From Pelosinus fermentans DSM 17108 (GTDB taxonomy: Bacteria; Bacillota; Negativicutes; DSM-13327): DNA of 64,000 bases. Shown here one piece after another: positions 1 to 64,000 of the stretch. The DNA lies in contig NZ_AKVN02000001.1 in NCBI RefSeq assembly GCF_000271485.2, positions 2,381,501 to 2,445,500 of the forward strand, read 5' to 3'. A program made the position numbers and the translations under genes. Under the pieces are notes generated by a model. The model was not told where the DNA came from, ran no database searches, and worked only from the letters and a program-made list of their open reading frames with translations. Positions within the stretch are counted from its first letter, which is position 1. Every line of letters starts with the position of its first letter.

Positions 1-906
1 GATTTTGCTGTTCCTTGTTTAGATGCATTAGTTAAAGAAGAATATAATGTTGTTGCAGTGGTAACCCAGCCTGATCGCCCTAAAGGGCGAGGACAAAAAC
101 TGGCAGAGTCCCCGGTGAAGCAGGCCGCGATTTCCTATGACATACCTGTATTGCAGCCTAATAAAGTAAAAGATCCTGTATTTCAAGATGTGTTGTTCTC
201 TTTAAAACCTGATATCATTGTTGTTGTTGCTTTTGGGCAGTTATTGCCCAAAACGCTATTAGATTTACCCCCTTTGGGTTGTATAAATGTGCACGCATCT
301 TTATTACCTTTATATCGGGGAGCTGCACCCATCCATTGGTCAATTATTAAAGGTGATAAAGTAACTGGTGTCACCACAATGTTTATGGATATTGGCATGG
401 ATACAGGGGACATGATATTAAAGGAGAAGATATCTATTTCTGAAATGGATACTACTGGCGATATCCATGATAAGTTAAAAAATATTGGAGCCAATGTGCT
501 TAGTGAGACAATGAAATTAATTGTGGATAAAAAAGCTCCACGTATTGCACAAAATAATGAAGAGGCTACCTATGCTTCTATGTTGACAAGGGAATTAGAA
601 CGTATCAATTGGCAAGTACCGGCAGTTGCCATTCATAATTTGGTTAGAGGTCTCAATCCCTGGCCTGGCGCTTATTGTTTCTATCAAGATAAAAACTTGA
701 AAATCTGGCAAACTAGGACGTATCCAACAGATGATATAGTAACTCAGCCAGGGAGAATCGCAGAGATTACTGCAGAAGGTTTTGCAGTAGAAACAAGACA
801 GGGCTTGCTGGAAATTTTAGAAGTTCAGCCTGCTAGTAAGCGTCGTATGAGGGCAATTGATTTTATATGTGGTTATGGGTTAAGTGTTGGCGATATCTTA
901 GAATAG
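1..906 (+). CDS. fmt: Methionyl-tRNA formyltransferase (5' truncated)
   Basis: Transfers a formyl group from 10-formyl-THF to Met-tRNAi for translation initiation in the cytoplasm. The reading frame is open from base 1: DFAVPCLDAL precedes the first in-window GTG at 58, so the true start lies upstream and roughly a dozen N-terminal residues are missing. Visible family motifs are TQPDRPKGRG, the catalytic-loop region INVHASLLPLYRGAAP and MDIGMDTGDM, followed by a C-terminal OB-fold domain. It is followed 13 bases later by a DUF116 gene and then rsmB, as in many Firmicutes (def-fmt-rsmB). Identification is secure; only the start is unseen. Confidence 0.96.
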   Translation, partial: DFAVPCLDALVKEEYNVVAVVTQPDRPKGRGQKLAESPVKQAAISYDIPVLQPNKVKDPVFQDVLFSLKPDIIVVVAFGQLLPKTLLDLPPLGCINVHASLLPLYRGAAPIHWSIIKGDKVTGVTTMFMDIGMDTGDMILKEKISISEMDTTGDIHDKLKNIGANVLSETMKLIVDKKAPRIAQNNEEATYASMLTRELERINWQVPAVAIHNLVRGLNPWPGAYCFYQDKNLKIWQTRTYPTDDIVTQPGRIAEITAEGFAVETRQGLLEILEVQPASKRRMRAIDFICGYGLSVGDILE

Positions 907-919
907 AAGGTGAATTTTC

Positions 920-1687
920 ATGATAGAGGTGATGGCTCGTCCCAAGAAACGCTTGTTTTTGGCACTTATAGTAGCTAGTTTGTTAGTGGCTACTCTTTCT
1001 ACTTATGGATTGTGGATGGTAAGCTTCCCAGGATTAGCAAATATCAGCACTCACTTGCCGATTATTCTTGGCGTTTTCTTGGCATTATTTATCTTGGCCA
1101 TTGGAATTGGAGTTGGTGGAATCATTCTAGCCATTTTAGGTTTTTCTACTCTAGCTTTATTCCAAGGACCTGCTTGGTCTGCTATTAATTTATTATTTCC
1201 CCTTGCCATTCGAATTGGTAAAATCTTTGATGTGGAAAAAGAAAGAGTCGAACGTTCCTTTATTGAAGTTAGTAATTACTTAATACAGCAAAAAAGAATT
1301 AAGGTTGCACCTGAGAAACTCTTAATTCTTACACCACATTGTATTCAACAAGAGATGTGTCAATATAAAGTGACTCACGATATTAGTAATTGTCGAAAAT
1401 GTGGTGCTTGTCAGGTAGGCGATTTACTGACGATTTCAGAAAAATTTGGGGTGCATGTAGCAATTTCTAATGGCGGGACATTAGCTCGTAAGGTGGTAAA
1501 AACATTGCGTCCCCATGCCATTCTAGCCATTGCCTGTGAACGAGATTTGACAAGTGGTATTCAAGATGTGTTTCCGATTCCTGTTATTGGTGTTTTGAAT
1601 GAAAGGCCAAATGGACCATGTTGTAATACGCGAATTGATATGAAGCGAGTTGAGAAAGCGGTACAAGATTTTATTCTTAAAAAATAA
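920..1687 (+). CDS. DUF116 family membrane protein
   Basis: A 255-residue protein with two N-terminal hydrophobic segments (about residues 12-34 and 45-78) and a cytosolic, cysteine-rich C-terminal part with CIQQEMC, CRKCGAC and a late CC pair, typical of DUF116. The function of the family is unknown; the cysteines suggest metal or Fe-S binding (inference). The start at 920 has GAAGGTG about 7 bases upstream; an in-frame ATG at 932 is an alternative. It lies between fmt and rsmB, so it is probably co-transcribed with translation genes. Confidence 0.85.
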   Translation: MIEVMARPKKRLFLALIVASLLVATLSTYGLWMVSFPGLANISTHLPIILGVFLALFILAIGIGVGGIILAILGFSTLALFQGPAWSAINLLFPLAIRIGKIFDVEKERVERSFIEVSNYLIQQKRIKVAPEKLLILTPHCIQQEMCQYKVTHDISNCRKCGACQVGDLLTISEKFGVHVAISNGGTLARKVVKTLRPHAILAIACERDLTSGIQDVFPIPVIGVLNERPNGPCCNTRIDMKRVEKAVQDFILKK

Positions 1688-1706
1688 AGGTAGTAAAGGT
1701 GAACAA

Positions 1707-3038
1707 ATGGATGCACGTGAAATTGCTCTTAAAATTATCAATGATGTGACAAGTAATCATGCTTATGCAAACATAGCCTTAGTGAGAGAGCTCAATCGTC
1801 ACAAGATTTCTGATCAAGATCGTCGATTTATTACAGAATTAGTATATGGTACGATTAAGGCCGGTGAAACCTTGGATTGGATTATCGGTCACTATGTAAC
1901 TAGGTCATTAAACAAAGTTGCGCCAGTGATTTTGAATATTTTGCGTATTGGAATGTATCAGATCTTCTTCTTGTCCAAAGTTCCTGTATCAGCAGCTTGC
2001 AATCAAGCAGTAGAATTAACAAAAAAATATGGACATGCTGGTACTGTGAAATTTGTAAATGCGGTGTTAAGAAACGCTGGACGTGGACCTGAAAAAGTAA
2101 TTTATCCAGACAGAGAAAAGAATATTGTCCAATTTTTAGCCTTAAAATATTTTCATCCCCAATGGATGGTGGCTCGATGGGCGAAACGTTTAGGTGCTGA
2201 TGCTGCCGAAGAGTTGTGCCAGATTAATAATGTGACTCCAGGTCTTTCATTACGTACCAATACGCTGAAGAATACCAGAGAAGAACTGTTAGAGATTTTA
2301 AATCTAGAAGGTGTGAGTGCGGAAGCATCGGCATGGACTCCAGAAGGAATTGTATGTCATAGTTATCCAGCGCTTAGTACATTAAAATCGTTACGTGATG
2401 GATTATTTCAAATACAAGATGAAAGCTCTATGTTAGTTGCTCACGTTCTGGCTCCTAAACCAGGCGAGTTTATTATTGATGCTTGTGGCGCACCTGGAGG
2501 TAAAAGTACCCATATCGCAACATTAATGGGAAATAAGGGGCGCGTTTTGTCAACGGATATTTATGATCATAAATTAGCTCTAACTCAGGAGAACGCTCAG
2601 CGGCTAGGTCTGACGATTATTGATGTGCAGAGTTTGGATGCGACAACCTTAGGTGATAACTATGCAAGACAAGCGGATAAAGTATTAGTGGATGCGCCTT
2701 GTTCTGGATTAGGAGTCTTACGGCGAAAAGCTGATTCTCGCTGGCGAAAGACCGAGGATATGTTTAAGGAATTACCAATATTACAGATGGCCATTTTAAA
2801 AAGTGCTGCACAGTGCGTAAAATTGGGTGGCACCTTAGTATATAGTACTTGCACAACCGAGCCGGAAGAAAACCAAGATGTTGTTAACAATTTTTTGCAG
2901 GAAAATCCGGATTTTGCCTTGCAGCACGCCGGGGAAATGTTTCCAGTTACAGAAAATAAGGCTGAGATGGTGCAGCTATGGCCACATATTGATCATGTAG
3001 ATGGATTTTTCATTTCTCGTTTAGTGCGAGTGAAATAG
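1707..3038 (+). CDS. rsmB: 16S rRNA m5C967 methyltransferase RsmB
   Basis: SAM-dependent methyltransferase for C967 of 16S rRNA. The 443-residue product has an N-terminal NusB-like RNA-binding domain (about 1-140) and a C-terminal Rossmann methyltransferase domain with DACGAPGGKS (SAM site), DAPCSGLGVLRR and the catalytic YSTCTTEPEEN motif. An upstream in-frame ATG at 1650 lies inside the DUF116 gene; I chose 1707 because AAAGGTGAAC sits just before it and MDAREIALKI is the normal family N-terminus. It is 10 bases from rlmN. Confidence 0.95.
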   Translation: MDAREIALKIINDVTSNHAYANIALVRELNRHKISDQDRRFITELVYGTIKAGETLDWIIGHYVTRSLNKVAPVILNILRIGMYQIFFLSKVPVSAACNQAVELTKKYGHAGTVKFVNAVLRNAGRGPEKVIYPDREKNIVQFLALKYFHPQWMVARWAKRLGADAAEELCQINNVTPGLSLRTNTLKNTREELLEILNLEGVSAEASAWTPEGIVCHSYPALSTLKSLRDGLFQIQDESSMLVAHVLAPKPGEFIIDACGAPGGKSTHIATLMGNKGRVLSTDIYDHKLALTQENAQRLGLTIIDVQSLDATTLGDNYARQADKVLVDAPCSGLGVLRRKADSRWRKTEDMFKELPILQMAILKSAAQCVKLGGTLVYSTCTTEPEENQDVVNNFLQENPDFALQHAGEMFPVTENKAEMVQLWPHIDHVDGFFISRLVRVK

Positions 3039-3048
3039 GTGAACTAAA

Positions 3049-4092
3049 ATGAGTAATAATATTTTTGGAATGTTTATAGAGGAGATTGCAGCGGTCATCC
3101 AGCCCTATGGTTTGCCTAAATACAGCGCTGGGCAAATTGCAAAATGGATGTATCAGGATGGAGTTTATGATTTTAAAGATATGACGAATATATCCAAGAA
3201 ACATAGGACATTATTAACAGAGCACTTTGTTATTCATTCTGTAATAGCGCGAGCTGTTGAACAATCGTCAGACGGTAAGACTAGTAAATATTTGTTGGAG
3301 TTTCATGACGGCATGGCTGTGGAAACTGTTTTAATGCGCCAGCATTATGGTAATAGTGTGTGTATATCAACTCAGGTTGGATGCGCCATGGGCTGTGTAT
3401 TTTGTGCATCCACTTTAAATGGTGTTTCAAGAAATTTAACTGGTGGCGAAATGTTGGCGCAAGTTTTATTTATTAATAAAGTATTGCAGCAGGAAGGAAG
3501 CGCTGTGAATACCATTGTTATTATGGGATCAGGTGAACCCTTGGCCAATTATGACAATGTTTTAAAATTCATTAAATTATGCCATGCTGAATATAGCCTT
3601 CACTTAAGCTATCGAGGCATAACATTATCTACATCTGGTTTAGTACCAGAAATAAACAGATTAGCAGCAGAAGGATTGCCGCTGACGCTGTCTATTTCTC
3701 TGCATGCATCGAATAACGAATTACGTTCTTTGTTAATGCCAATTAATAATCGCTATTCCCTACCGGAGGTTATGGCTGCAGGGGATTTTTATGCCGAACA
3801 AACAGGCAGGCGAGTGACATACGAATATATATTAATTGCAGATCTAAATGATAAGATAGAGCATGCTAAAGAGTTGGCGATTTTGATGAGGGGACGTCTG
3901 GCTAATGTCAATTTGATTCCCGTTAATCCAGTAATTGAGCGTGGATTATTACGACCTGACAGCAAAACAATTCAACACTTTGAGAAGATACTTCTTGAAA
4001 GAAGAATTAACGTTACAGTTCGTCGTGAAATGGGAACAGATATACGTGCTGCCTGTGGACAGCTTCGAAATAAAGTTTTAAATGAAAAATAA
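3049..4092 (+). CDS. rlmN: Dual-specificity 23S rRNA/tRNA m2A methyltransferase RlmN
   Basis: Radical SAM enzyme making 2-methyladenosine in 23S rRNA (A2503) and in some tRNAs. The 347-residue protein carries the CxxxCxxC cluster motif in GCAMGCVFCAS and the C-terminal catalytic cysteine in GTDIRAACGQL, plus the GSGEPL glycine motif. The start is preceded by TAGGTGAAC. It is the last gene of the fmt-DUF116-rsmB-rlmN unit and is followed by a terminator at 4173. In Bacillus the next gene is prpC; here two FHA genes come first. Confidence 0.96.
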   Translation: MSNNIFGMFIEEIAAVIQPYGLPKYSAGQIAKWMYQDGVYDFKDMTNISKKHRTLLTEHFVIHSVIARAVEQSSDGKTSKYLLEFHDGMAVETVLMRQHYGNSVCISTQVGCAMGCVFCASTLNGVSRNLTGGEMLAQVLFINKVLQQEGSAVNTIVIMGSGEPLANYDNVLKFIKLCHAEYSLHLSYRGITLSTSGLVPEINRLAAEGLPLTLSISLHASNNELRSLLMPINNRYSLPEVMAAGDFYAEQTGRRVTYEYILIADLNDKIEHAKELAILMRGRLANVNLIPVNPVIERGLLRPDSKTIQHFEKILLERRINVTVRREMGTDIRAACGQLRNKVLNEK

Positions 4093-4172
4093 ATAGTATC
4101 CTGACTTTCTAATAAGCAAAAGTATCATATAAATTGCCTAAAGAAATGGTTGAGATCTATACCTGCCAAATA

Positions 4173-4202
4173 AGGACTTGGTACAAGCCAGGTCCTTTTA
4201 TG
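4173..4202 (+). terminator. Rho-independent terminator after rlmN
   Basis: AAGGACTTGG and CCAGGTCCTT form a 10-bp stem with one G.U pair and a 6-base loop, followed by a short T-rich tail. It separates the rlmN unit from the promoter at 4239. Confidence 0.75.
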
Positions 4203-4238
4203 TTACATTTAAATAAAATGGGATAATATTACCTTATT

Positions 4239-4267
4239 TTGACTATGCTGATAATATAACGTATAAT
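4239..4267 (+). promoter_or_regulatory. Sigma-A promoter of the fhaA-pknB unit
   Basis: TTGACT at 4239-4244, a 17-base spacer and a perfect TATAAT at 4262-4267. The first gene starts 32 bases beyond the -10. It implies that the signalling/cell-wall block is transcribed independently of fmt-rlmN. Confidence 0.8.
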
Positions 4268-4299
4268 AAAATAGATTAAATTGTTGGTGAGGTAATAAC

Positions 4300-5067
4300 A
4301 TGAAGTTTGTGAGAAGTTTAGAAAATATGTTTGAAAAATATATTGAAGGCTTTTTTAACAATAAATTTTCCAGTGGGTTACAGCCTATTGAAATTGGTAA
4401 GCAATTAGTTAGGACAATGGATGATGAAAAAACGGTGGGTATTTCTAAAACCTATGTTCCTAATTTATACATCGTTTATTTAAATAATGCAGATTACAGT
4501 CGAATCGTTTCTTATAGCCAGACGATTTGTAAAGAGCTATCCCTTTACATAGCAGGTCAGGCAGAGCAAAGGCAATATACGATTATCGGTACACCTGTAA
4601 TCGAGTTTAATGAGGATATAGGGATTACAAAAGGTAATTTTCGCGTGGTTAGTTTCTTTAGTGAACCACTGCCAGAAGAAAATAAGTTAGAAAGTGAAGA
4701 TCCCGGATGTCATCTTGACTCTGATACTCGTGTGTTTGATAAAGTAGAATGTAATATGATGGGTAAGGAGCCATGTTTATTAGGGACATTAACAGTTCTG
4801 GAAGGGCCTGATATAGGAGTAAAAGTTGATGTAAAGAACAACCGAGTGAATATTGGTCGACGGGCCAGTAATGAATTACCACTTACGGATTTAAATACAT
4901 CTCGTTTACAGGCTTATGTGATCGTAGAGGATAAAAATCATATCTTATATGATGCTAAAAGCCTTAATGGCACATATGTTAATGATCATCGGATTATGCG
5001 TAAAGAATTAGAAAATGGTGATCATATAAAAATAGGTAATACTGTTATTTTATATGAGGTGAATTAA
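4300..5067 (+). CDS. FhaA-like DUF3662/FHA domain protein
   Basis: A 255-residue cytoplasmic protein: residues about 1-115 resemble the DUF3662 (FhaA N-terminal) domain, a linker follows, and an FHA domain occupies about 175-255 (NIGRRASNELPL, NGTYVNDHRI). FHA domains bind phosphothreonine, so the expected partners are substrates of the PASTA kinase encoded 4 kb downstream. The usual SxxH of FHA domains reads SRLQ, so the histidine is absent. The RBS is GGTGAGGTAA. The gene is adjacent to a second FHA gene with no gap, the order known from actinobacterial fhaA-fhaB. Confidence 0.82.
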   Translation: MKFVRSLENMFEKYIEGFFNNKFSSGLQPIEIGKQLVRTMDDEKTVGISKTYVPNLYIVYLNNADYSRIVSYSQTICKELSLYIAGQAEQRQYTIIGTPVIEFNEDIGITKGNFRVVSFFSEPLPEENKLESEDPGCHLDSDTRVFDKVECNMMGKEPCLLGTLTVLEGPDIGVKVDVKNNRVNIGRRASNELPLTDLNTSRLQAYVIVEDKNHILYDAKSLNGTYVNDHRIMRKELENGDHIKIGNTVILYEVN

Positions 5068-5538
5068 ATGCCCAATAAGGAGGCTTTTTTCAACTATATT
5101 GGAATAGTATTACAATATAGTTTACTTGGATTAATCTATTATTTTTTAAGCAAAGTAATAAAAATTATATATACTGATTTAGACCGAGCAGGACAAAAAA
5201 AATCATCAATAGGAAATGAAGGTAATCAATTTAATTTTCATAAGCGGGCTAATTTGCTTGTTGTTGATAGCGGACACATTAAATTATCTCAGAATAGTTT
5301 TTCTTTAGATGATATTACATACCTTGGACGTAATGAGCAAAATGGAATTATCATTGATGATTCATTTGTATCTCATGAACATGCGAGTATTAATAAAGGA
5401 CAGCAGGGATATTTGCTGACAGACTTGAACAGTACCAATAAAACGTATTTAAATGGTCAGCCTATAGTGGAGGCGACTTTATTGAAAAATGGTGATTTAA
5501 TTAAAATTGGAGCGGTAACATTTAGCTTTAAGGGGTGA
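5068..5538 (+). CDS. Membrane-anchored FHA protein (FhaB/FipA-like)
   Basis: A 156-residue protein with one N-terminal transmembrane segment (about 9-30, YIGIVLQYSLLGLIYYFL), a basic linker and a C-terminal FHA domain (about 80-155) with LGRNEQNG, SHEHA and TYLNG. It probably recruits phosphothreonine proteins to the membrane near RodA and the penicillin-binding protein encoded downstream; this follows the role of actinobacterial FhaB/FipA and is inference. The start abuts the stop of the previous gene, and AATAAGGAGG lies inside the gene, so translational coupling is likely. Confidence 0.8.
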   Translation: MPNKEAFFNYIGIVLQYSLLGLIYYFLSKVIKIIYTDLDRAGQKKSSIGNEGNQFNFHKRANLLVVDSGHIKLSQNSFSLDDITYLGRNEQNGIIIDDSFVSHEHASINKGQQGYLLTDLNSTNKTYLNGQPIVEATLLKNGDLIKIGAVTFSFKG

Positions 5539-5544
5539 GGGGTA

Positions 5545-6264
5545 TTGCTAGCACATGTAATTTCTGATATTGGGTTGGTTAGAGAAACAAATGAAGATAG
5601 CTATATCTGTGATCCGCCGCATTTATTTATTGTGGCGGATGGCATGGGAGGTCATGTAGCTGGAGAAATTGCAAGTAAGCTTGCAATAAGTACAGTTAAT
5701 GCTTATATTCAAGAGCATGTGGGGAAGGATAATCTTGAAATATTGTTAAAAGACGCAATAATACAGGCAAACACCTCAATATATCAAATGGCACTGTCTA
5801 AAGAAGAGTTCAGTGGTATGGGTACTACTGTCACAGCCTCTTATATAGATGGAGATATAATATACTGGGGGCATGTTGGTGATAGTCGTATGTATCTCTT
5901 GCGTAATGGGAAACTTAATCAACTGACAAATGATCATTCCTTAGTTTGGGAATTGGTTCAAAGTGGTAACATAACTAGAGATGAAGCCTATGTTCATCCT
6001 AAAAGGAATTTGTTGACTCGTGCAGTTGGTACTAGTTGCCTTATTACAGTTGATACTGGTTTTGTACAATGGAAGCCAGGTGATATTGTATTAATGTGTA
6101 CAGATGGGCTAACCAATATGGTCAGTGAGCAGAATATCTGTACTCTAATGCAGAGAACAGATTGTGAAATTTCTTCTATTGTAGAACAATTAGTAAATCA
6201 GGCTAAAGATGCTGGTGGGTTTGATAATATTACTGTGATCTTGTTAAAAAATGAGGACATATAG
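5545..6264 (+). CDS. prpC: PP2C-type Ser/Thr phosphatase (PrpC/PstP)
   Basis: Metal-dependent protein phosphatase that opposes the PASTA kinase. The 239-residue protein has the PP2C motifs RETNEDSY, VADGMGGH, GMGTTVTA, HVGDSRMYLL, CTDGLTN and DNITVILL, including the metal-binding aspartates. It lacks the membrane anchor of mycobacterial PstP and looks soluble like Bacillus PrpC. The start is TTG at 5545 behind GGGGTGAGGGG. The following rodA-type gene starts 2 bases after its stop. Confidence 0.93.
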   Translation: MLAHVISDIGLVRETNEDSYICDPPHLFIVADGMGGHVAGEIASKLAISTVNAYIQEHVGKDNLEILLKDAIIQANTSIYQMALSKEEFSGMGTTVTASYIDGDIIYWGHVGDSRMYLLRNGKLNQLTNDHSLVWELVQSGNITRDEAYVHPKRNLLTRAVGTSCLITVDTGFVQWKPGDIVLMCTDGLTNMVSEQNICTLMQRTDCEISSIVEQLVNQAKDAGGFDNITVILLKNEDI

Positions 6265-6266
6265 GC

Positions 6267-7532
6267 ATGATTAACACACGACAACTGGAGCGTAACTTGC
6301 TTGTAGTTGCAGGTATAATTATGTTAAATGGAATTTTAGCAGTTAACTTAGCTCATAGTGTTCTAAATTATCAGACACTAGGGGCAGTCACTTTCATCTT
6401 TGCCGGATTTATGGCTGTCAATATAGTATTATGCAAAATTGGACATACTGGTGATCCTTTGTTTTTACCTTTGGCATCTTTATTAGTTGGAATAGGGCTA
6501 ATCATCATTTTGAGACTTAAACCAGAGCTTTTCATGCTGCAAGTGATGTGGGTAGGTGTGGGTTTAAGTGCTTTTCTAATCTCAGCAATTCTTGCTAAGC
6601 GGTTAGAACAAATAGCTTACTTTAAGTATATTTGTGGTTTTATTGGTGTTGGATTATTATTATCAGCGATATTATTTGGAGTAGACATTGGCGGGAATAA
6701 GAATTGGATCATCATGGGACCTGTTCGGTTTCAGCCTTCTGAGTTTGCAAAGATCTTTATCGTATTGTTTTTAGCAGCCTATTTGAGTGAAAGGCGGGAA
6801 TTACTCACTCTTGCTACGAAGCATTATGGCCCCTTTGTATTGCCCCATCCAAGATTTATTGCACCTCTTATAGCAGTGTGGGGTCTTGGAATGTTAATGT
6901 TTGTTTTGCAGCGGGATATGGGTGCCGCTTTATTATATTTTGGTCTTGCCATTATCATGACATATATGGTTAGCGGCAGATCCAGTTATGTAATAATTGG
7001 CATGATCTCATTTCTAGTTGGTTCTGTAATCTGTTATAATTTATATTCTCATATTCAACTGCGAGTTGATATTTGGCTTAATCCTTGGAGTGATCCCTCG
7101 GGCGGGGCTTATCAAATTGTTCAATCTTTATTTGCTTTAGGGTCGGGAGGAATCATGGGAAGTGGTCTCACTTATGGATTTCCTACGATGATTCCTGAGG
7201 TTCATACAGACTTTATTTTTGCAGCGATTGGAGAAGAAATGGGGCTTATCGGTGCGGGAGCTGTCATCTTGCTTTATATCCTTATGATTTACCGTGCCTT
7301 TCGAACATCTTTGTTGTCTTTAATGCCCTTTAGTATGATGGTTGCTGCTGGGCTGGCAGTTTCCATGGCGTTGCAGACTTTTTTAATTATTGCTGGTGTC
7401 ATTAAATTTTTCCCTCTAACAGGTATTACTTTACCTTTCATTAGCTATGGCGGGAGTTCCATTGTTTCTAATTTTATTTTACTCGGTATGTTATTTTCCA
7501 TATCGGAAGTGAGAGGCTGCGATGCGAAATGA
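6267..7532 (+). CDS. FtsW/RodA/SpoVE family peptidoglycan polymerase
   Basis: A SEDS glycosyltransferase that polymerises lipid II at the membrane together with a class B PBP. The 421-residue protein is almost entirely hydrophobic (about ten to twelve transmembrane segments) and shows SEDS signatures: RFQPSEFAK, QRDMGAALL and FISYGGSS near the C-terminus. Its 3' end overlaps the downstream PBP gene by 11 bases, supporting a SEDS-PBP pair. Whether it acts in elongation or division cannot be told from sequence; the order matches actinobacterial rodA-pbpA. Confidence 0.9.
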   Translation: MINTRQLERNLLVVAGIIMLNGILAVNLAHSVLNYQTLGAVTFIFAGFMAVNIVLCKIGHTGDPLFLPLASLLVGIGLIIILRLKPELFMLQVMWVGVGLSAFLISAILAKRLEQIAYFKYICGFIGVGLLLSAILFGVDIGGNKNWIIMGPVRFQPSEFAKIFIVLFLAAYLSERRELLTLATKHYGPFVLPHPRFIAPLIAVWGLGMLMFVLQRDMGAALLYFGLAIIMTYMVSGRSSYVIIGMISFLVGSVICYNLYSHIQLRVDIWLNPWSDPSGGAYQIVQSLFALGSGGIMGSGLTYGFPTMIPEVHTDFIFAAIGEEMGLIGAGAVILLYILMIYRAFRTSLLSLMPFSMMVAAGLAVSMALQTFLIIAGVIKFFPLTGITLPFISYGGSSIVSNFILLGMLFSISEVRGCDAK

Positions 7533-8934
7533 CATGAATGATTTGGCTACGAATATTCGTAAGGTTGCTTTTGGACTATTAAGTTTATTGGTTGTTTTAC
7601 TTTTTTATTTAACTTATATTCAAGTGGTTCAAAGTGATTTTTTAATAGCGCATCCCTTAAATCGCCGTACTCTTGAAGCTTCTCGTATGATTCCCCAGGG
7701 GATGATACTCGATAAGAGTGGTGAAAAGCTAGCATATAGTAAAAAAGTAGGAGAGAGTTTTAAGCGGGAATATCCTTATGGAGCAATTGCTGCTCAGGTA
7801 GTGGGTTATGATAGTATTACCTATGGCCGGAGTGGTGTTGAGAGTACTTTTAGTAGAGACTTAACAGGAAATAATACCTCCATTGCTCATTTAGGTGCTG
7901 TAAGCCATTTATTAACGAACAGGTCTGGTAATAATGTAGTGTTAACATTGGATGCCACTGTGCAGGAAACAGCCTATAGAGCACTTGGTAATCATAAAGG
8001 TGCAATTGTGGCGATCAATCCTAATACAGGAGCTATATTAGCGATGGTAAGCAAACCAAGCTTTGACCCTAATGAAATTGATCAGCAATGGAAACATATT
8101 TCTACTGATAAAAGCAGTCCTTTGTTAAACCGAGTAACCCAGGGATTATATCCTCCAGGGTCTACGCTTAAGGTTATGATTGCAGAGGCAGCACGCAAGG
8201 AAAAGGTAATCGATTTAAAAGAAAAAATATATTGTGAAGCGGCTTTAAAAATTCCACCAGACTATAGTTTACAAGAAAGCCATTTAGAAGCTTATGGGAA
8301 TATTAATTTAGAAGAAGCATTAGCTGTTTCGTCCAATGTATTTTTTGGTACATTATCTTTAAAATTAGGGTATAAAAAAATGGAAAATATCTTTGAGCGA
8401 TTTGGATTTAAACGTTCTGTTGGTCAAGAATTGCAAGAAGTTGCTTCTCATTTGCCTGATTTTTCTTCTTTAGGAGATGGAGATCTAGCGCAAACAGGTA
8501 TTGGACAAGGAAGTTTATTAGTTACTCCTTTGCGGATGGCTATGTTAGCAAGCAGTTTCGCAAATGAGGGGAAAATTATGAGACCCTATCTTGTTGACAA
8601 AATAACAGGCTTAGATGGAAGTCTTATAAAAACGTTTGCACCTGAAGAATGGCTTACTCCCACAACTCCTCAACTTGCTGATGAAATTAATAAGATGATG
8701 GTGAGGGTAGTTCGCAATGGTACAGGTACAGCAGCCTCTTTGCCAGGAGTATTAGTAGCAGGTAAGACTGGTACAGCAGAGAATTCCCAAGGCGATTCTC
8801 ATGCTTGGTTTATTGGTTTTGCACCAGCAGATAATCCACAAGTTGCAATTGCGGTAATTGTTGAGAACGCTGGATTTGGTGGAAGCATTGCAGCGCCGAT
8901 GGCTCGTCAAGTATTTAAGGCGGCATTACAATAA
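7522..8934 (+). CDS. Class B penicillin-binding protein (PbpA-like transpeptidase)
   Basis: D,D-transpeptidase partner of the upstream SEDS protein. The 470-residue protein has one N-terminal transmembrane segment (about 14-32) and the three active-site motifs STLK in PPGSTLKVM, SSN in VSSNVFF and KTG in AGKTGTAEN. It is short and lacks a C-terminal PASTA extension, like mycobacterial PbpA. The start ATG lies inside the 3' end of the rodA-type gene (11-base overlap), so translation is coupled. The kinase gene follows after 17 bases. Confidence 0.92.
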   Translation: MRNDMNDLATNIRKVAFGLLSLLVVLLFYLTYIQVVQSDFLIAHPLNRRTLEASRMIPQGMILDKSGEKLAYSKKVGESFKREYPYGAIAAQVVGYDSITYGRSGVESTFSRDLTGNNTSIAHLGAVSHLLTNRSGNNVVLTLDATVQETAYRALGNHKGAIVAINPNTGAILAMVSKPSFDPNEIDQQWKHISTDKSSPLLNRVTQGLYPPGSTLKVMIAEAARKEKVIDLKEKIYCEAALKIPPDYSLQESHLEAYGNINLEEALAVSSNVFFGTLSLKLGYKKMENIFERFGFKRSVGQELQEVASHLPDFSSLGDGDLAQTGIGQGSLLVTPLRMAMLASSFANEGKIMRPYLVDKITGLDGSLIKTFAPEEWLTPTTPQLADEINKMMVRVVRNGTGTAASLPGVLVAGKTGTAENSQGDSHAWFIGFAPADNPQVAIAVIVENAGFGGSIAAPMARQVFKAALQ

Positions 8935-8951
8935 GGAGGTGATAGTTCACC

Positions 8952-10832
8952 ATGATTGATCGAACTCTTGATAAAAGATATACTATTTTGGAACATATTG
9001 GCGGCGGCGGTATGGCTGATGTTTATCGTGCTCATGATAAACTATTAGATCGCTCTGTAGCTGTAAAAGTGCTACGCTCGCAATTTGCTAATGATGAAGA
9101 ATTTGTTACTCGTTTTCGTCGCGAAGCGCAGGCTGCTGCCCGACTATCTCATCATAATATTGTGAATATGTATGATGTTGGCAAAGACGATGAAGTACAT
9201 TATATTGTTATGGAATATATTTCAGGTGAAACTCTTAAGGAACGTATTTTGCGAGAGCCAGTGCCGATAGAAATGGCTGTGAGAATTGCTGCAGATATTG
9301 CAGACGCATTAGAACACGCTCATCAGAATAATTTAGTGCATTGTGATATAAAGCCTCATAATATCCTTATGACTCGTGCAGGACGTATTAAAGTTACAGA
9401 CTTTGGTATTGCAAGAGCTGTAAGTTCTGTGACGATGCATCATACTGCGACGATTATTGGATCGGTGCATTATTTTTCGCCAGAACAAGCGAAAGGAACT
9501 GCAGTTGGAGCAAAATCCGATATTTATTCTTTAGGGGTAGTCCTTTACGAAATGCTGACAGGTACAGTGCCTTTTAATGGTGAGACACCGATTAGTATTG
9601 CATTAAAGCACTTACAAGAAGAGCCTCGTCCTATACGAGAATTAAAACCAGAGGTACCGCCATTGTTAGAAGCTATTGTATTAAAGGCAATGGCTAAAGA
9701 TGTGTCTAATCGTTATAATGATATTGGTGAAATGATTACGGACTTAAAGTCCGTACAAAATTATTTCAGAGATGATCATACGCGGCGCTTATCAAGAGGA
9801 GATTTCCCTACACAGATATTGCCGCGTTTAGATGAACCCATAATATCTCAAGCCAATTCGGGGACTGCGCTAGAAGCGGATAATAATCATTTGCAGAAAA
9901 AAAATCATTCCAAACGAGTAGTATGGGGACTGGTATTATTACTGCTATTTGGTTTTATGATCGGTGCCTTTTTCGCATTTGGTAAGTTCTGGAGCAACAA
10001 TGAAGTTACTGTGCCTAATGTTATTGGTAAGCAAGTTGAGGTTGCCCGCAGTCTTTTAGTAGATCAAAACTTGCGAGTGAATGTATCCGAATCATTTAGT
10101 GATAAAATACCAGCCGGACATGTTATTTCTCAATCTCCAGAAGCTGGCAACGTTGTAAAAGAGCAGCGTATGATTAATCTTGTCGTTAGTAAGGGTGGCG
10201 AAATTACTGTAGTTCCTGATCTTAGAGGACTTAGCCGGCGAGATGCAGAGCTGCAAATTAAAAATGCAGGACTTGTGGTAGGGAGAATTGATGAGCAGTT
10301 TAATGCTGATACGCCTGTTGATGTTATTATTAATCAGCAGCCGCGGCCACCTGCACAGGTTAATAAAAATACAGCGATTGATCTTGTTGTAAGTAAAGGT
10401 GCTGGTCCGCGCAAATTTGCTTTGCCAGATTTCCGTGGAACGCCAATTAATACTGTAAATACTCAAATTGAAAGCCTAAAATTAAAGGTTGGTAAAGTAA
10501 CAGAAGAAGTGAGTGACAAATATCCTTCTGGAACGATTATTGGGCAAAACCCCAGTCCTGCTGCTGAGATTACAGAAGGTGCATCTGTTGATTTAACGGT
10601 TGCAAAGGGTAATACTAGTGCTACCAAGAAGGCTGTAGTGCAGATCACTGTTCCTGAAGGAGCAATACGGCAGGCAGTACAAATCGTCATAACAGATACA
10701 AATGGACGGCGTGTAGTTTATGAAAATGTACACAAGCCTGGTGATAAGGTTGAAAAAACAGTTGATGGTGTAGGACAGGTTAGAGTACAAGTATATATAA
10801 ATGGTGTATTGTTGCAAGAGCAAACAATATAA
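8952..10832 (+). CDS. prkC: PASTA-domain Ser/Thr protein kinase (PrkC/PknB)
   Basis: A 626-residue membrane kinase: kinase domain about 10-270 (GGGGMADVYRAHD loop, DFGIARA, SPEQA), one transmembrane helix about 322-345, then three extracellular PASTA repeats (about 355-555) and a C-terminal beta-rich tail. PASTA repeats sense muropeptides or lipid II and regulate cell wall growth and germination in relatives. The catalytic loop reads HCDIKPHN instead of HRD, so the activation-loop-coupling arginine is a cysteine. AAGGAGGTGAT precedes the ATG. It ends the fhaA-to-kinase cluster and is followed 14 bases later by rsgA. Confidence 0.94.
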   Translation: MIDRTLDKRYTILEHIGGGGMADVYRAHDKLLDRSVAVKVLRSQFANDEEFVTRFRREAQAAARLSHHNIVNMYDVGKDDEVHYIVMEYISGETLKERILREPVPIEMAVRIAADIADALEHAHQNNLVHCDIKPHNILMTRAGRIKVTDFGIARAVSSVTMHHTATIIGSVHYFSPEQAKGTAVGAKSDIYSLGVVLYEMLTGTVPFNGETPISIALKHLQEEPRPIRELKPEVPPLLEAIVLKAMAKDVSNRYNDIGEMITDLKSVQNYFRDDHTRRLSRGDFPTQILPRLDEPIISQANSGTALEADNNHLQKKNHSKRVVWGLVLLLLFGFMIGAFFAFGKFWSNNEVTVPNVIGKQVEVARSLLVDQNLRVNVSESFSDKIPAGHVISQSPEAGNVVKEQRMINLVVSKGGEITVVPDLRGLSRRDAELQIKNAGLVVGRIDEQFNADTPVDVIINQQPRPPAQVNKNTAIDLVVSKGAGPRKFALPDFRGTPINTVNTQIESLKLKVGKVTEEVSDKYPSGTIIGQNPSPAAEITEGASVDLTVAKGNTSATKKAVVQITVPEGAIRQAVQIVITDTNGRRVVYENVHKPGDKVEKTVDGVGQVRVQVYINGVLLQEQTI

Positions 10833-10846
10833 CAGGAGGCAAAAAA

Positions 10847-11722
10847 GTGCAGCATGGGGTGATATTGAAAACATATAATAGTTTTTATTATGTGAAGACC
10901 AATGCGAAAGTAACAATGTGTACTTTGCGAGGACGTTTTAAGAAAGAACGCTTTTCTCTTCTAGTAGGGGATGAAGTAGAATATAATATAACAGAAAATG
11001 GCAAGGGAATCATTGAAAAGATTTTACCGCGTCGTAGTATGCTGCAACGGCCGATGATTGCGAATATCGATCAAGTGATCATCACTTTTGCAGCAGTAAG
11101 CCCAGATATTAATACCGTATTAATAGACCGATTTCTAGTATTGGCTGAAATGTCAGATTTAGATATTGTTATCTGTATTAATAAAATTGATTTAGCAGAT
11201 AGTGAGGAATTACGACCGATTCTCGAACTATATCGTAGCATTGGCTATTGTGTGATTACGATATCTGCTAAGATGGGTGTTGGCATAGAAGAGTTACGTA
11301 ATCAACTAGCTGGGAAGATTAGCGTATTTGCCGGTCCCTCTGGGGCTGGTAAGTCTACAATCTTAAATACTGTAGAAGAGGGGCTTACATTGGTAACTGG
11401 CCAAGTCAGTGAAAAGATAGGACGTGGTAAACATACGACTCGCTTTGCTGAATTGCTGCCTCTTTCTAGTGGGGGATTTGTAGTAGATACGCCAGGTTTT
11501 AGCTTCACTGAGTTTGAGAATGTGAAAAAAAATGAATTGATGTACTATTTTCCTGAAATTGCAGCTGTGGTGCATGAGTGTAAATTTAACACTTGCCTGC
11601 ATTTAAAAGAGCCTCAGTGTGCTGTAAAGCAGTTAGTGGCAGAGGGGCGCATTCAGGAGCAACGCTATCATTCCTATACTGAAATATTGGCAGAAATTCA
11701 AGATAAGAAGAAAGGATTTTAA
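10847..11722 (+). CDS. rsgA: Ribosome small subunit-dependent GTPase RsgA
   Basis: Circularly permuted GTPase that checks late 30S assembly. The 291-residue protein has an N-terminal OB fold, then G4 (NKID) ahead of G1 (GPSGAGKST) and G3 (DTPGF), then a zinc-binding region with [14 protein letters not shown]. Start GTG at 10847 has AGGAGG 9 bases upstream. RsgA (CpgA) is a PrkC substrate in Bacillus, which fits its place behind the kinase. Confidence 0.95.
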
Positions 11723-11727
11723 ATAGT

Positions 11728-12375
11728 ATGATTAAAATTTCACCATCAATTCTTTCAGCTGATTTCTCGAAGTTAGCTGAAGATATAAAACTAGTAGAGG
11801 CAGCAGGTGCTGATATGTTGCACATCGACATAATGGATGGTCATTTTGTGCCGAATCTTACTTTTGGACCACCTGTTGTAGCTGCGATTCGCAAGGTTAC
11901 TACATTGTTATTTGATGTACATTTAATGGTTAATAATCCTCAAGATTTCATTGAACCCTTTGCTAAAGCAGGAGCCGATCTTTTAACAATCCATGTTGAA
12001 ACAGCTCCACACTTACATAGAATCTTGCAATGTGTTCGAGAACTAGGGCTAAAAACGGGAGTATCCCTTAATCCGGCAACACCGCTATCTTCAATCGAAG
12101 AAGTACTTGGAGAAGTGGATATGGTCTTATTAATGACTGTAAATCCGGGATTTGGCGGTCAAAAATTTATCCCTAGTATGATTCCTAAAATAGCGAAACT
12201 AAAAAGAATGATTGATGAACGTAATCTGAAGGTTGATATACAAGTTGATGGAGGCATAAATCCAGTAACGGCTAGAGAAGTTGTAGCAGCAGGTGCCAAT
12301 ATTTTAGTAGCAGGTTCTGCGATATATCAGGCAGATGACATAAAAAAAGCGATTTGTGAAATTAGAGGGACTTGA
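11728..12375 (+). CDS. rpe: Ribulose-phosphate 3-epimerase
   Basis: Interconverts ribulose-5-phosphate and xylulose-5-phosphate in the pentose phosphate pathway. The 215-residue TIM-barrel protein has the family motifs [36 protein letters not shown] and VDGGI. It starts 5 bases after rsgA. In Bacillus the order prkC-rsgA-rpe is the same. Its product family supplies pentose phosphates, and ribulose-5-phosphate is also a substrate of RibBA encoded downstream. Confidence 0.96.
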
Positions 12376-12400
12376 TTATTTTCCTTAATGCTGGTAACAT
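12372..12400 (+). promoter_or_regulatory. Putative promoter of the riboflavin operon
   Basis: TTGATT at 12372-12377 overlaps the rpe stop codon; after 17 bases comes TAACAT at 12395-12400. Transcription would begin about 12407, just before the FMN aptamer. The -10 matches consensus only partly. Confidence 0.45.
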
Positions 12401-12420
12401 ATACAGTAATTGAATAAGTA

Positions 12421-12546
12421 AGCCTTTGGGGCAAGGTGAAAAAGAGCGATCTTTTAACTCCTTACCGGCGGTGATTAGCCCGCGAGCCGTATGGCTGATC
12501 CGGTGGAATTCCGGAGCCGACAGTATAGTCTGGATGGAAAAAGGTG
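12421..12546 (+). promoter_or_regulatory. FMN riboswitch (RFN element)
   Basis: The conserved RFN segments are all present in order: GGGGCAAGGTGAAA, TTACCGGCGGTGAT, AGCCCGCGAGC, GATCCGGTGGAATTCCGGAG and CCGACAGTATAGTCTGGATG, closed by a P1 helix pairing CCTTT (12423-12427) with AAAGG (12540-12544). The aptamer binds flavin mononucleotide. With the terminator at 12604 it should switch off ribD-ribE-ribBA-ribH when FMN is plentiful. Confidence 0.96.
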
Positions 12547-12603
12547 ATGATTTAAGTCTTATATAAGGCTTAATCAATGTTGCATTCTTCTAATGTTCTA
12601 TGA

Positions 12604-12648
12604 GGCTGTTAAAAAGTTTTTAAACTTTTTTAACAGCTTAATTTTTTT
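12604..12648 (+). terminator. Riboswitch-controlled terminator before ribD
   Basis: GCTGTTAAAAAGTTT pairs with AAACTTTTTTAACAGC (one bulge), followed by ATTTTTTT. It lies between the FMN aptamer and the ribD ribosome binding site, where an expression-platform terminator is expected. Confidence 0.85.
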
Positions 12649-12660
12649 GGAGGGTCAATT

Positions 12661-13791
12661 ATGGATGAAAAGTATATGGGGCAGGCATTAGCTTTAGCTC
12701 AGTATGCCAAAGGTCGTACCAGTCCAAATCCTATGGTTGGAGCGGTGATTGTTCGTGATGGACGAGTGGTTGGCGAAGGATGGCATAGAAAAGCCGGTAC
12801 GCCCCATGCTGAAATTAATGCATTGCAGCAAGCTGGAGATTTAGCCTATGATGCGAGTATCTATGTTACATTAGAGCCTTGCTCTCATCATGGCAGAACA
12901 GGACCATGTGTGGAAGCTTTAATTGCAGCTGGTATTAAAAAAGTAATTATTGCCATGACAGATCCTAATCCCTTAGTAGCCGGTCAAGGCATTTCTAGGC
13001 TGCGTGAGGCTGGGATTGAAGTAGTAGAGGGCGTCTTGGCAAAGGAAGCAGCAAAGCTAAATGAAACGTTTATTAAATGGATTTCTACGAAAAAGCCCTT
13101 TGTACTTTTGAAAAGTGCCATGTCTTTAGATGGGAAAATTGCTTCTTATACAGGACATTCTAAATGGATTACAGGGGCAGAATCACGAATTTATGTTCAT
13201 CAATTACGAGACACTTATGACGCTATCTTAGTCGGGATTGGTACGGTGCTCGCTGATAACCCCACTTTAACTACTCGTCTGACGTATCAGGGGAAAAATC
13301 CGATTCGTGTGGTCGTTGACAGTATGGCACGCACACCAATTCATTCTAATGTCGTTACGGATGGATTAGCGCGAACGATGATTGCTGTTACCGATAAAGC
13401 ACCTCAAGAAAAAATTGATACCCTCAGAGCTTGTGGTGTGGAAGTAATCGAGTGTGAGAAGACAACGGCTGGTGTGAATTTGTCTCATTTATTTAACATA
13501 TTAGGTGAGCAGCAAATTACGAGTATTTTGATTGAGGGCGGAGCTGCCATCAATGCTTCTGTTCTAGAAGATAATTTGGTTGATAAAATCAATTGGTTTA
13601 TTGCTCCTAAAATAGTTGGTGGCGCAGATGCTCCAGGCCCAGTTGGCGGAAAAGGGATAGCCGATGTAAATGACGCCAAAGGATTTGAAGATATACATAT
13701 GGAATCAATTGGAAAAGATATATTAATCAGCGCATATCTGCGTAACCGGGAGGGACGAGATGTTTACCGGACTTGTGGAAGAATTAGGTAA
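12661..13791 (+). CDS. ribD: Bifunctional riboflavin deaminase/reductase RibD
   Basis: Second and third steps of riboflavin synthesis: deamination of the GTP cyclohydrolase product and reduction of the ribosyl side chain. The 376-residue protein has an N-terminal zinc deaminase domain (HAEINAL, LEPCSHHGRTGPC) and a C-terminal NADPH reductase domain (from about residue 150, LKSAMSLDGKIA, EGGAAINASVL). The ATG has TTGGAGGGTC upstream. It is first in the FMN-riboswitch operon and overlaps ribE by 32 bases. Confidence 0.97.
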   Translation: MDEKYMGQALALAQYAKGRTSPNPMVGAVIVRDGRVVGEGWHRKAGTPHAEINALQQAGDLAYDASIYVTLEPCSHHGRTGPCVEALIAAGIKKVIIAMTDPNPLVAGQGISRLREAGIEVVEGVLAKEAAKLNETFIKWISTKKPFVLLKSAMSLDGKIASYTGHSKWITGAESRIYVHQLRDTYDAILVGIGTVLADNPTLTTRLTYQGKNPIRVVVDSMARTPIHSNVVTDGLARTMIAVTDKAPQEKIDTLRACGVEVIECEKTTAGVNLSHLFNILGEQQITSILIEGGAAINASVLEDNLVDKINWFIAPKIVGGADAPGPVGGKGIADVNDAKGFEDIHMESIGKDILISAYLRNREGRDVYRTCGRIR

Positions 13792-14419
13792 AGTCAAAGC
13801 CATTGCACGTGGTGTAAAATCTGTGCGTTTAACGGTAGCTGCAAAGAAGGTCTTACAAGATGTTAAATTAGGCGATAGTATTGCTGTTAATGGAACTTGT
13901 CTTACGGTAGTTGAATATGATGCAAATTACTTTACGGCTGATGTTATGCCAGAAACAGTGGATAGTACAGCTCTGGCAAATTTACAAATTGGTTCTAAGG
14001 TAAATCTTGAGAGAACTCTTAGTATTGGTGATCGCTTTGGCGGTCATATCGTAAGCGGGCATATTGATGGTATTGGAATCATTCGAGCTAAAGATAATAA
14101 TGATAATGCCGTAATTATTAAAATAGAGGCTGGTTCCGAGGTTATGCGTTATATTGTAAAAAAAGGTTCCATTGCAATTGATGGTATCAGTCTCACTATC
14201 GTAGATTATGGACAGGATTGGTTTACTGTATCATTAATACCTCATAGCGCCTCTGCCACTACATTAGGATTTAAGAAAACGGGGGATGTCGTAAATCTAG
14301 AAGCAGATGTTATTGGAAAATATGTAGAGAAGCTGCTAAATTTAGACTCAGCTCAACAACAATCTAAAACTTCTGCTATTAACATGAATTTTCTAGAAAA
14401 AAATGGGTTTACACTATAA
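13760..14419 (+). CDS. ribE: Riboflavin synthase alpha subunit
   Basis: Dismutates two 6,7-dimethyl-8-ribityllumazines to riboflavin. The 219-residue protein has two tandem lumazine-binding barrels: MFTGLVEELGKV with GTCLTVV in the first, and GGHIVSGHIDGIG with DGISLTIV in the second. Start ATG at 13760 sits inside the ribD 3' end behind GGGAGGGACG. It forms an operon with ribD, ribBA and ribH. Confidence 0.96.
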   Translation: MFTGLVEELGKVKAIARGVKSVRLTVAAKKVLQDVKLGDSIAVNGTCLTVVEYDANYFTADVMPETVDSTALANLQIGSKVNLERTLSIGDRFGGHIVSGHIDGIGIIRAKDNNDNAVIIKIEAGSEVMRYIVKKGSIAIDGISLTIVDYGQDWFTVSLIPHSASATTLGFKKTGDVVNLEADVIGKYVEKLLNLDSAQQQSKTSAINMNFLEKNGFTL

Positions 14420-14434
14420 ATTGGAGGACTGAAC

Positions 14435-15643
14435 ATGAAATTTAATACGATTGAAGAAGCAATTGAAGACATTAAAAATGGTAAAATCATCGTGGTGGTT
14501 GATGATGATGATAGAGAAAATGAGGGCGACTTATTAATGGCTGCGGATAAAGTGACTCCTGAGGCTATTAATTTTATGGCGACTCATGGACGTGGGCTTA
14601 TTTGTATGCCAGTTATTGGTTCTAAATTGGACGAACTGGGTATTGGCGCGATGGTATGTGACAATACGGATCCAAATTGTACTGCTTTTACAGTATCGGT
14701 TGATGCACATACTGTGACAACAGGTATTTCAGCCCATGAAAGAGCAGAAACGATTAGGGCCATGTTAGACCCCAATGCTCTTCCAGAACATTTTAGAAGA
14801 CCAGGTCATATTTTCCCATTGCGGTATGTGGAAGGCGGGGTCTTAAGACGTGCAGGGCATACGGAAGCTGCAGTTGACTTACCAAAGTTAGCTGGATGTT
14901 ACCCTGCAGGTGTAATTTGCGAAATTATGAATGATGATGGCAGAATGGCTAGAGTTCCAGACCTGCTGGAATTCGTTGCGAAGCATAATCTGAAGATCAT
15001 TTCCATTGCAGAATTAATTAAGTATCGGAAGGCTAATGAATCATTTATCATACGCGGTGCAGAAACAAAAATGCCAACTAAATATGGCGATTTTCAATTA
15101 GTTGCTTATGAAAGCAAATTAGATAATCAATGTCATGTTGCTTTAGTAAAAGGTGAAGTGGCAGGTAAAGAAAATGTACTGGTGCGTATACATTCAGAAT
15201 GCTTAACGGGTGATGTATTAGGATCAATGCGCTGTGATTGCGGCGAACAACTAGATAATGCATTAAAGCGTATTAGTCAGGAAGAAGCAGGAGTCCTGGT
15301 TTATATGCGCCAAGAAGGTCGTGGAATTGGTCTTGCCAATAAAATCCGCGCTTATGCATTGCAGGATCAGGGCAAGGATACAGTAGAAGCAAATGAAATA
15401 TTGGGTTTTGCACCAGATCTCAGAGATTATGGGATTGGAGCTCAAATATTAGTTGATTTGGGGTTAACAAGTATCAAGCTGCTTACCAATAATCCAAAAA
15501 AAAGAGCTGGTTTAGAAGGTTATGGATTAACGATTACGGAAAGAGTGCCTGTGGAAATTAAAGCGAATAAATTCAATCAACGTTACTTATCGGTTAAAAA
15601 AGTAAAGTTAGGGCATTTACTTAAACAATATGGGGAGGAATAA
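14435..15643 (+). CDS. ribBA: Bifunctional DHBP synthase/GTP cyclohydrolase II
   Basis: Makes both riboflavin precursors: 3,4-dihydroxy-2-butanone-4-phosphate from ribulose-5-phosphate and the pyrimidine from GTP. The 402-residue fusion has an N-terminal RibB domain ([21 protein letters not shown]) and a C-terminal RibA domain from about 205 with the zinc-site cysteines in [20 protein letters not shown] and [18 protein letters not shown] precedes the ATG. Confidence 0.97.
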
Positions 15644-15647
15644 GAAT

Positions 15648-16112
15648 ATGGTAAAATTTATTGAAGGACAATTAGTAGCTGAAGGATTAAAAATTGGTGT
15701 TGTAGTGGCGAGATTCAATGAGTTTATAAACAGTAAGCTGCTGGATGGAGCATTAGATGGTCTTAAAAGACATGGTGTAAAGGAAGAAGATATTGAAGTT
15801 GCTTGGGTACCTGGTGCATTTGAAATACCCTTAGTAGCACAGAAAATGGCTAACAGCAATAAATATCAAGCTGTGATATGCTTAGGTACTGTTATAAGAG
15901 GCAGTACTAGTCATTATGATTATGTATGTGCAGAAGTATCTAAAGGAGTAGCTCACGTAGGTATGGCTACAGGTGTTCCTACTATCTTTGGTGTTCTTAC
16001 CACAGAAAGCATTGAACAAGCAATTGAAAGAGCAGGTACGAAAGCAGGAAATAAAGGTTTTGAGTCTGCAGTAACCGCTATTGAAATGGCTAATTTATTA
16101 AGACAAATATAG
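15648..16112 (+). CDS. ribH: 6,7-dimethyl-8-ribityllumazine synthase
   Basis: Condenses the two precursors made by RibBA/RibD to lumazine, forming a capsid-like oligomer in relatives. The 154-residue protein shows [32 protein letters not shown] and GVLTT. An in-frame ATG at 15630 lies within ribBA, but GGGGAGGAATAAG directly before 15648 and the family N-terminus MVKFIEGQL favour 15648. It is the last recognisable rib gene of the operon. Confidence 0.96.
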
Positions 16113-16151
16113 TAAAAGTAAAATATTTCCAGGGAAATGGTGAGTGATTAC

Positions 16152-16706
16152 ATGAATATTGGTATTATCAGTGATACTCATGGTTGTGCAAAAACATGGG
16201 AAACAATTTATGAAAAATATTTTACGCAGTGTGATTTTATTATTCACGCTGGAGATATACTATATCATGGTCCACGAAATGATATTCCTGCAGAATACAA
16301 TCCTAAGCAATTAGCAAATGTACTGAATAATTGTCCTATTCCCATCATAGCAGCGTGTGGTAATTGCGATGCTGAGGTTGATAGCATGGTATTAACTATG
16401 CCCATACAGTCACCCTACGCTTATATGGTGGTAGATGGTTTACATATTATTGCTACGCATGGACATAATCTTACAGAGGATGCTAAAAAGGAAATGGCGA
16501 TCAAGTTTAAGGCGAATTTATTTATTACAGGGCATACTCATGTCGCAGTACTGGAAAAAAATAATAATATTGTGTATTTGAATCCGGGATCGCCAGCGAT
16601 GTCCAAGAGAGCCGATGGACTTGGTACATTTGCTAGGTTAACAGGAGATACTATTGAGGTTTTAGATGCTGCGAGTGGGCAAGTTTTAATGTCAGAAAGG
16701 TTATAA
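16152..16706 (+). CDS. YfcE/MJ0936-family metallophosphoesterase
   Basis: A 184-residue calcineurin-like phosphodiesterase with metal-binding motifs ISDTHG, HAGDILYHGPR, CGNCD, ATHGHN and TGHTHVAVL. YfcE-type enzymes hydrolyse phosphodiesters in vitro; the physiological substrate is not known. The ATG at 16152 has GGTGAG 7 bases upstream; an in-frame ATG at 16137 lies within that RBS region and is less likely. It lies 39 bases downstream of ribH with no clear terminator between, so it may receive riboflavin-operon readthrough. Confidence 0.88.
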   Translation: MNIGIISDTHGCAKTWETIYEKYFTQCDFIIHAGDILYHGPRNDIPAEYNPKQLANVLNNCPIPIIAACGNCDAEVDSMVLTMPIQSPYAYMVVDGLHIIATHGHNLTEDAKKEMAIKFKANLFITGHTHVAVLEKNNNIVYLNPGSPAMSKRADGLGTFARLTGDTIEVLDAASGQVLMSERL

Positions 16707-16718
16707 AGGGAGGGAATC

Positions 16719-17594
16719 ATGGGAGACCATATTACAAGGGCAACTATAGTGGGGGGAGTGCGGGCTTTTGCTGCAGTGACTACAACCCTAGTAGAAGAGG
16801 CTAGAAAACGCCATGATTGTTATCCAGTAGCAGCTGCTGCTTTAGGACGGACTATGACTGGAGCTCTATTATTAGCTGCAAATCTTAAAACAAATGAGAG
16901 CATTACAATAAAAATTAGTGGAGATGGTTCTCTAGGTGAGGTTGTTACTGATGCTCATGCCAATGGAAGCGTTCGTGGATATGTTAAAAATCCACATGTC
17001 CACTTACCCTTACGAGAGGGGAAGTTAGATGTTGGTCATGCCGTTGGTAAAGGGCAGATATCTGTTACTCGATTTACAGGTTTAAAACAGCCTTTTACAG
17101 GTAGTGCAGAATTAGTGAGTGGTGAAATAGCTGAAGATATTACTAATTACTTATATATTTCAGAGCAAACTCCGTCAACAGTAGCTTTAGGTGTCTTAGT
17201 GCAGCCGGATATGATTGTTACTGCGGCTGGAGGATTTATGGTACAGGCGTTACCCAATGCTGATGATGAGGTTTTAAGTAAGATTGAAAAAAATATAGCT
17301 TTATTACCGTCCATTTCCCAATTGATAAGCGAGGGATTAGATGCAGCTGGTATTATAAATCGAATATTTGCTGGATTAGCAGTTACCATTTATGAAGAAT
17401 TTCCTTTGGAATTTAAATGTACTTGTTCCTTGGAAAAAGTACAGAAAGTGCTGGTTAGTCTCGGTGCAGAAGAGATCAACGACATTTTAGCTGAAGATGG
17501 AGAAGCTGAAGTTTGTTGCCCTTTTTGTAGTGCTAAATATCAATTTAATAAAAGTAGTTTAGAAGAAATAATTGACATAATTGAAAAACAATAG
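16719..17594 (+). CDS. hslO: Redox-regulated chaperone Hsp33
   Basis: Holdase chaperone activated by oxidation. The 291-residue protein has the N-terminal substrate-binding domain and a C-terminal zinc domain with CTC (about residue 232-234) and, about 30 residues later, CCPFC, the four-cysteine redox switch. AAGGGAGGGAATC precedes the ATG. The gene starts 12 bases after the phosphoesterase and ends at a strong hairpin. Confidence 0.95.
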   Translation: MGDHITRATIVGGVRAFAAVTTTLVEEARKRHDCYPVAAAALGRTMTGALLLAANLKTNESITIKISGDGSLGEVVTDAHANGSVRGYVKNPHVHLPLREGKLDVGHAVGKGQISVTRFTGLKQPFTGSAELVSGEIAEDITNYLYISEQTPSTVALGVLVQPDMIVTAAGGFMVQALPNADDEVLSKIEKNIALLPSISQLISEGLDAAGIINRIFAGLAVTIYEEFPLEFKCTCSLEKVQKVLVSLGAEEINDILAEDGEAEVCCPFCSAKYQFNKSSLEEIIDIIEKQ

Positions 17595-17607
17595 AAAGAC
17601 TGGGGTG

Positions 17608-17657
17608 TACAATGAAAAAAGTACTTTATGCTTTGCGTAAAGTACTTTTTCATTGTA
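17608..17657. terminator. Bidirectional terminator between hslO and the Gly/Ile peptide gene
   Basis: TACAATGAAAAAAGTACTTT and AAAGTACTTTTTCATTGTA form a stem of about 22 bp with a single bulge and a short loop; T-rich tails exist on both strands. It serves hslO on the plus strand and the small minus-strand gene ending at 17689. Confidence 0.8.
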
Positions 17658-17688
17658 TAATTAAATTTTCTAAAGTAATTTAGAAATA

Positions 17689-17805
17689 TCAGCAAGAGGA
17701 AAAATCATCAGATGAACAGCAGAAAAATAACAAAATGATGATGATGATAATAATAGACCAATTACCACCACGGCCGTTGCCATTACCTCCAAACCCGAAG
17801 CCCAT
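17689..17805 (-). CDS. 38-residue Gly-rich/poly-Ile peptide, YjcZ-like (copy 1)
   Basis: A tiny gene too short for ordinary ORF calling. The peptide begins MGFGFGGNGNGRGG, then has an uninterrupted run of seven isoleucines followed by LLFFCC and an acidic/serine tail ending in Cys. It thus has a glycine-rich head, a membrane-length hydrophobic core and cysteines. A perfect AAGGAGGAATAATT stands before the ATG. It is a clear paralogue of the peptide at 62415-62531 (same length, same layout). The pattern resembles YjcZ-type small sporulation peptides; the sigma-K-like promoter at 17848 agrees with that. Biochemical function is unknown. Confidence 0.82.
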   Translation of the reverse strand: MGFGFGGNGNGRGGNWSIIIIIIILLFFCCSSDDFSSC

Positions 17806-17847
17806 AATTATTCCTCCTTTTTTCATGCGTATTCTTGTGACTTACTA

Positions 17848-17876
17848 CATTGTATGCTTACTAGACAGAGTAGGTG
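17848..17876 (-). promoter_or_regulatory. Sigma-K-like promoter of the Gly/Ile peptide gene
   Basis: On the minus strand CACC (17876-17873), 16 bases, then CATACAATG (17856-17848). This matches the sigma-K consensus mACm-16/17-CATAnnnTA with one mismatch in the last base. The start codon is 43 bases downstream. Confidence 0.6.
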
Positions 17877-17992
17877 ATAATTGAACGAATAATCTTAGTT
17901 AAAGGAAAGCAACATTAGGTATACATATGCAGGAGTTTATAATTTCTCGACGAATCTTGTACATACAATTAGGAAGGAAGAGAGAGTTGCAG

Positions 17993-18301
17993 ATGATAGT
18001 TAAAAATGCTTTAGAACAGATTGAGGTCTTAGTACGTAATCTCAAAAAGGAAAATAATACGGAAAGGCTATTATGCTATTCTGCGGTTATTACCATACTT
18101 AATCGCATAGAAGATATTACAAAAGAAGAGAGGATACCCAATTACGTAATCTATAAAAAGGATTTATTGGAAAATTGCGAAAAAATTTGCGAATTAGAGG
18201 ACAACATTGGAGATGTTGGTCAACTTATTGGAAAGGCATTAGTAGCAATCCGTAATTTAAAGTCCTATCAATGTTTTAATGTGGATAATCATCATATTTA
18301 A
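17993..18301 (+). CDS. Hypothetical protein
   Basis: A 102-residue soluble, helix-rich, charged protein (MIVKNALEQIEVLVRNLKKE...) that I do not recognise. It has no signal peptide or membrane segment. AGGAAGGAAGAGAG lies before an in-frame ATG at 17993; a longer form from ATG 17927 would add a hydrophobic 22-residue extension but lacks a good RBS. It lies alone between the sporulation-type peptide gene and a terminator at 18337. No function is proposed. Confidence 0.6.
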   Translation: MIVKNALEQIEVLVRNLKKENNTERLLCYSAVITILNRIEDITKEERIPNYVIYKKDLLENCEKICELEDNIGDVGQLIGKALVAIRNLKSYQCFNVDNHHI

Positions 18302-18336
18302 TTGTTGAATCAATATAAGATTAAAAATTTTCATTG

Positions 18337-18366
18337 GGTTATCCTAGCGATGGGATAACCTTTTTA
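18337..18366 (+). terminator. Terminator after the 102-residue hypothetical gene
   Basis: GGTTATCC and GGATAACC form a perfect 8-bp stem with an 8-base loop, followed by five T. Confidence 0.85.
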
Positions 18367-18450
18367 CGATTTAGAATGGGTATGGTGGGATTAGTAAGTA
18401 CATTTATTAGCTCTTTTATGAATTAAAGTAGGCAAAAGAGGAATTTTATT

Positions 18451-18547
18451 ATGCGAAATAGAAAACAATACCAGGAGAAATCTGTTTTCTTTTTGGGGTG
18501 TATGTATTGCAATAGAAGATATTATAGATGGAATCATTGAAAAATAA
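18451..18547 (+). pseudogene. Tiny ORF apparently broken by a one-base insertion in CTTTTTGGGG
   Basis: ATG at 18451 has AGAGGA 8 bases upstream and opens MRNRKQYQEKSVFF, then ends as a 29-residue frame at 18540. Removing one T from the TTTTT run at about 18489-18494 would instead join this start to the neighbouring frame, giving FFWGVCIAIEDIIDGIIEK and a stop at 18547, a more protein-like 31-residue peptide. It could be a true pseudogene, a sequencing error in a homopolymer, or chance. Its function is unknown. Confidence 0.35.
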
Positions 18548-18657
18548 GAATAGCGATTAATCCGCCATTTCTAAACTATTTCACTATATGGGTTTATCAA
18601 TCGTGAATGTATAGTTGTTTTTTTGAAAGTACACTTATAGAAATAAAGGAGGATATT

Positions 18658-19731
18658 GTGGATAAGACATTAGTATGGTTAAAGAAAATATCGGAGGTTC
18701 CTGGAGTATCGGGATTTGAGCAACGTGTAAAGGATTTACTGTTAGAAAAAGTCAATAATCATGTAACGGTATCCTATGATAAGTTAGGCAGTATCATATT
18801 TGAAAAAGAAGGTCAACAACCTGGGCCTAAAATTATGCTAGCCAGTCATATGGATGAAATTGGATTTATGGTAAAAAATATTACCAAAGAAGGTTTTATT
18901 AAATTTGTCACTCTAGGCGGTTGGTGGGAACAAGTTATGCTAGGGCAAAAAGTTACATTATTATCTGCCAAAGGCGATATTCCAGGTGTTATTGGTAGTA
19001 AGCCGCCTCATGTTCTGACTCCTGAAGACCGCAAGAAGGTCGTACAAAAGCGTGAGATGTATATTGATGTTGGGGCTAGTAGTGAAGAAGAGGCTAAAGT
19101 TAAATTTGGAATTCGTCCTGGTGATGCGATTGTTCCATATAGCGAATTTACTGTTATGGCAAATGAAAAACTTTTAATGGCTAAAGCCTGGGACAATCGA
19201 ATTGGTTGTGCCATAATGGCGGAGGTTATGGAGCAACTTGCTTTAGAAAAACATTCAAATACTGTATATGGGGTAGGAACTGTCCAAGAAGAAGTTGGTT
19301 TACGGGGCGCAACAACTAGTGCAGGTGTTGTCAATCCAGATCTTTCATTTGCGATTGACACTTGTATTGCTGGGGATACACCAGGTATTTCTGAAGATCA
19401 GGCATCGAGTAAATTAGGTAAAGGTGTTGCGATTTGTATTTATGATGCTAGTATGATTCCACATACAAAATTGCGCGATTTGGTTATTGAAATTGCTAAT
19501 GAAAATCAAATTCCTTATCAACTGCAATTTACAGAAGGGGGTGGGACTGATGCTGGGCGTATTCATGTTCATGCGAAGGGAGTACCTAGCTTGGTATTAA
19601 GTATTCCTACACGTTACATACATAGTCATCACAGTATTATCCATCAGGATGATTATCAGTCTGCAATTAAGTTATTAATGGCAATCATAAAGAAGTTAGA
19701 TGCTACTATATATAATAAGTTGGTGAATTAA
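18658..19731 (+). CDS. M42 family metallo-aminopeptidase
   Basis: Cytoplasmic dinuclear-metal aminopeptidase (FrvX/YsdC/glutamyl aminopeptidase group), which in relatives forms tetrahedral dodecamers trimming peptides. The 357-residue protein shows the metal and catalytic residues in ASHMDEIGFMV, WDNRIGC, QEEVGLRGA, AIDTCIAGDTPG and YIHSHHSIIHQDDY. The start is GTG at 18658 with AAAGGAGG 5 bases upstream; an ATG at 18607 would add an unrelated N-terminal tail. It is followed 3 bases later by a left-handed beta-helix protein. Confidence 0.93.
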   Translation: MDKTLVWLKKISEVPGVSGFEQRVKDLLLEKVNNHVTVSYDKLGSIIFEKEGQQPGPKIMLASHMDEIGFMVKNITKEGFIKFVTLGGWWEQVMLGQKVTLLSAKGDIPGVIGSKPPHVLTPEDRKKVVQKREMYIDVGASSEEEAKVKFGIRPGDAIVPYSEFTVMANEKLLMAKAWDNRIGCAIMAEVMEQLALEKHSNTVYGVGTVQEEVGLRGATTSAGVVNPDLSFAIDTCIAGDTPGISEDQASSKLGKGVAICIYDASMIPHTKLRDLVIEIANENQIPYQLQFTEGGGTDAGRIHVHAKGVPSLVLSIPTRYIHSHHSIIHQDDYQSAIKLLMAIIKKLDATIYNKLVN

Positions 19732-19734
19732 AGG

Positions 19735-20244
19735 GTGAAAGATAATATAATACCTTATAAGGGAACCGTTCCTCAAATTAATGATAATGTATTTTTGGCT
19801 GGTGGCGCATATATTATAGGTGACGTTACAATTTCCTCCCATGCCAGTATCTGGTTTAATACTGTAATACGCGGTGATGTTCATCCTATCAGCATTGGCA
19901 GCTTTACGAACATACAGGATAATTCCACGATTCATGCAATGCATGACTATGAAACGATTATTGAGGATTATGTTACTGTTGGTCATGGAGTTATTTTACA
20001 TGCTTGTCATATAGGCAGTAATTGTCTTATAGGTATGGGATCTACGATATTAAGTTATGCAGAAATCGGAGAAAATTGTATTATCGGTGCAGGATGCCTC
20101 ATCACAGAGCATAAGAAAATTCCTCCTAATTCTTTGGTGATGGGAGCACCAGGAAAAGTGATCAGAACAGTAACCGAAAAGGAAATTGAAAACATTAGAC
20201 AATCTGCTCTTAATTATTATAACGAATCATTACACTATCGTTAA
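19735..20244 (+). CDS. Gamma-carbonic-anhydrase-like hexapeptide-repeat protein (YrdA/PaaY type)
   Basis: A 169-residue left-handed beta-helix protein with many isoleucine-patch hexapeptides and gamma-class metal ligands (NSTIHAMHDY, VTVGHGVILHACHIG). The family includes gamma carbonic anhydrases and PaaY thioesterases; which activity applies here is unclear. Start GTG at 19735 lies 3 bases after the M42 gene, with GGTGA about 8 bases upstream inside that gene, implying coupling. Confidence 0.87.
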   Translation: MKDNIIPYKGTVPQINDNVFLAGGAYIIGDVTISSHASIWFNTVIRGDVHPISIGSFTNIQDNSTIHAMHDYETIIEDYVTVGHGVILHACHIGSNCLIGMGSTILSYAEIGENCIIGAGCLITEHKKIPPNSLVMGAPGKVIRTVTEKEIENIRQSALNYYNESLHYR

Positions 20245-20265
20245 GAAATTGAAGAGGTGATATTT

Positions 20266-20682
20266 ATGGAAAAAACCTTACTTCTATTAAAACCTGATGC
20301 TGTTGTTAAAGGTGTATGTGGGCAAATTATTGATCGCTTTGAAAAACGTGGTTTTGAAATTGCTGCAATAAAGATGGTGCAATTAACCAGGAAGCAAGCT
20401 GAAATTCATTATTATGAACACACTGATAAACCATTTTTTCAAGAATTAGTCGATTTTATTACCTCTAGTCCTCTTATTGCTATGGTAATAGCAGGAGAAA
20501 ATGCGATTAAAGTTTCAAGAATTATGATGGGGTCGACTAATCCTATTGATGCAGCAGCAGGTACGATTCGTGGAGATTTCGCGTTAAATATTAGAAAAAA
20601 TATCATTCATGGCTCTGATAGTTTGATAAGTGCAGAAAGAGAAATTAAGAATTTTTTCACTGAGAAAGAACTTTATTTATAA
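20266..20682 (+). CDS. ndk: Nucleoside diphosphate kinase
   Basis: Transfers the gamma phosphate of ATP to nucleoside diphosphates through a phosphohistidine. The 138-residue protein shows KPDAVVKG, the nucleotide-site sequence GSTNP and the active histidine in NIIHGSDS. I place the start at ATG 20266 because GAGGTGATATTT sits just before it; the frame opens slightly earlier. It follows the beta-helix gene by 21 bases. Confidence 0.96.
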   Translation: MEKTLLLLKPDAVVKGVCGQIIDRFEKRGFEIAAIKMVQLTRKQAEIHYYEHTDKPFFQELVDFITSSPLIAMVIAGENAIKVSRIMMGSTNPIDAAAGTIRGDFALNIRKNIIHGSDSLISAEREIKNFFTEKELYL

Positions 20683-20709
20683 GGTTTCTCTCGGATAAGC
20701 AATCATTCG

Positions 20710-20740
20710 TTGACGTCTAAATGAAACGTTAGACTATTAT
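20710..20740 (+). promoter_or_regulatory. Possible promoter with dyad in a 19-base spacer
   Basis: TTGACG at 20710 and TATTAT at 20735 are 19 bases apart; the spacer carries GTCTAA-8 nt-TTAGAC. A long spacer with an internal dyad is the layout of MerR-regulated promoters. The -10 is only about 8 bases from the SD of the adenosyltransferase gene, so it may instead be just a hairpin after ndk. Confidence 0.3.
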
Positions 20741-20763
20741 AAGATTTAAGGAGGAATTTTTCC

Positions 20764-21270
20764 ATGAAAGTATATACAAAAACTGGCGATAAAGGAACTA
20801 CAGGTTTATTGACGGGGGAGCGCATTGACAAAGATAGTTTGAGAGTAGAAGCTTATGGTATAGTTGATGAAATTAACTCTGCTTTAGGATTAGCAAGGGT
20901 GTGGTGCTGTAAAAATGATAATAAAGAAGTTATTTATAGCGTACAGAAAATGCTAATGATGGTCATGGCAGATCTTGCTAGTGTTAATAAGGAATCATAT
21001 TATATTACGGAAGCTCATGTAAAACAATTGGAGCAATATATTGATGCAATTGATGCTAAGCTGCCCCCATTAAAAGAATTTATTATTCCTGGTGGAAGTG
21101 CCGGGGCTGCTGCTTTGGATTTAGCTCGTACTACTGCTAGAAGAGGAGAACGGCAAGCTATTAAATTGTCAAAGCAAGAAGATGTAAACGAACAAGTATT
21201 AATTGCTTTAAATCGGTTATCTGATCTATGCTTTATGTTATCTCGAGCAGAACTTGCGCAAAATCAATAA
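20764..21270 (+). CDS. PduO-type cob(I)alamin adenosyltransferase
   Basis: Transfers the adenosyl group of ATP to cob(I)alamin to make coenzyme B12. The 168-residue helical protein has TKTGDKGTTGLLTG, RVEAYGIVDEINSALG and ARTTARRGER, the ATP-binding and trimer-interface motifs of the PduO/MMAB family. TTTAAGGAGGAAT precedes the ATG. No other B12 gene is adjacent. Confidence 0.93.
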   Translation: MKVYTKTGDKGTTGLLTGERIDKDSLRVEAYGIVDEINSALGLARVWCCKNDNKEVIYSVQKMLMMVMADLASVNKESYYITEAHVKQLEQYIDAIDAKLPPLKEFIIPGGSAGAAALDLARTTARRGERQAIKLSKQEDVNEQVLIALNRLSDLCFMLSRAELAQNQ

Positions 21271-21283
21271 TAAATATCAGATA

Positions 21284-21312
21284 CACCAATGCCTCCATCG
21301 CAGCATACAATA
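21284..21312 (+). promoter_or_regulatory. Sigma-K-like promoter of the 26-residue peptide
   Basis: CACC at 21284-21287, a 16-base spacer, then CATACAATA at 21304-21312, a perfect fit to the sigma-K -10 CATAnnnTA. CATACAAT also fits the sigma-E -10, but no sigma-E -35 is evident. The start codon is 50 bases downstream. Confidence 0.62.
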
Positions 21313-21361
21313 TAAGTATATAATGTGTGTATCATGTTAAGTAATGAGGGAGGCGAACGCG

Positions 21362-21442
21362 GTGAAACCTTTAAAAATCTATGTTATGTCAGTACCTAAG
21401 CCACTGCGTAAAATTATGCAGCTGTTTTGTAAAAGTTCGTAA
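21362..21442 (+). CDS. 26-residue SpoVM-like peptide
   Basis: A tiny gene with its own promoter (21284), a good RBS (GGGAGG, 8 bases before GTG at 21362) and a terminator 12 bases after the stop. The peptide starts MKPLKIYVMSVPKPL and continues as a short basic/hydrophobic helix (RKIMQLFCK). It has exactly the length of Bacillus SpoVM, and the SVPKPLRKIM stretch can be aligned to the LPKFLGGIV stretch of SpoVM. SpoVM anchors the spore coat on the forespore membrane. Similarity over so few residues is weak evidence; late-sporulation expression is better supported than identity. Confidence 0.55.
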   Translation: MKPLKIYVMSVPKPLRKIMQLFCKSS

Positions 21443-21453
21443 GCTGATTAAAG

Positions 21454-21487
21454 AATAACCGCCTATAATAGGCGGTTATTAATTTTT
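21454..21487 (+). terminator. Terminator after the 26-residue peptide gene
   Basis: AATAACCGCC and GGCGGTTATT form a perfect 10-bp stem with a 7-base loop, followed by AATTTTT. Confidence 0.88.
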
Positions 21488-21546
21488 ATAATGAATAAAC
21501 TGAAAAGAAGGAATGTTCAGTATTCGCGGAGAAGTGTAAAAAAAGT

Positions 21547-21584
21547 TATATTAATTAGTATGGGTAGAAGGCTAAATTAATATA
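21547..21584 (+). promoter_or_regulatory. Hairpin immediately upstream of the EF-G-like SD
   Basis: TATATTAATTAG and CTAAATTAATATA form a 12-bp A/T-rich stem with one bulge; the SD (GGGGGA) begins at the very next base. This could modulate ribosome access to the EF-G paralogue. It is weak and purely structural evidence. Confidence 0.35.
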
Positions 21585-21596
21585 GGGGGAATTAAT

Positions 21597-23672
21597 TTGA
21601 AAGAGTACAGAAGTGATAAGCTTAGAAGCGTGGGGATTGTGGCTCATGGTGGGGCAGGGAAAACAAGTGTTGCTGAAGCTTTATTATTTAATACAGGAGC
21701 TATAACTCGCATCGGACGTGTGGATGACGGGACAACGACCACAGATTTCGAACCAGAAGAAATTAAACGAAAAGTAACGATTAGTGCGGCGTTAGCGCCG
21801 TGTGAATGGCGTGATCATAAAATTAATTTTATTGATACTCCTGGATATGCTGACTTTGTTGGAGAAGTAAAAAGTACATTAAGGGCTGTAGACAGTGCTT
21901 TAGTTGTAGTATGCGCTGCATCAGGAGTTGAAGTAGAAACCGAAAAAGCGTGGCAATATATTAGTGAACTAAACTTACCTCGTATTGTTTTTATTAACAA
22001 AATGGATCGTGAAAATGCGGATTTTCATAATGTAATTCAGGAGATGAAAGATAAATTTGGTTCCACTATTCTGCCAATTCAACTACCTATTGGCGCAGAA
22101 GAAAACTTTAAGGGCATTATCGATTTAGTAAAAATGAAAGCAATTTTATCTTCTCCTAATCAACGTTCCCAGGGAGCAGAGGCAGATATTCCAGAAAATT
22201 TAAGAGAAACGGCTTTGGAACTTCGTCAGAAATTGATTGAAGTTGTCGCTGAGTCAGATGATGATCTTTTAGCTAAATACCTGGATGGAGAAGAATTATC
22301 GGATGAAGAAATAAAAATAGGGATATTAAAAGGTGCCTTTCAAGGAAATATAATTCCCGTTATGTGCGGTGCAGCCTATAAAAATATCGGAATACAACAA
22401 ATTATGAATGCAGTATTGGATTATACTCCATCTTCTGAAGCTAGTCGTTTCTTAGGGACTCATCCTGTGTCAAAGGAAATTGTGGAGAGAAAAGCTTCGG
22501 ATGGTTTTTCAGCATTAGTATTTAAAACAACTGCCGATCCTTTCGTTGGGCGTCTTAGTTATATACGCATATTTTCAGGATCTATGAAACCTGACAGTAT
22601 GATATATAATGCATCTAAGGAAAAAATAGAGAGGTTTGGAAATCTTTTTACATTGCGTGGCAAACATCAAGAACCTTTAAATGCTATATATGCTGGTGAT
22701 ATTGCTGTTGTGGCAAAACTGCAGGAGACAGGAACAGGTGATACACTATGTGAGAAAGATAAGCCTATAATTTTTGAACCGATAACGTATCCTAAACCGA
22801 TGTTTACGATGAGCATTGAAGCGAAGAATAAAGGCGATGAAGACAAAATTGGAAATGCTTTAAATCGTCTTATGGATGAAGATAGAACATTTAAAGTTGT
22901 AAAAAATGTGGAAACGAAACAATTATTGGTTAGTGGCATCGGGGAATTACATACGGACATTATGGCAGAACGTATGAAACGTAAATTTGGTGTAGATGTA
23001 ATATTATCGGATCCTAAGGTTCCTTATAGGGAAACCATTCGTGGTTCTGTCAAAGTAGAAGGAAAGCATAAAAAGCAAAGTGGTGGTCATGGGCAATACG
23101 GGCATGTATGGTTACAATTAGATCCATTACCAATGGGGACTAATTTCGAATTTGTTGATTCCATTTTTGGTGGAGCTGTACCGCGTCAATATATTCCTGC
23201 TGTTGAAAAAGGAGTGCGTGAAGCACTCGTAGGTGGTATTTTAGGTGGCTATCCAATGGTAGATGTTAAAGTAACTCTATATGATGGTTCGTATCATAAT
23301 GTTGATTCTTCAGAAATGGCATTTAAAATTGCCAGTACAATGGCTTTACGTAAAGGCGCTTTACAGGCAAAGCCGGCATTATTAGAGCCAATTTGCAATG
23401 TTAATATAAATGTACCAGATTCTTTTATGGGAGATGTAATTGCTGATTTAAATGGTAAACGTGGACGAATTCAAGGAATGGAACCTATTACTCAAGGAGC
23501 TGGGGTTATTAAAGCACAAGTTCCCATGTCCGAAATGTTTCGTTACGCAATTGATTTACGTTCTATTACCCAAGGACGCGGCTATTTTGATTTAAACTTT
23601 TCTCACTACGAAGAAGTGCCTCAACGCATAGCAGAAATGATAATCGCTACTAGCAAAAATGAAGAACATTAA
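21597..23672 (+). CDS. Elongation factor G-like GTPase (FusA2 type)
   Basis: A 691-residue translational GTPase with all five EF-G domains. G motifs are AHGGAGKTS (residues about 16-24), DTPGYADF and NKMD; canonical EF-G has AHIDAGKTT, so this is the EF-G-like paralogue group rather than the main fusA next to rpsL/rpsG. The role of this group is not settled; ribosome rescue, recycling or fusidic-acid-independent functions have been discussed. Start TTG at 21597 follows AGGGGGAATTAA. It stands alone between two terminators. Confidence 0.9.
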   Translation: MKEYRSDKLRSVGIVAHGGAGKTSVAEALLFNTGAITRIGRVDDGTTTTDFEPEEIKRKVTISAALAPCEWRDHKINFIDTPGYADFVGEVKSTLRAVDSALVVVCAASGVEVETEKAWQYISELNLPRIVFINKMDRENADFHNVIQEMKDKFGSTILPIQLPIGAEENFKGIIDLVKMKAILSSPNQRSQGAEADIPENLRETALELRQKLIEVVAESDDDLLAKYLDGEELSDEEIKIGILKGAFQGNIIPVMCGAAYKNIGIQQIMNAVLDYTPSSEASRFLGTHPVSKEIVERKASDGFSALVFKTTADPFVGRLSYIRIFSGSMKPDSMIYNASKEKIERFGNLFTLRGKHQEPLNAIYAGDIAVVAKLQETGTGDTLCEKDKPIIFEPITYPKPMFTMSIEAKNKGDEDKIGNALNRLMDEDRTFKVVKNVETKQLLVSGIGELHTDIMAERMKRKFGVDVILSDPKVPYRETIRGSVKVEGKHKKQSGGHGQYGHVWLQLDPLPMGTNFEFVDSIFGGAVPRQYIPAVEKGVREALVGGILGGYPMVDVKVTLYDGSYHNVDSSEMAFKIASTMALRKGALQAKPALLEPICNVNINVPDSFMGDVIADLNGKRGRIQGMEPITQGAGVIKAQVPMSEMFRYAIDLRSITQGRGYFDLNFSHYEEVPQRIAEMIIATSKNEEH

Positions 23673-23682
23673 TTACATTTAG

Positions 23683-23712
23683 AAAAGCAGGCTAAAGGTC
23701 TGCTTTTTATTT
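23683..23712 (+). terminator. Terminator after the EF-G-like gene
   Basis: AAAAGCAG and CTGCTTTT form an 8-bp stem with a 9-base loop, followed by TATTTTAT. Confidence 0.7.
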
Positions 23713-23885
23713 TATGTCAGATCATGGTTAAAAATAAAATTTTATAAATTGAAGGAATTTTTAGATTATTTAACTAATATTATATATGGAAATAAATATG
23801 CAAAGGAGTACTTGTCTTTTGTTCGAAATTAGAATAAGCTATAAGTATGTGATAATTGGGATAAATATGTAAAAAAGTTAGTAAA

Positions 23886-23914
23886 ATAGCATCCAGTAAA
23901 ATACTGAATGCTAT
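23886..23914 (-). terminator. Hairpin downstream of tRNA-Gln (minus strand)
   Basis: ATAGCATCCAGTA and TACTGAATGCTAT form a 13-bp stem with one G.U pair. Read on the minus strand it lies 24 bases after the tRNA 3' end and a T6 run follows within about 10 bases. Confidence 0.6.
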
Positions 23915-23938
23915 TGGAGTTATATTTTAAGTTATAAA

Positions 23939-24014
23939 TGGCAGGGGCAGCTGGACTCGAACCAACGGATGCGGGAGTCAAAGTCCCGTGCCTTACCAAC
24001 TTGGCTATGCCCCT
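23939..24014 (-). tRNA. tRNA-Gln (anticodon TTG)
   Basis: On the minus strand the acceptor AGGGGCA pairs with TGCCCCT and CCA is encoded. The anticodon stem CGGGA/TCCCG encloses CTTTGAC, giving anticodon TTG (Gln, CAA codons). The D arm (AGCCAAGTTGGTAAGGC) and T arm (GTTGG-TTCGAGT-CCAGC) are complete. It is a solitary tRNA gene between two plus-strand protein genes. Confidence 0.96.
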
Positions 24015-24117
24015 GTAAATGGATACCTTAAGAAATATATAATATTATATTCTTTACCCACGAATATTAATTATACGTATCTAATATAGATATGTCAATA
24101 AAATTTAAGGAGAATCT

Positions 24118-24813
24118 ATGATAAAAATATCGAAAAATATAATACGTTTAGTTGTATGCTGCGTAATGTTTTTTATCATATATGGCTCTGCTGAAGCACA
24201 GAGTTTAAAATTGCAACTAGGTATGTCTGGGGAAGCTGTGTATTTATTACAAAGTAAGCTGCAGGAACTTGGGTTTTACTCGGGAGAACTTGATGAAAAA
24301 TTTGGTTCTGGTACATTAAATGCTGTTATCCGGTTCCAAGAAGCCTGCGACCTTGAGGCTGATGGTATTGTAGGCACTCAAACACTTGTTGCGCTGCATC
24401 AGTATAAAACAAGCAGCATAAGCAGTCGAGGCCAGATGACAAGAAGACCAGAAAAAAACATTGGTTCTTTTGCACAAAAGTTTATTAATATTCCTTATCA
24501 ATGGGGTGGTTCTTCTCCGAGTGGATTTGATTGTTCGGGATTTATATACTATATTTATAACCAATATGGTATCTTTATGCCTCGTATGGCTGATGAACAA
24601 TTTAAAGTTGGACTGGTAATCCATGTATCTGAGCTACAAGCTGGAGATTTAGTTTTTTTTAGCACTTATGAGCCAGGTCCATCCCACGTGGGAATATATA
24701 TTGGTAATGATCAGTTTATTCATGCCAGCTCTGCTGCAGAAAGAGTAACAATAACAGCTTTATCAAAGCCTTATTATCAAGCAAGATACCTTGGTGCGCG
24801 AAGAATACTATAA
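24118..24813 (+). CDS. Secreted NlpC/P60 peptidoglycan endopeptidase with PG-binding domain
   Basis: A 231-residue cell-wall hydrolase. Residues 1-28 form a signal peptide (basic start, hydrophobic core, cleavage likely after AEA). Residues about 32-95 form a peptidoglycan-binding type 1 domain (MSGEAVYLLQSKLQELGFY, FGSGTLNAVIRFQ). Residues about 115-231 are NlpC/P60 with catalytic Cys in FDCSGF, His in SHVGIYIG and a third polar residue in FIHASS. Domain order resembles spore cortex or cell-separation hydrolases. AAGGAGAATCT precedes the ATG and a terminator follows at 24837. Confidence 0.93.
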   Translation: MIKISKNIIRLVVCCVMFFIIYGSAEAQSLKLQLGMSGEAVYLLQSKLQELGFYSGELDEKFGSGTLNAVIRFQEACDLEADGIVGTQTLVALHQYKTSSISSRGQMTRRPEKNIGSFAQKFINIPYQWGGSSPSGFDCSGFIYYIYNQYGIFMPRMADEQFKVGLVIHVSELQAGDLVFFSTYEPGPSHVGIYIGNDQFIHASSAAERVTITALSKPYYQARYLGARRIL

Positions 24814-24836
24814 TGATGAACGAAATCCAAACGAAG

Positions 24837-24868
24837 AAAGCAACCATTAGCCTGGTTGCTTTTTTATT
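24837..24868 (+). terminator. Terminator after the NlpC/P60 gene
   Basis: AAGCAACC and GGTTGCTT form a perfect 8-bp stem with an 8-base loop, then TTTTTATT. Confidence 0.88.
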
Positions 24869-24888
24869 ATATCGATCGCTGGCTAAAG

Positions 24889-24935
24889 TAAGACTCCATC
24901 TTCTCCAAGCGGGAATTAAGAGGCTAAGTAAGTCA
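24889..24935. repeat. Partial copy of a dispersed intergenic repeat (copy A)
   Basis: The segment AGACTCCATCTTCTCC followed by AAGCGGGAATTAAGAGG matches the first half of the element at 27929 (AGACTCCCACCTTCTTGC, AAGTAGGAGTTAAGAGC) with few differences, including the continuation CTAAGTAAGTC versus TTAAAGTCC. The second, palindromic half is absent here. It lies in the gap between two convergent genes. Confidence 0.5.
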
Positions 24936-24981
24936 AATATAGTGTAATTAGATCAGTCAGAAAGTTAAAAGTCTATCGCCA

Positions 24982-26661
24982 TTAACTCTTCTTTACAACA
25001 GTGAGTGCTAATGTTGGTTTTATCCATATTTCAAATGTACGCTGCCAAGGTAAATAGGTTTGTATTTCTAAGTCGGTTATAACAATTTGTTCTAATCCTT
25101 GATCCGTACGAATTGTTATGGGAGAAATTCTTAATCCTTCACGTAATAAATGCTTACCTTTACTAGCCATCATTTTTTGCACTTGGGTATTCGTTTGATA
25201 ATAAGCAGTTTGTAAATGATAAGGGTCTATCTTTCGTCCTTGTAATTGTTTGTTAATGTATGGATTAATTTCTTTTTGGTAATATAAATCATCTAAGAAC
25301 CTTGCTGTTAAAAATTCTAAATTTTCTTTGTATACAGCTATTGCTTCTGCTAAGTTACTTTCTTTCTTTAATGCTTTCGTAAAGATACTAGCTTGAGTGA
25401 CAGCGGTTCCAATTGAGTTACTGGTAGTATTCCATCCTGCGTAAGCAATAAGTTTAGAAATAGCAACCTCCTGTGCTAACAACACAGGCAATAATGTTTC
25501 AGAAACTTGAAAACTCTCTGTTAAGTCAACTAAGGCTACTTGATAGCCTTGATCTAATAGATTACTAACTTGTTCAGCCGAAGATGAAAAGGTTGATTGA
25601 TTATTCGCAGTACCAACATGTACATAAAGAATAAAATCAGCTTGATCTATCTTTCCTGCCTCTACGGCACCAGCAATCCTTATTTTTTCTTGTACTGTTT
25701 TGGCTACAGTATGAGGCATAAAGGGCATAATAAGCTGTGCAGCATCGTGATTGGAATACATCACAAAGATTTTTGGAGGATCGTTGGAATACTCCATTGC
25801 AATGTGTCCTAAAAGGCTTATTGCTACTTCATCGGTACCACGAGTAATAAATACTTTATTTGCGAGTGAAGGTTTCTGTATCAGTTGATGCTGTAATTGT
25901 TGTTTGTTCATGTTGGGAATGCCAAAGGGTTGACCATCATCTTGCCCAATTACTAAGCCAGCGAGCACTCCTTGTTCTACCATATTCATTAGTGTTAGAT
26001 TTAGTGCAGTATTCTTTTCATATAGAGCCGTATAATGTTGTATAACATTATACGGCAGTTGCTTTTCTAACGAATATATTGTATTGATATCTTCAGTATT
26101 TTCGAAAGTATAAACTTGGTCTTTGATTAATGAGTATTTCAGCATATTCTTTTGATAAGCAATATTTTCTTGATTATCTGCAATCAATAATCGAGGAATA
26201 ATATTAAAAGCATATATCTTCAAATGAGGACTTTCTTGGTGTATAACGGTTAGCAGATCAAGGACTTCATTCGTGTCTTCAGTGCTTCCCATAGATAGGC
26301 GCGATGCTAATAAACTCCCGTGAATTAGCATGTCAGTTGAAATAATAGCTGCATCTGCCTGCGGGCATACTTGCTTTAACCAGATGCGCAGTTCCTTTTT
26401 ATTAGCGGTAGTTTCATAATTATCCAATAATTCTGCTTGAGGAAGTAATACTCGAATTCCAGCGATTTGACCTAATTGTTCCACGAATTGTGTACAGGGT
26501 GGCCGACTATCTAAAGGAAGTAAAACTACCGTTAACCAATAATTTGTATTCGATTTCCATGTCATAATAGGATCAGATTTCCAAGGGGAAATATGTAAAA
26601 TAATAGTAGCTGCAATAAAGAAAGGGATGATGAGAATAAAAAATTTAAAGTTCTTGGACAT
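24982..26661 (-). CDS. DUF4127 family protein
   Basis: A 559-residue protein with an N-terminal hydrophobic segment (about 6-24, signal anchor) and the DUF4127 signature VVLLPLDSRPPCTQF near the start, plus ISTDMLIHGSLLASR, GQDDGQPFG and GTDEVAISLL. The function of the family is unknown. The frame is open to 26760, but GAGGTGGCCCTT precedes the ATG at 26661 and the anchor follows directly, so I take that start. A promoter lies at 26695. It is divergent from rsmD. Confidence 0.85.
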   Translation of the reverse strand: MSKNFKFFILIIPFFIAATIILHISPWKSDPIMTWKSNTNYWLTVVLLPLDSRPPCTQFVEQLGQIAGIRVLLPQAELLDNYETTANKKELRIWLKQVCPQADAAIISTDMLIHGSLLASRLSMGSTEDTNEVLDLLTVIHQESPHLKIYAFNIIPRLLIADNQENIAYQKNMLKYSLIKDQVYTFENTEDINTIYSLEKQLPYNVIQHYTALYEKNTALNLTLMNMVEQGVLAGLVIGQDDGQPFGIPNMNKQQLQHQLIQKPSLANKVFITRGTDEVAISLLGHIAMEYSNDPPKIFVMYSNHDAAQLIMPFMPHTVAKTVQEKIRIAGAVEAGKIDQADFILYVHVGTANNQSTFSSSAEQVSNLLDQGYQVALVDLTESFQVSETLLPVLLAQEVAISKLIAYAGWNTTSNSIGTAVTQASIFTKALKKESNLAEAIAVYKENLEFLTARFLDDLYYQKEINPYINKQLQGRKIDPYHLQTAYYQTNTQVQKMMASKGKHLLREGLRISPITIRTDQGLEQIVITDLEIQTYLPWQRTFEIWIKPTLALTVVKKS

Positions 26662-26694
26662 AAGGGCCACCTCGTTATGAAAATATACTCCATA

Positions 26695-26722
26695 ATCATA
26701 CCATATGTTTTGTAAATCACAA
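26695..26722 (-). promoter_or_regulatory. Promoter of the DUF4127 gene
   Basis: On the minus strand TTGTGA (26722-26717), 16 bases, TATGAT (26700-26695), 33 bases before the start codon. Confidence 0.5.
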
Positions 26723-26778
26723 AAGATGATAGCAATGTGTGATCTATCAAAAAAATACAAAATATAAAAGTATTATAG

Positions 26779-26806
26779 TTGTATAGTAAAAAATATGTAG
26801 TATACT
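26779..26806 (+). promoter_or_regulatory. Promoter of rsmD-coaD
   Basis: TTGTAT at 26779-26784, 16 bases, TATACT at 26801-26806, about 45 bases before rsmD. It diverges from the DUF4127 promoter. Confidence 0.55.
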
Positions 26807-26851
26807 ATAAAAATATGTTACAATAAAAGATGTGATTATAGGTGATTTAAG

Positions 26852-27421
26852 ATGAGAATAATTACAGGAAGTGCCAAGGGGATAAAATTAAGTGCGCCAC
26901 GCGGTCTTGGAACGAGACCTACAGCTGATCGAGTTAAAGAAGCGGTCTTTAATATACTGGGAGATATTGTTGTTGATGCTCAGGTGCTGGATATTTTTGC
27001 AGGTACAGGGAATTTAGGATTGGAAGCATTGAGCCGTGGTGCGTCAACTGCCGTTTTTATTGACAGCAGCATTGATAGCATTACAAGCATCAAAGAAAAT
27101 GCCCAGCGTACTAAATTGATTGGACAAGCGGAGATTCTTAAAAATGACGTAATAAGGGCTTTAGATCGATTTGCAGGAATTGGTCGTTCATTTGATTTAA
27201 TTTTTTGCGATCCTCCATATAATAAAGGTTTTGTTCAAAAAGTATTAGAAAAAATTGAAACAAATTCAATAGTAAATCCAGAGGGGATACTTGTTATTGA
27301 ACACTCTAAGCATGAAGAAATAACAAATCAATGGGATCACTTGCAACTAAGACGTGTTGAGAAATATGGAGAAACATTAATCAGTTTTTTATTATATAAT
27401 ACCAATCAGGAGGTTAGATAG
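26852..27421 (+). CDS. rsmD: 16S rRNA m2G966 methyltransferase RsmD
   Basis: SAM-dependent N2-guanine methyltransferase for 16S rRNA G966. The 189-residue protein has MRIITGSAKG, RPTADRVKEAVFNIL, the SAM loop DIFAGTGNLGLEALSRGA and the catalytic DPPY tetrad. It is the counterpart of Bacillus ylbH. Its stop codon overlaps the coaD start by one base. Confidence 0.95.
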   Translation: MRIITGSAKGIKLSAPRGLGTRPTADRVKEAVFNILGDIVVDAQVLDIFAGTGNLGLEALSRGASTAVFIDSSIDSITSIKENAQRTKLIGQAEILKNDVIRALDRFAGIGRSFDLIFCDPPYNKGFVQKVLEKIETNSIVNPEGILVIEHSKHEEITNQWDHLQLRRVEKYGETLISFLLYNTNQEVR

Positions 27422-27903
27422 TGCGCATTGCAGTTTGTCCAGGAAGTTTTGACCCAGTAACCAACGGTCATATTGATATCTTTGAAAGGGCTAGCAAATT
27501 ATTTGATGTATTAATTATAGCCGTATTTCATAATCCCAATAAAAAACCTCTTTTTGATATGGCGGAGAGAGTCGAATTATTAACATTAACAACTAAGCAT
27601 ATCCCTAATATTCGAATTGATTCTTTTTCAGGTTTACTGAATGAATATGCTCATCAACAAAATGCTAATATTATTGTTAGAGGTTTGCGGGCATTAAGTG
27701 ATTTTGAATATGAATTCCAGCGGGCGTTATTAATAAAAAAAATCGATCCGACGTTGGAAACGGTGTTTATTATGACTAGTAGTGAATATTCATTCATAAG
27801 TTCAAGTGGAATAAAAGAATTGGCTAGCTTTGGTGGCTGTATAACAGGATTGGTGCCTAAGGGCGTAGAAGATAGAATTGGCAGTCGGATTAAAAAAGTC
27901 TAA
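27421..27903 (+). CDS. coaD: Phosphopantetheine adenylyltransferase
   Basis: Penultimate step of coenzyme A synthesis: 4'-phosphopantetheine plus ATP gives dephospho-CoA. The 160-residue nucleotidyltransferase shows CPGSFDPVTNGHIDIFERA (the HxGH-like motif), RGLRALSDFEYEFQ and the ISSSGIKELA motif. It starts with GTG directly coupled to rsmD (TAGTG) behind CAGGAGG. This order (rsmD-coaD) is near universal in Firmicutes. Confidence 0.97.
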   Translation: MRIAVCPGSFDPVTNGHIDIFERASKLFDVLIIAVFHNPNKKPLFDMAERVELLTLTTKHIPNIRIDSFSGLLNEYAHQQNANIIVRGLRALSDFEYEFQRALLIKKIDPTLETVFIMTSSEYSFISSSGIKELASFGGCITGLVPKGVEDRIGSRIKKV

Positions 27904-27928
27904 TTTATCCGATGACTAAACCATTCCA

Positions 27929-28030
27929 AGACTCCCACCTTCTTGCAAGTAGGAGTTAAGAGCGTTAAAGTCCTAAGGATATAAGTGTGACTAAGACTCA
28001 GGTGGAGTTTAAACTCCATCTGAATCTAGT
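27929..28030. repeat. Structured intergenic repeat (copy B) after coaD
   Basis: Two hairpins separated by about 40 bases: ACTCCCACCTTCTTGC...GTAGGAGT at about 27930-27956, and a long palindrome at 27995-28026 (GACTCAGGTGGAGTTT facing AAACTCCATCTGAATC, all paired allowing G.U). The 5' arm ACTCCCACCT of the first hairpin can also pair with AGGTGGAGT of the second, so two folds compete. The first half recurs at 24889. It may end the coaD transcript, but the tail (TAGTTTTC) is weak. Confidence 0.55.
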
Positions 28031-28132
28031 TTTCTTTATCATAGCACTAGCGTTGTGATATACACGGAATTTACACCAAAACATTTTTAATGAAGAATGT
28101 ATTGCAAGTAATACCGAATGGGGAGAGGTTTT

Positions 28133-28585
28133 ATGAGTATTGAAGGAATATTAGATGAATTAGAGGGCCTATTAATTGATGCTGCACGTGTGCCTTTTAC
28201 GAATAAAAGAGTTTTAGAAGAAGATGATGTTGCCCGGTTGCTTGATGAATTACGGGAGGCATTGCCAAAAGCAATTTCTGATGCTAGTAAGATCATGGAA
28301 GAACGGCAGCGTATTTTAGAAGATGCTCAAAAAGAAGCTCAACATATTGTTGAAAAAGCTAAAAGCTATACAATTAAATTAACTGATGAAAATATGATTA
28401 CAAAACAAGCACAAGAGCAGAGTGCCGAGATTCTCACCCAAGCGCATAAGCAAGCAGCTGATTTGCACGATGATGCAGTAAAATATGCTGATCAAGTTTT
28501 TAAGCATCTTTCAGGGAATTTAGAAAAAGCGTTAGAAGTTGTTAAACAGGGGCACAGTGAACTTCACCAACAACAAAAAAAATAA
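28133..28585 (+). CDS. Coiled-coil protein (ATPase subunit H/DivIVA-like)
   Basis: A 150-residue, highly charged, nearly all-helical protein; residues about 55-145 form a continuous coiled coil rich in E, Q, A and K. It resembles coiled-coil proteins annotated as V-type ATPase subunit H-like that follow coaD in other Clostridia-type genomes; no ATPase genes are nearby. GGGGAGAGG precedes ATG 28133; an ATG at 28118 overlaps this RBS and is rejected. Function unknown; a structural or membrane-associated role is inference. Confidence 0.75.
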   Translation: MSIEGILDELEGLLIDAARVPFTNKRVLEEDDVARLLDELREALPKAISDASKIMEERQRILEDAQKEAQHIVEKAKSYTIKLTDENMITKQAQEQSAEILTQAHKQAADLHDDAVKYADQVFKHLSGNLEKALEVVKQGHSELHQQQKK

Positions 28586-28608
28586 AAATAAAAAGATTTA
28601 CTAGCAAG

Positions 28609-28660
28609 GCAGCTGTAAAAATAAGGAGGAGTATGTTTTTCCTTATTTTTATGGCTGCTT
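28609..28660. terminator. Bidirectional terminator between convergent genes
   Basis: GCAGCTGTAAAAATAAGG and CCTTATTTTTATGGCTGC form an 18-bp stem with two imperfect positions. It lies between the coiled-coil gene and the end of the minus-strand ylbJ. Confidence 0.75.
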
Positions 28661-28698
28661 TGTTTTGCAAATCTTATAGTGTTATAGATTCTAAAGAA

Positions 28699-29958
28699 TT
28701 AATAGCTTTTTTTTCTTATATATCCATATAACTCTCTACTAATGTGTATCGCAATCGATAAGGCAATCATAATACTTAACAATACTAAAATCTGATAACT
28801 TACTTGTTCAATTCTTGTAAGAAATGAACTAACAGGCGTTGAATTAGGAGTCAGTAGAACTGGTAAGATAAATAGTTGTGTGGCATTGATAAAGGAAGAT
28901 TTCATTAAGAATATTGTGATGACCGCTGCTAAAATTGCGTGCAAAAGCCTTCCTACCATATAAGGGAACATCCGAATACCCGACTCAATAACGATGCTGG
29001 CTACTTGCCCGTGTACTGAAAGGCCGCTCCATGCAATGATTATACTTGCGACTACTGTTTTCTCAAGTAACGATCCATCGGCTTGACTTGCTGCTAGTGC
29101 ACCTAAATCGATTTCGAATAAACCGCTCACTAAAGCAGGAGCAAGATTTGTGGTGAAGCCGATTAAGCCTAATAAGCCTGCAAAAACAGTTGTTAATATA
29201 TCAGTAATGCCGACAATAGATAAAATGCGCAAAAAGACGGAGAAAAGAATAATAAAGCCACCAATTAATAAAATGGTATTCATCGAATTCTTTACTGAAT
29301 CGCCCAATAATTGCCCCATAGAGCGTTTATCTTCCTGTTTAGCAGCGTATAGAGCCCGAAAGGCTCTTATCAAGATATTTCCCTTTACTATTTTTGTTTC
29401 GTTAGTATAATTATCTCGTTCGCGGCCATGAAAACGAAAGATGATTCCAACAAGGAAACTAGAAAGATAATGTGCCAGTGCAATGACTGCACCTAATTCC
29501 GGCATTCCAAACATGCCAACAGCAACGGCACCAAACATAAATAGAGGATCTGCTGTATTGGTAAAAGATAATAGCCGTTCTGCTTCAACAGCAGTACAGA
29601 GTCGATTTTTTCGAAAATTGCCTGTTATTACAGCATCCATAGGATATCCAGAGGCTAATCCCATAGATAAAGCAAAAGCTCCCACCCCTGGGACATTAAA
29701 AACAGGTCTCATTAATGGTTCTAGTAAAATACCGATAAAATGAACTACACCCAATCCCATTAGAAGTTCGGATAAAATAAAAAAAGGTAATAAGGAAGGG
29801 AAAACAACAGTCCACCATAAATTTAGTCCCATAATCGCAGAATCAAATGCTTCTTTTGGGTAATTCACCATAGAAATAGTAATAAAGACTACACTAAACG
29901 CCATAAAATATGCTAGTAGACGCGAATGGTACCGTTTTCCTCTGCCGAAAATTCTCAT
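28699..29958 (-). CDS. ylbJ: Sporulation integral membrane protein YlbJ
   Basis: A 419-residue polytopic membrane protein with two nucleoside-recognition (Gate) type regions (WWTVVFPSLLPFFILSELL and ILLIGGFIILFSVF), as in YlbJ, which is required in Bacillus for spore cortex and heat resistance and is transcribed by sigma-E. GGAGAGGAGATAATT precedes the ATG. Upstream on the minus strand TCATATA-14 nt-CATATTTC (30029-30001) vaguely resembles a sigma-E promoter, but the -10 match is poor. It is inverted relative to neighbours, unlike the co-directional Bacillus order. Confidence 0.9.
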   Translation of the reverse strand: MRIFGRGKRYHSRLLAYFMAFSVVFITISMVNYPKEAFDSAIMGLNLWWTVVFPSLLPFFILSELLMGLGVVHFIGILLEPLMRPVFNVPGVGAFALSMGLASGYPMDAVITGNFRKNRLCTAVEAERLLSFTNTADPLFMFGAVAVGMFGMPELGAVIALAHYLSSFLVGIIFRFHGRERDNYTNETKIVKGNILIRAFRALYAAKQEDKRSMGQLLGDSVKNSMNTILLIGGFIILFSVFLRILSIVGITDILTTVFAGLLGLIGFTTNLAPALVSGLFEIDLGALAASQADGSLLEKTVVASIIIAWSGLSVHGQVASIVIESGIRMFPYMVGRLLHAILAAVITIFLMKSSFINATQLFILPVLLTPNSTPVSSFLTRIEQVSYQILVLLSIMIALSIAIHISRELYGYIRKKSY

Positions 29959-30089
29959 ATAATTATCTCCTCTCCTATCAGGCGGTCTTTAATATATATT
30001 GAAATATGAGAGATAATATAACTATATGAGATAGGAATTAATAAAATAGCTGGGGATGTATTTTTTACTATTTTCTAAGGAGTGGTTTG

Positions 30090-30914
30090 ATGCGGCCGAA
30101 AATTGGCGTTGCTCTTGGATCTGGTGGATTAAGAGGGTTAGCACATATTGGTGTGCTCAAGGTCTTAGAAAGGGAAAAAATTCCTATTGATTATATTGCA
30201 GGTTGTAGTATTGGTAGCTTAATTGGAGCTTTATATTGTTCAGGACAAACGCCAGAAACTATTTTACGATTAGCGAAACACTTGAAGCCTCGTCATTGGA
30301 TGGATTTTATGATTTCAAAAATGGGAATTGTTTCTGGTGACAAAGTATTGAAAATTATACATTTGTTAACAAAAGGAAAAAGTTTTTCGGATTTGAGGAT
30401 TCCGCTAGCTATCGTTGCTACGGATATAAAACAAGGCAAGGAAATTATCTTTACGGAAGGTAATGTAGCTGTTGCTGTAAGAGCAAGTACTTCGGTACCA
30501 GGATTTTTTGTGCCCTTTATCTTAGAAGATATGCTACTCGTTGATGGTGCAGTGCTAAATCCTACTCCCATTGATATAGTACGAAAAATGGGGGCTGATA
30601 TTGTCATTGCTGTAGATTTGGCACATGCAGGAACGATATGTAACATTACGAATATTTTTGATGTTATTATTCAGTCAATCGACATTATGGAACGAGAGTT
30701 ATTCAAATATCGACAACACAATTGGGATATATTAATTCGGCCAGATGTTGCTCATATTCAACCAAGTTCTTTTGAATATATGGATGAAAGCGTATTGTTA
30801 GGAGAGCAAGCAGCAGAGAAGATGATTTTAGATATTAAGCATTTATTAAATCATTCTATGTTGGAATATAAAGAGCTGGATAACGAAAATCCCATGCACC
30901 CATACTCCAACTAG
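30090..30914 (+). CDS. ylbK: Patatin-like phospholipase (YlbK/RssA family)
   Basis: A 274-residue patatin-fold serine hydrolase with the oxyanion loop GSGGLRGLAH, nucleophile elbow GCSIGS and the catalytic aspartate in LVDGAVLNP. Physiological substrate unknown. TAAGGAG lies 7 bases before ATG 30090; the frame also includes a TTG three bases earlier. Its last 59 bases overlap the 3' end of the convergent tmcAL gene, so the two mRNAs have complementary ends. Confidence 0.9.
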   Translation: MRPKIGVALGSGGLRGLAHIGVLKVLEREKIPIDYIAGCSIGSLIGALYCSGQTPETILRLAKHLKPRHWMDFMISKMGIVSGDKVLKIIHLLTKGKSFSDLRIPLAIVATDIKQGKEIIFTEGNVAVAVRASTSVPGFFVPFILEDMLLVDGAVLNPTPIDIVRKMGADIVIAVDLAHAGTICNITNIFDVIIQSIDIMERELFKYRQHNWDILIRPDVAHIQPSSFEYMDESVLLGEQAAEKMILDIKHLLNHSMLEYKELDNENPMHPYSN

Positions 30915-32103
30915 AGGAAGGGATTCCTAAACTATAAATATCACTAGCTAAAGTGTCAACAGACAGCATTTGTTGCAGCGGAGTTAGGGTATCTATATCA
31001 CGTTGTTTGCTGCTTAAATAATGAGTGGTTTTAGTTATTAGAGGGATTGCATGAATTTGGTTCATTTTTTTTAAAAGTAAACGTCCATTTTGATTGAAGG
31101 CTAAAATTCGAGCGTATAAAGGACCTTCTTTATCAAAACTTGCTAATTGATCCTGTGTAGTTCCTAATAATGCGTGAATCAGGATACGCTGTAAACGTGT
31201 ATAAGTATAACGCTTGCTTTTTAGTAGTGCTAACAAATCCTCTATATTTGCTGCCAATAGAGAAGAGTCACGGATTTTGTAATGCAGCCCTTCAGACACA
31301 TTCGGTAATTTTTCTAATTGTTTTGAACTTGTTATTCTTAATTGGGCCAATATAATAGAAGAGAAGTTAGATAGAGTAACTGGTCCACGCTTTTGAGACA
31401 GAAGGTCATAAAGTATTTTCGACGTTGTTTCAGGGACAGACATTTTTATTTCATCAGTAATAGTCATATGATCGATAATTGCTTGCCTTATGGCTGTGGC
31501 ACTGGCAAAGGATGACGTAATCGTAGTATCATTATATTTTGACTGTTGCCTAGTAACTGCAATTGGCTGCAATATAGGTGAATATTTTTTTATAGCACGT
31601 AAATATTCTACAGCTAAAATATTATTAGAAGAAGATATAATATTGCCCGCAATATTATATTGTTTTTCCAAGGCTTGTCCTAATGCGGAGGCATACGTAT
31701 TACCTAATTGCAAGTTTATATGCATTTGATTCATGATATTTACATCATTTGCAGCTGTGGCAATTTTATTCAATAGTTCCAAGTCGGCGTGCTCCGCTCC
31801 AAAACACACATGGCTGACAATTCCTAAAGAATGCAGAAGGCGAATACCTCCAGCAGCGAAATACTGAGCACTGCGAACTGCAAATACAGTGGGAAGTTCA
31901 ATAATAAGATCTACACCACCCCGAATTGCTATTTCGGCTCGTTTCCATTTATCAAACATTGCTGGTTCGCCTCTTTGTACAAAGTTTCCACTCATAACAC
32001 CTATGACAAAGGGACAGCCAGATCTTTTTTTTGCAGCATCTATATGCCATTTATGACCATTATGAAAAGGATTGTATTCAACAATTACACCAACTGCTTG
32101 CAT
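30856..32103 (-). CDS. tmcAL: tRNA(Met) cytidine acetate ligase TmcAL (YlbM)
   Basis: Makes N4-acetylcytidine at the wobble position of elongator tRNA-Met, using acetate and ATP. The 415-residue protein has the nucleotidyltransferase motif VEYNPFHNGHKWHI at residues 8-21, followed by VMSGNFVQRG and KWKRAEIA, typical of YlbM. GGAGTGACC precedes the ATG. It faces ylbK convergently (59-base overlap) and is divergent from ackA, whose enzyme also handles acetate. Confidence 0.94.
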   Translation of the reverse strand: MQAVGVIVEYNPFHNGHKWHIDAAKKRSGCPFVIGVMSGNFVQRGEPAMFDKWKRAEIAIRGGVDLIIELPTVFAVRSAQYFAAGGIRLLHSLGIVSHVCFGAEHADLELLNKIATAANDVNIMNQMHINLQLGNTYASALGQALEKQYNIAGNIISSSNNILAVEYLRAIKKYSPILQPIAVTRQQSKYNDTTITSSFASATAIRQAIIDHMTITDEIKMSVPETTSKILYDLLSQKRGPVTLSNFSSIILAQLRITSSKQLEKLPNVSEGLHYKIRDSSLLAANIEDLLALLKSKRYTYTRLQRILIHALLGTTQDQLASFDKEGPLYARILAFNQNGRLLLKKMNQIHAIPLITKTTHYLSSKQRDIDTLTPLQQMLSVDTLASDIYSLGIPSSSWSMGAWDFRYPALYIPT

Positions 32104-32387
32104 AATGATATGGTCACTCCAATTTCAAAAGATTATTATAACTATATGTTAAGTTATAATATCCATTATACTGATAAAACTCTACAAAAATAAATAAAAA
32201 ACACCCAAATCTTTGCTTCTTTTTGCAATTTATAAAAGAAAATTGCTAATACTATAGGAAAACAGTTTTTTTTAGTAACTTTATATAAAATTAAAGGAAA
32301 ATATAGTACTGTGTCGAAACTTAAGTACTTGTATGATCGTATAAAAGAGAATAATAAAGAAGAGAAGAATACGAGGAGGAATTGAAT
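32104..32387. promoter_or_regulatory. Divergent tmcAL/ackA intergenic region
   Basis: A 280-base A/T-rich spacer carrying the control regions of both divergent genes. It holds a hairpin GCAATTT-7 nt-AAATTGC-type at about 32224-32246 and an imperfect AGTACT...AGTACT repeat at 32305-32328. For ackA, TTGTAT (32329) with TAATAA 17 bases on is the best promoter I can see, but it is not convincing. Confidence 0.35.
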
Positions 32388-33584
32388 ATGAAAGTTTTAG
32401 TAGTGAATTGCGGAAGCTCTTCTATCAAATATCAATTATTTGAGATGAATGATGAGTCAGTAGTAGCAAAGGGGTTAGTTGAACGTATCGGTTTAGATGG
32501 AGCAGTGTTAACTCATCAGCCTGCTGACAAAGAAAAAGTTGTTATTAATGCTAATATTTCAAATCATACAATCGGTATTAGCTTAGTATTAGAAGCATTA
32601 ACGGATGCCAAACATGGAGTCATCTCTAGTATGAAGGAAATTGATGCGATTGGACATCGTGGTATCCATGGCGGTGAAAAATTTTCTGACTCTGTGCTGG
32701 TAGATGCAGGTGTAATTAAGGCAATTGAAGATTGTATCGAAATGGCACCTCTTCATAACCCGCCAAGTATTGCAGGAATTAATGCTTGCACTGAATTAAT
32801 GCCAGGAATACCACAAGTTGTAGTTTTTGATACTGCTTTTCATCAAACAATGCCTAAGAAAGCTTTCATGTATGGATTGCCTTATGAAGCATATGAGAAA
32901 TACGGCATTCGACGTTATGGATTCCATGGAACTTCTCATAAGTATGTGTCACAGCGTGTTGCGGACTTAATGGGTAAAGATTATAATGATTTAAAAATTA
33001 TTACTTGTCATTTAGGTAACGGTTCTAGCGTAGCTGCCATTGAAAATGGTAAATGTGTTGACACCAGCATGGGATTCACGCCGCTAGAAGGACTTTTAAT
33101 GGGAACCCGCTGTGGTAATATCGATCCAGCTATTATTCCATTTTTGATGAAAAAAGAAAATATGACTATGGAAGAAATTGATACTTACATTAATAAAAAA
33201 TCAGGTGTTTTAGGAGTTTCTGGAGTATCAAGTGACTTTAGAGATATTGAAAAAGCCGCCAAAGAGGGGAACGAACGTGCTCAATTGGCATTGGATATGT
33301 TTACATATGAGGTTGTTAAGTTTGTTGGCAGCTATGCAGCGGCAATGAATGGCGTTGATGCAATTATCTTTACAGCTGGTGTTGGTGAGAACTCTATCGA
33401 AATGCGTGCAAACATTTCAAAGGGTTTGGAATATTTGAATACTAAAATTGACAATGAAAAAAATAATGTTCGTGGTAAAGAAAGAGAAATTAGTACTGAC
33501 GACTCTAAAGTAAAATTGTTTGTAATCCCTACGAATGAAGAATTAATGATCGCTCGGGATACAAAAAGTATTTGTACTAAGTAA
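32388..33584 (+). CDS. ackA: Acetate kinase
   Basis: Interconverts acetyl phosphate and acetate with ATP formation; central to fermentative energy metabolism. The 398-residue ASKHA-fold protein has [10 protein letters not shown] at the N-terminus, [38 protein letters not shown] and FTAGVGENS. The ATG at 32388 has GAGGAGGA 7 bases upstream. It is followed by a terminator and a new strong promoter. No pta gene is adjacent. Confidence 0.97.
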
Positions 33585-33597
33585 TATTATTGCCGAT

Positions 33598-33633
33598 AAG
33601 AAAAGACTTGGTGTTAGCCAAGCCTTTTCTTGT
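33598..33633 (+). terminator. Terminator after ackA
   Basis: AAGAAAAGACTTGG and CCAAGCCTTTTCTT form a 14-bp stem with one mismatch and a 6-base loop. Its 3' edge touches the -35 of the next promoter. Confidence 0.8.
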
Positions 33634-33661
33634 TGACAAAATATAGAGGGGTAGCTATAAT
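33633..33661 (+). promoter_or_regulatory. Consensus promoter of DUF177-rpmF
   Basis: TTGACA at 33633-33638, exactly 17 bases, TATAAT at 33656-33661: a full consensus sigma-A promoter, abutting the ackA terminator. Confidence 0.9.
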
Positions 33662-33685
33662 TAATGAAGGTTGAGGTGGAAAATG

Positions 33686-34189
33686 ATGAAAATTAATGTC
33701 TTGCAGGCTAAAAAGGCTATTGGTAATGAACAAACATTTGAGTTTGTCACTTCTGCTGAAGAACTAGCTATCGAGGGTGAAACTCCCTGGAAGAGTAGTG
33801 TTATACACGTTGAAGGCAATTTGATAAATAATGGGCGAGCAATAGCTGTTGAAGGTATGATCTCTGCTAATGCCCAATATCAATGTAGTTGTTGTTTAGA
33901 AGATTTTTCTGCAAATATAGAAATTCCTTTTAGTGATAACTATCAGCAAGCTAATGATGAAGCTATCGATGATGAAGCTGATTTGGCTTATTATACTGGT
34001 GATGAAATTGATATTGCCGATTTAGTGCGTGAAAGCTTAATATTAGCAGAACCATTGAAAAGCGTATGCAGTGAAACTTGTCGAGGATTGTGTCCTCATT
34101 GTGGTATTAATCTTAATACTGCGCAATGCGATTGTCAGGGAAACTTAATCGATCCAAGACTCGCAGTACTGCAAAAACTTTTAAAGTGA
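33686..34189 (+). CDS. YceD/YlbN DUF177 family protein
   Basis: A 167-residue protein of the YceD family, which in bacteria is encoded directly before rpmF and has been linked to 23S rRNA accumulation. It has CSCCLEDF in the middle, an acidic stretch (DDEADLAYY) and a C-terminal CRGLCPHCGINLN...CDC cluster that looks zinc-binding. GAGGTGG lies 6 bases before ATG 33686; ATG 33683 is the alternative. It shares the consensus promoter at 33633 with rpmF. Confidence 0.9.
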   Translation: MKINVLQAKKAIGNEQTFEFVTSAEELAIEGETPWKSSVIHVEGNLINNGRAIAVEGMISANAQYQCSCCLEDFSANIEIPFSDNYQQANDEAIDDEADLAYYTGDEIDIADLVRESLILAEPLKSVCSETCRGLCPHCGINLNTAQCDCQGNLIDPRLAVLQKLLK

Positions 34190-34274
34190 AAATTAAAGGT
34201 TTTTTTAATTGCGTTGCTTGATTTTTCTTTATCCGATAACCATCTTGAAACCCTGTTAAGGAGGTGTGTAGTAA

Positions 34275-34457
34275 ATGGCAGTACCTAAGCGTAAGATGTC
34301 CAAAGCTCGTCGTGACAAACGTCGTGCGAATTGGAAATTAACCGTTCCTGGCTTTGTAGCATGTCCACAATGTCACGAATTGAAAATGCCTCATAGAGTT
34401 TGTCCTGAATGTGGTCATTACAATGGTAAGGTAGTTATAAAAGCAAAAGCAGAATAA
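34275..34457 (+). CDS. rpmF: 50S ribosomal protein L32
   Basis: A 60-residue ribosomal protein with MAVPKRKMSKARRDKRRA and the zinc motif CPQC...CPEC. AAGGAGGTGTG precedes the ATG. It follows DUF177 as in nearly all bacteria and ends at the terminator at 34468. Confidence 0.98.
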   Translation: MAVPKRKMSKARRDKRRANWKLTVPGFVACPQCHELKMPHRVCPECGHYNGKVVIKAKAE

Positions 34458-34467
34458 GATCTTACTT

Positions 34468-34518
34468 AGTGAGCAAGATAAGAGTTACTCGAACTTTTTT
34501 CTTGCTCACTGTTTTTTT
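34468..34518 (+). terminator. Terminator after rpmF
   Basis: AGTGAGCAAGA and TCTTGCTCACT form a perfect 11-bp stem with a 21-base loop, then a seven-T run at 34512-34518. It separates rpmF from the FapR-controlled unit. Confidence 0.88.
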
Positions 34519-34519
34519 C

Positions 34520-34548
34520 TTGCTTTTTATTTGCTAAGTGATTATAAT
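34520..34548 (+). promoter_or_regulatory. Promoter of fapR and the fatty-acid operon
   Basis: TTGCTT at 34520-34525, 17 bases, TATAAT at 34543-34548. It begins just after the rpmF terminator T-run; the predicted start of transcription falls next to the FapR box. Confidence 0.75.
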
Positions 34549-34559
34549 AGTAACTGGTT

Positions 34560-34576
34560 ATAGTAGCAACTACTAA
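34560..34576 (+). promoter_or_regulatory. FapR operator
   Basis: ATAGTAGCAACTACTAA matches the FapR palindrome TTAGTA-5 nt-TACTAA with one mismatch, and covers about +5 to +20 of the transcript. A second, poorer 17-mer (ATAGTAACTGGTTATAG, from 34547) overlaps the -10 side. FapR would repress its own operon and be released by malonyl-CoA, as in Bacillus. Confidence 0.72.
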
Positions 34577-34610
34577 AAACTAGTGTAATGAAATAAAACT
34601 GGGTGATATG

Positions 34611-35168
34611 ATGGCGCGAATTCATAAAAAACTACGACAAGAAATACTTAAGGAAAAAATAGAGTCAAACCCATTTCTTACGGATGGCGAATTAGCAGTA
34701 TTGCTAAATGTAAGTATTCAAACTTTGCGACTAGATCGCTTGGAGTTAGGTATTCCTGAATTGCGAGAACGTACGAAACAAATGGCAGAACGTGCTCAAG
34801 ATAAATTAAAGGCAATTGCCAGCAATGAAATTGTAGGCGATTTAATTGATTTAGAGTTGGATAAACAAGGAATCTCCATTTTACATATAACGCCTGAAAT
34901 GGTTTTTGAAAAAACGCAGATTGCTCGTGGGCATTATGTGTTCTCGCAAGCAAATTCCTTAGCTCTTGCCGTTATTGATGCGCCTACAGCACTGACTGGT
35001 GTTGCGAATGTAAAATATAAAATGCCAATTCACGTTGGAGAAAAGTTAATAGCGAAAGCTGAAGTAATCAGAAAACGTGGAAATAAATCGTTTATTTGGG
35101 TAAAAACTAGAAATGAAAAGCAGGAAGTATTTCGTGCTAAATTTATTATGGTATCTTTAGAGCCATGA
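34611..35168 (+). CDS. fapR: Fatty acid biosynthesis transcriptional regulator FapR
   Basis: Repressor of lipid synthesis genes that senses malonyl-CoA. The 185-residue protein has an N-terminal DNA-binding part ([20 protein letters not shown]) and a C-terminal hot-dog fold effector domain ([29 protein letters not shown]). Two adjacent ATGs (34608, 34611) follow GGGTGAT; the second gives better spacing. An operator is visible upstream, and plsX-fabH... follow, the Bacillus fapR-plsX arrangement. Confidence 0.95.
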
Positions 35169-35182
35169 AAGGGAGACTATCA

Positions 35183-36208
35183 ATGAAAGTTGCCGTTGAT
35201 GCCATGGGTAGCGACTATGCGCCGGAAGAAATTGTATTAGGAGCAATACAAGCCGCTAGCGAGTATCAATGTGAAATTGTTTTAGTTGGAGACGAAATCC
35301 AAATTAAAAAAGTATTGGATAAAGCAGGGCAGTGGAAACATTTAAATATCAGTGTCCAGCACGCTAGCGAAACAATTGAAATGCATGAACATCCTGGAGC
35401 AGCAGCTCGTAAGAAAAAGGATGCATCGATTGTTGTGGCTACACGTTTAGTAAAAGAGGGTTTATGTGATGCCGTTGTTTCAGCGGGTAGTACAGGTGCC
35501 GCAGTAGCGGCTGCATTATTTGGACTTGGACGCATCCCTGGTGTGGAAAGACCCACCATTGCTACTCCTATTCCGAATCTTACGGGTACTACTATATTAT
35601 TAGATTCTGGTGCTAATGTGGATTGTAAGCCAAAACATTTAGTACAAAGTGCAATTATGGGCTCTATTTATGCTCAATATATTTTGGATATAAAAACTCC
35701 TCGTGTGGGTTTGTTAAATATAGGTGAAGAAGAAACAAAGGGGAATGAGCAAGCTTTAGCTACATACCCGCTTTTAAAGCAATTGCAAACAATTAACTTT
35801 ATTGGCAATGTAGAGGGAAGAGATATTCCTAAAGGAACTGTTGATGTAGTTGTGTGTGATGGTTTTGTAGGTAATGTAGTATTAAAATTAGGAGAAGGTT
35901 TAAGTAGTGCTATAATGCAGTTGATAAAAGAGAGTATTAAAAGTAGCGGTATTTTAACTAAAATGGCATCATTAATGGTTTTGCCTGCATTAAAAGGTTT
36001 AAAACGAAAGCTTGATTATGCAGAATACGGAGGAGCTCCTCTTTTGGGTGTTAATGGATGTTTTATTATTTGTCATGGTAGCTCTAAGGCAAAAGCTATA
36101 AAAAATGCAATTAGGGTTGCGACTGAATTTACACAAAATAATGTTGTTGAACATATAAGTGAAAATATTGCACAGGAAGGAGTTGTTACGAATGCAGGAG
36201 ATGAATAA
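35183..36208 (+). CDS. plsX: Phosphate acyltransferase PlsX
   Basis: Converts acyl-ACP to acyl-phosphate, the first step to phosphatidic acid in Firmicutes; peripheral membrane enzyme. The 341-residue protein has VDAMGSDYAPEE, MHEHPGAAARKKKDAS, SAGSTGAAVA and CDGFVGNVVLKLGEG. ATG 35183 has AAAGGGAGAC upstream; an ATG at 35165 overlapping fapR is less likely. Its 3' end overlaps fabH by 17 bases. Confidence 0.96.
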   Translation: MKVAVDAMGSDYAPEEIVLGAIQAASEYQCEIVLVGDEIQIKKVLDKAGQWKHLNISVQHASETIEMHEHPGAAARKKKDASIVVATRLVKEGLCDAVVSAGSTGAAVAAALFGLGRIPGVERPTIATPIPNLTGTTILLDSGANVDCKPKHLVQSAIMGSIYAQYILDIKTPRVGLLNIGEEETKGNEQALATYPLLKQLQTINFIGNVEGRDIPKGTVDVVVCDGFVGNVVLKLGEGLSSAIMQLIKESIKSSGILTKMASLMVLPALKGLKRKLDYAEYGGAPLLGVNGCFIICHGSSKAKAIKNAIRVATEFTQNNVVEHISENIAQEGVVTNAGDE

Positions 36209-37211
36209 AGGGGTAGGAATTATTGGTATCGGCAGCTATGCCCCTGAGAAAATAGTTACAAATAAAGATTTGGAAAAAATAGTCGAGACTTCTGATGAAT
36301 GGATTTTTAGCAGAACTGGAATAAAGCAACGTCATATTGTTGAACCAGGGGTTGCTACTTCTTCTTTGGCAGCTGAGGCAGCTGAAAGAGCTTTACTGGA
36401 TGCTGGTGTAACTGCAGATGAAATTGATTTGATTATTGTGGCTACGGCTACTCCTGACATGTTGTTTCCTTCTACTGCATGTCTGGTACAAGATAAAATC
36501 AAGGCTAATAAAGCAGCTGCTTTTGATTTATCAGCAGGATGTTCTGGTTTTGCCTATAGCCTGGTAACCGGTAGTCAATTTATTAAATCTGGATTGTATA
36601 AAAAGATTTTAGTTATTGGAGCTGAAACATTATCAACTATTCTTGACTGGAATGACCGCAATACTTGCGTTCTATTCGGTGATGGTGCTGGAGCTGTAGT
36701 TTTAGGGGAGGTTCCTGCAGGTTATGGTATTTTAGGAGTTGAACTTGGTGCTGATGGCTCAGGTGGAGATCTTTTGAAAATGCCTGCAGGTGGTTCACGT
36801 ATACCAGCTACAAATGAAAGCATTGGGCAGCGTTTGCATTATCTTCAAATGAGCGGCAATGATGTTTTTAAATTTGCTGTTAAAGTAATGGGAGAAGCTG
36901 CGGTTAAAGCTTTAGAAAATTCAGGTTTATCTCATACGGATGTAGATTGTTTAATTCCTCATCAAGCAAATATTAGAATTATTCAATCCGCTGCTAAACG
37001 ATTAAAGCTACCTATGGAGAAAGTTGTTATAAATGTTGATAATTATGGAAATACTTCTGCTGCATCCATTCCTCTTGCAATGGATGAAGCAATGAAAAAT
37101 GGTAGGCTTAAAAATGATGATATAGTTGTATTAGTTGGATTTGGTGCAGGACTTACATGGGCATCTTGTGTCATCAAATGGTACAAGGAGGATAAAGCTG
37201 TTGAAAAATAA
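36192..37211 (+). CDS. fabH: Beta-ketoacyl-ACP synthase III
   Basis: Starts fatty acid synthesis by condensing acyl-CoA with malonyl-ACP. The 339-residue thiolase-fold protein has the Cys-His-Asn triad: Cys in DLSAGCSGFAY, His in IPHQANIRI and Asn in NYGNTSAAS. AAGGAG lies 9 bases before ATG 36192; ATG 36201 is a possible alternative. It overlaps plsX by 17 bases and fabK by 11. Confidence 0.95.
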   Translation: MQEMNKGVGIIGIGSYAPEKIVTNKDLEKIVETSDEWIFSRTGIKQRHIVEPGVATSSLAAEAAERALLDAGVTADEIDLIIVATATPDMLFPSTACLVQDKIKANKAAAFDLSAGCSGFAYSLVTGSQFIKSGLYKKILVIGAETLSTILDWNDRNTCVLFGDGAGAVVLGEVPAGYGILGVELGADGSGGDLLKMPAGGSRIPATNESIGQRLHYLQMSGNDVFKFAVKVMGEAAVKALENSGLSHTDVDCLIPHQANIRIIQSAAKRLKLPMEKVVINVDNYGNTSAASIPLAMDEAMKNGRLKNDDIVVLVGFGAGLTWASCVIKWYKEDKAVEK

Positions 37212-38139
37212 ACTTTGCCAAATATTAAATATTAAGTATCCTATATTACAAGGTGGGATGGCTTGGGTAGCGACTGCTGAACTTGCTGCTGCTGTTTCTA
37301 ATGCTGGCGGCCTAGGCATTATTGGTGCTGGTCATATGCCGCCAGATGTGCTTCGTATGGAGATACAGAAAACAAAAGCGTTGACCAAAAAAGTTTTTGG
37401 TGTTAATATCATGCTTATGTCACCATTTGTAAAAGAAGTGATGCAAGTAGTGATTGATGAGAAAGTAGCAGTAATTACTACGGGTGCTGGTAATCCTGCA
37501 GAGTATATACCAGCTTTAAAAGAGATTGGTAGTAAAATTATACCTGTGGTCGCTTCAGTAGCATTAGCTAAAAGATTGGAGCGGACGGGTGTAGATGCTA
37601 TTATTGCTGAGGGACAGGAAAGTGGCGGTCATGTTGGCGAAATCAGTACCATGTCTTTGATTCCTCAAATTGTCGATGCAGTAAGTGTACCTGTAATCGC
37701 AGCAGGTGGTATTGCCGATAGTCGAGGCATGGCAGCAGCTTTAGCCTTAGGGGCTCAAGGTGTTCAAATCGGTACTCGTTTTGTAGTATCTTTAGAGTGC
37801 ATTGCACATTCTAATTATAAAAATGCTATTTTGAAAGCAAAAGATCGTTCTACAATTGTAACTGGCATTGCAACTGGTCATCCTGTAAGGGTGCTTGCTA
37901 ATAAATTTACCCGTGAATATCATGCCATGGAAAAGAATGGATCTTCTCCTGAAGAGCTTGAACAGTTAGGTGCAGGTAAGCTACGCATCGCTGCTCGTGA
38001 AGGCGATGTAGACCATGGTTCTGTTATGGTTGGACAAATTTCTGGTATGATTACAGATATTAAGTCTGTAGAAGAGATTATTCAGGATTTGGTTAACGGT
38101 TTACCAAAGGTTTTATCTGGTATATCTGATAATATTTAA
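37201..38139 (+). CDS. fabK: FMN-dependent enoyl-ACP reductase II
   Basis: Reduces enoyl-ACP in the elongation cycle with NAD(P)H and FMN; it replaces the triclosan-sensitive FabI in many Firmicutes. The 312-residue TIM-barrel protein has YPILQGGMAW, GVNIMLMSP, EGQESGGHVGE and PVIAAGGIAD, the FMN and phosphate-binding loops of FabK. The start is TTG at 37201, 9 bases after AAGGAGG, inside the fabH 3' end. No fabI is seen in the window. Confidence 0.93.
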   Translation: MKNKLCQILNIKYPILQGGMAWVATAELAAAVSNAGGLGIIGAGHMPPDVLRMEIQKTKALTKKVFGVNIMLMSPFVKEVMQVVIDEKVAVITTGAGNPAEYIPALKEIGSKIIPVVASVALAKRLERTGVDAIIAEGQESGGHVGEISTMSLIPQIVDAVSVPVIAAGGIADSRGMAAALALGAQGVQIGTRFVVSLECIAHSNYKNAILKAKDRSTIVTGIATGHPVRVLANKFTREYHAMEKNGSSPEELEQLGAGKLRIAAREGDVDHGSVMVGQISGMITDIKSVEEIIQDLVNGLPKVLSGISDNI

Positions 38140-38163
38140 CTATAGTTAAAGGGAAGGTATAAT

Positions 38164-39108
38164 ATGAAAAAGATAGCTTTTGTTTTTCCTGGTCAAGGCT
38201 CGCAAACTGTAGGAATGGGAAAAGAATTATATGAAAACTTTGATGTAGCTAAAAAGGTATTTCAGGCGGCAGATGAGGCATTAGGATTTTCAATTACTCA
38301 TATGTGCTTTAATGGTCCAGAGGATGAATTGCGAAAAACAGTGAATACACAACCTGCCATTTTGACAGTCAGTATTGCTTTATATGAAGTACTAAAAGAA
38401 CATGGTATCGTACCTGCAATTGTTGCTGGACATAGCCTAGGTGAATATTCTGCTTTAGTAGCAGCTGGTGCTATCTCTTTTAGTGATGCTGTACAATTGG
38501 TCCGCAAACGTGGATTGTTTATGCAAGAAGCAGTTCCATTGGGAGAGGGTAGTATGGCAGCAATACTTGGCAGCGATCGTCAAATTGTTATAGATATTTG
38601 CCAAAAAGCAGAGGCTGAATTTGGTGCTGTCCAAGCTGTGAATTTTAATTGTCCGGGGCAAATCGTTATTGCCGGAAAAACTAAGGCCGTTGAAAAAGCA
38701 GCTGAAATGTTAAAAGCGGCTGGTGCGAAACGAGCTGTAATACTACCAGTAAGCGCTCCTTTCCATAGTACATTAATGAAACCAGCTGCTGAGAAGTTAG
38801 CAGTAGAGTTAAGTAAAATAACGATCAACGACGCAGCAATCCCAGTTGTAGCTAATGTTAATGGACAAACTCTTACCAAGAGTCAGGAGCTTGAAGTTTC
38901 TTTAGTGAAGCAAGCAGATCATCCTGTAGAGTGGGAAGAATGTGTAGCCGAGATTGTGAAGTTTGGGGCTGATACGTTTATTGAAGTGGGCCCTGGAAAA
39001 GTATTATCATCTTTTACTAAAAAAATTGCTAAAGAAATAGCGAATTTAAATGTAGAAGATAGTAGTAGTTTAGAAAAAACCCTTGATTATTTCAAGGAGG
39101 TTCGTTAA
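38164..39108 (+). CDS. fabD: Malonyl-CoA:ACP transacylase
   Basis: Loads malonyl groups from CoA onto ACP. The 314-residue alpha/beta hydrolase-like protein has FPGQGSQTVGMG, the nucleophile in GHSLGEYSAL, the arginine in VRKRG and the catalytic histidine in SAPFHSTLM. AAAGGGAAGG precedes the ATG. It sits between fabK and fabG, the classic order. Confidence 0.96.
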   Translation: MKKIAFVFPGQGSQTVGMGKELYENFDVAKKVFQAADEALGFSITHMCFNGPEDELRKTVNTQPAILTVSIALYEVLKEHGIVPAIVAGHSLGEYSALVAAGAISFSDAVQLVRKRGLFMQEAVPLGEGSMAAILGSDRQIVIDICQKAEAEFGAVQAVNFNCPGQIVIAGKTKAVEKAAEMLKAAGAKRAVILPVSAPFHSTLMKPAAEKLAVELSKITINDAAIPVVANVNGQTLTKSQELEVSLVKQADHPVEWEECVAEIVKFGADTFIEVGPGKVLSSFTKKIAKEIANLNVEDSSSLEKTLDYFKEVR

Positions 39109-39109
39109 A

Positions 39110-39853
39110 ATGCATTTAGATGGAAAAGTTGCAATTATCACTGGTGCTTCCAGAGGTATTGGTCGTTCTGTTGCAATTGAATTAGCAAAATTAGGCGCTA
39201 AAGTTGTAATTAACTATGCTGGTAATGAAGCAGCAGCAGAGGAAGTTAAAAACATAATAGTCGCTGCTGGTGGTCAAGGGATTGTTATAAAAGCAGACGT
39301 TGGTGATGTGGAAGCAGTAGATGCGATGGTTAAAGAAACAATTAGTACTTTTGGTAAAATTGATATTTTAGTAAATAATGCTGGAATTACTCGTGACAAT
39401 CTTTTAATGCGTATGAAAGAGGAAGATTGGGATGCAGTTATGAACATCAATTTAAAAGGTGTCTTTGTTTGTACAAAAGCTGTTTCTCGCATTATGATGA
39501 AGCAAAGAGCTGGTAAAATTATCAATATGACATCTGTTGTTGGCTTAATGGGGAACGCAGGTCAGGCAAATTATGCTGCAGCTAAAGCTGGCGTCATTGG
39601 ATTTACTAAGTCTATGGCTAAAGAATTGGCTTCAAGAGGCATTACTGTAAATGCAATTGCCCCAGGGTTTATTGGTACTGACATGACTGCGGTTTTATCT
39701 GATCAAGTTAAGACAGAATTAACCGAAAAAATACCTGCCGGAAGATTAGGTAGTCCTGAAGATGTTGCAGCTGCTGTGACGTTCTTAGCGTCAGACTCGG
39801 CAAATTATATTACGGGTCAAACATTGAACGTTGATGGTGGTATGTTAATGTAA
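39110..39853 (+). CDS. fabG: 3-oxoacyl-ACP reductase FabG
   Basis: NADPH-dependent short-chain dehydrogenase that reduces beta-ketoacyl-ACP. The 247-residue protein has TGASRGIGRSVA, NNAGITRDNL, the catalytic Ser in MTSVVG and YAAAKAG (Tyr and Lys). ATG 39110 follows AAGGAGGTTCG one base after the fabD stop; an earlier in-frame start would lie inside fabD. Confidence 0.96.
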   Translation: MHLDGKVAIITGASRGIGRSVAIELAKLGAKVVINYAGNEAAAEEVKNIIVAAGGQGIVIKADVGDVEAVDAMVKETISTFGKIDILVNNAGITRDNLLMRMKEEDWDAVMNINLKGVFVCTKAVSRIMMKQRAGKIINMTSVVGLMGNAGQANYAAAKAGVIGFTKSMAKELASRGITVNAIAPGFIGTDMTAVLSDQVKTELTEKIPAGRLGSPEDVAAAVTFLASDSANYITGQTLNVDGGMLM

Positions 39854-39882
39854 ATCCTTGCCTTTGAAAGGAGGTGAATATC

Positions 39883-40119
39883 GTGACAACATTTGACAAA
39901 GTTAAACAAATTTCAGTAGAACAACTTGGTGTTGATGAAGCTGATGTTACTATGGATTCTACTTTTATAGATGATTTAGGTGCTGACTCTCTTGACATCG
40001 TTGAGTTAATTATGGCCTTTGAAGAGGAATTTAACATTGAGATTCCTGATGAAATTGCTGAAAAAATTAAAGCTGTAAAAGATGCGGTAGAGTACATAGA
40101 AAAAGAAAAGCAAGGTTAA
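39883..40119 (+). CDS. acpP: Acyl carrier protein
   Basis: A 78-residue acidic four-helix carrier; the phosphopantetheine serine is in [13 protein letters not shown]. The start is GTG at 39883 with AAAGGAGGTG 8 bases upstream. It follows fabG and precedes an FMN-oxidoreductase gene rather than fabF directly. Confidence 0.97.
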
Positions 40120-40137
40120 TTTTCTGGTATTAAAAAT

Positions 40138-40178
40138 GGAAAGTCCCGTGAAATAATGATTTTTTCGCGGGACTTTCT
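40138..40178 (+). other. Hairpin between acpP and the FabK-like gene
   Basis: GAAAGTCCCG and CGGGACTTTC form a 10-bp stem around a 20-base loop that contains a T6 run; no T-run follows the stem. It may be an mRNA processing or partial termination site that sets high acpP levels relative to downstream genes (inference). Confidence 0.5.
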
Positions 40179-40215
40179 TAAAAGACAATGTCCTATCGAA
40201 TGGAGGAGTTATAAC

Positions 40216-41166
40216 TTGAAACTTCCAGAACTTAAAATAGGTAATTTAGTAGCAAAAATACCCATCATACAGGGTGGAATGGCAATTCGAATTTCGACAG
40301 CTCCTTTAGCAGCTGCTGTCGGTGAAGCTGGTGGTATTGGACTAATTGCTGCTTCTGGTATGAGTTTTGATGAATTGCGCAAAGAAATTCGCTTAGCGCG
40401 TTCACTAACTAGCACAGGTATCATTGGTATCAATGCAATGGTTGCAGCAAGAGAATTTGCAGGTCTTGTAAAAACTGCAATTGAAGAAGGCATTGATTTG
40501 GTAGTTGCAGGTGCGGGGTTTTCTCGCGATATGTTTGGATTAGGAAAAGAATCAGGTACACCGATTGTACCCATTGTCTCTTCTGCAAAATTAGCAAAAA
40601 TTTCGGAATCATTAGGTGCTTCTGCCGTAATTGTTGAAGGTAAAGAAGCTGGTGGACATTTAGGTACAGATCAACCCCTGCATTCATTACTCCCTAGTAT
40701 AAAAAATGCAGTAAAAATACCAGTGATTGGGGCTGGTGGCATTATTAGCGGTCAAGATATTGTTGATACACTAAGGCTGGGTGCAGATGGCGTGCAAATG
40801 GGAACGAGATTTGCTGCCAGTGAAGAATCAAATGCTGCTCCTGCTTTAAAAGAATTTTATTTAAAAGCTAAGCATGAAGATATTGTTTTAATTAACAGTC
40901 CAGTAGGATTACCTGGTCGTGCTTTGAAAAATCCATTTGCAGAGAAAATTATTGGAAGTACTGCACCTGTTCCTGAAAGTTGTGATGGATGTTTAAAACA
41001 TTGTGCAAGAAACTTTTGCATTATTAAGGCATTAATTCGCGCTCAACAGGGTGATGTAGAAACTGGATTAGTATTTACCGGTGAGTACATTCATAAGATA
41101 GATGAAATACTACCTGTTAAAGAGATTTTCAATAGACTTCTTGCAGAGGTTGAAGTTATAAATTAA
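40216..41166 (+). CDS. NPD/FabK-family FMN oxidoreductase (second copy)
   Basis: A 316-residue TIM-barrel flavoprotein of the nitronate monooxygenase/FabK superfamily: IPIIQGGMAIRIS, GINAMVAAREF, EGKEAGGHLG, PVIGAGGIISG. It differs from the FabK at 37201 in a C-terminal cysteine cluster, CDGCLKHCARNFC (about residues 256-268), which could bind a metal or Fe-S centre. It lies within the fab operon between acpP and fabF, so a role in lipid metabolism is plausible but unproven. Start TTG at 40216 with TGGAGGAG 7 bases upstream. Confidence 0.85.
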   Translation: MKLPELKIGNLVAKIPIIQGGMAIRISTAPLAAAVGEAGGIGLIAASGMSFDELRKEIRLARSLTSTGIIGINAMVAAREFAGLVKTAIEEGIDLVVAGAGFSRDMFGLGKESGTPIVPIVSSAKLAKISESLGASAVIVEGKEAGGHLGTDQPLHSLLPSIKNAVKIPVIGAGGIISGQDIVDTLRLGADGVQMGTRFAASEESNAAPALKEFYLKAKHEDIVLINSPVGLPGRALKNPFAEKIIGSTAPVPESCDGCLKHCARNFCIIKALIRAQQGDVETGLVFTGEYIHKIDEILPVKEIFNRLLAEVEVIN

Positions 41167-41182
41167 CGTGAGGTGATTCCGT

Positions 41183-42424
41183 TTGAAAAAACGAGTTGTG
41201 GTAACAGGATTAGGTGCGATAACACCTATCGGAATTGGTAAAGATGAATTTTGGCAGTCTCTTTTAAACGGTAAATCTGGTATTGGTAAGATCACTCATT
41301 TTGATGCGAGTGAATATACTACCCAGATTGCTGGTGAGGTTAAAGATTTTGATCCCGCAAAATATATCGATAAGAAAGAAGCAAAACGCATGGATCCCTT
41401 TACTCAATTTGCTGTTGCTGCTAGCAAAATGGCATTTGAAGATTCAGGTATTAATTTGGAAACCGAAGATCGTACCCGTATTGGCACTATGATTGGTACT
41501 GGCATTGGTGGAATGGATACATTAAATGAACAATACAAAAATTTGTTTGATAAAGGACCAAATCGTATCAGTCCGTTTTTTATCCCAATGATGATTGGTA
41601 ACATGGCTGCTGGACAAACATCGATTACCTTTGGTTTACAAGGTCCATGTAGTTGTGTAACTACAGCTTGTGCAACAGGCACCAATGCAATTGGTGATGC
41701 TTTTAAAGTCATTCATCGCGGCGATGCAGATGTCATGGTGGCTGGTGGTACGGAAGCGGCTATTTCTCCTATTGCAGTGGCTGGCTTTTGCTCAATGAAA
41801 GCCCTGTCAACGCGTAATGATGAACCAGAAAAAGCTTCACGCCCTTTTGACAAAGATCGTAATGGCTTTGTAATGGGTGAAGGAGCAGGTGTAGTTATTC
41901 TTGAATCTTTAGAACACGCAGTTGCCAGAGGCGCACATATTTACGCAGAAGTTATCGGTTATGGTTTTAATGCTGATGCTTATCACATTACTGCACCTGC
42001 CCCTGAAGGAGCACAGGCAGCAAAATGTATGGAGATGGCCCTTAGAGATGCCGGTATTGCTCCAGAAGCTGTTGATTACATTAATGCCCATGGTACTTCG
42101 ACTCCTCTTAATGACAAAAATGAAACATTGGCAATCAAATCATTATTTGGTGAGCATGCATATAAATTAGCTGTTAGCTCAATCAAATCCATGACTGGAC
42201 ATTTGCTAGGTGCAGCAGGTGGTATCGAATGTATTGCTACTGTTTTAACCTTGGAAAATGATATGATTCCTCCTACTATTAATTGTGATGCGCCTGATGA
42301 AGAAATGGACTTGGATTATGTTCCTCATACATCTCGTAAACAAGTCGTAAATGTAGCATTATCTAATTCTTTAGGTTTTGGCGGGCATAACGCAACTATC
42401 TTATTAAAAAAATTCGAAAATTAA
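41183..42424 (+). CDS. fabF: Beta-ketoacyl-ACP synthase II
   Basis: Elongating condensing enzyme. The 413-residue protein carries the Cys-His-His triad in [22 protein letters not shown] and [13 protein letters not shown]. Start TTG at 41183 follows GAGGTGATTCC. The rnc gene begins 6 bases after its stop, so lipid and RNA-processing genes are probably co-transcribed. Confidence 0.96.
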
Positions 42425-42430
42425 TACGAT

Positions 42431-43159
42431 ATGATTGAAGTACTTACGAAAAAAAGATTGGACGCATTATCCAGGTTATCGAATACATTAGGTGTGCAAT
42501 TTACAGATATCAATTTATTGCATCAAGCTCTAACCCACACTTCTTATGCCAATGAGTGTAAAAAATCACTTATTTCTCATAATGAGCGATTGGAATTTCT
42601 CGGTGATGCTGTATTAGATTTGATTGTTAGTGAATATTTATTTCGCCAATTTAGTCACCTTCCTGAAGGGGAATTGACAAAGGCTCGAGCAGTAATTGTC
42701 TGCGAGCCTACTTTGGCTCGGTGTGCTGCTGAACTTGGTATTGGAGAATATTTATTTTTAGGAAAAGGTGAGACTAGCTCAGGTGGCCGTGAACGCGTGT
42801 CTATTTTGGCAGATTCATTTGAAGCTGTAATTGGTGCTATATACTTAGATAGCGGTTTTCTTCAGGTTAGTAATTTTGTATTAAAACAGCTTCAAGCTGA
42901 TTTAAACTTGGTTGCGCGTGGCGAATACGTGAAGGACTATAAGACCGTACTGCAAGAGGTTGTTCAAAAGAAAAACGACAGTAGGATCACCTATGAGATT
43001 ATCTCTGAAAATGGTCCTGATCATAATAAACTATTTGAAGTAATTGTTTTAGTAAATACAGATTTATTTGGTAAGGGTTTAGGTAAAAGTAAAAAAGAGG
43101 CTGAACAATATGCTGCAAAGCAAGCATTAGTGAAGTTAGGAATTATAAATAATAATTAA
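42431..43159 (+). CDS. rnc: Ribonuclease III
   Basis: Double-strand-specific RNase for rRNA and mRNA processing. The 242-residue protein has the catalytic signature NERLEFLGDAVLDLIVSEYL (about 50-70), a second acidic motif in SFEAVIGAIYLDSG and a C-terminal dsRNA-binding domain (DYKTVLQEVVQ to AAKQALVKLGI). The order acpP-fabF-rnc-smc is widespread; here a radical SAM gene and spoVS intervene before smc. Confidence 0.96.
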   Translation: MIEVLTKKRLDALSRLSNTLGVQFTDINLLHQALTHTSYANECKKSLISHNERLEFLGDAVLDLIVSEYLFRQFSHLPEGELTKARAVIVCEPTLARCAAELGIGEYLFLGKGETSSGGRERVSILADSFEAVIGAIYLDSGFLQVSNFVLKQLQADLNLVARGEYVKDYKTVLQEVVQKKNDSRITYEIISENGPDHNKLFEVIVLVNTDLFGKGLGKSKKEAEQYAAKQALVKLGIINNN

Positions 43160-43190
43160 TGTAGGCGACCATATGGTCGTCTATATTAAT
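43159..43190 (+). terminator. Hairpin after rnc
   Basis: AATGTAGGCGACC and GGTCGTCTATATT pair around ATAT with G.U pairs; an A/T-rich tail rather than a T-run follows. Confidence 0.55.
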
Positions 43191-43264
43191 TATTATTTAT
43201 AATAAAGATAAGATCATCTGAGAATTGATTGAGTCTTGCCTTGGAAAATAGCGAAGGAGTGTTT

Positions 43265-44323
43265 ATGAGACATTATATTATACCTATATTTATTCCACAC
43301 TATGGTTGTAAACATAGCTGTATTTTTTGTAATCAACGAAAAATTACGGGTAGAGATACTCCTGTAAGGCATCAGGAAGTACAGGCTATCATTGATGAAC
43401 ATTTGGCAAGAATTACAGAAAAAAGGCACATCGAAGTGGCCTTTTATGGTGGCAGTTTTACTGCCTTGCCTCTTAGTATGCAGTCAGAATTATTAGAACC
43501 AGCATATACAGCTTTAATAAACAAGAAAATTCATGGGATTCGTCTTTCAACCCGTCCGGATTGTATTACATATGAGATTTTGGAAAATCTTAAGAAGTTT
43601 GGAGTATCTACCATCGAATTGGGAGTGCAATCTTTGGATAATACTGTATTGGAAGCGAGCGCTCGGGGGCATAATTCGTTACATGTATATCAGGCAATGA
43701 ACCTTATAAAAAAAATGAATATAACCTGCGGCATTCAATTAATGCCAGGTTTACCTTTAGAAAATTGGAACAGTTTGATTCATACTGCATATGGTGTTAT
43801 TAAGCTTGCTCCAGACTTTGTGCGTATTTATCCTACTTTAGTTATTGCCAATACTCAACTGGCTACTAGGTATGATGATGGAAGTTATAAGGCATTATCT
43901 TTATCAGCAGGAATTATTCGTAGCGCCTATTTAAAATTATTTTTTGCACAGCAGGGGATATTAACGATTCGTACTGGCCTGCAAGCAACAGAAGATTTGG
44001 ATAAAGGCAATATTGTACTGGCTGGACCCTATCATCCTGCATTTGGAGAAATGGTAGATTCTTATATTTTTTATTGCATGCTAGCCCATTTTATAGAGTC
44101 TATTCTTCCAATGGACAAAAATAATCCTGTCATTATCCATCATCATTTTCGTGATACTTCTAAAATTAGAGGCGTTTCTAATCAAAATATAATACAAGTA
44201 AAGCGTATCTATGGTATTGACCATTTTATTCTAAAACAAGATGGTCATAATAAGAATGAAATAGGATTTGAGTATAACAATCTATATTATGTACTTAATA
44301 AAAAAATGATATTTTATATTTAA
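43265..44323 (+). CDS. Radical SAM protein, Elp3-like
   Basis: A 352-residue radical SAM enzyme with the Fe4S4 motif in CKHSCIFCNQ (about residues 16-25), AFYGGSFTALP, RLSTRPDCI and GVQSLDNTVLEAS. These resemble the COG1243/YhcC group related to Elp3, but the C-terminal acetyltransferase domain of true Elp3 is missing. Substrate unknown; tRNA modification is the family-level guess. GAAGGAG lies 5 bases before ATG 43265. It lies between rnc and spoVS. Confidence 0.85.
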   Translation: MRHYIIPIFIPHYGCKHSCIFCNQRKITGRDTPVRHQEVQAIIDEHLARITEKRHIEVAFYGGSFTALPLSMQSELLEPAYTALINKKIHGIRLSTRPDCITYEILENLKKFGVSTIELGVQSLDNTVLEASARGHNSLHVYQAMNLIKKMNITCGIQLMPGLPLENWNSLIHTAYGVIKLAPDFVRIYPTLVIANTQLATRYDDGSYKALSLSAGIIRSAYLKLFFAQQGILTIRTGLQATEDLDKGNIVLAGPYHPAFGEMVDSYIFYCMLAHFIESILPMDKNNPVIIHHHFRDTSKIRGVSNQNIIQVKRIYGIDHFILKQDGHNKNEIGFEYNNLYYVLNKKMIFYI

Positions 44324-44332
44324 ATTATAAAA

Positions 44333-44362
44333 AAAGGTATTTCTGGAAAATCCAGAGAATAT
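44333..44362 (+). promoter_or_regulatory. Sigma-H-type promoter of spoVS
   Basis: AAAGGTATT at 44333-44341, 12 bases, AGAGAATAT at 44354-44362. This fits the sigma-H consensus RnAGGAwWW-(11-12)-RnnGAATww with a single mismatch in the -35. spoVS of Bacillus is sigma-H dependent, and the start codon is 42 bases downstream. Confidence 0.7.
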
Positions 44363-44404
44363 CATGTATTGTAATACGTCCTGATACCAAAAGGAGGTTA
44401 GCTA

Positions 44405-44665
44405 ATGGATGTGCTCAAAGTATCTGCACAGTCAAATCCTAAATCGGTAGCAGGTGCCTTAGCTGCAGTGTTAAGAGAAAAAGGTTCTGCGGAAGTCCAA
44501 GCAGTAGGTGCCGGCGCAGTGAATCAAGCCATCAAAGCAATTGCAATTTCTCGTGGATTTGTTGCACCCAATGGTATTAATCTAATTGCAATTCCTGCCT
44601 TTGCCGAAATCATTATTGATGGTGAACAGCGCACTGCGATTCGTTTTATTGTGGAACCCAGGTAA
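44405..44665 (+). CDS. spoVS: Stage V sporulation protein S
   Basis: An 86-residue Alba-like-fold protein, nearly the standard SpoVS sequence: MDVLKVSAQSNPKSVAGAL, AVGAGAVNQAIKAIAISRGF and IDGEQRTAIRFIVEPR. In Bacillus it affects septation and coat assembly. AAAGGAGGTTAGCT precedes the ATG. It has its own sigma-H-like promoter and a terminator at 44753. Confidence 0.97.
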   Translation: MDVLKVSAQSNPKSVAGALAAVLREKGSAEVQAVGAGAVNQAIKAIAISRGFVAPNGINLIAIPAFAEIIIDGEQRTAIRFIVEPR

Positions 44666-44752
44666 TAATTAAATTTTAGTGCTAAATTCCTAAGCGTAAT
44701 CAGGGACCTAATCGAAGTTGAAATTAATATAGCTTTTTAATTTCGTAAATAT

Positions 44753-44780
44753 GCCTGCTTGCTCAGCAAGCAGGTTTTTT
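44753..44780 (+). terminator. Terminator after spoVS
   Basis: CCTGCTTGC and GCAAGCAGG form a perfect 9-bp stem with a 3-base loop, followed by six T. Confidence 0.9.
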
Positions 44781-44791
44781 ACTTAAGTTTA

Positions 44792-44820
44792 TTGTATAAA
44801 CAACCAACGCATGGTAAAAT
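44792..44820 (+). promoter_or_regulatory. Putative promoter of smc-ftsY
   Basis: TTGTAT at 44792-44797, 17 bases, TAAAAT at 44815-44820, 39 bases before the smc start. A separate TATAAT at 44833 lacks a good -35. Confidence 0.5.
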
Positions 44821-44859
44821 TCTAAAGTTAGATATAATAATATTGTGTGGTGATTTAGT

Positions 44860-47800
44860 TTGCTGTTACGTAGACTTGAAGCATATGGGTTTAAATCTTT
44901 TGCAGATAAAACAGAAATAGAATTTGGCAATGGCATTACTGCTATTGTAGGTCCAAATGGCAGCGGAAAAAGTAATATTTCCGATGCCATACGCTGGGTT
45001 CTTGGTGAACAAAGTGTTCGCAATTTACGCAGCACAAAAATGGAAGATGTAATATTTTCGGGTAGTTTAGGTCGCAGACCTTTAGGTGCAGCTGAAGTTT
45101 CTGTAATTTTTGATAACAGTGATGGTACTCTACCCTTAGATTTTAGTGAAGTTATCATTACTAGGCGAGTCTTCCGATCTGGTGATAGTGAATATTTCAT
45201 CAATAAAGCAGCATGCCGATTAAAAGACATATATGAATTATTAGCTGATACAGGCCTAGGCAGGGATGCGATGACTGTCATTGGACAAAATAAAGTCGAT
45301 GAAGTTTTAAATAGCAAGCCAGAAGAACGGCGTTTATTATTTGAAGAATCAGCTGGTATCTCCAAATACAAACAACGAAAAAAAGATGCAATGCGGAAAT
45401 TAGAAGATACTACTCAAAATCTCATTCGAGTATCCGATATTACAAATGAAATTGAAGATCAACTTGTTCCACTTAGAGAAAGTGCTGAAAAGACAAAGCA
45501 GTATAATACCCTTAAGACCGAACTAACATCTTGTCAAGTGACATTACTACTTAGCACATTAGACAAGTCTGAGAAAATAATAGAAAGTGCCAACTTGCAG
45601 AAAGAGCATTTAACAGAAAATGAACTTACTGTGAGTACAAATTTGAATTTAAAAGAAACTGATAAAGAAAAATTGGCAACTGAGTTAATACAAGTAGAAG
45701 AAAAACTTATTTCTTATACGACTTTTATAAATGAGGCAGAAACAGAACTAGAAAGAATTCGTGGTAAGGTTGCTGTACTGGAAGAACGAATCAGTCAGGG
45801 AAAACGTAATCAAGAGCGCATAAGAGATGAAGAAATCCGTGTCGGAAAACAAAAAGATGAACTTGAGAAAAAAAATAGTGAAGTGAATGAAATTCTAATT
45901 GAGAAAAAAAAGTTCACAGAAAATCTGCAACAAATCTTAATTGACAAAAATGTGCTCTATCAAAATGTAGTTACTAATTTAGAACAAGCAGAAAAGCAGT
46001 TAGAATCTAGTAAAGACAAAACTCTTACATTTTTACAAGAAATTGTTGAAGAACGAAATAGACTTGTGACAATTAAAAATGATATTGTAAGAAGCGAAAC
46101 CCGGGAACGTAGCTTTGATCAAGAATATCAGGATTACCAGACTCAGTTACAGCAAGCAGAATCAGCATATACATCTCTCTTAGCAGAGCAAGAGGCAATA
46201 CAAGTTAAGATTACACAATTAAATCAAGAAAATAACGCCTTGCATATCAAGAAAAAAAGTACTGAGGATACCTTACAACAATTCTTGCATCAAGAACAAC
46301 AATTGACTAGACAGGTAAACGAACTACAATCTCGGTTCAAAATTTTATCGAATATGCAAAATGACTATGAAGGCTTTGCTCGTGGAATAAAAAGCATTCT
46401 AAAAAGTAACGCTCCTTGGCAGAAAGGAATTTGGGGTGCAGTGGCGCAAACGATTACCGTGCCTGATGAATATGTTATGGCTATTGAAATTGCATTAGGT
46501 GGGGCGTTACAATACATTATTACGGAGGATTCCGATATCGCTAAAGAAGCCATGCATTTTCTAAAGACGGAGCGCTTAGGAAGAGCTACCTTTTTGCCCT
46601 TAAATACGATTAAACCTTTTAAACCTAGAGATACAGAAATAACTGCTGCTAAAATGAAGGGCTCATTAGGATTTGCTGCTGATCTTGTAACTTGTGATTC
46701 ACGTTATCGCAAAGTAATTGAATTTTTACTGGGACGTACGATTATTGCAAAGGACGTTGACATTGCTCTTACCATTGCCAATCAATCTGGTTTTTCCGTA
46801 AAAATCGTTACATTAGATGGAGAAGTATTAAATCCAGGGGGTTCAATGACAGGTGGCAGCACGGGTAAGCGAGAAACTAGTTTTTTAGGGCGTAATAATG
46901 AAATTGCTGCCATTAAGTTAAAATTAGATGAAGGGCGAAAGAGTTTCGAGGCAATACAGGAAAAGGTAATAAATGTTAGAGCTGAGGTGCAAAATATCAA
47001 TTATGAGCTGGCTGCGATTCAGGAACAGCGCCAGCAGATGGATGTTCGTCAAGCTGAAATTACGGTTCATACAGATAAAATGCAATTTGATATAAAGCGG
47101 GTCACTTTAGCAATTACTACTATTAATACTGATAGAGCTGCATGCTCACGAGAAAAAGAACAGTTAGAGGTTACTTTATCTCAGTGTAAAGCAAGGATTG
47201 TTTCTTTAGAAAACCGTGATGGTCAGCACAAGCAGACGATTGCCCTAGAACAGCAAAAATGTAAAGAGTTGCAAGCTTCCAAAGATATATTGCAGGAGAG
47301 CCTAACCGATCTTAAAATTAACATTACAACAGTGCAGCAAGAAATTGCTGGGTTTGTTGCTAATTGTGAGCAAGCAGAACAAGCTAAGCAATTACTACAA
47401 GAGCAGCTTCAACAATTGTTTGCAGAACGTACTGACATTGCAGCGCAAATATTACAGTCCAGTCAAGAATTATCTGATACTTCTTCGAAATTTAAAACGC
47501 TCACAGAAGAGAAAATCAACTATGAGCAACATAATAAAAATCATTATGGAATAAAGCTTAATTTATTGGTAGAAATGCAACAACTGGAAAAAGAACTAAA
47601 AGATTTGAGGCGTAACCACCATGAAGTACAAACTCGTCTACATGAGAGTGAACTTTTGGCAACTAAATATAGTTTTGAAGTTACACGCTGTTTAGAACAG
47701 CTAGAGCAAAAGTTCTGCCTTACGATTGATCAGGCAAAAGAACTTTGCCGTACTGAAAGCTTGGATTCTATAAATAAGTTAATAAAAAACTTAGAAAAAG

Positions 47801-48417
47801 AACTTATGATACTAGGGCCAGTGAATCATGGTGCAGTAGAAGATTATATTCGTTTACAAGAGCGATGTGATTTTCTTAAAAACCAATTTCAAGATTTAAC
47901 GTCTGCTAAAGAATACTTGGCCTCGATTATTGCCGATATTGACAAAACAATGTCAACTAAATTTTTAATCGCTTTTACCAAAATTAATGAACATTTCTGC
48001 GATATTTTTTCTCGTTTGTTTGGTGGTGGACAAGCTCAATTAAAATTAGTTGACCCTGATAATATTTTACATACAGGTATAGAAATTAGCGTACAGCCAC
48101 CCGGGAAAAAAATGCAGAACTTAATATTACTATCAGGCGGTGAACGAGCTCTTACGGTGATTGCTCTCTTATTTTCTTTCTTAGCTTATCGTCCTGCTCC
48201 ATTTATTGTGGTAGATGAAATCGACGCACCTCTAGATGAAGCAAATATCGATCGATTACGTGAGTTTTTACGTGATTATGCTCGCCATACTCAATTCATC
48301 GTTGTTACTCACCGCAAGGGGACAATGGAGGCTGCTGATATTATACATGGAATTACGATGGAACAATCAGGTATATCACGTTTAGTTTCTGTTAAATTAA
48401 CAGATGAAATAAAGTAG
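44860..48417 (+). CDS. smc: Chromosome segregation protein SMC
   Basis: Condensin ATPase for chromosome compaction and segregation. The 1185-residue protein has Walker A GPNGSGKSN at the N-terminus, two long coiled coils flanking a hinge (about 515-650, FARGIKSILKSNAPW to GGSMTGGSTG), the ABC signature LSGGERAL and Walker B FIVVDEIDAPLDEAN near the C-terminus. The length is typical of bacterial SMC. Start TTG at 44860 with GTGGTGATT upstream. ftsY follows 20 bases later. Confidence 0.97.
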   Translation: MLLRRLEAYGFKSFADKTEIEFGNGITAIVGPNGSGKSNISDAIRWVLGEQSVRNLRSTKMEDVIFSGSLGRRPLGAAEVSVIFDNSDGTLPLDFSEVIITRRVFRSGDSEYFINKAACRLKDIYELLADTGLGRDAMTVIGQNKVDEVLNSKPEERRLLFEESAGISKYKQRKKDAMRKLEDTTQNLIRVSDITNEIEDQLVPLRESAEKTKQYNTLKTELTSCQVTLLLSTLDKSEKIIESANLQKEHLTENELTVSTNLNLKETDKEKLATELIQVEEKLISYTTFINEAETELERIRGKVAVLEERISQGKRNQERIRDEEIRVGKQKDELEKKNSEVNEILIEKKKFTENLQQILIDKNVLYQNVVTNLEQAEKQLESSKDKTLTFLQEIVEERNRLVTIKNDIVRSETRERSFDQEYQDYQTQLQQAESAYTSLLAEQEAIQVKITQLNQENNALHIKKKSTEDTLQQFLHQEQQLTRQVNELQSRFKILSNMQNDYEGFARGIKSILKSNAPWQKGIWGAVAQTITVPDEYVMAIEIALGGALQYIITEDSDIAKEAMHFLKTERLGRATFLPLNTIKPFKPRDTEITAAKMKGSLGFAADLVTCDSRYRKVIEFLLGRTIIAKDVDIALTIANQSGFSVKIVTLDGEVLNPGGSMTGGSTGKRETSFLGRNNEIAAIKLKLDEGRKSFEAIQEKVINVRAEVQNINYELAAIQEQRQQMDVRQAEITVHTDKMQFDIKRVTLAITTINTDRAACSREKEQLEVTLSQCKARIVSLENRDGQHKQTIALEQQKCKELQASKDILQESLTDLKINITTVQQEIAGFVANCEQAEQAKQLLQEQLQQLFAERTDIAAQILQSSQELSDTSSKFKTLTEEKINYEQHNKNHYGIKLNLLVEMQQLEKELKDLRRNHHEVQTRLHESELLATKYSFEVTRCLEQLEQKFCLTIDQAKELCRTESLDSINKLIKNLEKELMILGPVNHGAVEDYIRLQERCDFLKNQFQDLTSAKEYLASIIADIDKTMSTKFLIAFTKINEHFCDIFSRLFGGGQAQLKLVDPDNILHTGIEISVQPPGKKMQNLILLSGGERALTVIALLFSFLAYRPAPFIVVDEIDAPLDEANIDRLREFLRDYARHTQFIVVTHRKGTMEAADIIHGITMEQSGISRLVSVKLTDEIK

Positions 48418-48437
48418 TTAAACTGGAGGTAAATAAT

Positions 48438-49355
48438 ATGGGTTTTTTCGGTAAGTTAAAAGCTGGTTTAGAAAAGACTAGAAAGAATTTCACGGAGAAG
48501 ATTGAACAATTGGTGGTTGGTTATGCAACCATTGATGATGAGTTTCTTGACGATTTGGAGGCTGTATTATTATCGGCGGATGTGGGTGTGCATACAACTG
48601 CCAAATTAATGACTGATATCAAAAAAGGCATCAAGAGTAAAGATATTAATGGTCCTGAGGATTTAAAACCTTTTTTACAAAATAAAATCAGCGAAATGCT
48701 GACAGAAGATAGTAATGAGATCAAACTTGCTGCTGCTCCTCCTACTGTAATTGTTGTTGTTGGTGTGAATGGCGTAGGTAAGACGACAACGATAGGAAAG
48801 TTAGGTCAATATTATAAAGAACAGGGGTATAAAGTAATATTGGCAGCAGCGGATACTTTTCGTGCAGCTGCTATTGATCAGTTAGAAATATGGGGAACGA
48901 GAACGGGTTCTGAAATCATTAAGCATAAGGAAGGTTCTGATCCTGCTGCGGTAGCTTTTGACGCAGTGCAATCCGCTAGAGCTAAGAAAGCTGATATTGT
49001 TATTATTGATACAGCTGGAAGACTACATACAAAATCGAATTTAATGGAAGAATTAAAAAAAATCGGACGCGTAACCAGCCGTGAGATTCCCGATGCTCCT
49101 CATGAAACCCTGCTAGTCTTGGATGCAACAACGGGGCAAAATGCTATTAATCAAGCAAAACTATTTGGAGAAGCAATACCTTTGACAGGAATTGTACTTA
49201 CTAAGCTAGATGGTACTGCAAAAGGCGGAGTAGTCATTGCGATTAAGTCTGAGCTGAATGTACCTGTAAAATGGATTGGAGTAGGAGAAGGCGCCGGTGA
49301 CTTGCGGCCTTTCGTGCCTCAGGAATTTGCAGAGGCATTATTTGGTGACAAGTAA
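48438..49355 (+). CDS. ftsY: Signal recognition particle receptor FtsY
   Basis: SRP GTPase at the membrane that docks ribosome-SRP complexes. The 305-residue protein has an NG domain only: N-domain helices, GVNGVGKTTTIGKLG, DTFRAAAIDQLE, DTAGRLHTKSNLM and TKLDGTAKGG. It lacks the long acidic A domain of E. coli FtsY, as usual in Firmicutes. CTGGAGGTAA precedes the ATG. It is paired with smc upstream, and ylxM-ffh begin just downstream with a separate promoter. Confidence 0.96.
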   Translation: MGFFGKLKAGLEKTRKNFTEKIEQLVVGYATIDDEFLDDLEAVLLSADVGVHTTAKLMTDIKKGIKSKDINGPEDLKPFLQNKISEMLTEDSNEIKLAAAPPTVIVVVGVNGVGKTTTIGKLGQYYKEQGYKVILAAADTFRAAAIDQLEIWGTRTGSEIIKHKEGSDPAAVAFDAVQSARAKKADIVIIDTAGRLHTKSNLMEELKKIGRVTSREIPDAPHETLLVLDATTGQNAINQAKLFGEAIPLTGIVLTKLDGTAKGGVVIAIKSELNVPVKWIGVGEGAGDLRPFVPQEFAEALFGDK

Positions 49356-49361
49356 AAACAC

Positions 49362-49390
49362 TTGACACTAAATACATTTTATTTTATAAT
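49362..49390 (+). promoter_or_regulatory. Consensus promoter of the ylxM-ffh operon
   Basis: TTGACA at 49362-49367, 17 bases, TATAAT at 49385-49390: full sigma-A consensus, starting 7 bases after the ftsY stop. Confidence 0.9.
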
Positions 49391-49436
49391 ATGATCTGTA
49401 AAGTATTTTCCCTTGTCAGACAAGAGGTGATAAGAA

Positions 49437-49796
49437 CTGTTAGATAAAATATTGCGTATTATTTTATTATTTGATTTTTATGGTGCTTTGTTGACTAAGA
49501 AACAACAACTTGCTATAGAAATGCATCACCTAAATGATTTATCGCTGGCTGAAATTGCTGATGAATTAGGGGTAACAAGACAAGCAGTCCATGATATTTT
49601 AAAAAGGGCTGAACAGGTGCTTATAGAATATGAAGAAAAACTTAAGTTTGTTGAAAAACACCAACGTGAACAACAGACTATACAACATATATATGAATTG
49701 ATGCATGAGTTGCCAAAAGAAGTACAGCAAGTACCTGCGTTACGTTTGGCACTACAAGAATTGAATTGTTTATTAGACTATTCAAAAGAGGTGTAG
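49437..49796 (+). CDS. ylxM: YlxM family SRP-associated HTH protein, probable CTG start
   Basis: A 119-residue helix-turn-helix protein (FDFYGALLTKKQQLAIEMHH, LSLAEIADELGVTRQAVHDI) of the YlxM/p13 family encoded before ffh; relatives stimulate SRP function. The only in-frame candidates are CTG at 49437 and TTG at 49452, because a TAA lies at 49431. GAGGTGA ends 6 bases before the CTG but 21 before the TTG, and CTG gives the family-like N-terminus MLDKILRIILLFDFY. I therefore favour CTG initiation. Confidence 0.85.
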   Translation: MLDKILRIILLFDFYGALLTKKQQLAIEMHHLNDLSLAEIADELGVTRQAVHDILKRAEQVLIEYEEKLKFVEKHQREQQTIQHIYELMHELPKEVQQVPALRLALQELNCLLDYSKEV

Positions 49797-49797
49797 C

Positions 49798-51147
49798 ATG
49801 GTTTTTGAAGGGTTAGCCGACAAGTTACAAGAAACGTTTAAGAAACTGCGGGGTAAAGGTAAGTTATCGGAAACAGATATTAATGAGGCAATGCGTGAAG
49901 TCCGAATGGCTTTATTAGAGGCCGATGTTAACTTTAAAGTTGTTAAAGATTTTATCGCGAAAATAAAAGAAAAAGCAATTGGACAAGAAGTGATGCAAAG
50001 CCTAACACCTGCCCAATTTGTAGTAAAAATAGTTAATGATGAACTGACTGCTCTTATGGGTGGTACGCAAAGCCGCATTACGGTTTCTTCACGTCCTCCG
50101 ACGATCATTATGCTTGTTGGGTTACAAGGTGCTGGTAAGACAACCACTGCAGGTAAATTAGCTCACTTACTTAAAAAGCAAAGCAAACGACCTTTATTAG
50201 TAGCTGCGGATATATACCGCCCTGCTGCTATAAAACAATTGCAAGTTCTAGGCGGACAATTGGATATACCTGTCTTTACGGTGGATGAATGCAAAGATGC
50301 GGTGCTGATTGCACAAAAAGCAGTCGAATATGCCACTTCTTATGCTAGAGATACAGTGATTATTGATACTGCTGGTCGTTTACACATTAATGAAGACTTA
50401 ATGCAGGAATTAAAATCAATCAAAACAAAAGTAAAGCCACATGAAATCTTATTAGTAGTGGATGCTATGACAGGGCAAGACTCTGTTACAGTGGCAGAGT
50501 CTTTTAATAAGGATTTAGGATTAGATGGTGTGATTCTTACTAAATTAGATGGTGATGCCCGTGGTGGCGCAGCATTATCCATTAAAGCCGTTACCGGCTG
50601 TCCAATTAAATTTACGGGTATGGGTGAAAAATTAGATGCTCTTGAAATCTTTCATCCAGATCGTATGGCATCACGTATCTTGGGGATGGGGGATGTCCTT
50701 AGCTTAATCGAAAAGGCTGGCACTTCTATTGATTTGGAACAAGCCAAAGAGATGGAAAAGAAGTTGCGTAAAGATGATTTTAATTTAGATGATTTCTTAA
50801 GCCAATTACAGCAAGTACGCAAGCTAGGTCCTTTAGACCAAATCCTAGGTATGTTACCTGGCATGGGCGATTTGAAAAAATTAAAAGATGTTGAAATTGA
50901 TGAAAAAGAACTAACACGTACAGAAGCTATCATACGTTCGATGACTAAGAAAGAAAGACGCGACGCTTCGCTTATAAATGGCAGTCGTCGTAAGCGTATT
51001 GCCATGGGTAGTGGCACTAGGGTGCAAGATGTCAATAAATTACTCAAACAATTTGCGGAAGCAAAAAAAATGATGAAACGTTTTCAAGATATGCAGAAAA
51101 GTGGTAAAAAATCTTTTGGTGGTTTTAAATTACCCTTTATGAAATAA
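49798..51147 (+). CDS. ffh: Signal recognition particle protein Ffh
   Basis: SRP54 GTPase that binds signal peptides and 4.5S/6S RNA. The 449-residue protein has the NG domain (GLQGAGKTTTAGKLA, DIYRPAAIKQL, DTAGRLHINEDLM, TKLDGDARGG) and the methionine-rich M domain from about 300 (GMLPGMGDLKKL, GSGTRVQDVNKLLKQF). It starts one base after the ylxM stop, behind AAAAGAGGTG. rpsP follows in the usual ffh-rpsP-khpA order. Confidence 0.97.
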   Translation: MVFEGLADKLQETFKKLRGKGKLSETDINEAMREVRMALLEADVNFKVVKDFIAKIKEKAIGQEVMQSLTPAQFVVKIVNDELTALMGGTQSRITVSSRPPTIIMLVGLQGAGKTTTAGKLAHLLKKQSKRPLLVAADIYRPAAIKQLQVLGGQLDIPVFTVDECKDAVLIAQKAVEYATSYARDTVIIDTAGRLHINEDLMQELKSIKTKVKPHEILLVVDAMTGQDSVTVAESFNKDLGLDGVILTKLDGDARGGAALSIKAVTGCPIKFTGMGEKLDALEIFHPDRMASRILGMGDVLSLIEKAGTSIDLEQAKEMEKKLRKDDFNLDDFLSQLQQVRKLGPLDQILGMLPGMGDLKKLKDVEIDEKELTRTEAIIRSMTKKERRDASLINGSRRKRIAMGSGTRVQDVNKLLKQFAEAKKMMKRFQDMQKSGKKSFGGFKLPFMK

Positions 51148-51183
51148 TTAAAAAATGGATATTCTATGAAGGAGGTGATTTTT

Positions 51184-51465
51184 GTGGCAGTAAAAATTCG
51201 TTTAATGCGTATGGGTGCGAAGAAAAACCCTTTCTACCGTGTAGTTGTGGCTGATTCTCGTGCTCCTCGTGATGGACGTTCTATTGAGACTTTAGGACAT
51301 TATGATTCCACTGTTGAACCTGCAATTGTTAAAATTGATGAAGATAAAGCCATCAGTTGGATGCAAAAAGGTGCGCAACCTACTGATACCGTTAAAGCTC
51401 TTTTCAGCAAAGCTGGTATTATGAAAAAATGGGATGAACTAAAGCGTACGAAGAAAGAGGCGTAA
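51184..51465 (+). CDS. rpsP: 30S ribosomal protein S16
   Basis: A 93-residue ribosomal protein with [20 protein letters not shown] and [17 protein letters not shown]. The start is GTG at 51184, spaced correctly from AAGGAGGTGAT; the earlier in-frame ATG at 51166 precedes that RBS and is rejected. Confidence 0.97.
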
Positions 51466-51471
51466 TGAACT

Positions 51472-51699
51472 ATGAAAACATTAGTTGGGGTTATCGCCAA
51501 AGCGTTAGTTAAAAATCAGGAACAAGTGAGTGTCACAGAGTCTGTCGATGCTGATACCACTATTTATGAGTTGCATGTAGCCCCTGAAGATATGGGGAAA
51601 GTGATTGGCAAGCAGGGACGTATCGCTAAAGCAATGCGTACTGTTGTCAAAGCTGCAGCTACTCGTGAAAATAAGAAAATAATGATAGAAATCATTTAA
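51472..51699 (+). CDS. khpA: KH-domain RNA-binding protein KhpA
   Basis: A 75-residue single KH domain with the GKQG loop in GKVIGKQGRIAKAM. KhpA binds RNA, usually with KhpB/Jag, and affects division and mRNA stability in Gram-positives. It lies 6 bases after rpsP, the usual place. The SD (AGAGGCG) is weak, so coupling to rpsP is likely. An unusual structured spacer follows it. Confidence 0.93.
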   Translation: MKTLVGVIAKALVKNQEQVSVTESVDADTTIYELHVAPEDMGKVIGKQGRIAKAMRTVVKAAATRENKKIMIEII

Positions 51700-51735
51700 T
51701 ATGTATAATTACACTATTAAATGATACAAACTATT

Positions 51736-51823
51736 AGAAAAGGTTCAGATGCAAGTTGCGTATAGAAGTACTGTGTAGTAAAATACATTTCTTCAGCGTA
51801 GCATTGCAGATGAGCCTTTTCCA
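51736..51823 (+). ncRNA. Structured RNA element between khpA and ylqD
   Basis: GAAAAGGTTCAGATGCAA (51737-51754) pairs with TTGCAGATGAGCCTTTTC (51804-51821): 16 pairs broken only by a tandem G-A/A-G mismatch at 748-749/809-810. Inside are GAAG/CTTC (51765-51768/51791-51794) and a TACT-GTGT-AGTA hairpin. No T-run follows, so it is not a simple terminator. It may be an operon leader, an RNase III/KhpA target or a processed small RNA; no known Rfam family comes to mind. Confidence 0.5.
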
Positions 51824-51847
51824 ACAACATTAGGAGAGTGAGCACAC

Positions 51848-52255
51848 ATGGATAGTATTACGTTAAAATGTCCAGTCACGATTAAAGCTAAAGTTACAGA
51901 GCAGCTCAAAAAGAACCTAGCTGCTGAAATTCAAGAAAATATTCGCAAGGCTGACGTAGAACTACAACAGATTGAATTTCATGCAAAACGTATGATGAGT
52001 GAACAAGCAAAGCAAGATGCTCAAGGACTGACTGCACTTCGACAGCAAATTGATGGTGAAACACAAAAACGTCTTGAATTTAAAAATCATATGACGGAGA
52101 AACTAAAAGAAACAGCCAAATTAGAACTTGGTGCAGAAATTTCTCAAGGAACTTTAGAACAAATCGTTACGGTAAAAGTAGGCGATGACTTACATACATA
52201 TATGAATGCTGAAATTTTGCTAGAAGATGGCAAAGTTATCGCTTTTAGAAACTAA
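51848..52255 (+). CDS. ylqD: YlqD family protein
   Basis: A 135-residue protein with an N-terminal beta segment, a central coiled coil (about 22-85, rich in Q, K and E) and a C-terminal beta-rich domain. It matches YlqD, a conserved protein of unknown function encoded between khpA (ylqC) and rimM in Firmicutes. ATTAGGAGAGTG precedes the ATG. Confidence 0.87.
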   Translation: MDSITLKCPVTIKAKVTEQLKKNLAAEIQENIRKADVELQQIEFHAKRMMSEQAKQDAQGLTALRQQIDGETQKRLEFKNHMTEKLKETAKLELGAEISQGTLEQIVTVKVGDDLHTYMNAEILLEDGKVIAFRN

Positions 52256-52260
52256 TCATT

Positions 52261-52773
52261 ATGAATGATAATATGATAGTTATTGGGAAAATTATTGCTC
52301 CTCAAGGAGTGCGTGGTGAAGTTCGTGTTATGCCGCTTACCGATTTTCCTGAGCGATTTCGTGAATTGAAAAGTGCAGAGCTTGATGATGGAACGAATTT
52401 ACCAATTGAAAGTGTCAGATATCACCAACAGTTTGTTTTATTGAAATTTCGTGATATGAATGATCGAAATGCAATAGAACATTTACGAGGAAAACTAATC
52501 CAAATAGAGCATAAGGATTTAGTTCCGTTACCTACGGGACATTATTATATCTTTGATATTGTTGGTTTAGAAGTGTTTACGGAAGAAAATGAATATCTGG
52601 GAAAAGTTACAGATGTTTTGGAAACAGGTAGTAATGATGTATACATTGTTGAGCAAAAAGATAAAAAGCCGTTACTAATTCCAGCACTAAAAACAGTTGT
52701 TTTAAAAATTGATATCCCAGATGGAAAAATGATTGTAAAATTACAGGAAGTATGGGAAAGCGATGCAGATTGA
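52261..52773 (+). CDS. rimM: Ribosome maturation factor RimM
   Basis: Binds S19 during 30S head maturation. The 170-residue protein has the N-terminal RimM barrel ([22 protein letters not shown]) and the C-terminal PRC barrel ([26 protein letters not shown]). No clear SD stands before ATG 52261, 5 bases from the ylqD stop; ATG 52273 is an alternative. It overlaps trmD by 11 bases. Confidence 0.95.
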
Positions 52774-53509
52774 CATTGTTTCTTTATTTCCTGAAATGTT
52801 TACTGGTCCTTTGGGATATAGTATATTAAAACGAGCGCAAGAAGCTGATGTATTAAAGATTAATGTAACAAATCCTCGTGATTTTGCTTTTAATAAACAC
52901 AATATTGTTGATGACTATCCTTTCGGTGGAGGAGCGGGTATGGTAATGAAGCCAGATCCCATCTTTCGAGCCGTGGAGAATATCATTACCTCAACTAATA
53001 TCACCAATCGGCGAGTGATTCTAATGTGTCCAGGAGGCTATAGACTGGATCAAGAAAAAGTTAAAGAATTAGCTGGCTATGAGCAACTTATTTTATTATG
53101 CGGGCATTATGAGGGAATTGATGAGCGAGTACGCTTGCACTTAGTTGATGAAAGCATATCCATTGGTGATTACGTATTAACTGGTGGAGAATTGCCAGCG
53201 ATGGTAATTGTTGATTCAGTAGCTAGAATGTTACCAGGTGTGCTTGGATCTAGCAGCTCAGCTCTCCAAGATTCTTTTTATAATGGTTTGCTGGAATATC
53301 CCCAATATACTCGTCCACGGGATTTTGAAGGAATGGTAGCTCCTGAGGTATTATTATCAGGGGATCATGCAAAAATTAAGAGATGGCGTAATAAACAAGC
53401 GCTAAAAAATACTCTTGAACGTAGACCCGAGTTGTTGAAAAATAAAGAGTTAAGCCCAGATGATGCTAAATTATTAGCAGAAATCATAGCTGAGCAGACT
53501 GGAGACTAA
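52763..53509 (+). CDS. trmD: tRNA (guanine-N1-)-methyltransferase TrmD
   Basis: SPOUT methyltransferase making m1G37 in tRNAs, which prevents frameshifting. The 248-residue protein has [38 protein letters not shown] and [14 protein letters not shown], which form the knot and SAM site. It is coupled to rimM by an 11-base overlap. Confidence 0.97.
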
Positions 53510-53512
53510 TAT

Positions 53513-54088
53513 ATGGCTTTACCAATTTATCTCGGCTTGGTACACCATCCTATATACAATAAAAATAATGAAATTATTACTACGGCCATTACTAATTTTG
53601 ATATTCATGACATTGCTCGCACTTCACGAACCTATGATATAAAGAAATATTTTATTATCCATCCACATGAAAGCCAAACAATGTTAGCACGAGAGATTAT
53701 GGATTACTGGCAGCATGGTTATGGTGGCGAATATAATCCCGATCGTCGTGAAGCGTTTCGTGTTCTAGAAATTAAGACTGATATTCAAAGTGCTGTAGAA
53801 TACATTGCAGAGTCTGAAGGTGTAAAACCGTTTATTATTACTACTGATGCCCGTACATTTCCCAATACCATATCGTATAAGAAGATGCGGAAGCAGATTG
53901 AACTGGCAGACCGTCCTTATCTCATTTTATTTGGTACTGGCTGGGGGATTGAAAAGTCTGTAATGGAAAAGTTTGATTTTACATTAGAACCCATTTATGG
54001 TCCCGGTGATTATAATCACTTGCCAGTAAGAGCTGCAGTCGCGATTATTTTGGATCGATTATTAGGTGAGAAATGGTGGGAATCATAA
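53513..54088 (+). CDS. SPOUT-type RNA methyltransferase (SAM_MT/Methyltrn_RNA_4 family)
   Basis: A 191-residue protein (YLGLVHHPIYNKNNEI, TAITNFDIHDIARTSRTY, LILFGTGWGI, YNHLPVRAAVAIILDRLLG) of a conserved SPOUT-like family found next to trmD in Clostridia-type genomes; the knot residues near the C-terminus are recognisable. The target RNA is unknown. It starts 3 bases after trmD. Confidence 0.83.
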   Translation: MALPIYLGLVHHPIYNKNNEIITTAITNFDIHDIARTSRTYDIKKYFIIHPHESQTMLAREIMDYWQHGYGGEYNPDRREAFRVLEIKTDIQSAVEYIAESEGVKPFIITTDARTFPNTISYKKMRKQIELADRPYLILFGTGWGIEKSVMEKFDFTLEPIYGPGDYNHLPVRAAVAIILDRLLGEKWWES

Positions 54089-54113
54089 TATATACTATAA
54101 CCTTATAATCTGC

Positions 54114-54142
54114 TTGAGTTTATAGTATTGGTATGTTATAAT
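54114..54142 (+). promoter_or_regulatory. Promoter of rplS
   Basis: TTGAGT at 54114-54119, 17 bases, TATAAT at 54137-54142. It gives rplS a transcript separate from the trmD operon. Confidence 0.75.
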
Positions 54143-54148
54143 TTTTAA

Positions 54149-54218
54149 GGTGTGACGGACGGTCCTCTGCACAATGTAATAGTCGATTGGCATGAACGTC
54201 TAGGATAAGGAGGAAAAA
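54149..54218 (+). promoter_or_regulatory. Possible L19 leader RNA
   Basis: The roughly 70-base leader between the promoter and the rplS SD contains GTGACGGACGGTCCT and, further on, ACGTCTAGGATAAGG, whose GACG/CGTC and TCCT/AGGA segments can pair. Its position and size fit the autoregulatory L19 leader of Firmicutes, but I cannot confirm the family by eye. Confidence 0.35.
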
Positions 54219-54223
54219 TAGAT

Positions 54224-54565
54224 ATGAATATGATTCAAGCATTAGAACAAGAACAATTACGTCAGGATATTCCGGATTTTAAACCGGGAGATACTGTACG
54301 AGTCCACGTTAAGGTTGTTGAGGGTACCCGTGAACGTGTCCAATTGTTTGAAGGTGTTGTTATTGCCAGAAATAATGGTGGTATCCGGGAAACTTTCACC
54401 GTTAGACGTGTTTCTTATAACATCGGGGTAGAACGTACTTTCCCTGTACATTCTCCACGTTTGGAAAAAATTGAAGTAGTACGTAAAGGTATCGTACGCC
54501 GTGCAAAATTATACTATCTGCGTAAACTTAAAGGTAAAGCAGCTCGTATTAAAGAAAGACGGTAG
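54224..54565 (+). CDS. rplS: 50S ribosomal protein L19
   Basis: A 113-residue ribosomal protein at the 30S-50S interface: [50 protein letters not shown] and [32 protein letters not shown] precedes the ATG. It ends at a terminator at 54574. Confidence 0.98.
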
Positions 54566-54573
54566 TTTTTATT

Positions 54574-54598
54574 TGGGACTGTTTTCAGTCCCTTTTCT
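54574..54598 (+). terminator. Terminator after rplS
   Basis: GGGACTG and CAGTCCC form a 7-bp stem with a TTTT loop, followed by TTTTCTT. Confidence 0.8.
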
Positions 54599-54621
54599 TC
54601 ATTTGCGAAGGAGGATTAATC

Positions 54622-55149
54622 ATGAGTAATACTAATTTAGGTGAAGAGGTAAAAGATTGGATAGTTTCGATACTTATTGCTGTCGTATTAGCGTTTTTTA
54701 TTCGCTATTTTATCGTTGAGCTCTATATGGTCGAAGGTCCTTCTATGCGCCCGACACTGGTAAATAGTGAGAGATTAGTAGTGAATAAATTCATTTATCG
54801 CTTTAAAGCACCTGAAAAAGGTGATGTATTAGTATTCCGCTATCCTAAAGACCCAAGTCGTGATTTTATTAAGAGAGTAATTGCGGTAGCTGGTGATACT
54901 ATTGAAATAAAAGAAGGCCGTGTATTTTTAAATGGTCAATTATTGAATGAAACTTATATTTTAGAAAAAACCCGTGGATCCTACCCTATGGCTACTGTGC
55001 CTGCAGGGCATGTCTTTGTTATGGGGGACAATCGTAACAATTCGGAGGATAGTCGTTTCCGTGATGTTGGTTTTGTGCCTCTGGAAATGATAAAAGGAAA
55101 AGCGGTTATGATATTTTGGCCGATTGATCAATTAAAAACTCTCCCATAG
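54622..55149 (+). CDS. lepB: Signal peptidase I
   Basis: Membrane serine protease that removes signal peptides from secreted proteins. The 175-residue protein has one N-terminal transmembrane helix (about 12-32), the nucleophile Ser in VEGPSMRPTL, the general-base Lys in DFIKRVIAVAGD and the GDNRNNSEDSR box. It is the short Gram-positive type. CGAAGGAGGATTAATC precedes the ATG. The order rplS-lepB-rbgA is common in Firmicutes. Confidence 0.96.
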   Translation: MSNTNLGEEVKDWIVSILIAVVLAFFIRYFIVELYMVEGPSMRPTLVNSERLVVNKFIYRFKAPEKGDVLVFRYPKDPSRDFIKRVIAVAGDTIEIKEGRVFLNGQLLNETYILEKTRGSYPMATVPAGHVFVMGDNRNNSEDSRFRDVGFVPLEMIKGKAVMIFWPIDQLKTLP

Positions 55150-55207
55150 CTGCATAATGGTTTTACACAAGTGAAGAAGAAAAATAGCGTTATAGAGAGT
55201 GATAATA

Positions 55208-56068
55208 ATGGATAATTTGAATATTAATTGGTTCCCTGGTCATATGACAAAAGCCCTGCGTATGATTCAGGCAAATCTAAAATTAGTTGACGTAGTCATT
55301 GAATTATTAGATGCTCGTATTCCCGTAAGTAGTGCAAATCCGGTAATTCATCAAATTTTAGAAGGCAAACCAAGAGTGGTAGCCTTAAATAAGATCGATT
55401 TGGCGGAACCGGAATGGACTAAACAATGGGTAGATACTTTTCATGCACAAGGCCTGCAAGTGGTCACTATAGATTCTATGACCGGAAGAGGTACTAAAGC
55501 ATTAGTTAGCCAAGTGGAACAATTAGGCAGTGCAAAAGCAGCCAAATTAGTAGCAAAAGGTGTTAATCCACGAGCAGTTCGAGCGATGATTCTAGGTATT
55601 CCTAATGTAGGTAAATCTTCGTTGATTAATCGTTTATTGGGTACAAAAGCAGTACGTACTGCTGATAAACCAGGCGTTACTCGAGGTAAACAATGGATTA
55701 CTATCGGAAAAAATCTGGAGCTTTTAGACACACCGGGTGTTTTATGGCCCAAATTTGAGGACCCTGAAGTCGGATTTAAACTAGCAATGACAGGTGCTAT
55801 CAATGATGATATCTATGATGTCGAAACAGCCATGTCAAAGCTGTTACTATTTTTACGTGAGAATTATAGTGATCGTTTAATTGAAAGATATAATTTATCT
55901 TCTCCATTACCTGAAGACTCCACGGAGTTATTAGGCCTAATCGGAGCGCGTCGTGGTTGTCTACGCAGTGGCGGTTTAATTGATTATGAAAAAGCAAGAC
56001 GTATTATTCTCAATGAATTTCGTGGCAGCAAGTTAGGTAATTTCACCTTGGATCGTCCCAAGCAGTGA
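55208..56068 (+). CDS. rbgA: Ribosome biogenesis GTPase RbgA (YlqF)
   Basis: Circularly permuted GTPase needed for late 50S assembly. The 286-residue protein has NWFPGHMTKA at the N-terminus, G4 LNKID, then G1 IPNVGKSSLINRL and G3 DTPGVLWPK, and a C-terminal helical domain. ATG 55208 follows AGAGAGTGATAAT. It ends at a 17-bp terminator; rnhB, the usual next gene, is not present here. Confidence 0.95.
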   Translation: MDNLNINWFPGHMTKALRMIQANLKLVDVVIELLDARIPVSSANPVIHQILEGKPRVVALNKIDLAEPEWTKQWVDTFHAQGLQVVTIDSMTGRGTKALVSQVEQLGSAKAAKLVAKGVNPRAVRAMILGIPNVGKSSLINRLLGTKAVRTADKPGVTRGKQWITIGKNLELLDTPGVLWPKFEDPEVGFKLAMTGAINDDIYDVETAMSKLLLFLRENYSDRLIERYNLSSPLPEDSTELLGLIGARRGCLRSGGLIDYEKARRIILNEFRGSKLGNFTLDRPKQ

Positions 56069-56077
56069 AAAGAATAT

Positions 56078-56126
56078 AAGGAAGAGACTATCTCAAAATT
56101 ATCGAGATAGTCTCTTCCTTATATAA
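56078..56126. terminator. Strong terminator after rbgA
   Basis: AAGGAAGAGACTATCTC and GAGATAGTCTCTTCCTT form a perfect 17-bp stem with a 9-base loop. It marks the end of the conserved block; a second hairpin (ATACAAGAT...ATCTTGTAT) follows at about 56125-56165. Confidence 0.85.
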
Positions 56127-56220
56127 TACAAGATATGATTTCTTAGGAACCCACATCTTGTATTGTATAAAGAATTTCCAGTTCAAGAATTGCTCAAAAA
56201 GTAGGCAGTGCAGTTGAGAA

Positions 56221-56478
56221 TTAAAAGATCATTTTATAGACGGCCCAATTTTTTTTATTCATATAAGAAAAAACTACATTTTGGATCAAATTTTCATCAA
56301 CTTTTTGTTTGAATAATTTTCCAAGTTTCAATCGTGAAGAATTAGGTACTTCAAACCATTCCTCTTCTGAAAAGAGATCAGGTAGTGAAAATTCAGAAGT
56401 ATCTTCATTGCTACGCCTTTGTCGCATTTCCGATAGGATTTTGATATATAAAATATGTTCATCTTCTTGGAGAGTCAT
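56221..56478 (-). CDS. Small DUF1413-like protein
   Basis: An 85-residue soluble protein. FSLPDLFSEEEWFEVPNSSR followed by LGKLFKQKV fits the DUF1413 pattern (Leu-Phe-x-x-x-x-Trp, Arg-Leu-x-x-Gly-x-x-Phe), a small domain of unknown function common near mobile or regulatory genes. AAGGATGATATTCTT precedes the ATG at 56478; the ATG at 56490 lies within that SD. Nothing nearby hints at its role. Confidence 0.6.
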   Translation of the reverse strand: MTLQEDEHILYIKILSEMRQRRSNEDTSEFSLPDLFSEEEWFEVPNSSRLKLGKLFKQKVDENLIQNVVFSYMNKKNWAVYKMIF

Positions 56479-56810
56479 TAAGAATATCATCCTTTCATTA
56501 CTGTATATTCTATTTTAATTCTTTACCATATAGCAATAATCCTTTGTTTACATAAGAAAATATTAAAACAATAGTATTGTAGCTTGATAAAAGTGCCTAT
56601 TATCGTAACTATTTGTGAAAGGTACGGAAAGTATAAGAGATTTAATGTTCAGCATTGGCAGAATGTCAGAAACATGGTAGGTATACTTTTGTCGTAACAA
56701 TATAATAGTGGAAGAATATTGAGCTGCTTAAAAGTAAGTGATTTATTACGTTGCAGGAATTTAGGCTCCCTTGACGAACTATGTATTAAAATGGCAAAGG
56801 AGGGATATAT
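56479..56810. other. Intergenic region without recognisable gene
   Basis: A/T-rich spacer between two divergent small genes. Candidate -10 boxes occur (TATAAT at about 56701), but none has a matching -35 at the right distance. No stable hairpin or repeat is evident. Confidence 0.4.
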
Positions 56811-57254
56811 GTGCATGTTAATAACCAAATAATTGATATCAACTCAGAAGAACATTTCTTTGCAATCATTAAAAACAGCTTTATAAAATATAAAAATGAA
56901 AAAAACAAAAGTGTCGAACTATTACTATTTATTATTATGGGGTTAAATCATTTAAATGAATGGATAACACCAGGCTATGCTCCCTTTACAAAGAGTGGAA
57001 ATATAAACGTCCCTAAAACGAAGTATGAGCAATTCTCAAATGATGTCTATCTTACAAATGAACATAGAATAATAAGAGAAATATGCAGTAAATCAAAGCA
57101 AATGGAGCCTAGCCTTAATACATCAACCAGTCATACAATGTCATTTGATGATGTAGATAACGGACCAGTTACTTGTTATACGGTAGATGGGATGGATATT
57201 GAAGAAATTATAGAAAAGTTAATCTTGTTTTATCAAACAAGATGGTTTAATTAA
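56811..57254 (+). CDS. Hypothetical protein
   Basis: A 147-residue protein that I do not recognise. It starts with GTG at 56811 behind an excellent AAGGAGGG. It has no signal peptide; a moderately hydrophobic stretch (VELLLFIIMGLNHLNEWITPG, about 38-58) lies in the first third, and the C-terminal part (MDIEEIIEKLILFYQTRWF) looks helical. Base composition is A/T-richer than the housekeeping genes to the left. It could be a remnant of a mobile element or an orphan gene. Confidence 0.6.
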   Translation: MHVNNQIIDINSEEHFFAIIKNSFIKYKNEKNKSVELLLFIIMGLNHLNEWITPGYAPFTKSGNINVPKTKYEQFSNDVYLTNEHRIIREICSKSKQMEPSLNTSTSHTMSFDDVDNGPVTCYTVDGMDIEEIIEKLILFYQTRWFN

Positions 57255-57362
57255 TTACTGGCTATATGCTAAGCGATAATATTCAATGGGAAAGTGCCGT
57301 CTAATAGGGTCTCACTTATAGAGTGAGTGCTACTAAAGGAAAATATCTTATTTCATTCATAG

Positions 57363-57390
57363 ATACGTCCTACGGGGCGTTTTTCTTATG
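57363..57390 (+). terminator. Hairpin with T-run between small orphan genes
   Basis: ACGTCC and GGGCGT pair around TACG, followed by TTTTTCTT; an overlapping hairpin (GCGTTTTTCTTAT facing ATAAGAAGAAAAACGC) can serve the minus-strand gene that ends at 57428. Confidence 0.5.
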
Positions 57391-57427
57391 TTCAATAAGA
57401 AGAAAAACGCTGCTGCTAAGCACCCTT

Positions 57428-57676
57428 TCACGAATTTCTGCTAATTATTTTCCGTATTACTTCCGTTACCCGCATATAATCATCATTTCCAACGGGATAG
57501 GATGGAGGTCTACGATCAGCTATTTTCCCATCATAAACCATCTGGACTTTTACTACTCTATGATTTTCTCCACCCCAAGTTTCAAGTCCTACTGAAACTC
57601 GATATTGAGTATTAGGAGGATGGGGTGAACTTGCTGGTACCATAGCCGCTGCTTCGGGGTAATATACTTTTGCCAT
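57428..57676 (-). CDS. Hypothetical protein
   Basis: An 82-residue protein from MAKVYYPEAAAMVPASS; it has a proline-rich segment (PASSPHPPNTQ), a middle VSVGLETWGGENHRVVKVQM and a basic C-terminus. I do not recognise a family. The frame extends upstream to an ATG at 57751 (107 residues), but the extension is basic and has no clear SD; GAGTGTGAGC lies before 57676. Context is orphan. Confidence 0.5.
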   Translation of the reverse strand: MAKVYYPEAAAMVPASSPHPPNTQYRVSVGLETWGGENHRVVKVQMVYDGKIADRRPPSYPVGNDDYMRVTEVIRKIISRNS

Positions 57677-57751
57677 ATGCTCACACTCATTTCTAAATTT
57701 AAAATACCTTTGGATTACCTTTAGTATACCTTTAGAAACTGTATTTTTCAA

Positions 57752-58159
57752 GCTAAAAAATACAGTTGAGTAAGTGCTAGACGTTTTGTAAACGTATAGC
57801 TTCTAATTGATTATCGTTTAGTACTAATTGTACATATTCCCAAACATCTTAAATGACAATAATATAATTGGATTTACTTAAAGTATGAGCATTGTTTTAC
57901 ATTTCAGGAAAATTGTAAAACTTTAGTAGGAATTAGCGACCTAGAAAGAGAATTAACTGTAATTAATAACTATATTTTTATCCTGTTAGATGCTGGATAT
58001 GCCAACTTAGTCGTTTCAGAGAATGTTTAACCTATTCAAACTGTTATGACCATACCTTTTGGCGCATGGCAGTACGTACATAAAGAGGTTATAGGACCGT
58101 TTCTTTCATAATATAGCATAGTTGCTTTCCAAATATAAAAAAATAGGAGTGTGTTAATT
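57752..58159. other. Gene-free stretch with a possible gene remnant
   Basis: About 400 bases. A start-less reading frame from 57863 to 58030 encodes a plausible helical fragment (SDLERELTVINNYIFILLDA near its end) but has no ATG, GTG or TTG, so it may be a decayed gene. AGGAGTGTG at 58144 is the RBS of the dehydrogenase that follows. Confidence 0.35.
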
Positions 58160-59338
58160 ATGAAAAATTTCGAATATTATGCCCCTACTAAAGTGATTTT
58201 TGGTAAGGATGCACAAATGCAGACGGGAAGCCTTATTCAAGCCCTGAATTGTAAAAAAGTGTTGGTTCACTTTGGAGGCGGCAGTGCTAAAAAATCTGGT
58301 TTACTGGATAACGTTTTTGCTTCCCTCACAGCAGCAGGGATTGATTATGTAACTTTGGGTGGAGTTGTACCCAATCCCAGGCTTTCTAAAGTGTACGAAG
58401 GCATTGAACTGTGCAAAAAAGAGAAGGTTGACTTTATTTTAGCTGTGGGCGGTGGCAGCGTTATTGATTCAGCCAAAGCCATCGGTTACGGCATAACAAA
58501 TGACTGTGACGTGTGGGATTTATATGATGGCAAGGCACAGGCGACTGGCTGCCTGCCAATCGGCGTCATTTTGACTATTTCGGCTGCAGGTAGTGAAATG
58601 AGCAATTCCTCTGTAATAACCAAGGAAGAAGGGGGGCTAAAAAGAGGCTGTAATACTGACTATGCACGATGTAAATTTGCTATTATGAATCCGGAGTTAA
58701 CCTATACGTTACCTCAGTATCAGACGGAAAGTGGTTGTACCGATATCTTGATGCATACCATGGAGCGTTACTTCACTATGGAAAGAAGTATGGAAGTAAC
58801 AGATAGTATCAGCGAAGGCTTAATGAGGACCGTGATACGAAATGCAAAGATACTAATGAAGGAACCCCAAAATTATGATGCACGAGCAGAAATCATGTGG
58901 GCTGGAAGTCTTTCTCATAACGGTTTGACAGGGTGCGGTTCTGTTGGTGACTGGGCGTGTCATCAATTAGAGCATGAGTTAGGCGGCATGTTTGATGTAG
59001 CGCATGGCGCAGGCCTGTCAGCAGTGTGGGGAAGTTGGGCGCGTTATGTATACAAGACAAATGCAATGCGTTTTGCACAGTTTGCGGTGAATGTACTAGG
59101 CATGCTCAATGATTTCAGTAATCCCGAAAAGACCGCTTTAGAAGGTATCAATGCTATGGAGGATTTTTATCGATTTATCGGTATGCCTACCTCTATCCGG
59201 GAAATGGGTGTTGAGCTAACAGACGAGCAGATTCATGAATTGGCTTATAAGTGCAGCTTTAAAAATACCAGAACCATCGGCAATTTCCAGATTCTCAATA
59301 TGGAGGATATCGGCAAAATTTATTCCATGGCTCGATAA
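58160..59338 (+). CDS. Iron-containing alcohol dehydrogenase (BdhA/YugJ-like)
   Basis: A 392-residue group III NAD(P)H-dependent dehydrogenase, probably reducing aldehydes such as butanal. It has FEYYAPTKVIFGKD, the dinucleotide loop AVGGGSVIDSAKAIGYG and the metal ligands in ESGCTDILMHTMERY, CHQLEHELGG and DVAHGAGLSAVWGSW. AGGAG lies 11 bases before ATG 58160; GTG 58151 is too close to it. It is monocistronic, ended by the hairpin at 59354. Exact substrate not deducible. Confidence 0.92.
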   Translation: MKNFEYYAPTKVIFGKDAQMQTGSLIQALNCKKVLVHFGGGSAKKSGLLDNVFASLTAAGIDYVTLGGVVPNPRLSKVYEGIELCKKEKVDFILAVGGGSVIDSAKAIGYGITNDCDVWDLYDGKAQATGCLPIGVILTISAAGSEMSNSSVITKEEGGLKRGCNTDYARCKFAIMNPELTYTLPQYQTESGCTDILMHTMERYFTMERSMEVTDSISEGLMRTVIRNAKILMKEPQNYDARAEIMWAGSLSHNGLTGCGSVGDWACHQLEHELGGMFDVAHGAGLSAVWGSWARYVYKTNAMRFAQFAVNVLGMLNDFSNPEKTALEGINAMEDFYRFIGMPTSIREMGVELTDEQIHELAYKCSFKNTRTIGNFQILNMEDIGKIYSMAR

Positions 59339-59353
59339 ATTACAAACAAAAAT

Positions 59354-59392
59354 GAGCAGAAGGCTAATCAATGAATGATTAGCCTTCTGCTC
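59354..59392. terminator. Hairpin between convergent adh and ykvI-like genes
   Basis: GAGCAGAAGGCTAATCA and TGATTAGCCTTCTGCTC form a perfect 17-bp stem with a 5-base loop. No T-run follows, but stem strength and position suggest termination. Confidence 0.7.
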
Positions 59393-59525
59393 TGGCATGC
59401 CTGGTTGGGTAATTAAACAGTACAAGTTTCGTAGTAGTACGAGAATCGATAGTATGCTCCGTCTGGTCTGTAATACCCAGTTTCAGGACAGTCGCTTTTG
59501 CGGTTACATGGGATGAACGCTTATT

Positions 59526-60677
59526 TTAAACTGCTCTATCCAGCTTCTGTTCTATTCGCAACTTAGCATTTCTTTTTATTTTTATAGTGCCGACAATAAT
59601 CTCGGGAAGTAAGACAAAGAATAGGCCGATATAACCAACAGAACCATATCCTTTGACAACGATATTCGTTAAACCAAATACAGAGATACCTGTGCATAGA
59701 GCAATGGTAACAAGAGAAATGAAAATCCTACGAGTGCTCAAGCTTTTAAAAATATTTCTTTTAATCAATACAGGCTCAAAACGAGCAACTGTAGAAAATA
59801 TCAAAGATATTGCGGTACCTAACAATGCCACAAACAAAATGACACTGTATAAGATTTTTAGCCAAGGCAAATCAAGTTTTGTAGTCACAAAATATACCGG
59901 CAGAGTCTGGTTGAGAACTTCTGGGGAGAAACCTAATAGCATGATACAAATAATTGCCAGAAAAGCGCCATTTAAAAGGGTGCCAAATAGCATAAATCTA
60001 TTGCAGTCTTTAGTAGTTTTAATATTATGAGAGACAGAGATTATAGGCAGTACTGTAAAGGCTTGAAAGCCAATATAGATTAGCATATACCAAACTGCGT
60101 CCCCAAAACTAGTGCCAAATGTTTCATGATTAGCCAAAACGTGTTGGAAATTAAATGCCCCCATTTGAATACCTAATACGCAGAGAATAAGAAGGGTAAC
60201 GATTATGAAATAAGTCTTGAGATTTAAGACTTTCACAATTAGTTCGCTACCAAATATAGTTAGTAACAGTAAAATAGTTCCTACAGTTACTATGCCTACT
60301 CCATAAGGAATTGCCAAGGAACTCATTAATAGGGCACCTGAACCTGCAATTGAAGTACTTACGCCACAAATAATCAACATGATAAATCCCAACTCAAAGA
60401 CGATAGAAAAATATTTTTCATAAGGATGAAAAAGGGCATCACAGAAGCTTTTATAATCATAAGTCTTATAGTCTTTAGCTAAGACAAGTGCATTCCGATG
60501 ACCCCAGCCTAAAAGCAGCATGGCAATTAATGGGAGAAAAACTGAGTACCAACCATATTTTACAAAATAGTTAACTTCTTGGTTGCCGGTGGCAAAGCCT
60601 CCACCGCTATGCGTTGCAAACCACACGGCTGCCATCGCAAATGATGTTCCAATTGAACTGGATTTCTGATTTTCCAT
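59526..60677 (-). CDS. YkvI-family membrane transporter, T-box controlled
   Basis: A 383-residue protein with about ten transmembrane helices, related to YkvI (COG3949) of the APC-like transporter superfamily: SFAMAAVWFATHSGGGFATG at the N-terminus resembles the first broken helix of sodium-coupled amino acid carriers. Its mRNA leader is a T-box whose specifier appears to be ATT (Ile), so isoleucine or branched-chain amino acid transport is a reasonable inference. GGAAGGAACAATAATT precedes the ATG. Direction of transport is unknown. Confidence 0.85.
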   Translation of the reverse strand: MENQKSSSIGTSFAMAAVWFATHSGGGFATGNQEVNYFVKYGWYSVFLPLIAMLLLGWGHRNALVLAKDYKTYDYKSFCDALFHPYEKYFSIVFELGFIMLIICGVSTSIAGSGALLMSSLAIPYGVGIVTVGTILLLLTIFGSELIVKVLNLKTYFIIVTLLILCVLGIQMGAFNFQHVLANHETFGTSFGDAVWYMLIYIGFQAFTVLPIISVSHNIKTTKDCNRFMLFGTLLNGAFLAIICIMLLGFSPEVLNQTLPVYFVTTKLDLPWLKILYSVILFVALLGTAISLIFSTVARFEPVLIKRNIFKSLSTRRIFISLVTIALCTGISVFGLTNIVVKGYGSVGYIGLFFVLLPEIIVGTIKIKRNAKLRIEQKLDRAV

Positions 60678-60781
60678 AATTATTGTTCCTTCCTTTATTA
60701 TTTTCAGTACTTAAGATTTCATGCCAGAGATAAGCCTAGGATTTATCAAGTGGTACTAATCAAAGAATTTTAGGACACAGA

Positions 60782-61090
60782 AAAGCCCCTATTGACATAC
60801 ACGTCAATAGGGGCGACAATATCGCGGTACCACCCTACATTAGGCTCATAATTCAGCCAAATTAAGTACAACGGCTGATATCCTATAACGCGGATGCACG
60901 CTTTTACCTAAATAAGTTCAATTCTTACATTCAGCAAAAGAATTCATGGGTGAGTTTCGCAATAAATATCTGTACCGGTTTTCACCAGCCACCGGATCTC
61001 TGAAACAGAATACGAATTGCTTTTTCCCAATCATTATTTTTATCAATTTAAATTTTAGTAAGCATTACACGCCTGCAGGACGAAGTGATT
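60782..61090 (-). promoter_or_regulatory. T-box riboswitch (probable Ile specifier)
   Basis: On the minus strand the hallmark AGGGTGGTACCGCG occurs at 60838-60824. It is followed by a 13-14-bp terminator stem, GCCCCTATTGACG facing GTCAATAGGGGC (60815-60786), and a T-run. Stem I lies upstream with AGAGATCCGGTGGCTGGTG and the specifier region TATTTATTGCGAAAC; ATT at 60963-60961 sits where the codon is expected before GCGAA. The variable T-box base is T, which pairs with discriminator A, as in tRNA-Ile. Uncharged tRNA would antiterminate the YkvI-family gene. Confidence 0.9.
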
Positions 61091-61093
61091 ATT

Positions 61094-61123
61094 ATAATAT
61101 TACACTTATTGCCCTTTTGTCAA
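61094..61123 (-). promoter_or_regulatory. Promoter of the T-box transcript
   Basis: On the minus strand TTGACA (61123-61118), 18 bases, TATTAT (61099-61094), directly upstream of T-box stem I. Confidence 0.65.
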
Positions 61124-61175
61124 TGTAATAATAAAGATTTGTAACTTTTAATTAGTGGTTTTAATATACTACATT

Positions 61176-62138
61176 TTAGAAGGGAAAGATAATTCTAGCT
61201 AGGTAAATAGCTAATGTCAGTGTCACAGCACTAAAAATAGTTGACACCATGACAGCTTGAGAGGCAAAATCCTGACAGCTCTCGCATTCGACAGCGATTA
61301 ACGCTGTGTTGACAGCCGTTGGAACGGAATATGCAATAAATATGGTTTGCGCTACAACGCCATGGAAACCCATAATGTATATAAAGAATCCTGCTAATAT
61401 CGGACCAATGATAAGCCGTGTAAATACAGATAAATGAACATCGACACTTTTGAAATCAAACGTAGTTTTAGCAAGTTGTGCTCCTAGTGTTAGTAATGAG
61501 ATTGGAACGAGCCCGTTCTTAAGATATACGAGGGCAGGCCAGAGAGCAGTTTGGATCATATCGAATTCAAAATGTTTCAATATGAATACAATGGGTATTG
61601 CATAAATGGATGGCATTGCAAAAACTCTCAAAAGAGAATCCTTAACAGTCATTGTAGCTCGTCCTGCATTGAAAAATCCGATAGTATTACTTGAGATGTT
61701 TTGTAGTACTAGTATCATGAGCTGTGCAGTAATAGCCTCATCAAGATAAGGAGTTTTTCCTTCAACAACAAAAGGAGCACTTGAAAAAATGAGTATGATT
61801 AAAGATAATCCGATATTCCCTGAATTGTTAAACATTATTGAATTTTTAAAGGCATTTTTCATACCTACATCGTAGTTGCGAATTTGTGAAACGATTCGTC
61901 CTAGAATATCATTGGCAATCAACAATAATACTCCGCAAAAGAAGATTTTAAGCATTTCTATTTTAAGAATTGCTTCGTAAAGATTAACAAATATAAAAGA
62001 CGGTACTAATAAATAAAATAGCAATTTACTAAGACTTGGGATATCTAAAGTGAATTTTTTACTTAAAATAAAACCTAAGGTAATTAATATAAATATCGGT
62101 GTAATATTGTGATTCAGTATATGAAAAAAAATAGGCAT
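61176..62138 (-). CDS. AEC family transporter (auxin efflux carrier-like permease)
   Basis: A 320-residue membrane protein with about ten transmembrane helices and the AEC (PF03547) pattern: ITPIFILITLGFILSKKF at the N-terminus, NSGNIGLSLIILIFSS in the middle and VPTAVNTALIAVE near the end. Bacterial members export or import organic acids such as malate or lactate; substrate here is unknown. AAAGGA lies about 8 bases before ATG 62138; an earlier in-frame ATG at 62156 lies ahead of that SD. It stands alone. Confidence 0.9.
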   Translation of the reverse strand: MPIFFHILNHNITPIFILITLGFILSKKFTLDIPSLSKLLFYLLVPSFIFVNLYEAILKIEMLKIFFCGVLLLIANDILGRIVSQIRNYDVGMKNAFKNSIMFNNSGNIGLSLIILIFSSAPFVVEGKTPYLDEAITAQLMILVLQNISSNTIGFFNAGRATMTVKDSLLRVFAMPSIYAIPIVFILKHFEFDMIQTALWPALVYLKNGLVPISLLTLGAQLAKTTFDFKSVDVHLSVFTRLIIGPILAGFFIYIMGFHGVVAQTIFIAYSVPTAVNTALIAVECESCQDFASQAVMVSTIFSAVTLTLAIYLARIIFPF

Positions 62139-62238
62139 ATAAAATCCTTTCTGCATATGAATAATTACTATATCTATGTATTTTGTCAGTATTTACCTCG
62201 GAAGTCAAACTTTATTTTGTTAGATATACTTTTTGCTA

Positions 62239-62278
62239 ATGGAATGAAATTCTAGTAAAAATAACACAATCATTCCAT
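62239..62278. repeat. Inverted repeat upstream of the AEC transporter gene
   Basis: ATGGAATGA (62239-62247) and TCATTCCAT (62270-62278) are perfect inverted arms with a 22-base loop, about 100 bases upstream of the AEC start. It could be an operator or a leader hairpin. Confidence 0.4.
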
Positions 62279-62343
62279 AGTTTTATATTTAATTAGGTCA
62301 GCAAATGCATGTCTAGACGACATTAACTGTAATTTTAATAAGG

Positions 62344-62378
62344 CAAAAAAATAAACCACGTCTTGGTGGAACGTGGTT
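62344..62378 (-). terminator. Terminator of the second Gly/Ile peptide gene
   Basis: On the minus strand AACCACG and CGTGGTT form a 7-bp stem with an 11-base loop, followed by TATTTTTTTG. Confidence 0.8.
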
Positions 62379-62414
62379 GCAAGAGAAACGGTTTGGTGGA
62401 TTAGTTCAAAGAAA

Positions 62415-62531
62415 TTAACAACTAGAAGAACACTCGTCATTGCAGCAGAAAAATAATAAGAGGATAATTATGATAATAATACAGCCGGAACCACCGAAGC
62501 CATTGCGGCCGCCTCCGAAACCTAGGCCCAT
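62415..62531 (-). CDS. 38-residue Gly-rich/poly-Ile peptide, YjcZ-like (copy 2)
   Basis: Begins MGLGFGGGRNGFGG, then Ser-Gly-Cys, six isoleucines, LLLFFCC and an acidic, cysteine-rich tail (NDECSSSC). It has the same length and layout as the peptide at 17689-17805, 45 kb away. AAAGGAGGGATACAT precedes the ATG at 62531; the frame continues upstream to 62642, but that part is the promoter and leader. A sigma-K-like promoter (62561) and a terminator (62344) frame it, so it is a complete monocistronic gene. Probably a late-sporulation peptide; function unknown. Confidence 0.82.
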   Translation of the reverse strand: MGLGFGGGRNGFGGSGCIIIIIILLLFFCCNDECSSSC

Positions 62532-62560
62532 ATGTATCCCTCCTTTGTCGTCGATTAATT

Positions 62561-62589
62561 TATTATATGATAGATAATTAGAAGAGGTG
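62561..62589 (-). promoter_or_regulatory. Sigma-K-like promoter of the second Gly/Ile peptide gene
   Basis: On the minus strand CACC (62589-62586), 16 bases, CATATAATA (62569-62561), a perfect CATAnnnTA -10. The start codon is 30 bases downstream. Confidence 0.65.
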
Positions 62590-62629
62590 AGTATCAAGTA
62601 GCGGTAATTATTGACAAAATTAGAGCTAA

Positions 62630-64000
62630 GGGGCTGTCGCAAAACGTTTTTTGAAAAAATGTAATGCGGCGCCCCTTTTTTTGTGCAAGCAGATAGAAAA
62701 CAGGCGGATGAACACAGAAAAATAAACCGTCAGGCGATTTTTGGACATAATGAAATAGAGGAAGTCTCTTCCCCTAAGAAAAAGTCTGTATGTGGTTGTC
62801 AGGCCGTTTTGGGAATATGTAGATACTTTCCACAGCGGCTGCTTTGGGTTTTGTTGTGGAGTTTGTTTAGATTATACCCCATACACAACAACAAGAACTC
62901 GATCTTCACCTTGACGCTGCCCCTCATCAGAAACCGCCGGAAGCCCATGTCCTGTTTGAGCACCCCAAAAGCCCCCTCTACCTGAATGGAACGGTTGATG
63001 CGCAACAAGATCCCTTCTTCGCTTTGGATCCGCTCCTGCATTTGTTCGCGCTGGCGCAAAAAGGTTTTGGAGATATACAGGTTTTTGCTCCGCTGCTCAA
63101 GCGGCGTCTTGCTTGCTCCTTTGAAGCATTGGGCTTTATGCGGACAGTCAGTACATTCCGAGCAGGTGTACACCGTTGTTACAATCGGATAACCGGCTTT
63201 AGACTTGGTCTTTTTCTCATATGCTGCCCGGATGGGCCGACCCATGTGGCATAGATAGCTATCGGTGTTTGCGTCGTAGCGCATGTTTTCCCGTTTGCCG
63301 ATGTTCGTCCTGTATTTCTTCGTCTTGGCTGTATCATGGTTGCGCGGCTTAATAAACGCGAATTGTCCGTTTTTCTCGCACCAAGTGTAGTTCTCCTCAC
63401 TCTCGTAACCCGCGTCCGCTACCGGCTTTGTATACCCCAGTCCCTTGAGCGTCTCCAGCATCGGGATCAATGTTTGGCTGTCGCTGCGCTCCTGACTGAT
63501 CATGGCGGCTACAATATATTCGGCGTCCACTGCCAGGGTAGCGTTGTAGCCTGGTTTAAGCTGACCATTTTTCATATGATCCTCTTTCATCCGCATGAAC
63601 GTCGCATCTCTATCCGTCTTGGAAAAGCTGTTGCGTTCCCCAAAGCTGTGATTGTAGTCGTCGTACTGCTTCTGCCGGGTAAGGCAGTCCTCTACCTTCT
63701 CCAGAGCCCGCTGCAGCGGACTTTTGCGTTGCCCTTTGCCGTGAACAAAGACAATGCCGCGTTCGGCTTGCAGGGCTTTTAGCCGTTTGCGCAGTTTCTT
63801 TAGGTCCTTGGCCTTAATTTTCTGACCAACATGAAAACGCAGACCGAACTCTGCTGCTAGCGTCGGCAGATCTGATTTCATCCTTGCCTGTAGCTTCTGT
63901 TCGTTCATTTGCGTGGATTTCTTCCAGACAAAGCTGTAGCGGTTAGCATTGGCCTCCAGCTTGGTTCCGTCGATGAATACACTTGAGAGCGACAGTTCGC
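62630..64000 (-). mobile_element. IS1182-family insertion sequence (one end inside the window)
   Basis: The left boundary is set by GGGGCTGTCGCAAAACG at 62630, a terminal inverted repeat of the IS1182 type, which folds with TGCGGCGCCCC at about 62666-62676. From about 62.7 kb base composition is clearly more G/C-rich than the chromosome, indicating recent arrival. The element continues past the window edge, so its other end and target duplication cannot be seen. It lies about 40 bases upstream of the sigma-K-like promoter of the second Gly/Ile peptide. Confidence 0.8.
62799..64000 (-). CDS. IS1182 family DDE transposase (5' end beyond window)
   Basis: The frame is open to the window edge: upstream of the ATG at 63908 it still reads SSVFIDGTKLEANANRYSF, a conserved IS1182 segment with a catalytic-domain aspartate, so the true start lies beyond 64000. 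Further motifs are YNATLAVDAEYIVA, PVADAGYESEENY, the cysteine cluster YTCSECTDCPHKAQC and the DDE glutamate region SIQVEGAFGVLKQDMGFRRF. About 400 residues are visible. The frame is intact in the visible part, so the element may be active. Confidence 0.9.
   Translation of the reverse strand, partial: ELSLSSVFIDGTKLEANANRYSFVWKKSTQMNEQKLQARMKSDLPTLAAEFGLRFHVGQKIKAKDLKKLRKRLKALQAERGIVFVHGKGQRKSPLQRALEKVEDCLTRQKQYDDYNHSFGERNSFSKTDRDATFMRMKEDHMKNGQLKPGYNATLAVDAEYIVAAMISQERSDSQTLIPMLETLKGLGYTKPVADAGYESEENYTWCEKNGQFAFIKPRNHDTAKTKKYRTNIGKRENMRYDANTDSYLCHMGRPIRAAYEKKTKSKAGYPIVTTVYTCSECTDCPHKAQCFKGASKTPLEQRSKNLYISKTFLRQREQMQERIQSEEGILLRINRSIQVEGAFGVLKQDMGFRRFLMRGSVKVKIEFLLLCMGYNLNKLHNKTQSSRCGKYLHIPKTA

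Follow-up and report, generated by a model that had tools for sequence, protein, structure and literature searches.

The DNA analysed here (the window) is a 64,000-nt stretch of Pelosinus fermentans DSM 17108 (GCF_000271485.2, NZ_AKVN02000001.1, positions 2,381,501-2,445,500 of the forward strand). It contains three very short genes, each preceded by the same promoter-like string, CACC-N16-CATANNNTR, and by a Shine-Dalgarno sequence (SD) resembling AAGGAGG or AGGGAGG (Table 1). An earlier note on this DNA had reported the string before all three genes, 30-50 bases upstream of a start with a strong SD. Both the string and its coordinates are exact, and the distances from element to start are 42 nt (start at 17805, ATG), 49 nt (21362, GTG) and 29 nt (62531, ATG). 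These three are the only matches in the window, compared with a mean of 0.29 in 100 dinucleotide shuffles, one of which reached three. All three elements combine an AC-type -35, a CATANNNTA-type -10 and a spacing, 16, within the range of about 14-16, the sequence features of a sigma-K-dependent promoter. The last base of the -10 of element 1 is G, not A. A simple sigma-70 consensus match is absent between element and start at genes 1 (17689) and 2 (21362); one 9-of-12 sigma-70-like match lies immediately 5' of element 3, in a region with four such matches compared with a shuffle mean of 2.4 (sd 1.3). Three RNA families were matched in the window, none of them adjoining the three genes. The middle gene follows a gene for cobalamin adenosyltransferase (20764-21270) and precedes one for an EF-G-like protein (21597-23672).

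Table 1. Features of the three short genes and their upstream elements (window coordinates).
Feature	Position	Strand	Description
Intrinsic-terminator-like hairpin 3' of peptide gene 3	62354..62378	-	
Peptide gene 3	62415..62531	-	38 aa, Ile6 core; paralogue of gene 1
SD of peptide gene 3, AAGGAGG	62539..62545	-	
Promoter-like element 3, CACC-N16-CATATAATA	62561..62589	-	5' of peptide gene 3
Promoter-like element 2, CACC-N16-CATACAATA	21284..21312	+	5' of spoVM
SD of spoVM, AGGGAGG	21347..21353	+	
spoVM homologue	21362..21442	+	26 aa, GTG start
Intrinsic-terminator-like hairpin 3' of spoVM	21454..21480	+	
Peptide gene 1	17689..17805	-	38 aa; Gly-rich N-terminus, Ile7 core, Cys/acidic tail
SD of peptide gene 1, AAGGAGG	17813..17819	-	
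Promoter-like element 1, CACC-N16-CATACAATG	17848..17876	-	AC-type -35 with CATANNNTR-type -10

Genes 1 and 3 encode peptides that are 66% identical; both fall in a single unlisted family, marked by a Gly-rich start, an Ile core and a Cys/acidic tail, of which the genome carries 12 copies. Since the two are paralogues, the three tiny genes described earlier do not amount to three independent cases. Two findings support the open reading frames (ORFs) as real: homologues remain in frame across many genomes, and synonymous change is in excess. No credible Pfam or NCBIfam family was found for the peptides, and weak matches to viral fusion protein, ATG27 and TatA models fell below cut-offs and were taken as spurious. 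A YjcZ-family match was likewise absent for P0001, P0003 and the 34-aa copy in NCBIfam/Pfam at E up to 10, libraries that may or may not include a YjcZ model. A literature search of titles and abstract openings returned no publication on the family or on the Negativicutes spoVM promoter. In the genomes sampled, this multicopy family was confined to Negativicutes and almost always accompanied SpoIVA. More specifically, it is present in 36 of the 51 Negativicutes genomes with SpoIVA and in 3 of the 199 without (p 6e-28, phylogeny not corrected for); the other 15 SpoIVA-containing genomes lack it at the threshold used. Outside the class, it was found in 0 of 397 genomes from a phylum sample that was searched at a stricter cut-off and not selected for spore formers.

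The middle gene, judged from its sequence, is SpoVM. B. subtilis SpoVM is similar to a profile of 23 homologues (E 3.4e-4, probability 37.6, 19 columns) and gave no match with an unrelated profile, A3; once B. subtilis SpoVM is added, the profile recovers MKFYTIKLPKFLGGIVRAML-type genes elsewhere in the phylum. The single fully conserved proline of SpoVM is Pro9 (figure legend of PMC5607322), and its equivalent is present in all 49 rows, which represent 42 distinct peptides. A search for SpoVM among solved structures gave five weak SMT3 matches, none credible. SpoVM was found in 50 of 51 genomes with SpoIVA versus 5 of 199 without it, three of the five being weak (p 1e-45, again with phylogeny uncorrected). 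This extends a survey (PMC3533761) that described SpoVM as rarely annotated and in which spore-forming Negativicutes were not represented by any complete genome.

The exact string occurs 29 times in the genome, compared with 11 for the reversed pattern; pooled over spacings 12-20 the counts are 185 versus 122, with about 19.5 per spacing except at 16. The raw count of a relaxed form, ACC-N16-CATANNATR, shows no enrichment (33 versus 35 for the control, genome-wide), and the signal is one of position more than of count. We defined as targets SD-preceded ORFs of 20 aa or more that start 20-110 nt downstream of a match. Such SD-ORFs follow 17 of the 29 matches at spacing 16 versus 3 of 80 at other spacings (Fisher p 1.2e-9), and 11 of 23 versus 3 of 80 once paralogues are collapsed to one each (p 1.7e-6); the remaining 12 of the 29 exact matches have none. 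The 80 controls are the first 80 of about 156 matches in list order; the first 40, all within the first 1.5 Mb, precede no SD-ORF, and the three that do are L355, L361 and L372. Outside these 80, one match at spacing 15 precedes a peptide-family copy at C1:2471194.

The regulon that was first described as one of small peptides is not made of tiny genes alone, six of the 17 SD-bearing targets being 154-410 aa long. Larger targets include an L,D-transpeptidase with a YkuD domain (L005), an amidase, a YtaF-like protein and a radical-SAM protein. It is very improbable that the string is shared by chance or that an ordinary vegetative promoter drives the genes. The raw count of the relaxed pattern, which equals that of its control, the reduction of three genes to two families and the three controls with an SD-ORF would fit such an explanation, and have to be set against the spacing-specific positional enrichment, the conservation in 30 genomes and the missing sigma-70-like matches at genes 1 and 2.

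Upstream regions of the peptide family were compared with those of spoIVA and spoIIIAA as sigma-E references. The 52 peptide-family rows represent 51 distinct genes (L086 and L156 are the same) from 30 genomes, out of 189 matches. CATANNNT[AG] is found in all 52, located 37-59 nt before the start. Their -35 is of AC type in 31 and of AC or GC type in 50, and is of ATA type in none, compared with ATA in 27 of 27 spoIVA promoters and in 22 of 26 spoIIIAA promoters (AC in 2 of 26); from 30 loci each, three spoIVA and four spoIIIAA loci without the anchor string had been dropped. The sigma-E matrix scores higher in 5 of the 52. A -10 common to every row, an AC or GC -35 in all but two and the lack of any ATA together fit sigma-K. 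Within this genome, a clear element is missing at 2 of the 12 copies, a tandem pair near C1:2745800-2746200. The sigma factors themselves differ at their C-termini, GISRSYVSR being found in 6 of 6 sigma-K and GISQSYISR in 13 of 13 sigma-E proteins, with Arg or Gln at the matching place. dpaA could not serve as a further, independent reference for sigma-K, since PF16924 gave no match in any of the 30 sporulating genomes.

At spoVM, CAC[CT]-N16-CATACANTA was read by eye upstream of the gene in the nine matching genomes of the ten searched in the family. Across 49 genomes the spoVM -35 is of AC type in 44, and the ATA type, our criterion for sigma-E, is found at none of them, as in the peptide family. 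A -35 matrix built from the peptide family outscores the spoIVA plus spoIIIAA matrix at 46 of the 49. The -10 differs in detail between the two groups: 45 of 49 spoVM promoters carry A as the sixth base, 42 of 52 peptide-family promoters as the seventh. Outside the class, AC-type elements with [CA]ATANNAT were seen by eye 5' of spoVM at 6 of 28 loci from four families (L315, L316, L326, L327, L331 and L332), so Negativicutes share this form with other groups, a switch of spoVM in this class only is weakened and spoVM might be expressed either early or late. Five spoVM genes of Bacillus-like type (L309-L313) likewise showed no ATA-type -35 in the scan, so a missing ATA is compatible with sigma-E.

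The -10 of sigma-E promoters is CATACAMT, and the consensus of SpoIIID is WWRRACARNY. A SpoIIID site was considered as what lies behind the spoVM -35 and rejected, as the consensus occurs in just 1 of the 49 upstream regions. A serious contender, at somewhat below even odds, has sigma-E reading spoVM (21362) with or without SpoIIID; the CAC-type -35 would then be a variant that sigma-E tolerates, and sigma-K would read the Gly/Ile/Cys peptide genes only. The sixth-position A resembles CATACAMT, and the out-of-class AC-type loci point the same way; the -35 counts, the matrix comparison and the rarity of SpoIIID-type sites argue against it. Both B. subtilis and C. difficile have spoVM under sigma-E (PMC517825, PMC5607322); according to the second paper, this control has been measured in C. 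difficile, and B. subtilis spoVM depends on SpoIIID, which again favours sigma-E. PMC3738446 does not mention spoVM. From the AC-type -35, control by sigma-K or by both factors is plausible in Pelosinus. The proposal that all three genes encode late mother-cell peptides thus keeps its link to sporulation and, for two of them, a sigma-K-type promoter as judged by comparison across 30 genomes; it is in doubt for the middle gene, given the sigma-E control of SpoVM in those two species.

We favour, with a probability of roughly two in three, a reading in which the string serves this genome as its late mother-cell promoter of sigma-K type, the peptides are bound to the spore envelope and spoVM is expressed late or under dual control. 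More specifically, sigma-K RNA polymerase would read [C/A/T]ACC-N16-CATANNNTR before short transcription units. The Gly/Ile/Cys micro-proteins would most likely be made in the mother cell after engulfment. Their Ile-rich stretch would most likely be embedded in the outer forespore membrane or else in the inner coat, with their Cys-rich tails most likely fixing them in place. To judge by its AC-type -35, SpoVM, the amphipathic coat anchor, would be expressed late or through sigma-E together with sigma-K. The results suggest that the tiny genes are an overlooked set of spore-envelope micro-proteins.

The peptides may instead be no parts of the envelope, for example small hydrophobic toxins or signals that aid mother-cell lysis and are late for that reason, since short, very hydrophobic, multicopy peptides call type I toxins to mind. 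Such a role would also suit diderm spore formers, which must shed their outer membrane at spore release (PMC7985256). We consider it unlikely: no antitoxin-RNA family was matched in the window at the gathering threshold, the only one applied, and in our opinion both the Gly-rich start and the conserved Cys/acidic tail have a structural look.

Going beyond the envelope reading, we put forward a more doubtful proposal for the class, in which SpoIVA would be made early from an ATA-type sigma-E promoter and SpoVM late from a sigma-K-type promoter, together with up to a dozen micro-proteins that form an otherwise unknown late envelope layer; in many genera the whole programme would await excision of an element that splits sigK. 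Should spoVM prove to be late, coat assembly in Negativicutes cannot follow the accepted order, in which SpoVM anchors SpoIVA. Debates on the evolution of the outer membrane and of sporulation give a central place to diderm spore formers, which in 2021 were called not yet genetically tractable (PMC7985256). The conserved promoter and the class-wide peptide family provide a sequence handle on the late regulon of these diderm spore formers.

Like SpoVM of B. subtilis and C. difficile, the Negativicutes protein is about 26 aa long, basic, tied to SpoIVA and has the equivalent of Pro9. Unlike in known SpoVM, this proline is residue 11 or 12 in 41 of the 42 distinct peptides, and Met, Val, Leu or other residues take the place of Ile6; the spoVM gene is not beside rpmB here, and its -35 is of AC type. 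For the peptide family, the nearest likeness is YjcZ of B. subtilis, a very short, Gly-rich and hydrophobic peptide. The Ile core and the Cys/acidic tail set the family apart from YjcZ, and the two would work alike at most. Shared are the very short length, the Gly-rich and hydrophobic composition and, presumably, late mother-cell control, the last given for YjcZ in PMC517825. The B. subtilis sigma-K regulon in that paper includes ykuD as well as yjcZ, and the YkuD-domain L,D-transpeptidase among the motif targets recalls the former. Unlike in B. subtilis and C. difficile, the -35 depends on the genus, being mostly CACC or TACC in Pelosinus and AACC, AGCA, CGCA or CACA in the rest of the class; CACC, first taken as the signature, stands as the commonest form in the genus. 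The AC-type -35, the CATA-type -10 and the spacing are shared with the sigma-K promoters of both species, for which AC-type -35, CATA-type -10 and a spacing of about 14-16 are described in PMC517825 and PMC3789822.

The earlier note had read three tiny genes as a small-peptide sporulation regulon of sigma-K, and the three promoter strings that it claimed are present in the window sequence exactly as written. CACC-N16-CATANNNTR has no window match beyond these three; dinucleotide shuffles give a mean of 0.29 matches, and three or more in 1 of 100. Genome-wide, the exact motif occurs 29 times versus 11 for the reversed pattern, and spacings 12-20 together give 185 versus 122 reversed-pattern matches. 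The informative genome-wide test is positional, scoring an SD and an ORF, 20 aa or longer, whose start lies 20-110 nt downstream of the motif. Such an SD-ORF follows 17/29 exact matches versus 3/80 other-spacing matches (the 80 being the first in a listing of about 156; p 1.2e-9). This contrast is strong even with the control enlarged from 40 to 80, the first 40 alone containing no SD-ORF, and with paralogues counted once the figures are 11/23 versus 3/80 (p 1.7e-6). The relaxed form ACC-N16-CATANNATR shows no enrichment in raw count (33 versus 35 in the control); 30 of its 33 matches were fetched, and 18 of these 30 have an SD-ORF.

The 17 SD-ORF targets represent 11 gene families: five genes encode Gly/Ile/Cys peptides, three encode CWPR-repeat proteins, one is spoVM, one specifies a peptide of 42 aa, and the remaining seven are single genes, three of which have no family match. 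Of the 17, 11 encode fewer than 100 aa. Among the larger targets are genes for a PG-binding YkuD L,D-transpeptidase, for an Amidase_2 protein, for a spore_YtaF-like protein (at 145.6 bits slightly below the cut-off of 149.6) and for a radical-SAM/SPASM protein. The last resembles peptide maturases and, given that its gene has the same promoter motif, one small spore peptide may be post-translationally modified. The three CWPR genes share an identical CACCTTTATTTACCATAGATCATATTATG promoter and, together with a nearby peptide-family copy, form a possible coat-gene island.

Peptide genes 1 and 3 are paralogues (66% identical) with no credible family in Pfam or NCBIfam. A five-row profile of the Gly/Ile/Cys peptides gave 189 matches in 39/250 genomes of the class Negativicutes, a fifteen-row profile found 12 copies in P. 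fermentans DSM 17108, and none of 397 other genomes in the phylum sample matched. When six close copies were compared pair by pair, 126 of the 190 differences in the sum were synonymous, with 23% expected at random. Of the 39 family-bearing genomes, 36 fall within the 51 SpoIVA-positive genomes, the family being below the five-row threshold in the other 15 of the 51. The three without a SpoIVA match are G004 (same genus, 83% complete), G037 and G043; since the latter two have a SpoVM match and spoIIIAA, they are probably spore formers with SpoIVA missing from the assembly.

Promoters were compared in 52 upstream rows of the peptide family (51 genes, 30 genomes) out of the 189 matches. CATANNNT[AG] is located 37-59 nt upstream of the start in 52/52. 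The -35 profile has T at -21 (0.79), A/G at -19, C at -18 (0.83) and C/A at -17, A-rich thereafter; its letters are AC in 31/52 and AC or GC in 50/52, and the ATA type, considered sigma-E-like, occurs in 0/52. By eye, the 12 own-genome copies show CACC-N16 (five), TACC-N16 (two), AACC-N16 (one), CACC-N15 (one), AC in register (one) or no visible element (two). Among the sigma-E references, spoIVA (27 of 30 loci, those containing the anchor string) has mostly GTAATA or GTCATA followed by CATATATTT, with ATA in 27/27, and spoIIIAA (26 of 30 loci) has mostly [GT]CATAA...CATATCTATGTAAAG, with ATA in 22 and AC in 2. A long leader precedes spoIVA, and many of the loci shown (among L041-L069) carry a AAGGGAGGGATG-like stretch far upstream of its own SD. 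Sigma-K C-termini read GISRSYVSR in 6/6 and sigma-E proteins GISQSYISR in 13/13, in line with the Arg/Gln difference published for the two factors. PF16924 (DpaA_N) matched 0/30 sporulating class genomes at E 1e-10, so that DpaA-type dipicolinate synthase seems absent.

sigK itself lies in two parts on one strand, about 7.9 kb apart, with the 10-bp repeat AAGGAAATGA at both junctions; the intervening segment is a skin-like element. Among 14 sporulating genomes sigK is full-length in 5, represented by the N part alone in 8 (ending earlier in G046) and not found in 1.

Coordinates of the features discussed in P. fermentans DSM 17108 (L009, L226 and L229 are loci fetched from this genome)
Feature	Location	Strand	Remark
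Window	contig 1, 2381501-2445500		5.03-Mb genome
Peptide gene 1	window 17689-17805	minus	element 17848-17876
spoVM (gene 2)	window 21362-21442	plus	element 21284-21312
Peptide gene 3	window 62415-62531	minus	element 62561-62589
DDE transposase (DDE_Tnp_1_6)	window 62799-63908	minus	adjoins peptide gene 3
FMN riboswitch	window 12418-12549	plus	
tRNA	window 23942-24014	minus	
T-box leader	window 60806-61043	minus	
Split sigK region	contig 1, ~2222354-2231015		
sigK N part	L226:855-1310		
Serine recombinase gene	L226:1344-2897	minus	adjoins sigK N part
DDE transposase (DDE_Tnp_1_6)	L226:6226-7239	plus	inside sigK element
sigK C part	L226:9232-9516		
Peptide-family copy	L226:10121-10234	minus	immediately 3' of sigK C part
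Partial second sigK C-terminus	L226:10614-10700		near by
Radical-SAM/SPASM gene	L009:236-1468	minus	
CWPR gene	L229, contig 1, start 2454366	minus	
CWPR gene	L229, contig 1, start 2469688	minus	
CWPR gene	L229, contig 1, start 2470975	minus	
Peptide-family copy	contig 1, 2471194-2471310		adjoins CWPR genes starting 2469688 and 2470975

The 26-aa product of gene 2 is, judged by its sequence, a member of the SpoVM family. Homologues occur in 55/250 class genomes (three weak and judged spurious) and in 50/51 SpoIVA-positive genomes, the proline is kept in 49/49 rows examined, and a 23-sequence profile matched B. subtilis SpoVM at E 3.4e-4 (probability 37.6). Among nine sequences of the taxonomic family, 173/409 differences are synonymous versus 21% expected at random. 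The remark in the earlier note that such genes may be under-annotated is supported by Galperin et al., who describe SpoVM as seldom annotated and add that at that time there was no fully sequenced spore-forming Negativicute (PMC3533761).

Upstream of spoVM (49 regions of 52 credible genomes, leaving out G009, which was read and not counted, G028 and G090), the -35 letters are AC in 44/49, AC or GC in 49/49 and ATA in 0/49. A -35 matrix trained on the peptide family beats the sigma-E matrix in 46/49 (leave-one-out accuracy 47/52 and 51/53); where two -10 candidates were present (5/49 rows) the choice favoured a candidate preceded by AC, which slightly biases the count in this direction. Still, sigma-E control of spoVM has been measured in C. 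difficile, a requirement for SpoIIID is stated for B. subtilis (PMC5607322), and the spoVM -10 differs in detail from that of the peptide family. Outside the class, 29 non-own loci were fetched and one, L334, was excluded as not SpoVM-like; AC-type elements with [CA]ATANNAT boxes precede 6/28 spoVM genes, so Negativicutes are not alone in having the AC form. The remaining 22/28, including Bacillus-like loci, showed no clear AC- or ATA-type element in the scan, and a missing ATA is therefore no proof of sigma-K. The sigma-E data, the differing -10 and the out-of-class AC sites count against a simple sigma-K reading of spoVM.

The sigma-K peptide-regulon reading is supported in part. As far as sequence comparison can tell, the conserved sigma-K-type promoter set, the new class-specific micro-protein family and the Negativicutes SpoVM are real, and the timing of spoVM is a sharp, testable question. 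The units consist of a promoter-like box, an SD and an ORF, with terminator-like hairpins 3' of genes 2 and 3; this anatomy, its conservation and the co-occurrence are directly observed. Mother-cell sigma-K RNA polymerase would transcribe these units post-engulfment. The Ile-rich stretch of the peptides might then insert in the outer forespore membrane or pack in the inner coat, and their Cys residues may cross-link. Whether made early, late or at both times, SpoVM would attach to the curved outer forespore membrane, as it does in Bacillus. The likeness of the small peptides to YjcZ, the product of a sigma-K gene in B. subtilis (PMC517825), would be one of function rather than of demonstrated family membership.
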